Below the pieces are notes generated by a model, which was not told the DNA's origin, did not search any database, and saw only the letters and a list, made by a program, of their open reading frames with translations. Positions 1 through 45,156 of a stretch of DNA of 45,156 bases are shown here, piece after piece. Origin of the DNA: an uncultured Bacteroidales bacterium (GTDB lineage Bacteria; Bacteroidota; Bacteroidia; Bacteroidales; Paludibacteraceae); assembly GCA_902799555.1 (NCBI GenBank), contig CADCBB010000017.1, positions 1 to 45,156 of the forward strand, given 5' to 3'. The position numbers were made by a program, and so were the translations under genes. Every line of letters starts with the position of its first letter. Position 1 is the stretch's first letter.

Positions 1-86
1 ACGCATAGAACAAGCCTTGTTTCCGCCTCTTATTTGGACCCTTTTGGGGCTCGAAAATATGAGAACGGGGAGTTTTAATTCGGGTG

Positions 87-118
87 CAAAGATACAAAAT
101 TTTTTTGGGATATGCAAA
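87..118 (-). promoter_or_regulatory. Bacteroidetes-type promoter for a gene left of the window
   Basis: Read on the reverse strand there is a TTTGCATA -33 element (115-118 for TTTG) and a TATCTTTG -7 element (87-94) separated by 20 bp. It points left, so a gene transcribed out of the window is expected. It is divergent from the promoter of the zeta-like kinase gene. Confidence 0.6.
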
Positions 119-155
119 TTTTGAGGCACAAAAATTGAAGTTTTTTGCCAAAAAC

Positions 156-186
156 TTGCATATATCGAAAAAAAGTTGTAATTTTG
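156..186 (+). promoter_or_regulatory. Promoter of the zeta-like kinase gene
   Basis: TTG at 156-158 inside TTGCATATAT, then 20 bp, then TAATTTTG at 179-186. This matches the Bacteroidetes -33/-7 pattern. The start codon at 212 lies about 25 bases further on. Confidence 0.6.
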
Positions 187-211
187 CAGCGCAAAATCGG
201 AGATAGAAAAA

Positions 212-784
212 ATGCAAAATCCTAATTTATATATCATCGCAGGTCCAAATGGCGCGGGAAAAACAACCGCCTCGTTCAATCTGCTTCCCGATATTTTGCA
301 TTGTCCGAACTTTGTCAATGCCGATGAGATCGCTCGTGGTTTATCGCCTTTTGCGCCGGAAACGGTTTCTTTTCAAGCAGGAAGAATTATGCTAAAACGC
401 ATTGACGAGTTATTGCAGCAGAAAGTTGATTTTGCAATAGAAACGACTCTGGCTACGCGTTCATATGTACAATTGGTACATCGCGCTCAGGAGTTAGGAT
501 ACAAGGTGCACCTTATTTTCTTCTTTTTGGAGAATGAGGAACAAGCTATTCTGCGTGTGGCACAACGTGTCAGCAACGGAGGACATAATATCCCAGAAGA
601 GGATATCCGCCGCCGTTTCAAACGAGGAATATATAATTTGCTGAATTTGTATATGCCTATCTGTGATAGCGTGTTGGTGTATAATAACATCAAATCACCT
701 GCACAACTAGTTGCAAGAAAGAAAGCCTCTACTATGGATATTGTAGAGGAGGAGATGTGGAATAAATTATTACTGAAGATATGA
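212..784 (+). CDS. Zeta-toxin-like P-loop kinase (COG4185 type)
   Basis: A 190-residue P-loop protein. The Walker A motif GPNGAGKTT is at residues 11-19, followed by an ADEIARGLSPF segment near 37-47 and ETTLATR at 77-83. This layout is typical of the zeta-toxin-like kinase group annotated as 'zeta toxin family' or COG4185. Members of the wider family phosphorylate UDP-sugars or other small molecules, but the substrate here cannot be read from sequence. It has its own promoter and overlaps by 4 bases a 50-codon gene, so the two are probably translated together. It may be the toxin half of a toxin-antitoxin pair; it could equally be a housekeeping-type kinase, since many COG4185 proteins are not proven toxins. 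Confidence 0.8.
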   Translation: MQNPNLYIIAGPNGAGKTTASFNLLPDILHCPNFVNADEIARGLSPFAPETVSFQAGRIMLKRIDELLQQKVDFAIETTLATRSYVQLVHRAQELGYKVHLIFFFLENEEQAILRVAQRVSNGGHNIPEEDIRRRFKRGIYNLLNLYMPICDSVLVYNNIKSPAQLVARKKASTMDIVEEEMWNKLLLKI

Positions 785-933
785 GTGAACGTGAATTAGA
801 GGCCATGTTAAGTATAGGCCTGCAACAAAGCCATCGTAAACTTGTTGAACAACATCGTCGCGACAACCAACCGCTCATTTTTAGTGAGAACGGTGAAGTG
901 CTTTATGTAGATCCATATTCAGTAGCACTCTAA
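781..933 (+). CDS. Small protein coupled to the zeta-like kinase (possible antitoxin)
   Basis: A 50-residue ORF starting with the ATG of an ATGA overlap with the kinase stop codon. It begins MSERELEAMLSIG, has a basic helical middle (SHRKLVEQHRRDNQ) and ends DPYSVAL before TAA. The tight overlap and shared promoter argue that it is a real gene and a functional partner. Known zeta antitoxins usually precede the toxin gene, whereas this one follows it, so the antitoxin role is inferred from context only. I recognise no domain. Confidence 0.55.
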   Translation: MSERELEAMLSIGLQQSHRKLVEQHRRDNQPLIFSENGEVLYVDPYSVAL

Positions 934-1025
934 ACCATCGCTTCGCCGCGAGCGGAAATGCGGCCGTCAGGTCTTAGACGTTAAACAGAAGGACCTACTA
1001 ATTATGGCGAATACGGCATAATTAA

Positions 1026-1085
1026 AAAGTGGTCGAATATGACCACTTTGAGGAAAAAGACAATAATGAGCGCAAAGCGTTGCGC
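1026..1085. other. Two strong hairpins in the gap before the methylase gene
   Basis: AAAGTGGTC (1026-1034) pairs perfectly with GACCACTTT (1041-1049) around a 6-base loop. GCGCAA (1070-1075) pairs with TTGCGC (1080-1085). The first hairpin is followed by a short T run only on the reverse strand, so it could end reverse-strand transcripts. Apart from these and the structure at 1125-1316, the gap 934-1361 shows no convincing gene. Confidence 0.5.
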
Positions 1086-1124
1086 GGTAACATATTAAAA
1101 TAATAAGCATTACTATTATTTCGC

Positions 1125-1316
1125 GTTCGAAAAGAAAAAAGCCTAGGAAACTGATTTCTCAACGAAACGGGTAAATGCTTCACGAATGTGCCTAAAACGG
1201 GACATTCCATCTATACTCAAATAAAGTTCATATTTTGTGTGGACTTTCTATTGAGTATAGGCGGAGGTTCTTCCTAGGCTCCTTCGTGAACGCGAGTAGA
1301 AGTTCACACTTTTTTG
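1125..1316 (+). ncRNA. Candidate structured RNA with terminal hairpin and U-tract
   Basis: A closing stem AGCCTAGGAA/TTCCTAGGCT (1140-1149 with 1271-1280) encloses two hairpins. The first is GAATGT/ACATTC (1184-1189 with 1202-1207). The second is a long one, CTATACTCAA/TTGAGTATAG (1211-1220 with 1251-1260) extended by AAAGTTC/GGACTTT (1223-1229 with 1241-1247). After the closing stem comes GTGAAC/GTTCAC (1286-1291 with 1302-1307) and a run of six T, like an intrinsic terminator. No clear promoter precedes it. The reverse strand also ends its closing stem in a T-run, so the strand is uncertain. It matches no RNA family I can name; tmRNA, RNase P and SRP signatures are absent. Confidence 0.45.
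1286..1315 (+). terminator. Intrinsic terminator of the candidate RNA
   Basis: GTGAAC (1286-1291) and GTTCAC (1302-1307) form a 6-bp stem around a 10-base loop. AC and six T follow. Confidence 0.5.
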
Positions 1317-1342
1317 TGCCCGTTGGTGGATTGATAGTTTTG
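1314..1342 (+). promoter_or_regulatory. Probable promoter of the methylase-nuclease pair
   Basis: TAGTTTTGCA at 1335-1344 fits the -7 consensus TAnnTTTG, with TTG at 1314-1316 as a possible -33 at 18 bp spacing, slightly shorter than the 20 bp used elsewhere. Transcription would start close to 1350, leaving a very short leader before the ATG at 1362. Confidence 0.4.
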
Positions 1343-1358
1343 CATTAACAACTATCAA
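1331..1358. promoter_or_regulatory. Operator-like palindrome over the methylase -7 box
   Basis: TTGATAGTT (1331-1339) and AACTATCAA (1350-1358) are perfect inverted repeats with a 10-base spacer. The arms are centred 19 bp apart, close to two helical turns, as expected for a protein dimer. The left arm contains the start of the -7 element, and the right arm ends three bases before the methylase ATG. Autoregulation of the modification operon is inferred. Confidence 0.45.
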
Positions 1359-1361
1359 TTC

Positions 1362-2489
1362 ATGCCAAACGAAACATTACGAAATGCACAAGTAGCGAAA
1401 AAGGATGAGTTCTACACGCAATTAGTGGATATAGAAAAAGAACTCAAGTACTATAAGCAACACTTTCAAGGAAAAGTGGTGTTATGTAATTGTGATGATC
1501 CTTATGAAAGTAATTTCTTCAAGTATTTTGCGCTAAATTTTAATACACTTGGATTAAAGAAGTTAATCGCTACGTGCTATAATGGTTCGCCTATTGCAGG
1601 GGATGAATTACCTTTGTTGTTTGAAATCGAAGAAAAAGAGCCTAAAAAGATTGCATACAAGGTCGAAATAACTGAAGTTTCCGACTATAATGGAGATGGA
1701 GCTATTAATCTTACTGATGTACAATATCTTATTCAAAACGACAAGAATGTATTGTCTTTATTAAAAGAAAATGGAGATTTCCGAAGTAAAGAATGTATAG
1801 AACTTCTAAAAGAAGCAGATATAGTGGTAACAAATCCTCCATTTTCCTTATTTAGAGAATATTTAGCGCAACTAGTGGAATATGGTAAGCAATTCTTAAT
1901 ACTTGGAAATAAAAATTCTCTCACTTATAAAGAAGTATTCAAGTTGGTTAAAGAAAATAGATTATGGATAGGCCATAGAAATATCAACCAAGATATGTGG
2001 TTTATTGTACCTGAAAACGAAGAAAAGATAGTTGATGGAATAAAAGTGCGTCATATAATGGCATGTTGGTACACAAACTTGGATTATCCTCAGCGACACG
2101 AAGATTTAGTTCTATATAAACAATATAAACCTGAAGAATATCTTCATTTTGATAATTATGATGCAATAAATGTTGATAAAGTAACAGACATTCCTATGGA
2201 TTATTATGGCGTAATGGGTGTGCCAATTACTTTTATGGATAAATACAACCCAGACCAGTTTGAGATAATTGGTTTAGGAAATTCAAGAGACAATTTTACA
2301 CCGAATAAGGACTACCATAATGCCAAAAAAGTCTTAAAAGATGGGAAAGTAGTAAATGGAAATGCAATAAATTGCGTATTAACCATAAAGCGAGAGACTA
2401 AACCCCAAGGAGAAATATATTATACAAGCGATAATACTCCATATTTAGTTGCTCCATATGCCCGCATTTTAATTCGTCGCAAAAAATAG
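1362..2489 (+). CDS. EcoRI-family adenine-specific DNA methyltransferase
   Basis: A 375-residue protein resembling the EcoRI modification methylase family, which transfers a methyl group from S-adenosylmethionine to adenine in DNA. Visible motifs are CNCDDPYESNF (42-52), NPPF followed by SLFREY (158-167), the catalytic motif of amino-methylases, and a well-conserved LILGNKNSLTYKEVFKLV segment (179-196). Residues 108-120 hold an EF-hand- or dockerin-like DYNGDGAINLTDV, which I recall as usual for this family. The gene is clearly AT-richer than the core genes, suggesting transfer. It lies 6 bases before a DUF262-HNH gene, so the pair forms an operon. No EcoRI-like endonuclease is present. Confidence 0.85.
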   Translation: MPNETLRNAQVAKKDEFYTQLVDIEKELKYYKQHFQGKVVLCNCDDPYESNFFKYFALNFNTLGLKKLIATCYNGSPIAGDELPLLFEIEEKEPKKIAYKVEITEVSDYNGDGAINLTDVQYLIQNDKNVLSLLKENGDFRSKECIELLKEADIVVTNPPFSLFREYLAQLVEYGKQFLILGNKNSLTYKEVFKLVKENRLWIGHRNINQDMWFIVPENEEKIVDGIKVRHIMACWYTNLDYPQRHEDLVLYKQYKPEEYLHFDNYDAINVDKVTDIPMDYYGVMGVPITFMDKYNPDQFEIIGLGNSRDNFTPNKDYHNAKKVLKDGKVVNGNAINCVLTIKRETKPQGEIYYTSDNTPYLVAPYARILIRRKK

Positions 2490-2495
2490 AAAGCC

Positions 2496-3578
2496 ATGAA
2501 GATAGAATTACACAAAATTACCGTTCGCGAGCTGACAGAAGGCTACGTGGACAATCAGGAAGCGGGCGTGAAAGCCTATGGTGGTAAGTTAGACGTACGT
2601 CCGCCGTTTCAGCGTGAGTTCGTTTATAACGACAAAGAGCGGGACGCCGTAATTGACACCATTACGCAGGATTTTCCGCTCAATGTGATGTATTGGTCGG
2701 TAAACGACGATGGCACTTTTGAGATTATTGACGGTCAGCAACGTACCGTTTCGATTTGTCAGTACGTGAACGGCGACTTTGCGCACTTGTTCCGTTATTT
2801 TGACAATCTCACCAAAGAAGAAAAAGACCAGATCCTCAACTACGAACTCTACATCTATCGTTGTACCGGAACAGACAAAGAGAAACTGAAATGGTTCAAG
2901 ACCATTAATATTGCAGGAAAGAAACTGACTAACCAAGAGTTGTTGAACGCAGTATATGCTTCACCGTGGTTGAGTGACGCCAAACGCTATTTCTCTAAAT
3001 CGAATTGCGGCGCGTACCTCATGGGCAACAAATATCTTACAGGTTCGCCTATCCAGCAGGATTATTTAGAGACCGTTCTAGATTGGATTAGTGGCGGACA
3101 GATAGAGCAATATATGGCGGAACATTCTATTAAAGATTCTGATGCTACGGCTCTTTGGCTCTATTTCCAACAAGTCATCAATTGGGTACAAGCCAAATTC
3201 AAGTACCGCTCTGTGATGAAAGGCGTGGACTGGGGCGCTATCTACAATAAATACGGCTCCGAACACATCAATATTGAGGGAATGGAGCAACGTATTTCTG
3301 CGCTTATCCAAGACTCCGATGTCGGCAATCAGAAAGGCATTTATTGGTACGTCTTTGACGCGGACGAACGGCACTTGCAGATCCGTGCTTTCGACGGAAA
3401 CACCAAGCGCCGTCAATACGAAAAGCAGAAAGGAATCTGTCCTATTTGCGGCAAACATTTCGAGATAGAGCAAATGGAAGCAGATCATATCACCCCGTGG
3501 TCGCAAGGCGGACATACTACGCCGGATAACTGCCAAATGTTGTGCAGAGATTGTAATAGAAGAAAAAGTAGCAAATAA
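2496..3578 (+). CDS. DUF262 protein with C-terminal HNH nuclease domain
   Basis: A 360-residue protein. The N-terminal DUF262 (ParB/sulfiredoxin-like, GmrS-type) domain shows RPPFQREFVY (35-44) and the DGQQR motif (79-83), which in GmrSD-type enzymes supports nucleotide hydrolysis. The C-terminus is a zinc-bound HNH nuclease: CPIC (315-318), ADH (329-331), N345 and CRDCN (350-354). It is the likely nuclease partner of the EcoRI-family methylase 6 bases upstream. The product may cut DNA that lacks, or carries, the partner's methyl mark; sequence does not say which. The base composition is closer to the host genes than that of the methylase, so the pair may be of mixed origin. Confidence 0.8.
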   Translation: MKIELHKITVRELTEGYVDNQEAGVKAYGGKLDVRPPFQREFVYNDKERDAVIDTITQDFPLNVMYWSVNDDGTFEIIDGQQRTVSICQYVNGDFAHLFRYFDNLTKEEKDQILNYELYIYRCTGTDKEKLKWFKTINIAGKKLTNQELLNAVYASPWLSDAKRYFSKSNCGAYLMGNKYLTGSPIQQDYLETVLDWISGGQIEQYMAEHSIKDSDATALWLYFQQVINWVQAKFKYRSVMKGVDWGAIYNKYGSEHINIEGMEQRISALIQDSDVGNQKGIYWYVFDADERHLQIRAFDGNTKRRQYEKQKGICPICGKHFEIEQMEADHITPWSQGGHTTPDNCQMLCRDCNRRKSSK

Positions 3579-3590
3579 ATAACACACAAT

Positions 3591-3713
3591 ATGAAAAAGG
3601 AATACTCTCTATCATTCATAACTGCAGCAAAAAGTCTGCGTGCCGCTATGACTATTCTTAAAAAGAATAGCTTTCTTAGGAAGCAACGAATAAAGGGACA
3701 AGAGGTGAGGTGA
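3591..3713 (+). CDS. Possible 40-residue basic peptide
   Basis: An ATG 12 bases after the HNH gene opens a 40-codon frame beginning MKKEYSLSFITAAKSL, strongly basic (many Lys and Arg), ending in TGA. It could be a third gene of the defence operon or the remnant of a larger gene. I recognise no family and the length alone is not convincing. The terminator at 3753 closes the operon just after it. Confidence 0.3.
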   Translation: MKKEYSLSFITAAKSLRAAMTILKKNSFLRKQRIKGQEVR

Positions 3714-3752
3714 TAAGCGGGCAATCATATTGCCCTGAAAAGGAAGAAAGAG

Positions 3753-3780
3753 GGCGGCGGCAGAGATGTCGCCGCCTTTT
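3753..3780 (+). terminator. Strong intrinsic terminator of the methylase-nuclease operon
   Basis: A 10-bp GC-rich stem (3753-3762 with 3767-3776, one G-T pair) closed by a GAGA tetraloop is followed by TTTT. Confidence 0.75.
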
Positions 3781-3823
3781 GCATCCAGGATAAAATCTCA
3801 GGAAATCGACGAAAGTGGGATGG

Positions 3824-3999
3824 CCGGCATGGGATGCCGGGCTAATTGACGAAGAGAAAGATATCAATCTAATAAACAAAAGAGAATCTACCTGCGGGAT
3901 ATTATCCCGCGTAAACAACAAACGTTATGCGGCGAATGACAATCGCCTAAAATACGAAAAAAAATCGACATGACGTCATGACGTAATGAGGTCATGACG
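3824..3999. other. Gene-free spacer with two palindromes
   Basis: The spacer between the accessory block and nadK holds CCGGCAT/ATGCCGG (3824-3830 with 3834-3840) and a block of CATGACGTCATGACG-type repeats at about 3968-3999. The latter contains CGTCATGAC facing GTCATGACG. I see no gene between 3714 and 4102. Confidence 0.5.
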
Positions 4000-4039
4000 A
4001 ATAAATTTCCATTTTATTGGCGAAAAATCAACCGAACGC

Positions 4040-4070
4040 TTGCATATATGCAATTTTTGTTGTACCTTTG
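4040..4070 (+). promoter_or_regulatory. Promoter of the nadK-lgt-fmt operon
   Basis: TTG (4040-4042) in TTGCATATAT, 20 bp, then TACCTTTG (4063-4070). It lies inside the first codons of the longest open frame, which shows that the true nadK start is the ATG at 4103. Confidence 0.8.
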
Positions 4071-4102
4071 CAGCCGAATTTAAATTAGCGTATTGTGGCC
4101 TT

Positions 4103-4996
4103 ATGACGATTGCTATTTTTGGAAACGCGATGAAATCGCGGACAGTGACGGAGGTTCGGCATATATTGGACTTTATGACCGAGAAGGGAATTCATGTGTT
4201 GTTGTCGCAGGAGTTGAGGCAGGAGTTAGACCTGCGTGAATACCCGGGTTTTCCTGAGAACTGGGACGGAGAGACGCAGCCGGAGAACGTATATGGTGAG
4301 CCGATCGATTTCGCTGTGTCGGTAGGCGGTGACGGTACTTTCCTTACGAGTGCTGCCGCTATCGGCGATAAGAATATTCCTATCTTGGGTGTTAACTGCG
4401 GTCATCTGGGCTTCTTGGCGGAGGTTCAGACGGACGATCTGGACAAGATCCTCAAGCAACTTGTGGACGGTCAATACACGATTGAGCAACGCAGCTTGCT
4501 GCATCTGACGATCCTGGATAAGGACGGCATCGTACGGGACGGTCTGATGATGTCGCCCAACGCGCTGAACGAAATCGCCATCCTCAAGCAAGGTCTGACG
4601 AACATGCTGACCATTGAGACGAAGATCAACGGCGAGTTGCTGCACACGTATCACTCGGACGGGCTGGTCATCGCGACTCCGACCGGCAGTACGGCGTATA
4701 ACCTGTCTATCGGCGGACCGTTGTTAGTGCCGCAGAGCCGCGGCATGATCTTAACGCCGATTGCGCCGCACAGCCTAACCGTTCGTCCGATCGTTATTCT
4801 CGACGAATGGAAGATTGATATCAAGGTAAGCAGCCGTTACGATGCGTATATGGTGTCGGTCGATGGACGCAGCATGAGCCTGAGTACCGACATGAGCCTG
4901 CATATCGAACGCGCGCCGTACACGGTGAAGGTCGTGCAGATAGGTGACAACGGATTTATAAAATCGCTTCGAAACAAGCTTAATTGGGGAAAATGA
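4103..4996 (+). CDS. nadK: NAD kinase
   Basis: Phosphorylates NAD to NADP in the cytoplasm. The 297-residue protein begins MTIAIFGNAM and carries the family motif GGDGTF at residues 75-80, the NCGHLGFLAEV segment just after (98-108) and the TPTGSTAYNLSIGGP nucleotide-binding stretch near 190. The frame stays open upstream to 4040, but that region contains the promoter, so the ATG at 4103 is chosen. It is first in an operon with lgt, fmt and an HD-domain gene; its TGA overlaps the lgt start. Confidence 0.95.
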   Translation: MTIAIFGNAMKSRTVTEVRHILDFMTEKGIHVLLSQELRQELDLREYPGFPENWDGETQPENVYGEPIDFAVSVGGDGTFLTSAAAIGDKNIPILGVNCGHLGFLAEVQTDDLDKILKQLVDGQYTIEQRSLLHLTILDKDGIVRDGLMMSPNALNEIAILKQGLTNMLTIETKINGELLHTYHSDGLVIATPTGSTAYNLSIGGPLLVPQSRGMILTPIAPHSLTVRPIVILDEWKIDIKVSSRYDAYMVSVDGRSMSLSTDMSLHIERAPYTVKVVQIGDNGFIKSLRNKLNWGK

Positions 4997-5916
4997 TTTT
5001 AGATTTTATTACTTGGAATATAGACCCGATTTTGATTCATTTCGGGGATGGCGGAATACGCTGGTACGGCTTATGCTGGGCCATCGGCCTATATATCTGT
5101 TGGGCCGTAAACGAGAAGATGTACAAGCGGGAGAACTGCCCTGCCGAATGGCCTGATCAGCTGTTCTTTTGGATGGCCGCCGGCGTGATCATCGGTGCGC
5201 GTCTGGGGCATTGCTGGTTCTATGAATGGCACCAATACGGTCAGCCTTGGCACCTTTTCGGCTGGGAGTTCACCTACCGCAACCCGTACATTGAGAATCC
5301 TTTACGCTTGCTCAAGATCTGGGAAGGCGGGCTGAGTAGTCACGGCGGTGCGATCGGCCTGATCATTGCCGCTATCTTGTTGAATAAGTATAAGTTCAGC
5401 CGCTATCCGCAGTTCGGCACGAGTTGGCTGTGGATCCTGGACCGCCTGTGTATCGGCGTCTGCTTCACGGCGATGCTGATTCGTTTCGGAAACTTAATGA
5501 ACAGCGAGATCTACGGCGGTCCGACCGACCTGCCTTGGGGATTTATCTTTGTGCGTGACGGTCAGACTGTACCTTGTCACCCGACGCAGATCTACGAGAT
5601 GCTTTACTGCTTTGTAGCGCTGTGTGTCGTTTGGCCTTTGTACTGGTTCACGGACGCGCGTCGCCGCGAAGGACTGCTGTTAGGTGTGTTCCTCGAGATC
5701 GTTTTCGTGACCCGTTTTGCGCTGGAGTTCATCAAGAATGACCAAGAGGCGTTTGAGGCCGGACATGTGTTCAATATGGGTCAGCTGCTCAGTATTCCGT
5801 TCATCGCCCTCGGTATCTACCTTATTATACGCGCGTATAAGCGACCGCTGAGTCCGGTAGTGGACAAGCAGCCGAAGAGTCTTGACCCCAAATATCAGAA
5901 CAATGACAAAAAGTGA
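4993..5916 (+). CDS. lgt: Prolipoprotein diacylglyceryl transferase
   Basis: Inner-membrane enzyme that moves diacylglycerol from phosphatidylglycerol to the lipobox cysteine of prolipoproteins, the first step of lipoprotein maturation. The protein of about 307 residues is strongly hydrophobic. It shows the RWYGLCWAIG start region, IIGARLGHCWFYEW, the GGLSSHGGAIG loop and RFGNLMNSEIYG, all hallmarks of Lgt. The ATG at 4993 overlaps the nadK stop as ATGA; a TTG nine bases earlier is possible but less likely. Several probable lipoproteins that need this enzyme lie within 20 kb. Confidence 0.95.
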   Translation: MILDFITWNIDPILIHFGDGGIRWYGLCWAIGLYICWAVNEKMYKRENCPAEWPDQLFFWMAAGVIIGARLGHCWFYEWHQYGQPWHLFGWEFTYRNPYIENPLRLLKIWEGGLSSHGGAIGLIIAAILLNKYKFSRYPQFGTSWLWILDRLCIGVCFTAMLIRFGNLMNSEIYGGPTDLPWGFIFVRDGQTVPCHPTQIYEMLYCFVALCVVWPLYWFTDARRREGLLLGVFLEIVFVTRFALEFIKNDQEAFEAGHVFNMGQLLSIPFIALGIYLIIRAYKRPLSPVVDKQPKSLDPKYQNNDKK

Positions 5917-6814
5917 TATAAGAATCGTTTATTTAGGTACGCCGGAATTTGCCGTCGCAGGTTTGCGGGCGTTGGTGGAAGGCGGCTATAATGTGGTAGC
6001 AGTGGTGACGATGCCGGATAAACCTGCCGGAAGAGGCCACCAACTGCAGTACTCGGACGTCAAGAAATACGCCCTCGAAGTGGGTCTTCCGGTACTGCAA
6101 CCGGAGAAACTGAAGGACGAGGCATTTATTGAGGAGTTGCGTTCGTATCAGGCTGATCTTCAGATCGTTACGGCGTTCCGCATGTTACCCGAAGTCGTTT
6201 GGGCGATGCCTCGTTTGGGCACATTCAACGTGCATGGTTCGTTGCTGCCGCAGTACCGCGGAGCAGCGCCGATCAACTGGGCGGTCATGAACGGCGAGAA
6301 AGAGACCGGCCTGACGACGTTTATGCTCAAGCACGAGATCGATACAGGAAATATGATTCTGCAGGAACGGATTGCTATCGGCGAAGACGAGAATGTCGGA
6401 TCGGTGCATGACCGGCTCATGGAACTGAGCAAAAGTATGGTTCTGCGGACGGTGGATATGATCATCGAGTGCGAGAATAAGGGCATTCCTGTACCGACCA
6501 CGCCTCAGCCGGAGGGTGTCGAACTGAAACCGGCACCGAAGATCTTCAAAGAAGACTGCGAAATCAAATGGGCCGAGAAAACTGCCGAAGAGGTGCATAA
6601 TTTTGTACGGGGCTTAAGTCCCTACCCTGCCGCTTGGGCGAACCTCACGATCAAGGGCGAGCCATTTGAGAACGTGAAGGTCTATGCTGTCGAGATCTCC
6701 GATAAAGGAGCCCTCGTGGTGCCTTGCAAAGAAGGTGCGGTCAGCATTCTGGAGCTACAAGTGCCGGGCAAAAAGCGAATGGATATCAAAGCTTTCCTGA
6801 ATGGATTACATTAA
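5903..6814 (+). CDS. fmt: Methionyl-tRNA formyltransferase
   Basis: Formylates initiator Met-tRNA from 10-formyltetrahydrofolate. The 303-residue protein has the N-terminal IVYLGTPEFAV motif, PDKPAGRG (38-45) and the catalytic NVHGSLLPQYRGAAPINW segment (109-126), followed by the smaller C-terminal domain with LSPYPAAW. The ATG at 5903 overlaps the end of lgt; the frame is open seven codons further upstream from a TTG, inside lgt, which is less likely. The 3' end overlaps the next gene by 14 bases. Confidence 0.95.
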   Translation: MTKSDIRIVYLGTPEFAVAGLRALVEGGYNVVAVVTMPDKPAGRGHQLQYSDVKKYALEVGLPVLQPEKLKDEAFIEELRSYQADLQIVTAFRMLPEVVWAMPRLGTFNVHGSLLPQYRGAAPINWAVMNGEKETGLTTFMLKHEIDTGNMILQERIAIGEDENVGSVHDRLMELSKSMVLRTVDMIIECENKGIPVPTTPQPEGVELKPAPKIFKEDCEIKWAEKTAEEVHNFVRGLSPYPAAWANLTIKGEPFENVKVYAVEISDKGALVVPCKEGAVSILELQVPGKKRMDIKAFLNGLH

Positions 6815-7361
6815 GCTCATCGATAAATACTACGGCAACTATCCTGAGTTGCGCAACGTGTTGGTGACGCATAGTCGGCAGGTGGCTGACCGTGCGTTAG
6901 CGATCGTGGACGCGCATCCCGAATGGACGGAAAAGGGCTTGGTTGATCGGCAGTTTATCGAAGAAGCGGCCATGCTGCACGATATCGGGATCATCTTCTG
7001 CGACGCGCCGAAGATCTACTGCCGCGGATCGCATAAATATATTGAGCACGGCTATTTAGGCGCAGAACTGCTGCGGGCAGAGAACCTGCCGAAACATGCC
7101 TTGGTAGCCGAACGCCACACCGGTACGGGTATCACGATCGAACAGGTAGAACGCGAAGAGCTACCGATCCCCGAACGGGACTACTGTCCGCAGAGTCTCG
7201 AAGAGAAGATCATCTGCTACGCCGATAAATTCTACAGCAAAAGTCACCTCGGCGAAGAGGTAGATATCAATAAGATCAAATATAATATCTGGAAATATGG
7301 CCACGCCGCGTTTGTACGCTGGCAGGAATTAGTAGAACTTATGGGCGAAGCCGACCGATAG
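6801..7361 (+). CDS. HD-domain phosphohydrolase
   Basis: A 186-residue cytoplasmic HD-superfamily protein. Likely metal ligands are H24 (THSRQVADRA), the HD doublet H60-D61 (AAMLHDIGI), H101 in the EHGYLGAEL region context and an Asp in CYADKF near 139. The family hydrolyses phosphoesters, often nucleotides; the substrate here is unknown. Similar short HD proteins commonly sit in Bacteroidetes core operons. It overlaps fmt by 14 bases, and its last 33 bases overlap the 3' end of the DUF3078 gene on the opposite strand, so the two operons converge. Confidence 0.8.
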   Translation: MDYIKLIDKYYGNYPELRNVLVTHSRQVADRALAIVDAHPEWTEKGLVDRQFIEEAAMLHDIGIIFCDAPKIYCRGSHKYIEHGYLGAELLRAENLPKHALVAERHTGTGITIEQVEREELPIPERDYCPQSLEEKIICYADKFYSKSHLGEEVDINKIKYNIWKYGHAAFVRWQELVELMGEADR

Positions 7362-8492
7362 CAGTTCGCGGAACTGTATCTTGGCGTGCGTATCGCCATC
7401 CATAATGACCGAGGTGTCATAGCGCGGATGCAAGGACAGACGTGCGGACATAAAGCGGTTGATAATAAAATCGCAGTTCACCTCAAGGTCTATCTCCACA
7501 TCGTGGTAGTTGGTATAGAAAAAGAATTTTGTATCCAAAGCCACTTCACGAACGGGTTTCCATGTATATTCCACACGCACCGACGAACCGATATTATGTT
7601 GGGTGCGCTCACCGGCTTTGAGGCCGTAGTCTTTGGCGTTCACCCGCACGGTATCGTGCACATGAATCATCTTATACGACAGCGGCGAGAAGGAGACGGA
7701 GAGTCCCGAAACGGGTTTATAATCAAGACCTAACGCGGCATTGAAACGGAAAGGCGAGAAGGGCCCCGACTTGAGTTCCATCGAGTTGGATTTATAGGTA
7801 GGCAGCAAGCGCGTCTCTAACTCGGCGGAGATAGAGGTAAACAACTTCGGCACAATTCGCAGGTTCGCTTTGCTATAGATTCGGAAGAGGTCATCGGTCG
7901 TGTTGACCTTATGCAGGCTGTCGGCCGAAATCGTCGAACCGCCCATACGCCATTCACCGTAGTTTTCCCAAGTGAAGCGCTCGCGAATATAACTGATCTG
8001 CCCCTTTGCGATACCGAGTCCGGCGAAGGAAGACGAACCGCCCTGATACCAGTTGGGCGTGACGTAGTTCTGCGTAATCTGCGCCATGAGGGTTGCTTCG
8101 CGCCGCCAAGGAGACCGCATCTCACGGATGGCACGCAGCACCTCATTCCGGTCCTCCACCTCATCTTTCACCCATGATTTCTCAATAACGATAGCCGGCG
8201 TACGGTTCTTCTCTTGTACTTGCAGTTCGGCATTTACCAGCCGCAAGGAGTCTATCTCATGGATCTCGCGTTGGATCGAATCGAGCCGCATCAGTTCGGC
8301 CAGCGTGAGCGTGTCAACGGTATCCGAAGCATGGATCTGTTCGCTTTGCGCAGAGACCAGATCCAAGAGCACCAAATCGATATCCGCCGTGGTCTGCTGG
8401 TCCTGCAACCTAAAGGTATCCGGATAGACTTGTTGCGCCGCCATATGCATGACAGCGCAACAAATCGTTACTATGAACAGTATTTTCTTCAT
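7329..8492 (-). CDS. DUF3078 outer-membrane protein
   Basis: A 387-residue protein with a signal peptide (MKKILFIVTICCAVMHMAAQ) and a helical linker region. From about residue 145 it has a domain starting NYVTPNWYQGGSSSF, the motif that marks DUF3078. The remainder alternates aromatic and polar residues and ends in FAHKFY, as a beta-barrel strand would. It is probably an outer-membrane protein of unknown function. It lies downstream of secA on the same strand, separated by a palindromic repeat block. Its end overlaps the convergent HD gene by 33 bases. Confidence 0.75.
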   Translation of the reverse strand: MKKILFIVTICCAVMHMAAQQVYPDTFRLQDQQTTADIDLVLLDLVSAQSEQIHASDTVDTLTLAELMRLDSIQREIHEIDSLRLVNAELQVQEKNRTPAIVIEKSWVKDEVEDRNEVLRAIREMRSPWRREATLMAQITQNYVTPNWYQGGSSSFAGLGIAKGQISYIRERFTWENYGEWRMGGSTISADSLHKVNTTDDLFRIYSKANLRIVPKLFTSISAELETRLLPTYKSNSMELKSGPFSPFRFNAALGLDYKPVSGLSVSFSPLSYKMIHVHDTVRVNAKDYGLKAGERTQHNIGSSVRVEYTWKPVREVALDTKFFFYTNYHDVEIDLEVNCDFIINRFMSARLSLHPRYDTSVIMDGDTHAKIQFRELLSVGFAHKFY

Positions 8493-8534
8493 TTCGAGAT
8501 TTCGAGATCTCGAGGTCTCGAGACGTCGATTCGA
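8493..8534. repeat. Period-8 palindromic repeat between secA and the DUF3078 gene
   Basis: Successive 8-mers CGAGATTT, CGAGATCT, CGAGGTCT, CGAGACGT and CGATTCGA form a degenerate tandem array, most units being self-complementary. It fills the whole gap between the secA stop and the next start codon. Confidence 0.75.
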
Positions 8535-11500
8535 TTAAACACCGGCCTGTAGTTTACCGTGACATTGTTTGTATTTCTTACCACTTCCACAGGGACATGG
8601 GTCGTTCGGACGTGGTTTCTTATCCACGTGGATCGGTTCAGGCCGTGCGTTCTCACGGGTGTCACGACCGGCAGCCTGGGCTGCACCTGAAGCTTGCGCC
8701 GCCTGCTGTACCGCATCTTTCTGCGTACGATAGCGGCTATAATCCATACGGCGTTGTTGCTGTGCTTGCTGCACCTTATCGGGCTCGGTCATATGAATTT
8801 GACCACGTAAGAGGATCGCCAAAGCACGGCGGTTGAGGGCGTCAAGCATCTGTTTGAAGATATTGAACGACTCCAACTTATAGATCAACAACGGGTCTTT
8901 CTGCTCGTAGGACGCGTTCTGTACGGACTGTTTGAGGTCATCCAATTGACGAAGGTGCTCTTTCCACTCATCATCGATGACGTAGAGCAACATACGTTTC
9001 TCAAACTCCCGTACCGCCTCTTTGCAATGACTCTCGGCAGCCGACTTGAGGTTGACAGCAATGTTATACACTTTCTTACCGTCGGTGATCGGGATGAGGA
9101 TGTTTTCATACATCTGTCCCTTGGTCTCATAGACATACTGAATCTGCGGATCCGCGATCTGCATCAGTTTGTCCATACGGCGTTTGAAGCTATCGAGTGC
9201 GGCCTCAGCCAGCTGTTCACTCAGCATATCGCGTTTGCTATGATGGAAGGTATCTTCATCGAACGGCACCTCAATCGCAAAGGTCTGCATCACATCGTAT
9301 TTCAGCCCTTCGTAGTCGCCTACCGAACGAGCCTCATTGAGAATGTTCTCCGCCGTCTCGTAGATCATATTCGTGATATCGACACCTATACGCTCACCCA
9401 TGAGGGCGTGGCGACGCTTCGCATAGATCAAGTTACGCTGCTGGTTCATCACATCATCGTATTCGATCAAGCGTTTACGGATACCGAAGTTATTCTCCTC
9501 GACCTTCTTCTGCGCACGTTCAATAGAGTTTGAGATCATGTTATGCTCGATCATCTCGCCTTCCTGGAAGCCCATACGGTCCATGACCGAAGCGATACGT
9601 TCCGAACCGAACATACGCATCAAGTCATCCTCAAGCGAAACGTAGAAGACGGAACTACCCGGGTCACCTTGACGACCGGCACGACCACGTAGCTGGCGGT
9701 CCACACGACGGCTCTCGTGACGCTCCGTACCGATGATGGCGAGACCACCGGCCTCTTTCACCTCAGGTGTCAACTTGATATCGGTACCACGACCTGCCAT
9801 GTTGGTGGCGATCGTTACAACACCGGCCCGACCGGCCTCAGCGACTACTTGCGCCTCCTGTTGGTGCAACTTGGCGTTGAGGACATTATGCTTGATCTTA
9901 CGAAGCGTCAACATACGACTCAAGAGCTCGGATATCTCGACACTGGTCGTACCGACCAATACCGGACGACCTTGGTTCACCATCTCCACGATCTCGTCAA
10001 TGACCGCGTTGTATTTCTCACGCTTGGTGCGGTAGATACGGTCGTTCATGTCGATACGGGCAATCGGCTTGTTGGTCGGGATCACAACGACATCCAGTTT
10101 GTAGATATTCCAGAACTCACCTGCCTCGGTCTCAGCCGTACCGGTCATACCGGAGAGTTTGTGATACATACGGAAATAGTTCTGCAGCGTGATCGTCGCA
10201 AAGGTCTGGGTAGCGCCCTCGACCTTTACGTTCTCTTTCGCCTCCACTGCTTGGTGCAGACCATCGGACCAACGACGACCTTCCATAATACGGCCTGTCT
10301 GCTCGTCCACGATCTTCACCTCACCGCCATCGATGATATAATCGACATCTTTCTCGAAGAGGGTGTAGGCCTTGAGCAACTGGTGTACGGTATGTACGCG
10401 CTCCGACTTAATGCTGTAGTTGGTCAGGATATCATCCTTGCGCTGCTGCTTTTCTTCTGCAGCCAGACCTGTCTGACCTTCCAGCTCTGCCATTTCGGAA
10501 CCTACGTCCGGCAACACGAAGAAATCGGGGTCATCGGTCGTACCGGTGAGGGCATCGATACCCTTGTCGGTCAACTCGATGGACTTGTTCTTCTCGTCAA
10601 TAACGAAATAGAGCTCGTCGGTCGCGATATGCATGTTCTTCTCGTTCTCTTGGAGGTAGAACTCCTCGGTCTTCTGGAGGCGCACCTTGATCCCGGGTTC
10701 AGAGAGGTACTTGATGAGCGCCTTCGATTTCGGCATTCCTTTGAACGAACGGAAGAGCGCCAGTTCACCCTCTTCGCGCACTTTCTCATCCTCCGAACCC
10801 ATCTTCGCTTTGGCCTCAGCGAGCAGCTTGGTCGTCAAGGTCGTCTGCTGGCGTACGAGGTTCGCTACGCGGTCTTTGTACTCATCGAACATCTGATCCT
10901 CACCACGCGGCACAGGACCGGAGATGATCAACGGCGTACGGGCATCATCGATCAAGACGGAGTCCACCTCATCGACGATCGCGAAGTTATGACCGCGTTG
11001 CACGAGATCCAGCGGGCTGATGGCCATGTTATCACGCAGGTAATCAAAACCGAACTCGTTGTTTGTACCAAAGGTAATATCGCAGGCATACGCCTTACGA
11101 CGCTCATCGGAATTGGGTTTATAGCGGTCGATACAATCGACACTCAAGCCAAGGAATTGGTAGAGCGGGCCATTCCACTCGCAGTCACGTTTGGCGAGGT
11201 AGTCATTGACGGTCACTACGTGAACACCTTCGTGCGTGAGGGCGTTGAGGTACACCGGCAAGGTAGCAACCAAGGTCTTACCTTCACCGGTAGCCATCTC
11301 GGCGATCTTACCCTGATGCAGCACGACACCACCGAAGAGCTGCACATCATAGTGCACCATATCCCATGTGATCTCATTACCGCCGGCCATCCAGTGGTTG
11401 TGATAGATCGCTTTCTCGCCGATGATCTCGATGAAGTCATAGCGCGGATCGGCTGCGAGGTCCTTATCCATCTGCGTAGCGGTCACCTCGACCGTCTCAC

Positions 11501-11870
11501 TCTGCGCAAAACGACGAGCTGCCGACTTAACGATTGCAAAGGCCTCCGGCAGGATCTCTTTTAGTACTTCTTCGTACTTATCCTTGATCTCTTTCTCTAA
11601 CTTATCTACCTCGTTGTAGATCTTCTCGCGTTTCTCGATCGGGGTCTCTTCGATGGATGCTTTGAGTTCAGCGATGCGGGCTTTCTTGTCTGCTACCGCT
11701 GCCTGCAACTTGCCCATCAGCGCCCAAGAGTGCGCACGCAATTCATCATTAGACAGCGCGTCAATGGTTGCGTACGCTGCCTTCACTTGGTCTACTATCG
11801 GTTGAATGGCACGGATGTCTTTCTCCTGCTTGTTACCGAATAGTTTGGTAATAATCGCTAAAAAATTCAT
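8535..11870 (-). CDS. secA: Preprotein translocase ATPase SecA
   Basis: The motor that pushes unfolded proteins through SecYEG. The 1111-residue protein has Walker A ATGEGKTL (193-200), the [16 protein letters not shown] motif II region, the [27 protein letters not shown] pre-motif stretch and [10 protein letters not shown]. It ends in the zinc- and SecB-binding type tail [15 protein letters not shown]. The length exceeds the roughly 900 residues of proteobacterial SecA because of an N-terminal coiled insertion (about 60-110), which is usual in Bacteroidetes. The start ATG at 11868-11870 follows a clear promoter. A long reading frame on the opposite strand is a shadow of this conserved gene. 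Confidence 0.97.
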
Positions 11871-11902
11871 ATGTCGTTTCAGTATTTACACAAAATGCGG
11901 TG

Positions 11903-11933
11903 CAAAGGTACACATTTTTTTCCATATATGCAA
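11903..11933 (-). promoter_or_regulatory. secA promoter
   Basis: On the reverse strand TTGCATATAT (TTG at 11931-11933), 20 bp, then TACCTTTG (11903-11910). It is divergent from the promoter of the lipid kinase gene. Confidence 0.8.
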
Positions 11934-11992
11934 GAACAAAATGCGTACCACGTTATTTTTTCTGCCAATTTGGCAGTTTTTCGCACGCGCGC

Positions 11993-12023
11993 TTGTACAA
12001 ATCAAAACTTTTTTGTAATTTTG
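11993..12023 (+). promoter_or_regulatory. Promoter of the lipid kinase-dut run
   Basis: TTG (11993-11995), 20 bp, TAATTTTG (12016-12023). It shows that the open frame before the ATG at 12055 is leader rather than coding. Confidence 0.7.
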
Positions 12024-12054
12024 CGGCCGATTTAACTTGCATAATTGTGTACGT

Positions 12055-12975
12055 ATGAAAAATATAGCATTTATCATCAACCCTGTGTCGGGAAGTAAGG
12101 AAACGCAGAATGCGAAGAAGAAACTGCCGAAATTGATCATGCAGACTCTGGATGCAGAACAATGGCTTCCGAACATCGCGTTCACGGAGTATGCCGGTCA
12201 TGCAACAGAGATGGCCTACCAGTACGCCCGGATGGGTTTTGATGCGGTGGTAGCCGTAGGCGGTGACGGAACGGTGAATGAAGTGGCAAGGGGATTAGTT
12301 AAAGGTGAAAGGTCAAAGGTGAAAGGTGAAAGGGCGACCGCATTAGGCATCATCCCGATGGGAAGCGGAAACGGATTTGCACGTCATCTGAACATTCCTA
12401 TCCGTCCGCAGAAAGCCTTGGAGATGATCAACCATAGCGAACCGATCAGTGTGGATTATGGTCTGGCGAACGGAGAGTTGTTTGTCAGCACATGTGGCAC
12501 GGGTTTTGATGCAGTGGTAGCCGATAACTTCGCTGCCAGCAACAAACGCGGTTTCATGACGTACCTGCAGAATGTCATCAAGGAGGCGTTCAGCTATCAG
12601 CCGCAGAACTACCACATCGTAGGTGACGGCATTGACGTGACGCATAAGGCCTTCCTGATCACTTTTGCCAATGCAAACCAATGGGGTTACGAGGCACTGA
12701 TTGCACCGAAAGCCAGTGTACAGGACGGTAAGATGGATATCATGCTGATGTCGAGTCACGCCATTTTGGGTAGCGCCAGCCTGGCTTTGCGGCTCTTTGC
12801 CGGCAGCATCGATGACAGCCATTTCATGGACACGATACGTGCGAAAGAGGTGACCTTGGAGCGCGAAGAAGCAGCGCCGTTCCATATCGATGGCGATCCG
12901 GTAGAGATGGAGAAAGATATCCATATTCAAATCATTCCGGACGGAATGAGAGTGTTAGTCGAAAAACGATTCTAA
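12055..12975 (+). CDS. Diacylglycerol/lipid kinase family protein (YegS/DgkB-like)
   Basis: A 306-residue cytoplasmic kinase. Family motifs visible are IAFIINPVSGS at the start, VAVGGDGTVNEVARGL and LGIIPMGSGNGFARHL; the C-terminal part ends FHIDGDPVEME as in DgkB/YegS proteins. It probably phosphorylates diacylglycerol or a related lipid, recycling it for phospholipid synthesis. Between the GGDGTVNE motif and the GSGNG motif lies an extra segment, VKGERSKVKGERA, encoded by the AAAGGTG micro-repeat at 12300-12333; this loop is normally short. A TTG further upstream is in frame but is too close to the promoter. Confidence 0.9.
   Translation: MKNIAFIINPVSGSKETQNAKKKLPKLIMQTLDAEQWLPNIAFTEYAGHATEMAYQYARMGFDAVVAVGGDGTVNEVARGLVKGERSKVKGERATALGIIPMGSGNGFARHLNIPIRPQKALEMINHSEPISVDYGLANGELFVSTCGTGFDAVVADNFAASNKRGFMTYLQNVIKEAFSYQPQNYHIVGDGIDVTHKAFLITFANANQWGYEALIAPKASVQDGKMDIMLMSSHAILGSASLALRLFAGSIDDSHFMDTIRAKEVTLEREEAAPFHIDGDPVEMEKDIHIQIIPDGMRVLVEKRF
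12300..12333 (+). repeat. AAAGGTG micro-repeat inside the lipid kinase gene
   Basis: Degenerate tandem copies of AAAGGTGAAAGGT in frame with the gene. The same sequence family occurs at 23116-23147 and, reverse-complemented, near 26397-26429. Confidence 0.85.
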
Positions 12976-13007
12976 ATTGGAGATTGAAGATTGAAAATTG
13001 AAGATTT
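12974..13007 (+). repeat. AAATTGA-type micro-repeat before dut
   Basis: Degenerate tandem GATTGAAAATTGAAG units fill the whole gap between the kinase stop and the dut start. The same family appears at 26332-26362 and near 44862-44884. Confidence 0.8.
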
Positions 13008-13442
13008 ATGATTTTAAAAATTATCAATAAGAGCAATAATCCGCTGCCGAAGTACGAGAGTGCGCAGGCGGCAGGAATGGATATACGGTGTAATATTACG
13101 GAAGCAATCACGTTGCAACCCATGGAGCGGAAACTCATCCCGACGGGTTTGTTTATTGAGTTACCGGCCGGTTTTGAAGCACAGATTCGTCCGCGTAGCG
13201 GCTTGGCTCTGAAACGCGGCCTGACCGTACTCAACACCCCGGGTACCATCGATGCAGACTACCGCGGTGAGGTAGGCGTGATCCTGATCAACCTAAGCGG
13301 CGAACCGCAGACGATTGAACCGGGAGAGCGTATCTGCCAAATGGTGATCGCCAAACACGAGACACCGGAGGTAGTGGAAGTAGAAGAGCTAAGCGACACC
13401 GAACGCGGTGCAGGCGGTTTCGGACATTCAGGTCGAAAATAA
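13008..13442 (+). CDS. dut: dUTP diphosphatase
   Basis: Hydrolyses dUTP to dUMP and pyrophosphate, keeping uracil out of DNA and supplying thymidylate synthesis. The 144-residue, trimeric-type protein shows the five motifs in order: AAGMDIR (21-27), an RPRSGLALK loop, the [14 protein letters not shown] active-site stretch, [10 protein letters not shown], and the C-terminal [11 protein letters not shown] arm that closes over the nucleotide. The ATG follows a micro-repeat directly. It is followed by a TPR gene with only a repeat block between. Confidence 0.96.
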
Positions 13443-13482
13443 ATCGTTATAACGTTATAACGTGCTTACGTCATTACGACAT
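13443..13482 (+). repeat. GTTATAACG/GTCATTACG micro-repeat carrying the TPR gene start
   Basis: CGTTATAACGTTATAACG followed by GTGCTTACGTCATTACGACAT. The GTG start codon of the next gene lies inside this repeat. A related block sits at about 3968-3999 and another within the U32 gene at 19052-19090. Confidence 0.7.
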
Positions 13483-14322
13483 ATATTTTTAGTAACTGCC
13501 CTGCTCTTTGTGCCGGCGATACACGCGATCACGGTAGAGCAAGAACAGCAATTCATGTACTACTGGTACGCGGCGCGTCAGGCGATCACCGACGAGCGCT
13601 ACCAGGAGGCGTTTGCATTGCTGCAGTTCTGCAACACGATCAAGCCGGACGATGCCAAGACCTTATCGTTCCTCGGCGTGATCTATGAGAGTTTGCATAA
13701 GGAAGACATCGCAAAGGAATTTTACAAAAAGGCCTACGAAGTGGATCCGGCGAATAATTGGCAAAATTGGTTAGAGCCGCTCAAACAGGACTATATCGCG
13801 CAGGGAGAATGGAAGAAAGCACTGAAGGTGCAAGACGAGATCGATGCACGCAAGGGTGAGATCGATGCCTACAGTGCCTTGACCCGCTATGAGATCTATG
13901 CCCGTTGGGGGAAGACCAAACAAGCCATCGGAGCCATCGATGCGTACTTGAAGACCGATCCGGACAATTTGCGTTTTCAGCTTTTCCGGCTGGAATGTCT
14001 GGAGCGCACCAAAGCGAAGAAGAAAGAGCTGTATGCGCAGTACGAACGAGTGTTGGAGTTGGATCCGTATAATGCAGTGGTGCTCAATAACTACGCTTAC
14101 CACTTGGCGACGCACGGAGGCGATCTGACCAAGGCAGAAAAGATGAGTAGTCTGGCTATTCGCGAACAGCCGAATAACCCGGTCTTCCTGGATACCTACG
14201 GCTGGATCTTGCATCTACAGGGTCAAGACGACTTGGCGAAATTCTACCTGCAGAAAGCCCTCCGGAACGCGGATGCGGAAAACAGCGAAGAGATACAAAG
14301 TCATATCGATGCGATTCAATAA
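13462..14322 (+). CDS. Exported tetratricopeptide-repeat protein
   Basis: A 286-residue protein with a signal peptide (hydrophobic FLVTALLFVPAIHA) followed by several helical TPR units, for example EAFALLQFCNTIKPDDAKTL, AYEVDPANNW, LNNYAYHLATHGGDL and FLDTYGWILHLQGQ. TPRs bind partner proteins; this one probably works in the periplasm as an assembly scaffold. The best start is the GTG at 13462, because the first ATG (13555) would remove the signal peptide. The GTG lies in a micro-repeat. It overlaps the next gene by 14 bases. The order dut-TPR-DUF4292-EnvC is, as far as I know, common in Bacteroidetes. Confidence 0.85.
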   Translation: MLTSLRHIFLVTALLFVPAIHAITVEQEQQFMYYWYAARQAITDERYQEAFALLQFCNTIKPDDAKTLSFLGVIYESLHKEDIAKEFYKKAYEVDPANNWQNWLEPLKQDYIAQGEWKKALKVQDEIDARKGEIDAYSALTRYEIYARWGKTKQAIGAIDAYLKTDPDNLRFQLFRLECLERTKAKKKELYAQYERVLELDPYNAVVLNNYAYHLATHGGDLTKAEKMSSLAIREQPNNPVFLDTYGWILHLQGQDDLAKFYLQKALRNADAENSEEIQSHIDAIQ

Positions 14323-14866
14323 ATACATAGTGTTTTTGGCGGCCGTACTCGTATTGGCGAGTTGCGGAACGAAGAAGAAAGTAGTCGAAAGTCAAGAGTC
14401 GATAGTCGAAAGCGTACCGACTTGGCATACCTGTTTGATTCAGGGCGCACAGGCGACGGTGACGACCGAGAACGATCGGATCTCTGCGGCGGTGACGATG
14501 CAAGTCGTGCGGGACTCGATGCTCGTGATCAGCGTGATGCCGATGTTGGGCATGGAGATGCTACGTGTAGAGGCTACGCCGCTGGAGGTGATCGCGATCG
14601 ATAAGATACACGGTCAGTATGCCACCGCGACCTATGCGGAGCTGAACCGGAAATTGACACCTTCGTTAAACTGGGATATCTTGCAACAACTCTGTTCGGC
14701 GGAGTTGCCGACGGGCGACCAGAAAGCGAGGCTGCTGTATATGTTCGGCGACGATACGATCGAGATCGTGATCAACTACTCGCCGCGTCAATTGGATGTG
14801 CCGGTACGCGTGATGAACATACCGACCAAACGTTACACCAAAGTAGATATATCTAAATGGCTATAA
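14309..14866 (+). CDS. DUF4292-type lipoprotein
   Basis: A 185-residue lipoprotein beginning MRFNKYIVFLAAVLVLASCG, with lipobox LASC, so it is anchored by a lipid at its cysteine. The body alternates hydrophobic and polar residues, as in the LolA/LolB-like beta-fold proposed for DUF4292, and has the NWDILQQL stretch. Just after the lipobox the linker VVESQESIVES is encoded by a GTCGAAAGT micro-repeat (14381-14412). A longer frame from 14273 exists but lacks a signal peptide, so the ATG at 14309 is preferred. The start overlaps the TPR gene by 14 bases and the stop overlaps the next gene by 10. Confidence 0.75.
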   Translation: MRFNKYIVFLAAVLVLASCGTKKKVVESQESIVESVPTWHTCLIQGAQATVTTENDRISAAVTMQVVRDSMLVISVMPMLGMEMLRVEATPLEVIAIDKIHGQYATATYAELNRKLTPSLNWDILQQLCSAELPTGDQKARLLYMFGDDTIEIVINYSPRQLDVPVRVMNIPTKRYTKVDISKWL

Positions 14867-16038
14867 AACGAAACATAGTAGTCTTGGTGCTTTGTGCATT
14901 GTTCCTTGCTCCCGCCTATGGTGAGAGCGTGAAGGATCTGCAGAAGAAGCAGAAGAAGCTGCAAGAGGAGATCGAGCAGACGAATAAGATGCTCAAGCAG
15001 ACCAAGAAAGATGAGTCAGCGACGATGAATAAATTGCAGCTCATCGGGCAGAACATCAAGACGCAGAAAAAACTCATCAACACGCTGGACAACGAGATCA
15101 CGGCTTTGAATCGCGAGATGCGTCATCTCAATGCGACGCGGGATTCGTTGCAAAAAGTGCTGGAGGGGTATAAGAACGACTACGCGGAGATGGTGCGGCA
15201 GAGCCATTATGCCCGCATGCAGCAGTCACCGTTGTTGTTCCTGCTCAGTAGCGACAGTTTTCAGCAGTTAGCCCGCCGTGCCAGGTACTTGCAAGAATTT
15301 GCCCGTTATCGTCAGGAGCAGGTGAAGCGTATCGAAAACACGCAAGCGGAGATAGACACGCAGAATGAGTTGCTCAAGGCCAACAAGAACGACAAGCAGA
15401 CGGCATTGAGCAACAAGAAAAAAGAGCAGGAGAACCTCAAGCGGGATGAACGCAAGCAGAAGACGATGCTGAATCAACTCAAGACCAAAGAGAAAGACCT
15501 GACCAAGCAGATTCAGCAGAAACAGAAGAAGGTGAACGAACTGAATAAGAAGATCGATGATATCGTTCGCCAGCAGGCGGAGAAAGCATCCAAGACGACC
15601 TTGACCAAAGAGCAACAACTCATCGCCGGTGGTTTCGAAGCCAACAAAGGACGGCTGCCTTGGCCGGTGGAGAAAGGAATGATCTCCGGTCATTTCGGCA
15701 AGCAGCAACACCCCGTGTACGCCCAAGTGATCATGGACAACAAGGGTATCTACCTGCAGACGGTTGCGGATGCCAAAGCGAGGGCAGTGTATAAAGGTGA
15801 AGTGACGAGTTGCTTCATGGTAAACGGCACCTATGCGGTGATCATCCAGCACGGTAACTACCGTACCGTCTATTCGAACCTCAGTAAGCTGAGTGTGAAG
15901 CAGGGCGATAAGGTGGAGACCAAGCAGGCACTCGGAACGATCTTCACCGACCCCGAACAAGACCAGAAGACGGAATTGTATTTTCAAGTATATAAAGACA
16001 GAGACATTTTAAACCCTGAATTATGGATAACAAGATAA
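14857..16038 (+). CDS. EnvC-like murein hydrolase activator (coiled coil plus degenerate LytM/M23 domain)
   Basis: A 393-residue exported protein. After a signal peptide (to about residue 23) come long Lys/Gln/Glu-rich coiled coils (25-120 and 160-250), then a LytM domain from about residue 268 (GRLPWPVEKGMISGHFGKQQHP). The zinc-binding residues of active M23 peptidases are partly replaced: HGNYRTVYSNL instead of the HxH type, and ELYFQVYK where ELHFE is usual. It is therefore probably a non-catalytic activator of cell-wall amidases during division, as EnvC is in E. coli. It overlaps genes on both sides. Confidence 0.85.
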   Translation: MAIKRNIVVLVLCALFLAPAYGESVKDLQKKQKKLQEEIEQTNKMLKQTKKDESATMNKLQLIGQNIKTQKKLINTLDNEITALNREMRHLNATRDSLQKVLEGYKNDYAEMVRQSHYARMQQSPLLFLLSSDSFQQLARRARYLQEFARYRQEQVKRIENTQAEIDTQNELLKANKNDKQTALSNKKKEQENLKRDERKQKTMLNQLKTKEKDLTKQIQQKQKKVNELNKKIDDIVRQQAEKASKTTLTKEQQLIAGGFEANKGRLPWPVEKGMISGHFGKQQHPVYAQVIMDNKGIYLQTVADAKARAVYKGEVTSCFMVNGTYAVIIQHGNYRTVYSNLSKLSVKQGDKVETKQALGTIFTDPEQDQKTELYFQVYKDRDILNPELWITR

Positions 16039-16562
16039 AGACATTTACCATTTGGGCATTTACCATTTGTTCATTTATTCTTTCCGGTTGTACGCAGAAT
16101 AATTGGGCGGACTGGAAAGTGCAAAACGAGCTCTGGTTAGCGGATAACCTGAAGCAGGAAGGTGTACAGGTGACGGAGAGCGGATTGCAGTATAAGATCA
16201 TTGCCGATCCGACGCCGAAGGATGCACGGCCGAATACGACCAGTACGATCGTGTGCGACTACCGTGTTAAACTCATTAACGGTTGTATTGTCGAGTCTCA
16301 GGGACCAACTTTTGGAGGTACTATTTCTGCTAAATTAAACTTAAGTCAAGTTATTCCGGGTTTCGTGGAAGGATGCCGTAAGATCCACAACAACGGCGAT
16401 ATCGAGTTGTATATTCCGGCGTACCTGGGCTATGACTATAGCAAGTACGAAAGCGATGAATACGACCAGGCCGAAGGAGCCGGTACCGAAGGTACATCCA
16501 GTTTTATTCCGCCCTACTCGACTTTGATCTACGTGATTCATCTATGCAGCGTTTCGGATTAA
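16023..16562 (+). CDS. FKBP-type peptidyl-prolyl isomerase lipoprotein
   Basis: A 179-residue lipoprotein with lipobox LSGC (20-23). The mature part contains an FKBP fold: GLQYKIIADP, the VCDYRVKLINGCIVES strand pair, LSQVIPGFVEGCRKI and the final PPYSTLIYVIHL strand. It should catalyse or assist proline isomerisation in exported proteins. Notably, the hydrophobic core of the signal peptide, TFTIWAFTICSFILSG, is encoded by a micro-repeat (16040-16080) whose units are ACATTTACCATTTGG. It overlaps the EnvC gene by 16 bases and the next lipoprotein gene by 19. Confidence 0.85.
   Translation: MDNKIKTFTIWAFTICSFILSGCTQNNWADWKVQNELWLADNLKQEGVQVTESGLQYKIIADPTPKDARPNTTSTIVCDYRVKLINGCIVESQGPTFGGTISAKLNLSQVIPGFVEGCRKIHNNGDIELYIPAYLGYDYSKYESDEYDQAEGAGTEGTSSFIPPYSTLIYVIHLCSVSD
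16040..16080 (+). repeat. CATTTACCATTTG micro-repeat encoding a signal-peptide core
   Basis: Two imperfect copies of ACATTTACCATTTGG plus a partial third copy. Its reverse complement matches the AAATGGTAAATG repeat at 19180-19215 in the U32 gene. Confidence 0.85.
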
Positions 16563-17026
16563 TAGCGTTTCTTCTATTGGTGCTGACGGCATGCGAGAAC
16601 ACGACTTTTCGGTCCAGTGTTCCTACCTATCCGGTGCATGTGGTCGTAGATACGAAGGCTGTTTTTGTGGATTTCCTGCCGGAGAACACAAACGCTTATA
16701 TCACCGTCAACGCCGAGGGTTACAAAGAGAACGGACAGTTCATCAAGGCTTTGACCATCGAGGATGCGTACGGCTATGCGGGCGTGTTGGTCTATGTAAG
16801 TCTGAATGGCTACGCGGCTTTCGATCTGGCCTGTCCGTACTGCGCGGCGAAAGGAAGGAAAATACCCTGCGAGATGAACGGCATCCATGCTGTCTGTCCG
16901 CATTGCGGAGAGAAATACGAAGTAGGAAGCGGCTATGCTATGCCACAAAACGGGATCAGCCATGAGGCCTTGCGGGCCTATAACATCATGTCGTCGGACG
17001 GACGCTTAACCGTCACACAAAAATAA
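16544..17026 (+). CDS. Small lipoprotein with a four-cysteine zinc-ribbon-like centre
   Basis: A 160-residue lipoprotein, lipobox LTAC (14-17). The middle holds two CxxC pairs, CPYC (near 96-99) and CPHC (near 119-122), spaced like a zinc ribbon or a Rieske-type fold. The classic Rieske histidine pattern is not obvious, since only CPHCG carries a His. Family and function are not recognised. The start overlaps the FKBP gene by 19 bases, so the two are co-translated. It may bind metal in the envelope. Confidence 0.65.
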   Translation: MQRFGLIAFLLLVLTACENTTFRSSVPTYPVHVVVDTKAVFVDFLPENTNAYITVNAEGYKENGQFIKALTIEDAYGYAGVLVYVSLNGYAAFDLACPYCAAKGRKIPCEMNGIHAVCPHCGEKYEVGSGYAMPQNGISHEALRAYNIMSSDGRLTVTQK

Positions 17027-17032
17027 ACGCCT

Positions 17033-17419
17033 ATGATCAACGAATCAGATTTGCTGTCTATCGGTTTTCTCAAACGTACCCGCTATAAGGACTTGCCGGA
17101 ATTCGTGTTCGTCAAACGCGACGGCCTGTTTGTGCCGTTTCGCTCAGAGCGGATCGCCGAACTGATCGGAGAAGAGGGATTTGTGCTGAAGGGCGATATG
17201 GAAATCGACGAAGACGAGATGGCATGGGTCGATTTTGAAGGTTGGACCTTGCAGGAAGGCGATAACACCTTAGGCAAGATCGTGCGGGTGGACGATAGTA
17301 CGATGAATATCTTCTCCGAGTTAGAAGACGGTCGCATGGTCCCTTTGCATGAAGATTTTATTGTTGAGATAGACGAAGAGGCGAAGGTGCTTCACGTCCA
17401 TTTACCTTTTGCTTTATGA
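17033..17419 (+). CDS. rimM: Shortened RimM-like ribosome maturation protein
   Basis: 128 residues, against roughly 170-180 for normal RimM, which helps assemble the 30S subunit head. The start (SIGFLKR, then DGLFVPF) resembles the RimM N-terminal domain as I remember it from Bacteroides. The second half (DNTLGKIVRVDDSTMNIF, then MVPLHEDFIVEIDEEAKVL, then LPFAL) fits the PRC-barrel domain. The GxxG-E loop of the N-terminal domain and the second half of that domain are missing. It is either a minimal RimM or a decaying copy. It precedes, with an ATGA overlap, a gene for an RNA methylase, a fitting neighbour for an RNA-maturation factor. Confidence 0.6.
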   Translation: MINESDLLSIGFLKRTRYKDLPEFVFVKRDGLFVPFRSERIAELIGEEGFVLKGDMEIDEDEMAWVDFEGWTLQEGDNTLGKIVRVDDSTMNIFSELEDGRMVPLHEDFIVEIDEEAKVLHVHLPFAL

Positions 17420-17988
17420 GCCAAAAACGAACGACTGCTGAGATGGGTCGCATGAATGTCGACCAGTACCGTGAGGCGGATAAGCTGCCGTTGGTAGTTG
17501 TGCTGGATAATGTGCGCAGCCAGCATAATGTAGGGGCGGTATTCCGGACGGCCGATGCAATGCGTATTGAGCGCGTCGTGCTCTGCGGTATCTGTTGCTG
17601 TCCGCCGAATGCAGAGATACACAAGACCGCGCTGGGTGCCGAAGAGAGTGTCGAGTGGTCGTATTATAAAGAGACGCTGGATGCCGTAAAGGCGCTGCAA
17701 GACGAAGGTTATACGGTCTATGCCGTCGAGCAGGCACATGACTCGATCACGCTGGAAGAAGCAGCGGAAAGCCTTTCAACTTTTAACTTTCAACTTTCAA
17801 CTTGTCCAAAAATCGCTGTGATTTTTGGACACGAGGTATTCGGTGTTCAACAAGAAGTAGTAGATCAATGTACGCAATGCATAGAGATCCCTCAATACGG
17901 AACGAAGCACTCGATGAACGTGTCGGTGACGGCAGGCATCGTGATGTACCGCTTAGCCTCCTCGCTCCGGCGCGCGACAAAGAAGTAG
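17416..17988 (+). CDS. SpoU/TrmH-family RNA 2'-O-methyltransferase
   Basis: A 190-residue SPOUT-class methylase that uses S-adenosylmethionine to methylate a ribose in tRNA or rRNA; the target nucleotide cannot be read from sequence. The three SpoU motifs are present: VRSQHNVGAVFRTADA, the GHEVFGV loop and IPQYGTKHSMNVSVTAGI, which forms the knot. Between the first and second motifs the segment LSTFNFQLST is encoded by an AACTTTCA micro-repeat (17773-17804), placed just before the beta strand KIAVIFGHE. The start overlaps the RimM-like gene by 4 bases. The last 112 bases overlap the U32 gene. Confidence 0.9.
   Translation: MSQKRTTAEMGRMNVDQYREADKLPLVVVLDNVRSQHNVGAVFRTADAMRIERVVLCGICCCPPNAEIHKTALGAEESVEWSYYKETLDAVKALQDEGYTVYAVEQAHDSITLEEAAESLSTFNFQLSTCPKIAVIFGHEVFGVQQEVVDQCTQCIEIPQYGTKHSMNVSVTAGIVMYRLASSLRRATKK
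17773..17804 (+). repeat. AACTTTCA micro-repeat inside the SpoU methylase gene
   Basis: Degenerate tandem CTTTCAACTTTTAACTTTCAA units, read in frame as LSTFNFQLST. Confidence 0.85.
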
Positions 17989-19388
17989 CGAAAGACGCGA
18001 TACAGGCAGGTGCAGACGCTATCTATATCGGTGCGCCTGCTTTCGGTGCACGTCAGGCGGCAGGTAACTCGCTGGAGGACCTGGCGGAGGTGGTGAACTA
18101 TGCGCATACCTACGGGGTACAAGTGTTGGTCACGCTCAACACCCTACTCCATGACGATGAGTACGCGCAGGCGGTGGCTCTCGCGCACGCGTTGTACAAG
18201 ATAGGTGTCGATGCACTTATCATTCAGGACCTACATCTGCTCGATTTCGACCTGCCGCCTATTCGACTGCATGCGTCCACACAATGCGATAACCGCACGC
18301 CGGAACAGGTGAAGCGGCTGCGTGACTTGGGTTTCAAGCGCGTGGTCTTGGCGCGCGAACTGGGTATCGACGAGATACGTGCCATCCATGCCGCCGTACC
18401 GAATATCGAGTTGGAGGCATTTATTCATGGAGCCCTGTGCGTGAGCTATTCGGGGCGCTGCTATATATCCGAAGTGCTGGCGAACCGCAGCGCCAACAGA
18501 GGAGCCTGTGCGCAGTTCTGCCGCATGGCGTACGATGTGCTGGATGCGAACTATAACGAGGTATTGGACGAGAAGGGAGAACCCATCCATCAACGCTATG
18601 TACTAAGTCTGCAAGACCTCGACCGCTCGGCGTATCTCAACGAACTGATCGATGCCGGCGTGACCACTTTTAAGATCGAAGGTCGTCTCAAAGATGCGGA
18701 ATACGTGACGAATATCACGGCGTACTATCGCGAAAAATTGGATGCCATCATTCCACCATTCCATCATTCCATCATTCGTTCCTTCACCCCTGATCCGGAG
18801 AAAACTTTTCATCGCGGGGCGACGGATTATTTTCTGCATGGCCGCACACGACCGATGGCGAATTGGTCCACACCCAAATCGACCGGCGAATATATCGGTG
18901 AAGTACTCGAAGCCCACGGCAACACCCTTCGCGTGCGGTTGCAGGAAGGTATCGTACTGCATAACGGCGACGGCCTGACCATCGGTTGCGAAGGCTTCTC
19001 GGTCAACGGCATCGATGGGAATATCGTGAAGATCAATAAAGCCTTAGAAGGTCGTTATAACGTTATCCCGTTATACCGTAATAATGACGTCGAGTTTACC
19101 AAGAATCTGCACTCTGAACGACGTATACCTGTCGATATCTTGTTCCGCGAGACCGAAGACGGTTTTGAATTATCATACCAAATAGTAAATGGTAAATGCC
19201 TAAATGGTAAATGGATTTATGCCCATGAACCTGCGAAGAATGAGACCAAAGCGATTGAGACGATTCGGACACAGTTGAGCAAACTCGGAGACACTCCTTA
19301 TATAGCGCGCGACGTGCGCGTGGAGAGCAAACCCTATTTTATACCCATTAGCATCTTGAACGAATGGAGACGACAAACCATCCTTTGA
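17877..19388 (+). CDS. Peptidase U32-family protein
   Basis: About 503 residues. The core reads LLAPARDKEVAKDAIQAGAD, then QCDNRTPEQVKRL, FIHGALCVSYSGRC and NRGACAQFC, the cysteine-bearing U32 signature. Characterised bacterial U32 proteins (TrhP, RlhA) act in RNA hydroxylation rather than proteolysis, so an RNA-modifying role is likely, in keeping with the methylase before it. The first good ATG in frame is 17877, which overlaps the methylase gene by 112 bases; the first 25 or so residues are then an out-of-frame reading of a conserved region, so the real start may be later and non-ATG. It carries micro-repeats at 18746-18779, 19052-19090 and 19180-19215. The usual Cys-rich tail is in the next frame. 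Confidence 0.85.
   Translation: MHRDPSIRNEALDERVGDGRHRDVPLSLLAPARDKEVAKDAIQAGADAIYIGAPAFGARQAAGNSLEDLAEVVNYAHTYGVQVLVTLNTLLHDDEYAQAVALAHALYKIGVDALIIQDLHLLDFDLPPIRLHASTQCDNRTPEQVKRLRDLGFKRVVLARELGIDEIRAIHAAVPNIELEAFIHGALCVSYSGRCYISEVLANRSANRGACAQFCRMAYDVLDANYNEVLDEKGEPIHQRYVLSLQDLDRSAYLNELIDAGVTTFKIEGRLKDAEYVTNITAYYREKLDAIIPPFHHSIIRSFTPDPEKTFHRGATDYFLHGRTRPMANWSTPKSTGEYIGEVLEAHGNTLRVRLQEGIVLHNGDGLTIGCEGFSVNGIDGNIVKINKALEGRYNVIPLYRNNDVEFTKNLHSERRIPVDILFRETEDGFELSYQIVNGKCLNGKWIYAHEPAKNETKAIETIRTQLSKLGDTPYIARDVRVESKPYFIPISILNEWRRQTIL
18746..18779 (+). repeat. CATTCCAT micro-repeat inside the U32 gene
   Basis: Degenerate tandem CATTCCACCATTCCATCATT units, read in frame as PPFHHSIIRSF. Confidence 0.85.
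19180..19215 (+). repeat. AAATGGTAAATG micro-repeat inside the U32 gene
   Basis: Degenerate tandem AAATGGTAAATGCCTAAATG units, read in frame as VNGKCLNGKW. It is the reverse complement of the family that encodes the signal peptide at 16040-16080. Confidence 0.85.
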
Positions 19389-19549
19389 TGACTTGCAAGT
19401 ACTGCCTGTTGTTTGAACTCGGTCACTGCCGCAAGACGAATCCTTATCCCAAAGATAAGGAGCCGCGCTTCCTGCGTCTGCGTACGGGTAAAGTGTTGGC
19501 GCTCCATTTCGATTGTAAAACCTGCCAAATGACCGTAGACGAATGTTAG
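19364..19549 (+). CDS. Detached cysteine-rich C-terminal module of the U32 protein
   Basis: A 61-residue protein with four or five cysteines: PLMTCKYCLLFELGHC, then FDCKTCQM. As I remember the family, this module ends U32 proteins of Bacteroidales and lies in the same chain. Here it starts in another frame 25 bases before the U32 stop, so it is a separate overlapping gene or the product of a frameshift. The cysteines probably bind metal. It overlaps the pectinesterase gene by 7 bases. Confidence 0.6.
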   Translation: METTNHPLMTCKYCLLFELGHCRKTNPYPKDKEPRFLRLRTGKVLALHFDCKTCQMTVDEC

Positions 19550-20604
19550 CCTTTCTTTTATCATTAGTACTGCATGTACATGCCGGTGAGTCGATCAACG
19601 CTGCGTTGGATTCGGCGCGGGCGGTGTATGCGGCGAAAACAGAACGAACGACGATCCTTCTTGAACCCGGTACGTATCAGGAGGAATTGACGATTGATGT
19701 GCCGGGCTTGAAGATCAAGGGAACGAAGAAGCACGAACCGGCGAAGATCACCTGGTACTACGGGCACGGCTATCAGTACCGCAGCATGGGTGCGATCAAT
19801 TACGGTGGCAGCCGAAGTCGCAAATGGAACGCATCGGTACTCGTGACGGCTCCTGATTTCTATGCAGAGAATATCATTTTCGAGAATAGTTTTAATCTCT
19901 ATGTAAGCGAAAAAGAAGCCGCCGACAGCCTCTATATCATACCGGAATATACGGCACACGAGATGCCGATTCGGCCGAAAGAGGCAGGCTCTACTGTCGT
20001 TGCCACAAAAGCCTATCGCGAACGAGCAGCAGCTATCTCGTTTACGGAAGGTGCGAAACAGGCGCACCTCAAGAATTGTCAAGCCATCGGTAAACAGGAC
20101 GTACTGTACGGCGACCAGGGAGCATCTATCTGGTGGGAAGGCGGTGTTCTTTCCGGTAGTGTGGATTTTATCTTCGGCGGCATGACGCTCTGTGTCGACC
20201 AGGCAACCATCATCGCGAATGTGACGGAAGAGAAAAACGATAAGTGCTATATATCTGCCGGCAGAAGTGAAGTGGGTTCACGCGGCATGCTGTTCTATAA
20301 ATGCCATATTAAGTCGCCGGTTCAGGGACAAGTGTGGCTGGCACGTCCGTGGCGTTGGTGGGGCGAGACCGTTTGGGCCTATACCACTTGGGATGAAGGG
20401 GTGTTGGTGCCGGTGGCATGGAATACGGGGCTCGTATATAAGAAAGAGGGTTACAATCCAGAGAACCCTTGTCCATATAGTTATGAGTATAGGTCCCAAG
20501 ATGCATCAAAAAACCGCCCGGCATGGGTGACGATCTTGTCTAAACCCCAACTGCCGGACGGTACGAAACTGACGCCTAAAGCGTGGCTAAACGCTAAACA
20601 CTAA
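19543..20604 (+). CDS. Pectinesterase family protein
   Basis: A 353-residue exported enzyme (signal MLAFLLSLVLHVHAGES) of the carbohydrate esterase 8 beta-helix fold, which removes methyl groups from pectin. Catalytic-site motifs are GKQDVLYGDQ, SGSVDFIFGG (the acid/nucleophile aspartates) and VWLARPWR. It implies use of plant polymers or the breakdown products of dietary fibre. The last few codons, WLNAKH, and the following bases lie in a CTAAACG micro-repeat, which supplies the stop codon. It is the last gene of the long forward run and converges on nadC. Confidence 0.9.
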   Translation: MLAFLLSLVLHVHAGESINAALDSARAVYAAKTERTTILLEPGTYQEELTIDVPGLKIKGTKKHEPAKITWYYGHGYQYRSMGAINYGGSRSRKWNASVLVTAPDFYAENIIFENSFNLYVSEKEAADSLYIIPEYTAHEMPIRPKEAGSTVVATKAYRERAAAISFTEGAKQAHLKNCQAIGKQDVLYGDQGASIWWEGGVLSGSVDFIFGGMTLCVDQATIIANVTEEKNDKCYISAGRSEVGSRGMLFYKCHIKSPVQGQVWLARPWRWWGETVWAYTTWDEGVLVPVAWNTGLVYKKEGYNPENPCPYSYEYRSQDASKNRPAWVTILSKPQLPDGTKLTPKAWLNAKH

Positions 20605-20614
20605 ACGCTAAACG
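20585..20614 (+). repeat. CTAAACG micro-repeat ending the pectinesterase gene
   Basis: Four units of CTAAACGCTAAACACTAAACG. It fills the convergent gap between the pectinesterase and nadC stop codons. Confidence 0.8.
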
Positions 20615-21481
20615 TCACTTCACTGCCTTAAAGCTCATATCGAGACTCTTGTAGCTGTGCGTCAAGGCCCCAACGGAAACGAAGTCCACTCCTTGGAGCG
20701 CATAGTCGCGAATGGTATCGATCGTAATACCGCCGGAGGACTCGATCTCCATATGACGACCCGCTGACCGTTCCCATGCACGGATGATATCCACCGCCTC
20801 CTTGGTCTGGGCAGGGGTGAAGTTATCAAGCATGATACGATCGGGGATATTCGTTGCCAGCGCCTCGTTGATCTCCTCAAAATTACGTACCTCGATCTCG
20901 ATCTTGAGGTTCTTGCCTTTCTCTTTACAATAATCGCGTGCACGCGTAAGGGCGTTCGTGATACCGCCGGCAAAATCGACGTGATTGTCTTTTAAGAGGA
21001 TCATGTCGAATAGACCGATACGATGGTTCATACCGCCACCTAAGACAACTGCCTCTTTCTCCAGGTAGCGCAATCCCGGTGTGGTCTTGCGCGTATCGAG
21101 TACGTGGCAGCCTGTATCTTCAATCAGGCTCTGGTACTTATGGGCCGTGGTCGCTACGCCGGACATACGCTGCATGATATTGAGCATCGTACGTTCGATC
21201 TGCAGCAGGCTGAGTTCTTTACCGTATACCTTAAAAGCGATGTCACCGGGCTTGACGTGATCGCCGTCATGCAGGAATTGCTCAAAGCGGCATTCGGGAT
21301 CAAAATAATTAATGATCTCTTTGGCTACTTCGACACCGGCGAGCACACCGGTATCCTTGATGATCAACTGCTGGCAACCCATTTGGGTCGGCGGAATACA
21401 ACTGAGCGAAGTGTGGTCACCGTCGCGGATGTCCTCTTCAAACCAGATAGCAATAAGTTTACGAAGTTCTTGTTTGTCCAT
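20615..21481 (-). CDS. nadC: Nicotinate-nucleotide pyrophosphorylase (carboxylating)
   Basis: Converts quinolinate and PRPP to nicotinate mononucleotide in de novo NAD synthesis, feeding the pathway whose last step (nadK) is also in this window. The 288-residue protein shows the N-terminal WFEEDIRDGDHTS, the LDTRKTTPGLRYLEKEAV signature, GGGMNHRIGLFDMILLKDNH and the C-terminal ESSGGIT and SVGALTHS motifs. The ATG at 21479-21481 is chosen because the two upstream ATGs lie in or next to the -7 box. Confidence 0.95.
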   Translation of the reverse strand: MDKQELRKLIAIWFEEDIRDGDHTSLSCIPPTQMGCQQLIIKDTGVLAGVEVAKEIINYFDPECRFEQFLHDGDHVKPGDIAFKVYGKELSLLQIERTMLNIMQRMSGVATTAHKYQSLIEDTGCHVLDTRKTTPGLRYLEKEAVVLGGGMNHRIGLFDMILLKDNHVDFAGGITNALTRARDYCKEKGKNLKIEIEVRNFEEINEALATNIPDRIMLDNFTPAQTKEAVDIIRAWERSAGRHMEIESSGGITIDTIRDYALQGVDFVSVGALTHSYKSLDMSFKAVK

Positions 21482-21502
21482 AGTAAATAACATTTTGCGC
21501 TG

Positions 21503-21533
21503 CAAAATTACTACAAATATTTGGAATATACAA
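21503..21533 (-). promoter_or_regulatory. nadC promoter
   Basis: On the reverse strand TTG (21531-21533), 20 bp, TAATTTTG (21503-21510). Confidence 0.65.
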
Positions 21534-21663
21534 GGATTTAACGGTAAAAAATAAATTTATTTATGTTTTTAGCGGGAAAGACTTGTTGTTCGCTCAACTA
21601 AGCGAACGTAAATTCGGAGGGAACCCTTTAGGGGCGTGCCGAAGTTACTACAAATATTTGGAA
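21508..21663. repeat. Spacer bounded by a 19-bp direct repeat
   Basis: TTACTACAAATATTTGGAA occurs at 21508-21526 and again at 21645-21663. Between the copies are the hairpin GTTCGCT/AGCGAAC (21588-21594 with 21601-21607) and a C/G-rich stem. No gene is visible. The left copy covers part of the nadC promoter. Confidence 0.6.
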
Positions 21664-21688
21664 AAAAAATGACATATGCAAATTTTTC

Positions 21689-21719
21689 TTGCATATATTA
21701 AAAAAAAGCAGTACCTTTG
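21689..21719 (+). promoter_or_regulatory. Promoter of the small lipoprotein and DAHP synthase run
   Basis: TTGCATATAT (TTG at 21689-21691), 20 bp, TACCTTTG (21712-21719). Confidence 0.8.
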
Positions 21720-21783
21720 CAGCGGCAAAGGTTTTGGCATGCTATTTGTTCAAGACCTTTCAACCAACTTAAATTTGTGCGTT

Positions 21784-22230
21784 ATGAAAAAGTATTTACT
21801 TATCGGCTTAGTAGCCATGATGGGTTTAGGGATGACCGGTTGTACAATCAACAGTAGTAGTGAACCGTCTGAACGGATGCATAAGCAGACGATAGACCTG
21901 AATGTGAAAGCTAATTCATGGGTGTGGGATGCGGGTGCGAATATGTATTATTGCCATTTCGATCTGCCGGAGTTGACCAGCGACATCTATAACTACGCCG
22001 AGGTAAGTGTTAACCGCGAGTACAACACCGGTTCTTCCAAGGCTTATCAGGTAGCACTGCCGGAGACGACCTATCTGACAGAAAAAGTCAACAATCAGGA
22101 CTATTTCTACCAGCAGCATATCGACTATGCATACGGTGTCGGCTTCGTGGAGATTTTCCTTACCTTCTCCGATTATGTCTATGACCAGCAACCGGATCCG
22201 ATGGTCTTCCGCATGCAACTGACGTATTAA
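21784..22230 (+). CDS. Small lipoprotein of unknown function
   Basis: A 148-residue protein starting MKKYLLIGLVAMMGLGMTGC, a clear lipoprotein signal with lipobox MTGC. The mature part has many aromatic residues in alternating strands (WVWDAGANMYYCHFDLPEL) and I recognise no family. The frame is open further upstream, but that part contains the promoter. Its TAA lies within the first codons of the DAHP synthase frame, so the two genes are probably translationally coupled. Confidence 0.75.
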   Translation: MKKYLLIGLVAMMGLGMTGCTINSSSEPSERMHKQTIDLNVKANSWVWDAGANMYYCHFDLPELTSDIYNYAEVSVNREYNTGSSKAYQVALPETTYLTEKVNNQDYFYQQHIDYAYGVGFVEIFLTFSDYVYDQQPDPMVFRMQLTY

Positions 22231-23221
22231 AACACCTATCTACATATTAGGTCCTTGTGCGGCGGAAAGCCGCGAACAAGTGATGGAAACTGCCCGTGCT
22301 CTTGAAGCGCGGTGCAGTGTTCCTTTTATTTTTCGCGCAGGCGTATGGAAGCCGCGCACGAGTCCGAGTAGTTTTCAAGGAGCCGGCGAAGAAGCCTTGG
22401 CGTGGCTCCGGGAAGTAAAGGACACGTTCGGCATCCCTGTAGCGACCGAAGTGGCGACACCGGAACATGTAGAAGCGGCGCTGAAAGCAGGCATCGACTA
22501 CCTGTGGATCGGAGCGCGAACGAGTGCGAATCCGATCGCGGTGCAGGGTTTGGCTGCAAGTCTGAATAATCCGAATAATCGGAATAATCTGAAAGGCCTG
22601 CTCATCAAGAATCCGGTGAATGCGGATGCGGCGTTGTGGATCGGGAATATAGAGCGTCTGGAGAAGACGGGGCTACCGGTGATGGCTATCCACCGAGGCT
22701 GCAACCATCAGCCGTGTTGGCATATGGCGCATGCGGTGCGTACGGCCCGACCGGATATACCGATGTTGCTGGACCCGAGCCACCTGAGCGGCGATGCGGC
22801 GCAAGTTCCGGCACTGCTGCAGAAGATAACGGAGCTTGGCTTAGACGGCGCGATGATAGAAGTGCATTGCAATCCTGCTGCCGCTTTATCGGATAAAGCG
22901 CAGCAGATAAAGCCGGAGAATCTGAGTACTCTGATTAATCCGAATACTCTGATTAATCCGAATATCGAATTGGCATGGCTGCGGGCAGAGATCGATGAAT
23001 TGGACGAGCAGCTATGGGAGACGATCGCGGCACGTATGGCGGTGAGCCAGCGCATCGGCGCATGGAAGAAAGCGCACGGCATAGCCCCGCTGCAACCCGA
23101 ACGATACCAGATGATAGGTGAAAGGTTAAAGGTGAAAGGTGAAAGGCTGGGGCTTCCGGAGGAATTTATCAAACACGTATGGGATCTGATACACGAACAG
23201 AGTTTAAAAAAGCAGGAGTGA
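22226..23221 (+). CDS. DAHP synthase fused to chorismate mutase; apparent ATT start
   Basis: The N-terminal part is a 3-deoxy-7-phosphoheptulonate synthase, the first step of aromatic amino acid synthesis (ILGPCAAES near the start, FRAGVWKPRTSPSSF, IKNPVN, IHRGCNH, DPSHLSG, VHCNP). The C-terminal 85 residues (LRAEIDELDEQLWETIAARM, then SQRIGAWKK) are an AroQ-type chorismate mutase. The first ATG or GTG (22280) would delete the conserved LGPCAAES loop. The frame opens after a TGA at 22220, and the only plausible start before the motif is ATT at 22226, overlapping the upstream stop. Micro-repeats occur at 22563-22590, 22919-22966 (domain linker) and 23116-23147. Confidence 0.85.
   Translation: MKTPIYILGPCAAESREQVMETARALEARCSVPFIFRAGVWKPRTSPSSFQGAGEEALAWLREVKDTFGIPVATEVATPEHVEAALKAGIDYLWIGARTSANPIAVQGLAASLNNPNNRNNLKGLLIKNPVNADAALWIGNIERLEKTGLPVMAIHRGCNHQPCWHMAHAVRTARPDIPMLLDPSHLSGDAAQVPALLQKITELGLDGAMIEVHCNPAAALSDKAQQIKPENLSTLINPNTLINPNIELAWLRAEIDELDEQLWETIAARMAVSQRIGAWKKAHGIAPLQPERYQMIGERLKVKGERLGLPEEFIKHVWDLIHEQSLKKQE
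22563..22590 (+). repeat. CCGAATAAT micro-repeat inside the DAHP synthase gene
   Basis: Degenerate tandem GAATAATCCGAATAATCGG units, read in frame as NNPNNRNNL. Confidence 0.75.
22919..22966 (+). repeat. CTGATTAATCCGAAT micro-repeat in the synthase-mutase linker
   Basis: A tandem pair of ACTCTGATTAATCCGAAT-type units plus partial copies, read as LSTLINPNTLINPN between the two enzyme domains. Confidence 0.85.
23116..23147 (+). repeat. AAAGGTG micro-repeat inside the chorismate mutase domain
   Basis: GGTGAAAGGTTAAAGGTG-type units read in frame as GERLKVKGERLG, near identical to the peptide inserted in the lipid kinase. Confidence 0.85.
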
Positions 23222-25563
23222 TCCTTGCCCTTTGCTTCTTGTTCTTTGTTCCCGTACGAGCGCAAGAGGCCTCTTTGCGCACCTATGGTGCGAGCGCGAT
23301 CGTGAACGGCGATACGCTGCAGGACATCATCGTCATGCCTTCGTACCGGCGGCGCGACTATAAGCGGAAGAACAACCCGGCGATCGAGCTGATGAAGCAG
23401 GTCATTGCCCATCAAGCCTCTAATACCATTCGTGCCAAGGACTATTATACGGCGACCACCTACTCCCGTGCCTCTTTTGCCGCAGACGATCTGCATATTA
23501 ATTTTCAGAAAGGGATTTGGAAGCATCTGACTTTCGCAGAGAAATACATTGACTCGACGGGTACGACGCCGCGTCTGACGGTGAGTATGCGTGAGTTGGC
23601 GGGCGAAGAGTACTACCAGCGTGATCCGCATCGGGAGAAGAAGATCCTGCAACGCAAGCGGGTGGTAGGCGCAGAGGACCTCTTGGGGCCGGGTACGTTT
23701 CGGCAGATGAGCTATACCCTCTTTCGCGATGTCGATCTGTATGCCAATAGCTTGGAGTTGCTCTCGAATCGTTTTGTCTCGCCGCTCTCTTCGACGAACG
23801 CTATCTCCTTCTACCGCTATTATATCCTCGATACACTCCTTGTGGACGGGATGCCGTGTATCGATGTCTATTTCATGCCGGATAACTCGCAGGGCTACGG
23901 GTTCAAGGGCCATTTCTATATTGCCAACGACTCGACCTATCGCATCCGGCGGTACATCCTAAACGTGCCGGAAGAGATCAACCTCAATTTTGTGAACTCG
24001 TATGTGCAGGAAGGATCGTTCGGCTATTCCGACAGCGGCGAATGGATACCGCAACGCACGAACACCTCTGCGCAATTCCATGTTTTTAACAAGAAGCACC
24101 CTGTCCGGGCGCAGCAGACGAAGATCTATACCGGTTGGGATACGGAGACGCCCTTGGACAAGCGCCTCTTCTCCGATATGACGGCGGAGGAAGTAGCAAT
24201 CAATGACTCGACCGCCGAACGCGTAGCGGATACAATTTGGGCGCAGACGCGTCCCGAGCCCCTTACACGCGCCGAAGAATCGGTGGTGGATCTGCTGTAT
24301 GAGTTCACCCATACGCCGCGGTTCAATAATCTCATGCTCTTCGGTCACGCGCTTTCTACGGGCTTTGTACCAACGACGCCTTCGTACCGGATAAACGAGA
24401 GTAAATTCGATTTCGGGCCGATCTATAGTTTCCTCAGTTGGAATATGTTGGAGGGTGTCCGTCTGCGGGTAGGCGGAACGACGAAAGCGAGTCTTCATCC
24501 GCAGCTCTATGCGCGCGGGTACATCGCCTTCGGCACCAAGGACCTGCGGCCTAAATACGAAGCGACGCTCATCTATTCCTTCGACAAACATAAGTACCAT
24601 CCCTACGACGGTATCCGCCATCATCTGCTTTGGACGGCGATGTATGATGTAGAGCAGCCGGGACAGAACGAAGAGACGGTGCGGCGGGACCATATTCTCA
24701 ACTCGATTCCTACGGAGAAACCGAAGATGGGTAAATACCTCTATGTCTTCCACGCCAAGATGGAGTACATGAAAGAATGGCAGAACAGGCTGGCGCTGCG
24801 TACATCGTTTGATTTCACGCATAATGAGCCGGCCGGTACGCTCTCGTATCTGCGTCCGTTCCGTGACTATACGGGGCTGGTCGAACTGCGTTATTCGCCG
24901 CGCAGTCCTTTCACGATGGACTGTATGGGCTATGACTCCCCCTTGGCTTTGGAGACGGACGCGCCGATCTTCCGATTGATGCATTATGTAGGCTACATGG
25001 ACGACCGCTATCAGGGCGGAAGAGGCTACCTGCATAACACGACCGAACTGATGATCGACAAGCGCTTCTCTTTCCCTGCCTTCGGTCAACTGGACACGCG
25101 TCTGAAAGCGGGCTATATATGGGATAAAGTGCCGTTCACCCACCTGTTTGCGCCCAAGACATCCACTGGTATCTTATTGAATACCAAAGCGTTTAATCTC
25201 ATGCGGCCGATGGAATTTGTAATGGATAAATACATCGCGTTGTATGCCACCTATCATTTCAACGGCTGGATCTTAAACCGCATCCCGGGCATCAACAAGC
25301 TACGCCTGCGCGGCGTGGTATCTTTTGCCGGCATCTACGGTGGGTTAAGCGATAAAAACAACCCATCCGAATCGGATGGGCTGTATGCTTTTCCGGAAGG
25401 TTCTTCGCCGATCGGTGCGCTTCCTTACATGGAGCTGACCGCAGGCTTTGAGAACATTTTCCAGTTTTTGCGTATCGACTACGTCCGCCGTCTGACCTAT
25501 ACCGCCAACACCTCCGTCTGGGGGCGCAACGGCATCAAGGTCACGGTTCGGCTCACGCTTTAG
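23179..25563 (+). CDS. DUF5686-family outer-membrane protein without the N-terminal regulatory domain
   Basis: A 794-residue exported protein. After a signal segment (FVPVRAQ) it goes directly into the DUF5686 region, RRRDYKRKNNPAIELMKQVI, and ends in predicted beta-barrel strands finishing GRNGIKVTVRLTL. Its paralogue on the opposite strand (26432-29269) has an extra carboxypeptidase-regulatory-like domain that this one lacks. The family is likely located in the outer membrane; its role is unknown. The start overlaps the DAHP synthase gene by 43 bases. It converges with the beta-barrel gene at 25581. Confidence 0.8.
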   Translation: MGSDTRTEFKKAGVILALCFLFFVPVRAQEASLRTYGASAIVNGDTLQDIIVMPSYRRRDYKRKNNPAIELMKQVIAHQASNTIRAKDYYTATTYSRASFAADDLHINFQKGIWKHLTFAEKYIDSTGTTPRLTVSMRELAGEEYYQRDPHREKKILQRKRVVGAEDLLGPGTFRQMSYTLFRDVDLYANSLELLSNRFVSPLSSTNAISFYRYYILDTLLVDGMPCIDVYFMPDNSQGYGFKGHFYIANDSTYRIRRYILNVPEEINLNFVNSYVQEGSFGYSDSGEWIPQRTNTSAQFHVFNKKHPVRAQQTKIYTGWDTETPLDKRLFSDMTAEEVAINDSTAERVADTIWAQTRPEPLTRAEESVVDLLYEFTHTPRFNNLMLFGHALSTGFVPTTPSYRINESKFDFGPIYSFLSWNMLEGVRLRVGGTTKASLHPQLYARGYIAFGTKDLRPKYEATLIYSFDKHKYHPYDGIRHHLLWTAMYDVEQPGQNEETVRRDHILNSIPTEKPKMGKYLYVFHAKMEYMKEWQNRLALRTSFDFTHNEPAGTLSYLRPFRDYTGLVELRYSPRSPFTMDCMGYDSPLALETDAPIFRLMHYVGYMDDRYQGGRGYLHNTTELMIDKRFSFPAFGQLDTRLKAGYIWDKVPFTHLFAPKTSTGILLNTKAFNLMRPMEFVMDKYIALYATYHFNGWILNRIPGINKLRLRGVVSFAGIYGGLSDKNNPSESDGLYAFPEGSSPIGALPYMELTAGFENIFQFLRIDYVRRLTYTANTSVWGRNGIKVTVRLTL

Positions 25564-25580
25564 TTCGAATAAGAGAGCCT

Positions 25581-26390
25581 TTATTTCCAGCGATAAGCCA
25601 CTCCTAAAGCAAGGCGCTCGGGATAGAAAGCGCAGTCTCCCACCAGCTTTCCTTTATTATTCTTATAGTAACCGAACATATCGGTTATACTGACCAGATA
25701 ATTGAGGTTTATCTGCACCCCTACCGGAAACTCATATCCGACATGCGCGATAAATCCGGCATGGTTGTCATGCAGCGAGACGTAGTCAGCCGGCACTTCA
25801 GAGGGCGTCACGCCGGACTCGTTATTGGTATAAACGCCTGTGTTGCTGGCAAACGTAAAGTGCGCAAAGATACCTGCTCCCACATTGAAATACCCCTTAC
25901 TCATATTTCCCAATCGGTATAGGAAGAGGACAGGGATATCTGCGCCGAAGGACCATAAGTGATTCACCGTATTGTTGATACCGAATTGGTTTTGCGACGC
26001 AGTGAAAACCAGACGCGCCTGGATAGCAAAATGGCGCGCAACGAGGAAGTCCATGAATCCGCCCACCTCTACTCCGGCACGGAGATAGGTAGAAGAGGTA
26101 CGATACTTACCGGTCCACCGTTCGGTGATCAGGAAATGGCTCATATTTGCATTTACCAACAATCCCATCGTAACAATCTTGGGAATCTTCTTCTGATCAA
26201 GCGAGTCCAGCGAATGTTCGCTCAACCATTGTTTGGCGTTAGGCGACAGGACACTATCCATATATTGCCCTGCCCGAGGCATAGGGGCATCCATGATCCG
26301 GTCTATCTGCGACACTTGGGTCTGAGCGAAACAAATTGAAAATTGAAAATTGAAAATTGAAAGGAAAACTATTCCTAACAACCAATTCAT
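25581..26390 (-). CDS. Outer-membrane beta-barrel protein
   Basis: About 269 residues beginning MNWLLGIVFLSI. The signal peptide core FNFQFSICFAQ is encoded by an AAATTGA micro-repeat (26332-26362). The rest alternates polar and hydrophobic residues with Gly and aromatic positions (VGGFMDFLVARHFAIQARLV, GVQINLNYLVSITDMFGYY) and ends in VAYRWK, as in PorT-like eight-stranded barrels. The function is unknown. A start at 26411 is also possible. It is the last gene of the reverse-strand run. Confidence 0.7.
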   Translation of the reverse strand: MNWLLGIVFLSIFNFQFSICFAQTQVSQIDRIMDAPMPRAGQYMDSVLSPNAKQWLSEHSLDSLDQKKIPKIVTMGLLVNANMSHFLITERWTGKYRTSSTYLRAGVEVGGFMDFLVARHFAIQARLVFTASQNQFGINNTVNHLWSFGADIPVLFLYRLGNMSKGYFNVGAGIFAHFTFASNTGVYTNNESGVTPSEVPADYVSLHDNHAGFIAHVGYEFPVGVQINLNYLVSITDMFGYYKNNKGKLVGDCAFYPERLALGVAYRWK

Positions 26391-26429
26391 ATGTACTTTT
26401 TCACTTTTCATTTTTCACCTTTCATTTTA
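26332..26429 (-). repeat. AAATTGA and AAAGGTGA micro-repeats around the barrel gene start
   Basis: 26332-26362 holds ACAAATTGAAAATTGAAAAT-type units inside the signal-peptide codons. 26397-26429 holds the complement of the AAAGGTGAAAA family just upstream of the gene. Confidence 0.8.
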
Positions 26430-26431
26430 AT

Positions 26432-29269
26432 TTATAAAGCAAATCGCACGGTTATTTTCACTCCGTTTCTTCCCCAAGCTCCTAAGCGTTGCCGCGGGGT
26501 AAACATAATAGGATTACCATTCTCGTCAAACATCGGGTTTCCGTTCGCATCGATGCGTTGCATAGCGGGCAGCTCGTAGTCATTATAGGTCAAACGGCGT
26601 ATATAGTCGATACGGATAAACTTGAAGATATTTTCCAGACCGGCCGTGATCTCCATATAGGGTAACTTACCGATAGGCGACATGGATCGTCCGGCAGTCA
26701 CCACATCGGGGTTGTTCTTATCAAAAGTCAAACGGCTCATATCGTTCGGGAAGGCGTACATCCCTTCGTTGCCCTGCAGGTATGGGTTATTCTTCTTGGA
26801 CAAACCGCCGTATATACCGCAGAACGAAATCACGCCACGCAGTTTGAGGCGGTTGATACCCGGTATCCGGTTCAGGATCCATCCCTTGAAGAAATAGGTG
26901 GCATAGAGCGCTACATAGGCATCAAACATAAACTCGGAAGGGTTCATCAGGTTGAAGGCGTTCTTTCCCAAAAGAATCGATGTACTGGTGGTAGGGCTAT
27001 AGAGTTTGGTGAACGGAACTTTATTCCATATATAACCAGCCTGCAAACGGGTATCGAGGTGCCCGAAGGACGAGAACCAGAAACGTTTCTCCGCCGTTAT
27101 TTGGGTATGATTATAGAAATATCCTCTACCGCCCAAACCTTGCTTATCATGCAATCCACGGTCGTCCAAATAGCCTATCTGGTGTTGGATGGAGATGACC
27201 GGAGCATCCTGCTCGAGTGTGAACGGACTCTCTACACCGTATCGGTTAATCGGGAAATGCGAACCCGGAGTATAACGCAGTTCAAACGTACCTTCATACG
27301 AATGGTAGGCATTCTTGTTATAGCGATCCAGGCAAAGGTCTTTCCCGAGCACCCGTCCCAGCGTATCAACCGCAGTCACGCGTTCGTACTTCATCGCTCC
27401 TGCCGCCTCGTTATACTCGTAGTCAAAGCGCGCTTTGAAGGTGAGCTGGTTCGGCCAGTCCTTATAATACTGCAGGCGCGCGCGCAGGATATACTGTTCA
27501 TACTTATCGGCGATCGTACCGGTCGGGATAGACATGATGATATTATCTCGTCCGACGAGTCCGACCTGCTGTCCGGGTTCTTCCACATCGTACATCACCG
27601 AGGCGGATATATAATCGCGTAGCGCTTCGTACTGATGGTATTTCTTCTTATTGAACGACCACATCAGTTCGGCCTGTCCTTTGGGTCGTAAGTCATGCGT
27701 ACCGAAGGCCGCATAGCCGGAGACGAACAGTTGCTTATGTACATTCGCAGTCGTCGTTCCTCCTACACGAAGCCGGACACCTTCCAGCTTGTTCCACGAA
27801 ACGAAGTTCAGAATCGGTCCAAAGTCCCATTTGGACTCTCCCCACCGGTTCGAGGGAGCGGTAGTAACAAACTCCGTCATGAGCGCGTCACCGGCTTTGA
27901 TAAGGGCATTGAACTTAGGGGTAGCCTTCAGTTCGTCCAGCAGATCCATGACCGAACGCTCATAGAACGTAAGCGGTTCGGGACGATGGTCATCCCACCA
28001 TTTGAAATCTTCGCGGATAGACGTAGTGTCTTTCTTCGCCGAATCAGGACGCAGCACGTTAGCAAAGGCATCCTTCGGCAGCTCTTCCGCCATGTCAAAA
28101 TGCGTATATATCTTCGTCTGCCGCGCAAGCAGATTCTTCTTACGGCTAACAATATAGAACTTACAGAAGGTATTGGTCCGGTCCGGTGCCCATAAGCCGC
28201 TCTCCAATTTCTTATACTCATGCTCCACAGAGAAATGGCTCACGAAATTGAGGTTGATATGCGGCGGGATATTGATGGCGTATTTCTTGATCTTATAGGT
28301 AGAGTCGTTGACGATATAGAGGTGACCCGTGAACGAATAGCTCTCGGAGTTCACCGGTACGAAGGCAAGGTCAATCACCGAATCCCCGTCCAGGAGGATT
28401 GTGTCCATGATGTAATATTGGTAGTACGAAACTGCCAGGAAAGACGAGACAGGCGACACGAAGCGGTTGAAGAGCAGATTCATATTATCGTCATAGATAT
28501 CGATATCGGTGAAGACGGATTTCATATTATCTTCAATCGTTTGCGTCGAGAAGACCGATTCGACACCAAAGATACGCTGCCTATCGATCGCTTTTTTCTC
28601 ACGTCTCGGTTTGCGCTGGTAGTACTCATGCCCGATATTCTCACGGATAGAGATCGTCAGCGCAGGATAAACACCTGTCGTATCGATATATTTCTCCATG
28701 AGCTGGAAACTCTTCCAGAAACCTTTCTTGAAGTTAGGTGTAAAGTTATCGAGCGCAAAAGACATCCTGTGGTAGGTGTCCGCCTTGTAATGATCTGCGG
28801 TCTTTACCTGGAATGAATCCTTGTTGGCAATGACATTCTTGATGAGTTCAACGGCGGGGTTTCCTTTGCGTTTATATTTCTGTTTCTGGTGTTTGGGCGT
28901 CACGACAATATCCTGCAAGCCATAAACGTCCGGTTTCATCTTGATCTTTATCCCTTTGCGTTGTTGGCCTGCTTTGATGGTAAACATCTCCGTCTTGAAG
29001 CCCACCATCTGAAAATTGACGGTCGTATATCCCACGGGATTGGAAATACTGAAGTTTCCGTCCAGATCGGAGGTCGTACCATACTGCGTAGCCAGCGATC
29101 CGTCGCTGGAAGGTTTGATAAAATAAATCTGAACGAACGGTAGTTTCTCCCCTGTATCGGCATCGACGACTACTCCTTCGATAGAAGTCTCTTTGCTCTG
29201 TGCCACACACGGAACAAACGCCCCTATCAAGAGCGTCAATGCCAAAATATATCTCACTTTTCTTTTCAC
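26432..29269 (-). CDS. DUF5686-family protein with CarboxypepD_reg-like domain
   Basis: A 945-residue exported protein. After the signal peptide (to about residue 23) residues 27-110 form a carboxypeptidase-regulatory-like beta-sandwich (SIEGVVVDADTGEKLPFVQI, then DLDGNFSI), as found in TonB-dependent transporters. Then come the DUF5686 region (KYKRKGNPAVELIKNVI) and a barrel ending GRNGVKITVRFAL. It probably sits in the outer membrane; the role is unknown. A paralogue lies on the forward strand at 23179. The gene starts 12 bases after the small membrane protein gene and belongs to the operon beginning at 37594. Confidence 0.85.
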   Translation of the reverse strand: MKRKVRYILALTLLIGAFVPCVAQSKETSIEGVVVDADTGEKLPFVQIYFIKPSSDGSLATQYGTTSDLDGNFSISNPVGYTTVNFQMVGFKTEMFTIKAGQQRKGIKIKMKPDVYGLQDIVVTPKHQKQKYKRKGNPAVELIKNVIANKDSFQVKTADHYKADTYHRMSFALDNFTPNFKKGFWKSFQLMEKYIDTTGVYPALTISIRENIGHEYYQRKPRREKKAIDRQRIFGVESVFSTQTIEDNMKSVFTDIDIYDDNMNLLFNRFVSPVSSFLAVSYYQYYIMDTILLDGDSVIDLAFVPVNSESYSFTGHLYIVNDSTYKIKKYAINIPPHINLNFVSHFSVEHEYKKLESGLWAPDRTNTFCKFYIVSRKKNLLARQTKIYTHFDMAEELPKDAFANVLRPDSAKKDTTSIREDFKWWDDHRPEPLTFYERSVMDLLDELKATPKFNALIKAGDALMTEFVTTAPSNRWGESKWDFGPILNFVSWNKLEGVRLRVGGTTTANVHKQLFVSGYAAFGTHDLRPKGQAELMWSFNKKKYHQYEALRDYISASVMYDVEEPGQQVGLVGRDNIIMSIPTGTIADKYEQYILRARLQYYKDWPNQLTFKARFDYEYNEAAGAMKYERVTAVDTLGRVLGKDLCLDRYNKNAYHSYEGTFELRYTPGSHFPINRYGVESPFTLEQDAPVISIQHQIGYLDDRGLHDKQGLGGRGYFYNHTQITAEKRFWFSSFGHLDTRLQAGYIWNKVPFTKLYSPTTSTSILLGKNAFNLMNPSEFMFDAYVALYATYFFKGWILNRIPGINRLKLRGVISFCGIYGGLSKKNNPYLQGNEGMYAFPNDMSRLTFDKNNPDVVTAGRSMSPIGKLPYMEITAGLENIFKFIRIDYIRRLTYNDYELPAMQRIDANGNPMFDENGNPIMFTPRQRLGAWGRNGVKITVRFAL

Positions 29270-29281
29270 TACGAATTTCTC

Positions 29282-29641
29282 TTATACTTTAGCAATAAAA
29301 TAACATCCCATCATCACCATTGCTACGCCTATCCATTGCAAGTAGCCCACCGTTTCATGGAAGATGAATACGCCGGAAAGCATTCCGAAAATAAAACCGA
29401 GACTGGTCAGAGGATATATCTGCGAGAAAGGAAACTTATCCAGCAACCAAAGCCAGAACAGATTCGCTCCGATAAGGAGGATCAGTCCGATCAGAAACCA
29501 GAGATTAAGAATCACTTCGTGCCAGATATACGGCCAGGACCATTCCCAAGCCGGCATATCGCGCATTCCTAATTTGAGTGCTACCTGCCCAAAGACAAGC
29601 ATCGCTGTCTGAAGGAGCATATAAAGAATCATTGTTAGCAT
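29282..29641 (-). CDS. Small four-helix DMT/EamA-type membrane protein
   Basis: A 119-residue protein with four predicted transmembrane helices (MILYMLLQTAMLVFGQVALK; LWFLIGLILLIGANLFWLWL; PLTSLGFIFGMLSGVFIF; WIGVAMVMMGCYFIA). The LG..L..E/H pattern and the size match small half-transporters of the DMT superfamily such as ArnE or EmrE. The next gene upstream encodes a glycosyltransferase, so transport or flipping of a lipid-linked sugar is plausible. Confidence 0.75.
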   Translation of the reverse strand: MLTMILYMLLQTAMLVFGQVALKLGMRDMPAWEWSWPYIWHEVILNLWFLIGLILLIGANLFWLWLLDKFPFSQIYPLTSLGFIFGMLSGVFIFHETVGYLQWIGVAMVMMGCYFIAKV

Positions 29642-29653
29642 AGGTTGTCGCTG

Positions 29654-30829
29654 TTACGATTTATGATGTTTCAATTTATAGGATTGCTGGATGTCGCGGT
29701 ACCGCAAGATCACTTCGTCAATCACGCTTTCCCAGGACCGAGCGATGGTACGTGATGCCGCTTCTCCTACAGAGGTCAGGATATCCGGGTGCTCGATGAG
29801 ATAGGTTATGCGATCTGCATAGGCATGGATATCGTTGGGCGTCAGGAAGCCGTTGACGTCCGGTTCGATTACTTCCGCCGCTGTGGCTCCCTCCAGCAAC
29901 ATCGCGGGCGTATGCATCGCCGCAGCTTCGCGTACTACCAGCGGAGCATTGTCATAGAGCGAGGGGAAGAGGAAGAGGTCCGATGCAGCATCGATCCGTT
30001 TGAGACGCTCGCGGTCTTGGATATTACCCAGCATCGTCACACGGGAATCCAGCCCTAACTCATGGATCTTATGCTTGATCTCGCGTACGGCGTAACCGGT
30101 TCCGACCATAAAGAGCTGGAAGGGTTTGTCCTTGATCAGCGCTAAGGCATCCAGGATAAACCCGATATTCTTCTCCCATATATGTTGTCCGACAAAGAGG
30201 AGCATCATCTCGTCCGGCTCCAGACCTAACTCCTCCCGCATCTCGTTTCTCAAAGGCGGGATCATCTCTACCGGCATCGAGAAGTCGTTTCCGTTCTCCA
30301 CTACCTCTACATGTCCTTTGTAGCCATACTCACGCAAGGTAGGCTCTACCGCAGCCTGCGGGATCCATACCTCGTCCGCATGCTCAAAGAAGGAAACCAC
30401 CTGCTTGATCATCCAATCCACCACTTTTTTGTTCGGCACATTGTGCTCAAAATCCTGACGGTATTTCGAATGGAACGTAGCCACGATAGGGATGTCCTGA
30501 CTGCGCGCTGCACGGTAAGCCAAGCTACCGGAAGTAAAAGGACAATGCGCATGCACCAGATCGAATTGCATCTTACGCCAGTTCTTCCAGAACGCCCAGT
30601 CGGCATACGGGAGACCGTACCGATACGGATGACGGAAAGGAATAGGAATAGACACATAGCGGTTAATGGGATAAGGTGCGTTATTGATGAACTCACCGGC
30701 TTTCGGGGCGTACGGCGTGATCACGCGTACGTCCTGTCCCTTGCGATGCAGCCAATAAGCATAGTTATGCGCTGTAAGTGCTACTCCGTCCAAAATAGGC
30801 GGGAAATTATCATTGAAGATTCCGTACAT
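29654..30829 (-). CDS. GT4-family glycosyltransferase
   Basis: A 391-residue cytoplasmic or membrane-associated enzyme with the two-domain GT-B fold. The N-terminal part has FPPILDGVALTAHNYAYWL and HAHCPFTSG; the C-terminal nucleotide-sugar domain has LFVGQHIWEKN and FLFPSLYDNAPLVVREAAAM, with the EX7E-like E at the end of the active site. Similar proteins glycosylate diacylglycerol or phosphatidylinositol. It lies between the surface-protein gene and a small transporter; a role in making a glycolipid or cell-surface sugar is inferred. Confidence 0.85.
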   Translation of the reverse strand: MYGIFNDNFPPILDGVALTAHNYAYWLHRKGQDVRVITPYAPKAGEFINNAPYPINRYVSIPIPFRHPYRYGLPYADWAFWKNWRKMQFDLVHAHCPFTSGSLAYRAARSQDIPIVATFHSKYRQDFEHNVPNKKVVDWMIKQVVSFFEHADEVWIPQAAVEPTLREYGYKGHVEVVENGNDFSMPVEMIPPLRNEMREELGLEPDEMMLLFVGQHIWEKNIGFILDALALIKDKPFQLFMVGTGYAVREIKHKIHELGLDSRVTMLGNIQDRERLKRIDAASDLFLFPSLYDNAPLVVREAAAMHTPAMLLEGATAAEVIEPDVNGFLTPNDIHAYADRITYLIEHPDILTSVGEAASRTIARSWESVIDEVILRYRDIQQSYKLKHHKS

Positions 30830-30848
30830 AGTGGTTTTCCTTTCTTAG

Positions 30849-33800
30849 TTATTTCCACTCAAATTTTCCTCCCTTCTCTATCCGTTTGGTTTTGGTATCA
30901 AAGAAGACATAGAAGTACGGCTGACCGGCTTTCGCGTCGAACACCACTCCGTCGGCACTCGGTAGTGCACTACGGAGGATCTGGTTTCCGTTCTGATCGA
31001 CATCCACCTCCACGTCTGCCGGATCGGCAGTCGGCAGGGTCTGGAACAGAACCAGACGGCCGGCCATATCATATACGGCAAACTGTACACCGATGCCAAT
31101 CGTCACGGCTTTGTACCGGCCATCTCCGAGATAGAAGAAGAAATAATCATCGGGATCGACCTCGGCAGAGGGAGCCCAGTTCGCGAAGGTGAAGGACAAG
31201 CTATAGGTCAGCATCGTGCCGTCTTCCGCGATACCATAGACATCTACCGTCGTACCGCTCTCCGTCTCCACCGGCATGCCTAATTCCCAAGTCGCAAGGG
31301 TGTCCAAAGGTTCGGCGGTGATGACCGGCATGATGGCGCCCTGCGGCAGGACGATCTCATAATGGAGCGTATCCATCTCATAGCGACGCAAGGTATCGGC
31401 ATCCAGCCAAATCATACGCAGACGTGCCTCGGACGAACGGATGATATGCTGATAGATGACATAGACCCGACGGGTGCCGTCCGGCGCCGTCACGAGGATC
31501 TGCGCCGTCGCGTTCTCATCCATCATGATCGTCACAGTAGCTTCTTCATCTTCCGTCACTGCCGTCACATCGGCCTGCTCAAAGAGGGCCGTACTCGGTG
31601 TTCCGGCCGGATAGGTGAAGGTATAAACGATCGTATCCGGATGGAAACCCTCTACGGTCGTGCCGCGTACCTGCAGGTCCGCCAAGCGGCAGTTAGACGA
31701 GAGTAGATGCTCGAAGGTGAGGATGTACTCGGCTGTCGCGAGACCGTCTCCGGCCGTCACAGCGATCGTCAGTTCGGTATCGCCTACCCAAGCCGTATCC
31801 ACTACCTGTTGCTCATCGCCCACCGTCCAGGTCACTACCGGCATCGGTGCTCCGAAGAGCACGGTATCCTTATATTCGTACGTATCCGGCGCGAAACCGT
31901 ACTGCAGCACGCCATTCAGATAGATCGCCTGCAGGTTCGCATTGGTAGAAGGCAGGAATGTGAAGGTCAGGGTATAGACATTCTTCGTCTTCCCGTCTTC
32001 TGCCGTCACGGTGATCGTTGTGCCATCCTCGGATACGCTGACGGTAGCGGCCGAATCTTCCGCATCAGCCGTCACTACCGGTATGGACGCGCCGAACGGT
32101 AAGGTGATTGTATAGGCATACTCATCCGCATAGAAATCCGCCAGCGGCTCACCGTCCAGGTAGATCGCCTGCAGGTTCGCATTCGTCGATTTGGCATAGG
32201 TCAGGGCGATCGTATAAACGGTCGTATGGATACCATCCTCAGCCGTCACAGTGATCGTAACGCTGCTTGCATCCTGAACCAGCACTGCCTTGGAGGTCTT
32301 ATCGGTCAGGACATAATAGACATCCGGCGCGGATGCACCACGCGGCAGTTCGACCGTATAGGTTGTCTGCTCGGCAGCAAAACCTTCTACGGGAACGCCG
32401 TTGACGTACAGGTCGCTCAGCGTACTGATGTCCGAAGGCGCCACATTGACCTGCACGGTATAGATGCGGGTCACGGAGCCGTCTTCGGAAATGACGGTGA
32501 AGGTCACCGTTGCCGACGAACCGTCCGGCGTCGTGGTCGTCTCCACTTCAGCGCCCGCACAAGCTACCGACGAGAGTTGCGGGATAGCCGAATGAGCAGG
32601 TAAGGAGATCGTATAGTTGTATTGATCCGATGCAAAACCGTTCAGCATCACGCCGTCCGCTTGGATAGCCGTCAGGTAAGCCTCCGACGACAGCGGATGG
32701 ATATGCGCCAGCACCGAATAGCGGCTCTGCGTCTTACTGTCACCGGCCGTCACGAGCACATAGATCGCGTAATACGAAGCGTCAATCGGCAGGATGATAT
32801 ATTGCACCACCGCCGTCGAATCCTGTGCCTCGGCGCTGAAGGAATCGAGGGAGCTGAGCGAAACGCTATAATCGTAGTTCTCACTGTTGAAGCCCGGTAT
32901 CATCTGGCCATTCGCCTGCATCGACTCCAGCAGCGCGTTCGACGAAGCATGACGATCGATGATATACGTGGTATCAGTGCTGATACCGAACACACGCAAC
33001 TCGTATGCTGAATCCGTCATCAGCATAGCCACGCTATCGAACGCAAACTCTCGGTTGTAATTGAGCACCGGCGTCGTCTCGAGGTTTACCAGACGGGCTG
33101 TCGATTCCGCACTGATGACGTTCTCCGCCAGCACTTTCGTCACACGCGCCGTCTCCATATTCGTTGCGCTGCGCCATAAGACGGTATACGACTTTTGCTT
33201 TCCGGTCTCGGCCGTTACGGTGACGACATATGCCGTATCTTGATTATTATTGTATGCCTGCACATCGATCGTCTGGTATGGCGATCCTTTGATCACCGTC
33301 AGGTCCCGACCGTTCAGCGAACAGGTACAGCTGACGTTCGTCGATTTGGGACGGGTGACGGTCAGCGTATAATCGGTGTACGACAGGTCCTCGGCGTAGT
33401 TGCGGATGGTAGCGGTACGTACCCTATTCACCTCTTCCGACCAGGTTACTACCGGCATCTGGTCATAGACAGCATGCTGCAGAACGATATTCGGCAGGCC
33501 CTTGTAATCGGCAGCAACGGTCGCCGTGAAGGCGTTTCCGCTACGGGTCGCCGCTACGCCGTTGACGGTGATACCGTTCAACGCGGACGAGTACTCAAAA
33601 CGCATGTTATCCACCCACATCTCGGACAAATAGCCGTCAGATTCCGTGAGCGAATTGACGTTATATGCAGCCGGCGTTTCATAATCCCCGGAGTTGATAC
33701 GTATCTCCAAAGCCGAAGGAATGAAGTCATCCGAATAAGCAATCGGCAGCGACATCGTCTTCCATGTCCGGTCAGCCGTGAAGGCCTCTTCGTACTTGTT

Positions 33801-35888
33801 GGACTCACCGTTGATCATAAAGAGGAAACTCCATTTGCTGATCTTCTTCTTCGATCGCAGGTTATAATCCATCTTCACTTTATCCGGCGAGTTACGGAAC
33901 TTAATCGGGTCGCCGAAAGAGAGCGTCGAAGACGAGCTGATACCGCCGATACCCAATATCCATCGACCGATATACACCGATTGCGGCGAGAGGGAGAAGA
34001 TACCCGGCATCGACTCCGCCGAAGTAGTCAGGAAAGCGGTCTTGAGTACCGCCGCGTAGTTGCCCTGCGTATGATCTTCCGTTCGGCTCTGATTATTTTC
34101 CGGATAATAGGTATTCCAACTGGCGGTGTTCTCCGTGGTGGCACGGATCGGAGAGTACCATCCTTGCGGACAGTAAGCCGACTCGTCGACCGCATTATTG
34201 GTCACGTTGTCATACCGGTCGAAGGTCATATCGAAGGTGATATCGCCCGGATAGAAGAACGACACCAGATACACATGTTTGTACTTGCCTTCCTCCGCTT
34301 CGACGGTCAACTTGACATACTTTTCGTTGGCGTCCACATCTACCTCAGCCCCTTCGGGCGCGGTATAGGTAACCTCCGGCGTCGAAGCAACGGATACGAC
34401 ATAACTGTAGCCGTCGGATTTAAATTGACTGATTGAGGTACCCGCCACTTGGATATCCAGCAGTTGAGCCGGATCCAGGGTCGGCCGATGCGGCGTGATC
34501 GTATAGACCTTATCCGCCTCGTCCGGGTTGAGGGACTTGACGATGATCTTCGTCGGATCTGATACGCCACCCTCAATAATAATCACCTTCTGCTCCGGAT
34601 AGTTCTTCGCTACGGAGATCACCTTCAGCGAGTCCATACTGTACGGCAGATCGATGGTGAAGTCCGGGCCTTTCGTCATATCGAGTGCACCCACGCCGTC
34701 TACTACGATACCCAATAATTCATTCACCTTATTGGAATAGCCTACGCGATAAGTGAACGTATAGGTGGCTTGCTTGCCGTTCTCAGCCGTTACGAGGATG
34801 GTTGAAGGCTGACCGATAGGCGCCTCGGTAATCACCAAGGACTGAGTCGGTTCAGCGCGCTCCACCGTCAGCGAAGGAGACTGAGTCATACCGTAAGGAA
34901 GCAACAGGTCCGTATAGGTCATCACCGCAGGATCAAACACAAAATTATCCACGCCGTCTATCTCCACCGATGCCAGCGCGGTATTGTCGGAGCGGGTAGC
35001 TCTGAAGAGGATCTTATAGGTCTGCGTACTCACGCCGTCCGCCGCCACCACCTGAATCGTTGTCCAGCTGTTCAGGGCACCGTGTGAGACGGTGATCGTC
35101 TGCCCTTTGGTAGCGGCTACCGGTACGACGGCCGGCACCTCATAGGTATTAGCAGGCAATTTACTGTAGATATAAGAGAATGTGGTCGGCTTGAAGGACG
35201 CATAGGGCTGTCCGCCGATATATAGCGCACTCAGCGAGGCATCATGCGATACGGGGAACGAATCGATCGGGAAAGGCGGCAGGGAGGCTGCATCGGGCGA
35301 AACGAGCGTCACGGTATACGTGATCGATGTGCCTTCATCCGGCGTCACCTCGATACGAGCCGTGCCGTACGTCGAAGGCATGGCGATAGCTACCGTCTGA
35401 CCTTCCTGACCCGACACCGTCACTACCGGCATCGTCGCCTCGTGCCATACCAGCGAATAATTCAACTGCTCCGGCACGAAACCGCTCAAGGAATCGCCGT
35501 TCAGATAAATCATCTGCAGCAGGGCACTCGCCGATTTCTCCACCTCCATCGAGAGGGTATACATCCGGGTTGATCCGTCCCCTGCCGTCACGGTCAGACG
35601 AACGGTCATCAAGGCCGCATTGACGGTCACTGCTACCTGCTGGTAGCTATCACCCGGGATATAGGTCACCTCCGGCATACCGGTCGTACCGGCCGGTAAG
35701 AGCACATGATAGTTCAGCACCTCCGGATCAAAGTCCGCCAGCGCTTCCCCGCCGATCATGATAGAGGACAGGGCATTATTGGTCGATTTCTCGGTACGGA
35801 AAGCGAGCCGATAGGTCGTTGTGGCGCCGCTGGGGGCTACCACCTCGATACGGGTTGTACCTTCCACTCCACCCTCGGTCATCGTCAC
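30849..35888 (-). CDS. Cadherin-like/PCMD surface protein, C-terminal 1,679 residues (frame broken from 35885-37594)
   Basis: Tandem cadherin-like beta-sandwich repeats, about 15, each with an F.p....Y.v.lP pattern such as ADFDPEVLNYHVLLP. A central segment (about residues 555-830) contains a second PCMD-like domain (TFDRYDNV and WVDNMRFEY). It ends with a tail like a type IX secretion signal: FAVYDMAGRLV, then FYVFFDTKTKRIEKGGKF. The predicted start (GTG at 35888) falls inside a cadherin-like repeat and is not credible as a real initiation site. The codons just before it, in the same frame, still fit the repeat (GEDHQRV). This is the downstream part of a protein whose N-terminus is in the preceding frame. 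Confidence 0.75.
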   Translation of the reverse strand: MTMTEGGVEGTTRIEVVAPSGATTTYRLAFRTEKSTNNALSSIMIGGEALADFDPEVLNYHVLLPAGTTGMPEVTYIPGDSYQQVAVTVNAALMTVRLTVTAGDGSTRMYTLSMEVEKSASALLQMIYLNGDSLSGFVPEQLNYSLVWHEATMPVVTVSGQEGQTVAIAMPSTYGTARIEVTPDEGTSITYTVTLVSPDAASLPPFPIDSFPVSHDASLSALYIGGQPYASFKPTTFSYIYSKLPANTYEVPAVVPVAATKGQTITVSHGALNSWTTIQVVAADGVSTQTYKILFRATRSDNTALASVEIDGVDNFVFDPAVMTYTDLLLPYGMTQSPSLTVERAEPTQSLVITEAPIGQPSTILVTAENGKQATYTFTYRVGYSNKVNELLGIVVDGVGALDMTKGPDFTIDLPYSMDSLKVISVAKNYPEQKVIIIEGGVSDPTKIIVKSLNPDEADKVYTITPHRPTLDPAQLLDIQVAGTSISQFKSDGYSYVVSVASTPEVTYTAPEGAEVDVDANEKYVKLTVEAEEGKYKHVYLVSFFYPGDITFDMTFDRYDNVTNNAVDESAYCPQGWYSPIRATTENTASWNTYYPENNQSRTEDHTQGNYAAVLKTAFLTTSAESMPGIFSLSPQSVYIGRWILGIGGISSSSTLSFGDPIKFRNSPDKVKMDYNLRSKKKISKWSFLFMINGESNKYEEAFTADRTWKTMSLPIAYSDDFIPSALEIRINSGDYETPAAYNVNSLTESDGYLSEMWVDNMRFEYSSALNGITVNGVAATRSGNAFTATVAADYKGLPNIVLQHAVYDQMPVVTWSEEVNRVRTATIRNYAEDLSYTDYTLTVTRPKSTNVSCTCSLNGRDLTVIKGSPYQTIDVQAYNNNQDTAYVVTVTAETGKQKSYTVLWRSATNMETARVTKVLAENVISAESTARLVNLETTPVLNYNREFAFDSVAMLMTDSAYELRVFGISTDTTYIIDRHASSNALLESMQANGQMIPGFNSENYDYSVSLSSLDSFSAEAQDSTAVVQYIILPIDASYYAIYVLVTAGDSKTQSRYSVLAHIHPLSSEAYLTAIQADGVMLNGFASDQYNYTISLPAHSAIPQLSSVACAGAEVETTTTPDGSSATVTFTVISEDGSVTRIYTVQVNVAPSDISTLSDLYVNGVPVEGFAAEQTTYTVELPRGASAPDVYYVLTDKTSKAVLVQDASSVTITVTAEDGIHTTVYTIALTYAKSTNANLQAIYLDGEPLADFYADEYAYTITLPFGASIPVVTADAEDSAATVSVSEDGTTITVTAEDGKTKNVYTLTFTFLPSTNANLQAIYLNGVLQYGFAPDTYEYKDTVLFGAPMPVVTWTVGDEQQVVDTAWVGDTELTIAVTAGDGLATAEYILTFEHLLSSNCRLADLQVRGTTVEGFHPDTIVYTFTYPAGTPSTALFEQADVTAVTEDEEATVTIMMDENATAQILVTAPDGTRRVYVIYQHIIRSSEARLRMIWLDADTLRRYEMDTLHYEIVLPQGAIMPVITAEPLDTLATWELGMPVETESGTTVDVYGIAEDGTMLTYSLSFTFANWAPSAEVDPDDYFFFYLGDGRYKAVTIGIGVQFAVYDMAGRLVLFQTLPTADPADVEVDVDQNGNQILRSALPSADGVVFDAKAGQPYFYVFFDTKTKRIEKGGKFEWK
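31919..32193. repeat. Near-identical DNA repeats within the cadherin-like array
   Basis: The segments near 31919-31955 and 32158-32193 share TAGATCGCCTGCAGGTTCGC and further bases, corresponding to the peptide NLQAIYL in neighbouring repeats. Such repeats favour deletion by recombination. Confidence 0.7.
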
Positions 35889-37594
35889 GCGTTGGTGATC
35901 TTCGCCTTTGGTCTACCGGCAAGGTACGAATAGGAGGATGCTTCGATCTTATAGTTCAATTTATAGGTCTTCGAGAGGCTGGTATTCGGCAGCGATACCT
36001 GGATCTGCGCACCGCCCTCCAGGCTGTTGTTCAGCAGGTTTATCGTCTGCACGCCGGCTGCGTAGGCCGACTCCCAAGTGATCGTCGGCGCCTCGGTCGT
36101 ACCCAGCGGCAGCGAGACGCTATAGTTCGATTTGGAAGGCTGGAAACCCGGTAAGGGAGCGCCGTTCACGAAGATATTCTTCAAGGTCACATCGGTCAGC
36201 GCCGCCACGGAAAAATGCAGGGTATAGGTCTGCTTGGTCGTGCCGTCTCCGGCGGTGACAGCGATAGAAGCCGTACCGGTGGTAGAACTGGCCTGCGTGA
36301 TGACCATGGTAGCCGATGCATCCTGCAGCGTCGCCGTCACAACCGGCGCCTCTGTCGTACCGTACGGCAAAGCCACATCATAACTCGTCAGATAGGCATT
36401 GAAGCCGCTCAGCGACTCGCCGTTCACCCGGATATCGGATAGACGGGCATTATTGGAAGCCTGCGAGACGAACTTAATCCGATAGGTCGTTGTGGACGAT
36501 CCGTCTTCGGCACGCACCGTCACAATGGTCGGCTCGCCGTCCACCTCACCGTACTGGATCGTACATTCGGAGGACGACAGACGACGTCCCTGGAAGGTAG
36601 CACGACCGCCACGCGTGTTGGTTAAGGTACCTGCGCCGCGTACTGCCGATATCTCCGGGATAGCGGTCACGCCTACGCCTAACGAATAGGTCTGCTCGCC
36701 CGTGTTGTTCGGGTCAAAGCCCTTCCATTCGCGGCCGCCGATATAGAGTTTCTGTATCTTACTCGAATAGATGAGCTGGATATCATCCACGTCCAAGCTG
36801 TTACCGGCGTATATGCCGGTACTGGCGCGAAAATCCGGATAATGGCCCGGGGACAGGATGACGTTACACTTGGCGGGCGCTTCGTCACTCATATAATAGA
36901 TAGGGACCACGATACGCGTCCAGTTGTTGTAGCGTTTCTTCTGATAGAGCCACCCCTCCGCGATCTGCTTCGCGAACTCTTTCGTACCGCACTCATTGGC
37001 ATCCAGCGCCTGGCGGACATCCGATTCCTCGTCCACGCAGTACTGAGGCGCTACCGAAGCGATATTGGTACAAGTTCCGTTTTTAGCCTTGTAGGACTCA
37101 CCCTTCGAGGTACCCGTCCATGCGTAATACAGGATACTGAAGTTCTCCTCTGTCGTATGATCGCCGGCGGCCTGCTCGACACCACTGTCGTAATAACGGC
37201 GTACCCATACCACCAACGAGTCCGGACGGTAATTCCAACTGATACCACCGTGTACACCGCCCGATGCTTCGTTGATACCGGACATACCGGATATATACGA
37301 CCACGGATGACCTAAGGTTACATATCCCGGCGAGGTGGCACCGATACCACCCACGCCGACGAACTGGTTCTGGATCTTCAGGGCATAGCCCGAACGACCG
37401 TTCGTCTTATGCGCGTAGTTCTTATCTACACCTAATTGGGATACATTGGAATAGTTCCAATATTTCGGTTGCTCACTGCCGGCAAATTGCGCTCCGGTCC
37501 AGTTCTCAAAGCCCGAATCCGGGAACTGCTGCGCCATCATCGGCATCACACTGACTAACACCAAAGCCGATAATGTTCTCCAAAATTTACTCAT
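35885..37594 (-). CDS. PCMD-domain surface protein, N-terminal 569 residues (truncated by frame break)
   Basis: Begins with a signal peptide (to about residue 22, MMAQ), followed by a PCMD-like carbohydrate-metabolism domain (FPDSGFENWTGAQF, then PKYWNYSN) and about three cadherin-like repeats (SGFNAYLTSYDVALP, PGFQPSKSNYSVSLP). It stops after SSYSYLAGRPKAKITNA. The normal repeat would continue after SYLAG with about 40 residues that are missing, and the other frame picks up at TKGEDHQRVTM. A deletion that is not a multiple of three explains both. Together the pieces would encode about 2,250 residues or more. The gene has its own promoter at 37659-37689. Confidence 0.75.
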   Translation of the reverse strand: MSKFWRTLSALVLVSVMPMMAQQFPDSGFENWTGAQFAGSEQPKYWNYSNVSQLGVDKNYAHKTNGRSGYALKIQNQFVGVGGIGATSPGYVTLGHPWSYISGMSGINEASGGVHGGISWNYRPDSLVVWVRRYYDSGVEQAAGDHTTEENFSILYYAWTGTSKGESYKAKNGTCTNIASVAPQYCVDEESDVRQALDANECGTKEFAKQIAEGWLYQKKRYNNWTRIVVPIYYMSDEAPAKCNVILSPGHYPDFRASTGIYAGNSLDVDDIQLIYSSKIQKLYIGGREWKGFDPNNTGEQTYSLGVGVTAIPEISAVRGAGTLTNTRGGRATFQGRRLSSSECTIQYGEVDGEPTIVTVRAEDGSSTTTYRIKFVSQASNNARLSDIRVNGESLSGFNAYLTSYDVALPYGTTEAPVVTATLQDASATMVITQASSTTGTASIAVTAGDGTTKQTYTLHFSVAALTDVTLKNIFVNGAPLPGFQPSKSNYSVSLPLGTTEAPTITWESAYAAGVQTINLLNNSLEGGAQIQVSLPNTSLSKTYKLNYKIEASSYSYLAGRPKAKITNA

Positions 37595-37658
37595 CTTATG
37601 ATTTGTATTAAAAATATTACGTTTTTACAGCCCCAAAAGGGCCGATTTTTATCGGCTG

Positions 37659-37689
37659 CAAAATTACTGCTTTTTTGTCAAGTGGACAA
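37659..37689 (-). promoter_or_regulatory. Promoter of the PCMD surface-protein operon
   Basis: On the reverse strand TTG (37687-37689), 20 bp, TAATTTTG (37659-37666). The leader that follows contains a short stem, GCCGAT/ATCGGC. Confidence 0.65.
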
Positions 37690-37835
37690 TAGCTTTTCTT
37701 ATGAAAAGATATACGATTTTTATGGTCTGTTTAGGCAAGTACATCGTTTCACGATGTGAAGAAACGTTCTTTTGTTGTTTATGGGGTATCTCTATGGCGC
37801 GCGCGGCGTGCGGCGCATTTTTTTTGCCCAAACTC
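37690..37835. other. Spacer between divergent promoters
   Basis: It holds the hairpin ACATCGT/ACGATGT (about 37742-37758) and a G/C-rich block followed by eight T near 37796-37824, possibly a terminator. No gene is seen. Confidence 0.4.
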
Positions 37836-37866
37836 TTGCATAATTCGTAAAAAAGCAGTACCTTTG
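37836..37866 (+). promoter_or_regulatory. Promoter of the C-tract gene and BcgI-like operon
   Basis: TTGCATAAT (TTG at 37836-37838), 20 bp, TACCTTTG (37859-37866). The ATG at 37895 follows at normal leader distance. Confidence 0.8.
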
Positions 37867-37894
37867 CACCCGCAAAGGTTAGAAACACGAAAAA

Positions 37895-38403
37895 ATGAAA
37901 AATAGAATGTTCAATTTTACCCCCCCCCCAGATGTAAAAATGTTGCATCTGTCGTCTTAGGACTTCTTCTCCTTCTGTGGGCTGCGCTCGTCGTTTGGCT
38001 CGGATATCGCGACACGCGCCACAACAACACCATCGTCTGGGCCCATCACATCCCGGAACTCTACACCCCCATTTTCTATAACTCCGACTCGCTCTACCAT
38101 TTTATCTTCGTCGCTTATCATGAGGACGATCCGGAGGCGCTGTGCATTGCCGGCACGGCGGCTTATAACGTGCAGCTCTTCGACAAAGCCGCACAGGACA
38201 CCCTGCCGTTCATCACCCTTGAGGACGCAGATATCATGTTGTTACGCAGCGCGCACTTAGGTTACGCGCCCGCGTTCACTATCATTAATTATTTAGAAGA
38301 TTTAGGTCTTTGGTCGCATTCGTTGCCGACCAATGAGCCTACGTACGTCCCTGACGCTCCCGCCAAGGACGACCCTAACTATGTACCTATGATTGCGAAA
38401 TAA
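37895..38403 (+). CDS. Membrane-anchored protein, out of frame at a C10 tract (possible phase variation)
   Basis: From the ATG at 37895 the frame enters a run of ten C (37920-37929) and stops at 37958. With one more C it would read on without interruption to the TAA at 38401-38403, giving about 169 residues. These would be a short N-terminus, one transmembrane helix (VASVVLGLLLLLWAALVVWL) and a soluble part with helical-repeat character (DDPEALCIAGTAAYNV, LRSAHLGYAPAFTIINYL). No ATG exists in that frame after the tract; only a GTG at 38170 could start a 77-residue fragment. Either the gene is switched off in this molecule or the C count is wrong. It precedes the BcgI-like genes by 9 bases. 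Confidence 0.7.
37920..37929 (+). repeat. Ten-base C homopolymer within a coding region
   Basis: C at 37920 to 37929. It sits eight codons after the start of the membrane-protein gene; a change of one base switches the reading frame. Confidence 0.9.
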
Positions 38404-38412
38404 TCGAATACC

Positions 38413-40176
38413 ATGAGAACAGAAGATCAAGTACGCGACGATGCCAATAAAATCCTTGGTTTAGTAGATACCGAAACCGCCAAAGCCGGTGTCGGTCAGA
38501 TAACGTCCTTTGGCAAATTATTAGGAATTAAAGGAGAGGGCGCAAATAATCGTCCTGATGGATGGTATTTCCCTAACGAGTCCTCGTTTCCCGCTATCAT
38601 AGTTGAGTTTAAAGGAGAGGATAAAGACCTTAAACAAGCGCATATAGATGAGTTACTCAAGAATTGTCGTATAGCGCATGCTAAATATAAAAACATCATC
38701 GGCATCCTATATAATGGTATCGATATACTCGTATACAAAAACGAAGAATTAGTGCAAGGAGAAAAGGAGTTGCTGAATAAAGAGCATTATCTTGGGCTTT
38801 TTGCGCAAAACACCATTGACAAGCAGAAGATATACAACCTTACCAAACGCATCAATGACAACCTGCATTTTAAATTCGGCATCAATGATCTCAAAGACCG
38901 AATGATCTTCACAGCTTGTGCGCTTGTGGCAAAGCGTTATGAGGCTATCTTGACAAAAGGTATGTCCTATAATGTTTTGCGCGCATCAATTTTTGATACA
39001 CTTAACAAGTCATTTGAGAGTGCCATTCAGCAGAACATAAAACTCAACATCCTCTTAGAGAAATACGCTGCCGTACAGGTGAATAATCCCGAAAATCAAG
39101 ACGCTATCGATGATTTTATTGAATGTATCTCGGATATATCCGATAATATCAACTCTGATTTTTGGCAGGGAGAGGACGTAATGGCGATTTTCTTTAACGA
39201 GTTTAATCGCTATAAGGGAAAGTCCGACCAAGGTCAGGTCTTTACACCAGACCACATTACATCGCTCATGTATCGCCTTATTCATGTAGATAAGGATGAT
39301 ATCGTATTAGACGCAGCATGCGGTAGTGGTGCATTCCTCGTTAAGGCGATGTGTAATATGATTAAAGCCGCCGGCGGAAACAATACTGATAAGGCAAAAG
39401 ACATTAAACGAGACCAGTTGTATGGCATCGAGATAGATAAGAAGATCTTTGCATTAGCTTGTGCCAATATGCTCATACACAAAGACGGCAAGACAAACCT
39501 TGAGAACTTGGATAGTTCGACTCCTGAAGCCGCTCAATGGATAGCGTCAAAAGGCATTACGAAAGTGCTAATGAACCCGCCTTTTGAATCCAAATACGGA
39601 TGCATTGATATTGTGCAAAATGTACTGGAGAATGTCACTTCAAACACCCTTTGTGCGTTCATTATGCCCGATAAGAAATTAGAGAAAGACCGCAAAGGAA
39701 AGAAGCTGCTTAAGAAACATACACTCCTCAAAATCATCAAATTGCCGGAGAAGGTTTTCGGTGAAAGTGTAACGGCCTCGATCTTTATTTTCAAAGCTCA
39801 AAAGCCCCAAAACGATAAGGAGATTTTTGCTTGTTATATAGCTGATGATGGATTAGAAACGGTTAAACTACAAGGACGTCAAGACATCCGTGACCGTTGG
39901 CAGGCTATTGAAGACAAATGGGTAGAGATTATAGAGAAACAATCCGGAGACGAAACCATTCAATGGCTTAAGCCTTCGGAACATCTTTCCTATCAAATGC
40001 CTGAAAAGCCTTTCGAGATCTTTGAAGAGGACTTCGTTAAGACCATGATGGACTATGAGATGTTCAAGCAAGGTATAGATGTGAAGGAGTTTAACGAACA
40101 ACTTCTGCAACAGATCCTTTATAGTAGTGAGGTTTCCGAAAACGAAAGTTCTACCCAAATCAGCCTTTCCAAATGA
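38413..40176 (+). CDS. BcgI-like restriction-modification subunit: N-terminal nuclease plus N6-adenine methylase
   Basis: A 587-residue protein joining two activities. Residues 40-110 form a PD-(D/E)xK nuclease domain: PD (48-49), then VEFK (64-67) with GILYNGIDILVY after it. Residues about 170-500 form an N6-adenine methylase with QVFTPDH (275-281), motif I DAACGSGAF (300-308) and the catalytic NPPF (388-391). This arrangement, with a separate specificity subunit, is that of the BcgI-like type IIB/IIG systems, which cut on both sides of their site. It overlaps the specificity gene by 4 bases. Its A/T content is higher than that of the core genes. Confidence 0.85.
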   Translation: MRTEDQVRDDANKILGLVDTETAKAGVGQITSFGKLLGIKGEGANNRPDGWYFPNESSFPAIIVEFKGEDKDLKQAHIDELLKNCRIAHAKYKNIIGILYNGIDILVYKNEELVQGEKELLNKEHYLGLFAQNTIDKQKIYNLTKRINDNLHFKFGINDLKDRMIFTACALVAKRYEAILTKGMSYNVLRASIFDTLNKSFESAIQQNIKLNILLEKYAAVQVNNPENQDAIDDFIECISDISDNINSDFWQGEDVMAIFFNEFNRYKGKSDQGQVFTPDHITSLMYRLIHVDKDDIVLDAACGSGAFLVKAMCNMIKAAGGNNTDKAKDIKRDQLYGIEIDKKIFALACANMLIHKDGKTNLENLDSSTPEAAQWIASKGITKVLMNPPFESKYGCIDIVQNVLENVTSNTLCAFIMPDKKLEKDRKGKKLLKKHTLLKIIKLPEKVFGESVTASIFIFKAQKPQNDKEIFACYIADDGLETVKLQGRQDIRDRWQAIEDKWVEIIEKQSGDETIQWLKPSEHLSYQMPEKPFEIFEEDFVKTMMDYEMFKQGIDVKEFNEQLLQQILYSSEVSENESSTQISLSK

Positions 40177-41303
40177 AGAAGATAGATACAAATGGTTGGA
40201 ACGAATTTACTGTTGAATACCTTTTTCGTGTTCTGAAGTGTTCGAAGAAAGTAGGGCAAAAGGAAACTAATGAAGAAGGAAAGGTACCTGTGTATTCTTC
40301 AGAATCGTTAAATAATGGTATAGTCGGATATTGCAATCTAAAGCCCTCATGGATAGTAGACCATGAAAATCCGTTATATTTAATTTTTGGAGACCACACA
40401 AGAACTTTTCATATTGCAGATAGTAGTTTCTGTGTTGCTGACAATGTGAAAGTATTATTACCTTTACATGCTGAAATGAGTGTTAAGGTTCTACAATATA
40501 TTTCATCTGTTTGGCAAAAAGAGATACCGGATTTAGGATATTCAAGACATTGGTCGGCTGCAAAAAAGTTGAAGATACTTCTTCCTTCTAAGGACGGAGT
40601 TCCTAACTGGCAATTTATGGAAGAATACATGCGCCATATAGAGCAGCATGTTCAAAGTACTATATTCGCACTTAAAGATGCCCAAAGCAATCCTCTTAAA
40701 ATAGATCATTCTAATTGGAAAATGTTTGATCTTAAAAGACTTTTCGACATTGTTCTTTCAAAAGGAGATATTCAAGCAAAGAAGATGAAAGAGGGCGACA
40801 TACCTCTTGTCTCTTCTGGTAAATTTAACAATGGTATCTGTAAATATATCGCAGAAGGAGATGGTAAAGCAGAGATGTTTGATGCTAACGTTATAACTAC
40901 GGACATGTTTGGTAAATCGTATTTTCAGGATAAACCATTCTATGCTGTATCTCATGGGCGAGTAAATATATTGTTGCCATTGTTTAGGATAAATAGCTAT
41001 ATAGCAAAGTTCCTTGTTAGTGTACTTGATGCTTCTTTCTTGAGTAAATATTCTTTTTCTGGTATGTGTTGTCAGAAAGAGTTACAGAAAGAGAAAATCC
41101 TTCTCCCCGCGAAAGGCGATGAACCCGACTGGCATTATATGGAAATGTATATGCGTGGTGTTGAAGCGATCGTCAAAAACAAGCTTTCCTTGCTCGTTCC
41201 CCATAAGCCGGAATTAACTATTCAGGACGCCGCGTCCATTACTTTCAATGGCGCAAACGTGACCTACATTGATAATAGTAAGAATTATTCGTTAGAAAAA
41301 TAG
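40173..41303 (+). CDS. Restriction-modification specificity subunit (BcgI B-like, two target-recognition domains)
   Basis: A 376-residue protein built from two target-recognition halves: residues 1-170 (WNEFTVEYLFRVLKCSKKVG, ending ILLPSKDGVPNWQFMEEYMR) and 180-345 (WKMFDLKRLFDIVLSKGD, ending ILLPAKGDEPDWHYMEMYMR). The repeated ILLP..dG.P.W..ME.YMR motif marks the end of each half. It gives sequence specificity to the nuclease-methylase before it. The last 20 residues (TFNGANVTYIDNSKNYSLEK) are an extra tail that resembles the N-terminus of the protein encoded at 41548. The gene is very A/T-rich, a sign of transfer. Confidence 0.85.
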   Translation: MKKIDTNGWNEFTVEYLFRVLKCSKKVGQKETNEEGKVPVYSSESLNNGIVGYCNLKPSWIVDHENPLYLIFGDHTRTFHIADSSFCVADNVKVLLPLHAEMSVKVLQYISSVWQKEIPDLGYSRHWSAAKKLKILLPSKDGVPNWQFMEEYMRHIEQHVQSTIFALKDAQSNPLKIDHSNWKMFDLKRLFDIVLSKGDIQAKKMKEGDIPLVSSGKFNNGICKYIAEGDGKAEMFDANVITTDMFGKSYFQDKPFYAVSHGRVNILLPLFRINSYIAKFLVSVLDASFLSKYSFSGMCCQKELQKEKILLPAKGDEPDWHYMEMYMRGVEAIVKNKLSLLVPHKPELTIQDAASITFNGANVTYIDNSKNYSLEK

Positions 41304-41311
41304 CATTTTAT

Positions 41312-41342
41312 TTGCATATATCGCAAAATTGTTGTACCTTTG
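41312..41342 (+). promoter_or_regulatory. Promoter of the long-hairpin leader
   Basis: TTGCATATAT (TTG at 41312-41314), 20 bp, TACCTTTG (41335-41342). Confidence 0.8.
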
Positions 41343-41367
41343 CGCCCGATTTCGCTGGCACCGACAG

Positions 41368-41540
41368 CATGAAAAAGCGGTGACATATTGATTTTTAAGG
41401 CATATTCCTTTGTAAACGAATTCGGCAAATTTTAGTAAAGAAGAGAAATATGTCCCATTACCCTATGCATGGGAAGGTGGGGCATCTTTACGCTTTGCCG
41501 AAAGCCGTTTACTGTCCCACCGACCTGTGCTTTTTTTATG
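41368..41540 (+). ncRNA. Very long hairpin with U-tract: candidate structured RNA or attenuator leader
   Basis: The whole segment folds back on itself. Successive stems are AAAAAGC/GCTTTTT (372-378 with 529-535 in 41xxx), GGTGACA with TGT and CACC (379-385 with 513-521, two-base bulge), GTAAACG/CGTTTAC (412-418 with 506-512), TTCGGCAAA/TTTGCCGAA (421-429 with 494-502), GTAAAGA/TCTTTAC (435-441 with 485-491) and TGTCCCA/TGGGGCA (451-457 with 478-484). The loop is the palindrome CCCTATGCATGGG. It ends in seven T at 41531-41537, like a terminator, 8-10 bases before the next start codon. It follows a strong promoter. I know no RNA family that matches. Confidence 0.55.
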
Positions 41541-41547
41541 AAGCATT

Positions 41548-41958
41548 ATGAGTAAGCCGGTATTTCTTAATTCCAAAGTAGTCTATCACGACAACTCTCG
41601 TGAGTACCATATCGATGCGCGCGGCAAAGATCTTGCATCCGTTATGCGCGCACTTGAAGCGGAAGATGTCGCGCCTGTCGTTCAAGATGAACCGTCGAAG
41701 GAAGAGAGTAGACTTCCCTTCTTTGTCCCAGAAAAATTAGCCGCTCTCGGCACATATTCCATTTCGGAATTTGTGACCATGTATCATGATGCGGTCAAGG
41801 GCGGAGCACCCAAATTAGCTAAGTTCATCAAACATTATAAAGAACTCGAAGTCTTTGATACCGGAGATCTGAATAAGAAAGAGACATACGAAGAATTAAA
41901 GGCGTATTTTGGCGCTGAATTAGACTTCGGCTATCCGAATTTTGCCGTCTATTATTGA
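41548..41958 (+). CDS. Unknown mobile-element-type protein, 136 residues
   Basis: No recognised domain. The N-terminus, NSKVVYHDNSREYHIDARG, resembles the tail of the specificity subunit (VTYIDNSKNYSLEK). It is followed by a Glu-rich linker and a helical second half (SISEFVTMYHDAVKGG, LAKFIKHYKELEVF). It has a structured 5' leader of about 200 bases. It stands between the restriction-modification genes and a set of phage-like small genes and probably belongs to the latter. Confidence 0.6.
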   Translation: MSKPVFLNSKVVYHDNSREYHIDARGKDLASVMRALEAEDVAPVVQDEPSKEESRLPFFVPEKLAALGTYSISEFVTMYHDAVKGGAPKLAKFIKHYKELEVFDTGDLNKKETYEELKAYFGAELDFGYPNFAVYY

Positions 41959-42059
41959 TAAAATCCATTTGATTTTCATTTGATTCATTTGATCGCAAAT
42001 AGCCCTCTATTTGATTTTCATTTGATTTTTATTTGACTCATTTGATTCTCATTTGATTA
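41957..42059 (+). repeat. ATTTGATTCATTTGATT micro-repeat block
   Basis: About eight degenerate units of CATTTGATTTT or CATTTGATT over some 100 bases, between the stop of the unknown gene and a terminator. Confidence 0.85.
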
Positions 42060-42090
42060 TAGGCTTTCCGTAACAGGGAAGCCTTTTTTT
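42060..42090 (+). terminator. Intrinsic terminator before the HNH gene
   Basis: AGGCTTTCC (42061-42069) pairs with GGGAAGCCT (42076-42084), one G-T pair, loop of six, then a run of T. Confidence 0.8.
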
Positions 42091-42095
42091 ATACC

Positions 42096-42103
42096 TACCT
42101 TTG
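42096..42103 (+). promoter_or_regulatory. Probable -7 element for the HNH gene run
   Basis: TACCTTTG only six bases after the terminator T-run. No clear -33 TTG is found at the usual 20 bp, because that position is within the terminator stem. Confidence 0.4.
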
Positions 42104-42152
42104 CATCGGATTTGAGCTGTAGCAACGTCGCTGCACTAAAGATCCATGCATT

Positions 42153-42740
42153 ATGAATAATCTACAAACAAAACCCACACGCCTTTGGTTCTTAGGCAAA
42201 GGCTACACACCTATCGATCCGACACTCGTTCACGGACGCGTTTTATATATACGCGTCAAAGGCATGGAAGTGTCCATCCTTAATCATCACGGACAAAAAG
42301 CCTCTATCCGACTTCGACCAAATGAAAAGGGCTCAATCAATGCCGGAAACACAAACTTCTATTATTACCTCCATTTTAAAGTCAATGGTCGCCATTATGA
42401 TATCCCCATTTCCCTTCTCGTGATGGCGACCTTCAATAATCAAGTACCGGACCGTTCGAAGAAACAAGTTATCGATCATATCGACGGCAACACCTTAAAC
42501 AACAACCCTCGCAACCTCCGTATTGTCACACGCGCTATCAACGATCGTGACGGCGGCTTCATGCGCAAACTGCGTAACAGGGGCATAATCGTCGCCGAAT
42601 ACGAGACTACCATTATCCTCGAAGGCTACAAGCGCATGGCTATCTGGAAAGCCGAACATACGGCATATAAATACGACCATCTCAAACGAGATGCCCTCTT
42701 ACAGATCTTTTTAGGAAAGGAGGACAACAATGAATTATGA
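42153..42740 (+). CDS. HNH endonuclease (phage/homing type)
   Basis: A 195-residue protein with the HNH_3-type motif VIDHIDGNTLNNNPRNLRIV (about residues 109-128), followed by TRAINDRDGG. Enzymes of this kind are found free-standing in phages and mobile elements and nick or cut DNA near their insertion site. The N-terminal part is a beta-rich recognition region. The gene overlaps a 58-codon gene by 11 bases. Confidence 0.8.
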   Translation: MNNLQTKPTRLWFLGKGYTPIDPTLVHGRVLYIRVKGMEVSILNHHGQKASIRLRPNEKGSINAGNTNFYYYLHFKVNGRHYDIPISLLVMATFNNQVPDRSKKQVIDHIDGNTLNNNPRNLRIVTRAINDRDGGFMRKLRNRGIIVAEYETTIILEGYKRMAIWKAEHTAYKYDHLKRDALLQIFLGKEDNNEL

Positions 42741-42906
42741 TGAAATCTGCGAGGCTTTCGATAGTCTCACCCCGAAAGACAAAGCCTTCTTCATCGATGC
42801 ACGCCTCGCCTGGGCTTCCGGCGGCGCTCTCTGCGGAGAAGTGCACATACGTATATGTGATCCATTATGCGATGAATCAGAATCGAGTAACCGTTTAACG
42901 ATTTAA
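42730..42906 (+). CDS. Small protein, 58 residues, overlapping the HNH gene
   Basis: Begins MNYDEICEAFDSLTPKDKAF with an acidic helical N-terminus and contains several cysteines towards the end (ALCGE, RICDPLCDE). It overlaps the HNH stop by 11 bases, which suggests translational coupling. No family is recognised. Confidence 0.5.
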   Translation: MNYDEICEAFDSLTPKDKAFFIDARLAWASGGALCGEVHIRICDPLCDESESSNRLTI

Positions 42907-42919
42907 AATATAACTTGAT

Positions 42920-43309
42920 ATGCCAAACGATTTATTAAAACTAAAACGTAAGTGGGTTATGAATGCTGGAAACAGTCTCAAAAAAACCTGTCCGGTCATC
43001 CTGCGAGGCGCAGAACTCGACGCCAGCAAAGCCTTCAAATACGCATGGTGGTTTGAGTCCTTCCGCGACCAACTCCGCTCAGGCGTTTACCGTTTCTCGT
43101 ATTTCAAGATAGACGGCGATATCCGTGAAGCACGCGGCACGCTCGACCTCTCTCGCATCCCTGCCGAGCATCAGCCAAAGCCTTTGTCAGGTGCTCCGGA
43201 CGTCAGGCTGGAGAATTACGAGACTTTCCGCTATTATGACCTCGATGCCGACGGTTGGCGCTCCTTCCGTCTCGATAACTTCATCGGTTTCGTCTCAAAG
43301 GTGTCGTAA
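42920..43309 (+). CDS. SH3 beta-barrel fold protein (DUF2693/WYL_2-like)
   Basis: 129 residues. The pattern FSYFKIDGDIREARGTLDL, then YYDLDADGWRSFRLDNF is that of the DUF2693/WYL_2 SH3-like barrel found in Bacteroidales phage and mobile elements. The fold suggests nucleic-acid or protein binding; the function is unknown. The gene follows the 58-codon gene closely and is in a co-directional run. Confidence 0.7.
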   Translation: MPNDLLKLKRKWVMNAGNSLKKTCPVILRGAELDASKAFKYAWWFESFRDQLRSGVYRFSYFKIDGDIREARGTLDLSRIPAEHQPKPLSGAPDVRLENYETFRYYDLDADGWRSFRLDNFIGFVSKVS

Positions 43310-43340
43310 AAAGAAAAAGAACCAAAAAGAAAAATAAATC

Positions 43341-43393
43341 TTGTCCTGTCCTATGTCCTATATAGTATGGGACAGGGCAAGGGACAGGGCAAT
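43341..43393. repeat. GGGACAGGGCAA repeat with inverted copy
   Basis: CCTGTCC (43345-43351) faces GGACAGG (43370-43376), and GGGACAGGGCAA is repeated directly just after. The hairpin could stop or slow transcription between small genes. Confidence 0.6.
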
Positions 43394-43411
43394 TTTTAAA
43401 ATTTAAATTTT

Positions 43412-43738
43412 ATGGACAAAGACTTTAATGAATTTTGGGACGCGTATCATCCTAACGAAATACGTTTTCCGAGGCGTAGAGCTGCGACTTTCCGCGCATG
43501 GAACGAACGGACATCTGCGGCACGCAGAGCCATGCTCGAGCAGGTCAAGAAAGAAGGTGCGCCTGAATGGAAAAATCCTTACTTCTTTGTAGTGGACTTC
43601 CCTGAGCCGCAACCCGAGTGGAAAACCGGCGGCGAGACAGGCGAAGATCTTGTGCAAGTCCGCTACAATGGTGCGTATAAAATTTGCACACGTGCCACCA
43701 TGGAACTCTATGGACTCGAATGGGTACGCGATTGGTAA
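43412..43738 (+). CDS. Phage-type protein of unknown function, 108 residues
   Basis: The start, DFNEFWDAYHP, followed by a basic helix (PRRRAATFRAWNE), resembles small proteins next to replication genes in Bacteroidales phages, as far as I can judge. The end is NGAYKICTRATMELYGLEWVRDW. No catalytic motif is visible. Confidence 0.55.
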   Translation: MDKDFNEFWDAYHPNEIRFPRRRAATFRAWNERTSAARRAMLEQVKKEGAPEWKNPYFFVVDFPEPQPEWKTGGETGEDLVQVRYNGAYKICTRATMELYGLEWVRDW

Positions 43739-43841
43739 CAATAACGTTCGTCCCTTACGTCGGGATACCATCCCGACAAAACATCGTGCATTTTGGCGAT
43801 ATTTTTATCGCCACATTATTAACCCTCAAAAAATTATTCGT

Positions 43842-44135
43842 ATGAAAGTAGAATTAGCAGCCGGCATTGAAAGCGTATCCGGCAAATGTGGTAACATGAT
43901 TTTCAAAACCTTTAAGCGTCCGAACGGCAAGACAGAGACACGCGCCTATTTCAACCCGTACCGCCCTTCGAGTTGGGAAAAAGTAAACGCCCGGAAAACA
44001 CCTCCCTCCGAGGCCGAAATCAAAGCGAGATCCCTCTTCGCGCGACGACAAGCCTACGTGCAGGAGTTGCTCGCATCCGGCAGATACCACGATAAGCGCG
44101 AAGCGTGGAAAATCGCTAAAAATGAGATTAAGTAG
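43842..44135 (+). CDS. Conserved phage-like small protein, 97 residues
   Basis: Starts MKVELAAGIESVSGKCGNMI and continues with a Lys/Arg-rich body (KTFKRPNGKTETRAYF). I believe the SVSGKCGNMIFKTF pattern recurs in Bacteroidales mobile-element genes, but I assign no function. A longer frame from 43650 overlaps the preceding gene and is not preferred. Confidence 0.6.
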   Translation: MKVELAAGIESVSGKCGNMIFKTFKRPNGKTETRAYFNPYRPSSWEKVNARKTPPSEAEIKARSLFARRQAYVQELLASGRYHDKREAWKIAKNEIK

Positions 44136-44179
44136 TATGCATTACCTATTCATTACCTGGTTATTACCTGTTCAGAATT

Positions 44180-44506
44180 ATGAAAATCATTTTATCTAAA
44201 CAATGCGAGTCCCTTACCGGCTCGCTCGGACGAGGCTTCGGCTATCATATTCAGAAGCGCAAAAACGGCTACTTTGCCAAAAGAAACTCGAAAGGCGTTA
44301 TACCGCCTGACGGCCATTGGCGCTTTATCCTTACCTGCGCCCAACTCGCACAATCCAAACTCCATATCGCCGACATCCGTGTCTCGCGCGAAGAACTCAA
44401 GCAGGCCATGTATGAAGCTCGCATCTTCATCGCCATGCAGCACCTCCGCAAAGCCACCTACGATGCCCGCGACATCATCAACCTCAAAACCACTTTTAGT
44501 TTATGA
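44180..44506 (+). CDS. Conserved mobile-element protein of unknown function, 108 residues
   Basis: The N-terminus SLTGSLGRGFGYHIQKRKNG, then VIPPDGHWRFI, is a pattern I recall from small Bacteroidales phage or integrative-element proteins. The second half is helical. Its TGA overlaps the next ATG as ATGA. Confidence 0.6.
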   Translation: MKIILSKQCESLTGSLGRGFGYHIQKRKNGYFAKRNSKGVIPPDGHWRFILTCAQLAQSKLHIADIRVSREELKQAMYEARIFIAMQHLRKATYDARDIINLKTTFSL

Positions 44507-44736
44507 AAAAGGAAAAGAAAATTATGATTCATTCGGTCTTGAACCATCTTCAAGAGAGAGACTCTGCTTGGGCGCATGGTAAGATGCTACCTAAGTTCAA
44601 AACCCTGTATGGCGGATGGGCGGATACATGTGTACGCCATCATAAACACTCGCGGGAGTACTTCTCGCGCAAATGGAGAGACGGATGGTTGCCTTTAGAG
44701 GAATATCTGGACTTTTACAAGTACGTCATGCAGTAA
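44503..44736 (+). CDS. Small basic protein, 77 residues
   Basis: Begins at the ATG of an ATGA overlap; an internal ATG at 44524 is an alternative. It is rich in Trp, His and Lys (KTLYGGWADTCVRHHKHSREYF). No family is recognised. Confidence 0.5.
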   Translation: MKKEKKIMIHSVLNHLQERDSAWAHGKMLPKFKTLYGGWADTCVRHHKHSREYFSRKWRDGWLPLEEYLDFYKYVMQ

Positions 44737-44759
44737 AATTGACAATTATCAACGGACGG

Positions 44760-44789
44760 AGCCACAAAATTTGGTGGCTTCGTTTTTTT
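44760..44789 (+). terminator. Intrinsic terminator overlapping the next promoter
   Basis: AGCCAC (44760-44765) pairs with GTGGCT (44774-44779), followed by CG and seven T. The -33 TTG of the next promoter (44771-44773) lies in the loop. Confidence 0.7.
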
Positions 44790-44801
44790 GTTGTACTTTT
44801 G
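44771..44801 (+). promoter_or_regulatory. Promoter of the membrane-protein gene
   Basis: TTG (44771-44773), 20 bp, TACTTTTG (44794-44801). The leader contains a hairpin CGCGG/CCGCG (about 44831-44846). Confidence 0.65.
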
Positions 44802-44888
44802 CACCGGATTTCAAAAAGAGGTCCTGCTCTCGCGGCTAATTCCGCGAGCATAATTTTGGATTTTGAATTTTTAATTTTTAATTCTGAC

Positions 44889-45156
44889 ATGAAAGAACGA
44901 ATCATACAACTTATCACAGCCGCCGTCCTCTCTATTGGCGGACTTGCACTTCTCTTTACGGGAGTGCTCATTGAGCCGCAGGGACAGATCCATGAGACGC
45001 TTCTTGTGGCATTCGGAGAGGTGGCAACCTTTGCAGGCTCGATAATGGGCATCGATTATTACTATAAAATCAAGAACAATTATGATACAAATCACCCTCA
45101 CACGCCAGAAGACCAGCGGTCAAGCCGTCATCAGCACGATGACCTTTCCGCTCCTG
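44889..45156 (+). CDS. Two-helix phage-type membrane protein (partial at the window end)
   Basis: Begins MKERIIQLITAAVLSIGGLA, with two predicted transmembrane helices (about 6-27 and 40-57) and a hydrophilic end, GIDYYYKIK. The shape is holin-like and I have seen similar short proteins in Bacteroidales phage elements. The frame is still open at the window end; normal members, as I recall, end shortly after YYYK, so the true end is unknown. Confidence 0.5.
   Translation, partial: MKERIIQLITAAVLSIGGLALLFTGVLIEPQGQIHETLLVAFGEVATFAGSIMGIDYYYKIKNNYDTNHPHTPEDQRSSRHQHDDLSAP
45082..45156 (+). CDS. Start of a further gene (partial)
   Basis: An ATG at 45082 in another frame opens MIQITLTRQKTSGQAVISTM and runs off the window. 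The ITLTR start is reminiscent of DUF5675-type phage proteins, but too little is visible to decide. Confidence 0.3.
   Translation, partial: MIQITLTRQKTSGQAVISTMTFPLL

Follow-up and report, generated by a model that had tools for sequence, protein, structure and literature searches.

Widespread short degenerate tandem repeats in and between genes of an uncultured Paludibacteraceae bacterium and their turnover among related species

The genome of an uncultured member of the Paludibacteraceae, from a group of gut bacteria, contains a widespread class of short degenerate tandem repeats, and comparison with related species shows that the arrays are inserted and turn over rapidly. The arrays are probably non-autonomous dispersed repeats that have been copied within the genome, have spread among related species, and have been kept where they are tolerated.

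Tandem arrays in the window

We analysed a stretch of 45,156 nucleotides (hereafter, the window). All 18 intervals listed in an initial annotation have a Tandem Repeats Finder (TRF) row scoring at least 30, and 15 of them score at least 40; the weaker arrays are at 13445 (38), 14382 (35), and 19053 (36). The significance of the excess was assessed at scores of 40 and 50 only. At a score of at least 40, the window holds 20 arrays, whereas 50 dinucleotide-shuffled versions of it average 0.72 (maximum 3); at a score of at least 50, it holds 11, whereas the shuffles average 0.08 (maximum 1). A stricter, home-made ungapped detector finds 8 arrays in the window and 0 in 30 shuffles. Because the periods are mostly 7–9, 11, and 12, plus multiples or sums of these, the annotated unit length of 7–14 bp is nearly right, with periods of 15, 16, 18, 20, and 21 occurring as well. 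Arrays that the annotation had missed include those at 34219 (12-bp unit), 43369, and 44136. Rfam at gathering scores and a tRNA search gave no matches within the window.

As annotated, the arrays occupy both genes and the spaces between them. An AAAGGTG array (12301–12333, +; TRF 59) lies in a diacylglycerol (DAG)-kinase-family gene (12037–12975), and a CTTTCAA array (17773–17804, +; TRF 55) lies in a SpoU-methylase gene (17416–17988; Pfam SpoU). A single U32 peptidase gene (17802–19388) holds a CCATCATT octamer array in loop 1 (18745–18779, +; TRF 59), a CGTTATAA octamer array in loop 2 (19052–19090, +; TRF 36), and an AAATGGT array in loop 3 (19180–19215, +; TRF 47). The DAHP synthase/chorismate mutase gene (22280–23221; Pfam) contains a GAATAATCC 9-bp array (22564–22593, +; TRF 46), an 18-bp (2 × 9) array (22919–22966, +; TRF 78), and, in its chorismate-mutase part, an AAAGGTG array read in frame as GERLKVKGER (23112–23147, +). 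A CGTTATAA-type octamer array (13445–13482, +; TRF 38 for the row 13445–13463), which has a partner at L071:13764, stands at the start of ORF 13462–14322; an ATTTACC/ATTTGGTC array of period 15 (16042–16077, +; TRF 58) stands at the start of an FKBP-type gene (16023–16562) and is part of a dispersed six-site cluster with two sites in the window; and an AAATTGA array (26333–26362, −; TRF 60) is near the start of ORF 25581–26411(−). The degenerate AGTCGAA array in a DUF4292 gene (14381–14412, +; TRF 35; gene 14273–14866) is matched by a different array at the same place in L014. The 12-bp repeat in the large ORF 30849–35888 (34219–34245, −; TRF 47) may be an ordinary protein repeat, its period being a multiple of three.

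Outside genes, a CATGACGT octamer array of 3.9 units is intergenic (3969–3999; TRF 48), and a TCGAGATC octamer array (8494–8529; TRF 46), with related copies at L075:16117 and L078:8319, occupies most of the spacer between ORFs 7329–8492(−) and 8535–11870(−; SecA by Pfam). An ATTGAAG array detected by TRF (12974–13007, +) fills the spacer between the DAG-kinase and dUTPase genes, and a TTTCACC/TTTTCAC array, also detected by TRF (26395–26429), spans the junction of ORFs 25581–26411 and 26432–29269. Between ORFs 19543–20604(+) and 20615–21505(−) there is a GCTAAAC array (20586–20614; TRF 51), in place of which L011 has an AATTTTT/AATTTTC array. A ATTTGATTCTC array of 10–11-bp units (41957–42059; TRF 65 at 42009–42058 and 53 at 41966–42057) lies downstream of ORF 41548–41958, a TATTCATTACC 11-bp array (44136–44174; TRF 43) lies between ORFs, and an AATTTTG/AATTTTT array (44852–44887; TRF 44), with partners at L074:19208 and L089:17269, lies upstream of the last called gene.

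The word families that the annotation had linked across the window were mostly recovered. AAAGGTG is common to 12301 and 23112, and the reverse-oriented array at 26397 mixes it with AAAAGTG; AAATGGT/ATTTACC is common to 16042 and 19180. AAATTGA occurs exactly at 26333 and in approximate form at 12974, but the array at 44852–44887 has a different unit. CGTTATAA is a further word, common to 13445 and 19053.

Density, shared words, and location across the genome

A 445-kb sample of the same genome yields 168 TRF arrays (score of at least 40), compared to 5–11 in shuffles. Array density is 30 per 100 kb here, whereas five further genera of Bacteroidales, as sampled, have 0–10, and heptad arrays number 61 in 445 kb here versus 3 in 282 kb there. 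These 61 seven-base arrays (period 7, 14, or 21) use 35 distinct units, whereas composition-matched controls use 54.5 (minimum 48 in 500 draws), and AAAGGTG alone is the unit of 12 arrays, compared to at most 5 in controls. Of 9021 array pairs from separate sites, 239 have at least three 9-mers in common, whereas internal permutation of the units gives 15.8 such pairs on average (maximum 31 over 20 draws). In the whole 2.34-Mb genome, AAAGGTGAAAGGTG has 46 overlapping matches, compared to 7 for the pattern read backwards. These pair and unit counts, together with a recurring composite element (see below), support the earlier argument that slippage alone would not yield the same words at separate sites.

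Relatives contribute 287 more arrays of period 7, 14, or 21, bringing the genus to 348, with 119 distinct consensus heptads (237 expected) and with pair sharing between genomes of 2.0 per cent versus 0.2 per cent; since these counts include orthologous copies, the case for shared words rests on the own-genome count. Sharing within the genome is only 1.7–3 times the sharing between genomes, the latter including orthologous sites. The families are neither single-copy nor equally conserved in all relatives, either of which would have spoken against spread by copying.

The gene-location fractions are approximate because the home-made hexamer caller used for gene calls missed the SpoU gene. By these calls, 75 of 135 arrays are non-coding or at a gene boundary (12.5 expected), and of the 75, 44 per cent have a stop codon and 25 per cent a start codon no more than 10 bp away, versus 14 and 16 per cent for random non-coding placements. 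The other 60 are inside called genes, and 22 of these have a period that is a multiple of three, some being ordinary protein repeats. An array is present in 47 of the 397 genes called in the sample of this genome.

Insertion, turnover, and copying among relatives

Relative to outgroups, arrays are insertions in two enzyme loops. The array at 12301 is an in-frame insertion encoding KGERSKVKGER, and it makes the DAG-kinase loop 9 residues longer than in outgroups (23 residues here versus 14–15 in all 15 outgroup genomes compared). With loops counted as filled at 18 bp or more, 32 of 54 species have no array at this site, and the other 22 have 24–38 bp of differing families; family labels here and in the adjoining spacer are crude single-linkage clusters. 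That spacer is 4–14 bp long in 10 of 47 species and 20–137 bp in 37 (window included). The SpoU loop, lengthened in frame by the array at 17773, has 22 residues here, exceeding by 9 the length typical of outgroups (13 residues, seen in 17 of 22; maximum 18), and it is long in 45 of 58 relatives and in frame in all 58.

In the U32 gene, the loop 1 site is occupied in relatives by other families or GC-rich palindromes, with the frame kept in 59 of 59. The arrays of loops 2 and 3 are identical in L011, and most other relatives shown have other sequences in loop 2. Across the five loops, 287 of 288 alleles keep the reading frame, and we therefore reject phase-variable contingency repeats for these loops. 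Long alleles are clearly periodic in 34 of 45 cases for SpoU and 10 of 21 for DAG kinase, but in a crude whole-loop test only in 1 of 33, 0 of 6, and 0 of 26 for the three U32 loops; part of the loop variation is thus not plain tandem repeat. Some U32 loop variation is GC-rich palindrome.

In 173 array comparisons from 15 close pairs, 80 arrays are the same, 35 are changed in length or sequence, 42 are replaced (counted from both sides), and 16 are absent or short; the replacing sequence passes a simple periodicity test in only 17 of the 42 cases. Arrays are exchanged even between near-identical species: L032 and L039 have unrelated arrays at one site within flanks that are 98–99 per cent identical, the left 60 bp being identical. 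Whole-unit deletions also separate near-identical species, so slippage or unequal recombination acts as well. In a weak test, replaced arrays have an in-register identity of 0.54 versus a mean of 0.48 (n = 17), which could hint at local unit evolution. Differences near replaced arrays reach 0.47, 0.24, and 0.14 in three 10-bp bins, versus 0.04–0.07 at unchanged arrays, but this is no proof because unaligned ends were counted as differences. The species tree is a quick one, with 17 of 55 inner branches starred.

Copying is observed for composite families, of which there are about three. The composite element examined is approximately 60 bp long and consists of direct heptad repeats with irregular internal spacing, and its order is kept at unrelated sites. 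As a query it gives 13 matches of at least 60 bits including its own locus, at least 7 of them at non-query sites, whereas 60 order-shuffled queries give a mean of 0.35 (maximum 5). It has 11 matches in this genome and occurs in 30 of 81 genus genomes (own included). The composite is 95–98 per cent identical between this genome and another species, although the U32 proteins of the two are only 71 per cent identical. It lies in frame, and always in reverse orientation, in six unrelated Pfam-recognised enzymes, five of them in this genome; all six open frames tested with Pfam were recognised, and copies also underlie six more open frames that are 90 codons or longer. The reverse strand of the consensus is open in all three frames. 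Single copies begin with AATTGACG at a sharp left end and end with TTGACGATT, so that their ends are direct and not inverted; they have no terminal inverted repeats of the MITE kind, and visual inspection of the sequence flanking 20 copies revealed no target-site duplication. In six of the 20 (L126, L134, L137, L140, L141, and L142) there is an inverted second match, the others being single or tandem.

The annotation had held that copying or shared selection must be involved; copying is borne out for the composite families, next to slippage or unequal recombination. The own-genome excess in unit order (17 versus 5 per cent of pairs) comes from few families, so perfect heptamers, on which the unit-order test was uninformative, could still arise locally.

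Origin of the arrays and comparison with known systems

We infer that simple heptamer families spread like the composite element and that the arrays are mainly neutral. The elements would be degenerate arrays of about 25–70 bp, built of heptads, octads, or similar units or combining several such arrays, which are copied to new sites of the same genome and spread among related species. Only copies at tolerant sites would persist. Such sites are the spacers between neighbouring genes, which some arrays fill from stop to start codon, and loops of housekeeping enzymes, where the arrays have frame-keeping lengths and registers or orientations that lack stop codons. Resident arrays would gain or lose units through slippage or unequal recombination and would occasionally be swapped for unrelated sequence, or lost. 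The likeliest copying step would be the insertion or replacement of a short patch from a template, often another array, through illegitimate (microhomology) recombination or during break repair; one recombination process bears the name short-patch double illegitimate recombination. Forms present as inverted doublets may be moved by a RAYT-type transposase. A tentative and rather doubtful variant is that the heptad arrays are mobile cassettes, a 25–70-bp array at a fixed site being cut out or overwritten, probably by recombination, and an unrelated array being copied into its place from another locus. If so, exchange would be fast enough for species about 98 per cent identical around a site to differ, swapping of cassettes would drive the evolution of loops in essential enzymes, and cyanobacterial STRRs would have arisen in this way too.

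It is unlikely that the arrays have only a local origin, growing in place by replication slippage that favours 7–8-nt steps (7 nt being, as suggested in print, the length that the polymerase touches) and resembling each other because loops and spacers have AT-rich, stop-free, or hydrophilic constraints in common. The heptads are indeed AT-rich (GC 0.30) and biased to units without C or G (45 of 61 versus 33 expected), many families at the SpoU site have the register CAAAT in common, and whole-unit length changes are seen between near-identical species; however, word sharing within the genome is about 15 times that of composition-matched controls, the composite keeps its fixed irregular order at unlinked sites and is much more conserved (95–98 per cent) than the U32 protein (71 per cent) in the species compared, and whole units change between species with nearly identical flanks. 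We also consider it unlikely that a RAYT/HUH transposase whose gene lies elsewhere in the genome moves the arrays as MITE-like or REPIN-like elements. The annotated lack of an encoded transposase holds for 26 window proteins or protein pieces scanned with Pfam, but the genome has RAYT-like proteins elsewhere, as do 50 of 81 genus genomes; the composite is multi-copy with a sharp end, and the one inverted doublet folded beats shuffles (z −3.8). Yet the association of RAYT-like proteins with the composite, the only form for which it was assessed, is weak and not significant (23 of 30 carriers versus 27 of 51 non-carriers; Fisher P = 0.057), composite matches number 15 in G021 and 11 in G190 although neither has a RAYT match at E 1e-20 (both genomes are incomplete, 63 and 77 per cent), the two RAYT-like genes examined adjoin other repeats, and the one simple array folded (window 12260–12370) does no better than shuffles (z +0.77). 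No moving enzyme was identified. Two reverse-transcriptase matches occur at G000:C16.

A selected function, as protein-binding or translation-leader elements near start codons of the kind proposed for Maribeggiatoa TAACTGA repeats, seems improbable. The proximity to gene ends is in its favour, and some composite copies directly abut ATG (L127, L135), but the excess at stop codons is stronger than that at start codons, the DAG-kinase/dUTPase spacer lacks an array in the species with the short form, array families at a site change freely, and many arrays are inside genes. Most compared records are titled as assemblies of uncultured bacteria, but an assembly artefact is hardly credible, given that most arrays are short, that loop alleles keep their frame, and that the window and L013, a separate record, have an identical 33-bp array at matching sites.

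Among the matches listed in the open-access PMC literature, no paper concerns heptad arrays in Paludibacteraceae or in-frame insertion of heptad arrays in Bacteroidales. To our knowledge, the origin and spread of bacterial heptamer repeats are still an open question, and dozens of congeners with alignable flanks and with empty, filled, and swapped sites make it testable. At corresponding positions of housekeeping enzymes, related species have another repeat or lack one. If the arrays are dispersed repeats of the proposed kind, neutral or selfish DNA repeatedly lengthens conserved enzymes in frame, and species-specific loops therefore need not mean adaptation.

On our best reading, the arrays would work like cyanobacterial STRRs combined with Rickettsia palindromic elements (RPEs), rather than being proved members of either class. 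STRRs are degenerate 7-bp tandem repeats of several families, patchy between close relatives. The likeness lies in degenerate 7-bp units of several families at many loci (here, 61 arrays and 35 units), and some units and peptides presumably resemble those of STRRs; unlike STRRs, the arrays are in a different phylum, have periods of 8, 9, 11, and 15 too, are often in frame inside conserved enzymes, and include a composite element observed to be copied. A known heptad system with one dominant unit likewise has strain-specific, mostly intergenic arrays close to start codons, few and reversed arrays in ORFs, and no evident transfer mechanism, but here 348 arrays use 119 distinct heptads and families are exchanged at one site.

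RPEs are also short dispersed DNA that lies in frame in unrelated metabolic genes and adds a related peptide, but they are palindromes of about 150 bp, in contrast to direct heptad arrays of about 25–70 bp in many families exchanged at one site (PMC10969869). The composite resembles RPEs as one dispersed sequence in frame in unrelated protein genes (6 of 6 Pfam-tested frames), and it differs from a ∼150-bp palindromic element in being ∼60 bp of direct repeats, with some copies as inverted doublets. Porphyromonas gingivalis belongs to the order Bacteroidales. Its minisatellite-MITE, BrickBuilt, similarly has tandem repeats within a dispersed multi-copy element, but it has a 23-bp unit, a leader and a tail with small inverted ends, and an always intergenic location (PMC4596501). 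Bacterial heptamer (long simple-sequence) repeats have been surveyed (PMC4679880, PMC4692102), and in the Nostoc tRNA-Leu intron, the P6b loop has either of two heptamer motifs and has repeatedly shifted between them (PMC4476775). The G-rich heptamers of Xanthomonas and Nostoc are dispersed, vary in length and sequence between close relatives, and are often near gene ends, as here, but they are G-quadruplex-forming (GGGAATC/GGGGAYT), in contrast to the AT-rich units of the arrays in this genome (PMC4692102).

Abundance of arrays and the words they share

All 18 intervals at which the initial annotation had reported imperfect tandem repeats carry a row from Tandem Repeats Finder (TRF), with scores of at least 40 in 15 of them. 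At a TRF score of 40, the window holds 20 arrays, whereas 50 shuffles average 0.72; the own-genome sample (the window and 20 stretches of 20 kb, totaling 445 kb or ~1/5 of the genome) holds 168 compared with 5–11 in five shuffles. At a score of 45, density in this sample is 30 arrays per 100 kb, versus 15 per 282 kb (0–10 per 100 kb) in five other Bacteroidales genera; with periods of 7, 14 or 21 counted alone, there are 61 per 445 kb here versus 3 per 282 kb in those genera. Congener G011 yielded seven arrays per 40 kb, congener G004 none in a sample of 4.8 kb, and the relatives' 59 loci 480 per 947 kb. These loci were found with the window's U32 protein as the query; their record titles read Paludibacteraceae, uncultured Bacteroidales or Bacteroidales, and several name stomach compartments of sheep, goat, cattle or buffalo. 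The window is contig C17 of an assembly 2.34 Mb long and 86 per cent complete, and it carries Bacteroidales-type genes (SecA, DAG kinase, dUTPase, U32 peptidase, DUF5686 and others). The genomes used for comparison are mostly metagenome assemblies, and family labels, gene calls and several by-eye readings are approximate.

The claim that the same words recur at distant sites was borne out: when arrays from different sites of the own sample are paired, 239 of the 9021 pairs have at least three 9-mers in common, far above a control with internally permuted units (mean 15.8, maximum 31; 20 draws). The sample's 61 heptad arrays use 35 distinct units, where 54.5 would be expected (never fewer than 48 over 500 draws), with AAAGGTG as the unit of 12 (control maximum 5). 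When relatives are included, sharing is 3.3 per cent within genomes, 5.9 per cent within relatives' loci and, orthologous sites included, 2.0 per cent between genomes versus 0.2 per cent in the control. The AAAGGTGAAAGGTG pattern is present in 23 of 61 genomes, including the window's own, and the 61 have between 0 and 46 matches each.

Elements with a shared internal order

A composite element of ~60 bp is built of heptads at irregular intervals (AATTGACGATTGGACGATTGACGAGGTACGATTGATTGACGATTGA...AATTGACGATT). The own sample and relatives contain 13 places that match it with at least 60 bits, compared with a mean of 0.35 (maximum 5) for reordered units (60 draws). One of the 13 is the query's own locus, some occupy the orthologous spacer in relatives, and at least seven are elsewhere. 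Within the genus, 30 of the 81 genomes have a match, including the window's own with at least 11, and 148 genomes of the order beyond the genus gave two weak partial matches. Internal order is also common to three copies of the 11-bp TTAGTAGGTGA family and to six places of the ATTTACC/ATTTGGTC family. Copying is demonstrated for the composites; the internal-order test is uninformative on perfect heptamers. The TTAGTAGGTGA iterons (11 bp) sit in a 113-bp dispersed element, whose three sample copies (L071:2286-2399, L079:8749-8861 and L081:9813-9925) have the same order and common ends.

By eye, the left end of the 20 composite copies compared is sharp, and their flanks are for the most part unrelated, with some exceptions. 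Two (L127 and L143) lie upstream of the same gene in two genomes, two (L136 and L139) have some 20 bp downstream in common, and one locus (L144) carries three in tandem. In L126, L134, L137, L140, L141 and L142, an inverted arm, a variant of GATTTACG, comes after the composite; L137 folds at z = −3.8.

All six copies examined as protein parts, out of the 20, are in open frames whose Pfam matches extend across the insert or lie beside it. Five are from the own genome, within a GT28 C-terminal domain protein (presumably MurG-like), EPSP synthase, SpoU methylase, PrmC and a Fer4_20/NAD-binding protein, and one is within a radical SAM protein of congener G190; six further open frames cover composite copies. 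The added peptide includes NRQSIVNRQSSNRQ in L130, L132 and L133 and SSINRTSSIVQSSI in L129, L131 and L145, representing two frames of a single DNA strand. In the consensus, none of the three frames of this strand is interrupted, and every frame of the opposite strand has stops.

Gene calls from a home-made program place 51 of the 135 arrays between genes (8.5 expected), 24 across a gene boundary (4.0 expected) and 60 within genes, with a period that is no multiple of three in 38 of these 60; intragenic arrays occur in 47 of 397 called genes. Six of them have AAAGGTG on the coding strand (peptides KGERLKVKGER and KGERSKVKGER), and by our reading all six have an altered base at the position where exact repetition would create TGA. 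Two 9-bp CCTAGG arrays at gene starts (L074:4523 and L074:7112) encode LGILGLLGLL, resembling signal-peptide cores.

Insertion and exchange at orthologous sites

Comparison of orthologues with and without the repeat, as the initial annotation had proposed, revealed both empty and filled sites, and outgroup loops are shorter at two loci. The DAG-kinase loop (12301) is empty (4–6 bp) in 32 of 54 species, the window among the set, and 24–38 bp long in 22, with families that include AAAGGTG, TCAGCCG and GTTACCG. On a quick tree, the presence pattern needs a minimum of 7 changes and the family pattern 18. The next spacer measures 4–14 bp in 10 of 47 and 20–137 bp in 37. The SpoU loop (17773) exceeds the shortest by at least 15 bp in 45 of 58 relatives; a crude test finds periodicity in 34 of these 45, and in 30 the period is 7 or 14. 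By the same test, long alleles are periodic in 10 of 21 cases at the DAG-kinase loop and in just 1 of 33, 0 of 6 and 0 of 26 at the three U32 loops. At U32 loop 1, L024, L034, L036, L046, L048 and L058 have GC-rich palindromic elements (CCTCTCC...GGAGAGG type) where other species carry heptad or octad arrays.

Among 22 outgroup genomes searched for DAG kinase (seven without a match), the loop has 14–15 residues in all 15 compared, versus 23 here; the outgroup SpoU loop never exceeds 18 residues and is 13 residues long in 17 of 22, versus 22 here. The outgroups settle the polarity at these two loops, DAG kinase and SpoU, as insertion. The reading frame is retained in 287 of 288 alleles of the five loops (DAG kinase, SpoU and three in U32), and the sole exception and the sole stop-containing loop are both in the DAG-kinase set. 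In the SpoU protein as modeled by AlphaFold (pTM 0.84), the insert is predicted to lie between helix 113-121 and strand 133-137.

In 15 close pairs (mean flank identities 87.5–98.5 per cent; sites counted from both sides), 173 comparisons comprised 80 unchanged arrays, 35 with length or sequence change, 42 with another sequence in their place and 16 that were absent or short; of the 42 replacements, 17 brought in a sequence with clear periodicity of its own. At one site of L032 and L039, the left 60 bp are identical, yet GTGAAAG units face GTAATTG units; elsewhere, entire units are simply absent, as slippage would give.

Mode of spread and candidate agents

These observations support spread of the arrays by copying and local slippage, with survival at tolerated sites only. 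For the copying step we prefer, although unproved, either short-patch illegitimate recombination or templated repair; such a step would account for an array replaced inside nearly unchanged flanks. The arrays resemble cyanobacterial STRRs. They are also like the heptamer repeats surveyed in PMC4679880 and PMC4692102, for which slippage favored at 7 nt has been proposed. A close parallel to array exchange is the P6b loop of the Nostoc tRNA-Leu intron, described in PMC4476775 as switching repeatedly between two heptamer motifs. Rickettsia palindromic elements, as outlined in PMC10969869, are alike in in-frame insertion but unlike in size and palindromy, and a Bacteroidales analogue, the BrickBuilt minisatellite-MITE, is reported in PMC4596501 as always intergenic.

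RAYT-like proteins occur in the own genome and, across the genus, in 50 of the 81 genomes, and they are weakly associated with the composite (P = 0.057); inverted ends are absent from the 20 composite copies. Two own-genome proteins, at L083:16551-17543 (contig C6; weak Y1_Tnp match) and L089:8565-9509 (contig C13; without a Y1_Tnp match), are ones that we take to be RAYT-like by motif. Both genes adjoin other short repeats, one family of which occurs at eight places in the 445-kb sample, including window 3782-3819. Reverse-transcriptase (RVT_1) matches lie on contig C16 of the same genome at 24629-25195 and 26203-26673.

Restriction-modification genes occupy lower-GC stretches toward either end of the window, 1362-3578 (EcoRI-type methylase and GmrSD/HNH protein) and 38413-41303 (type I N6_Mtase and specificity subunit). 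Window positions 1-231 are nearly identical to the start of contig C2 (L074:1-174), a repeat at contig ends.
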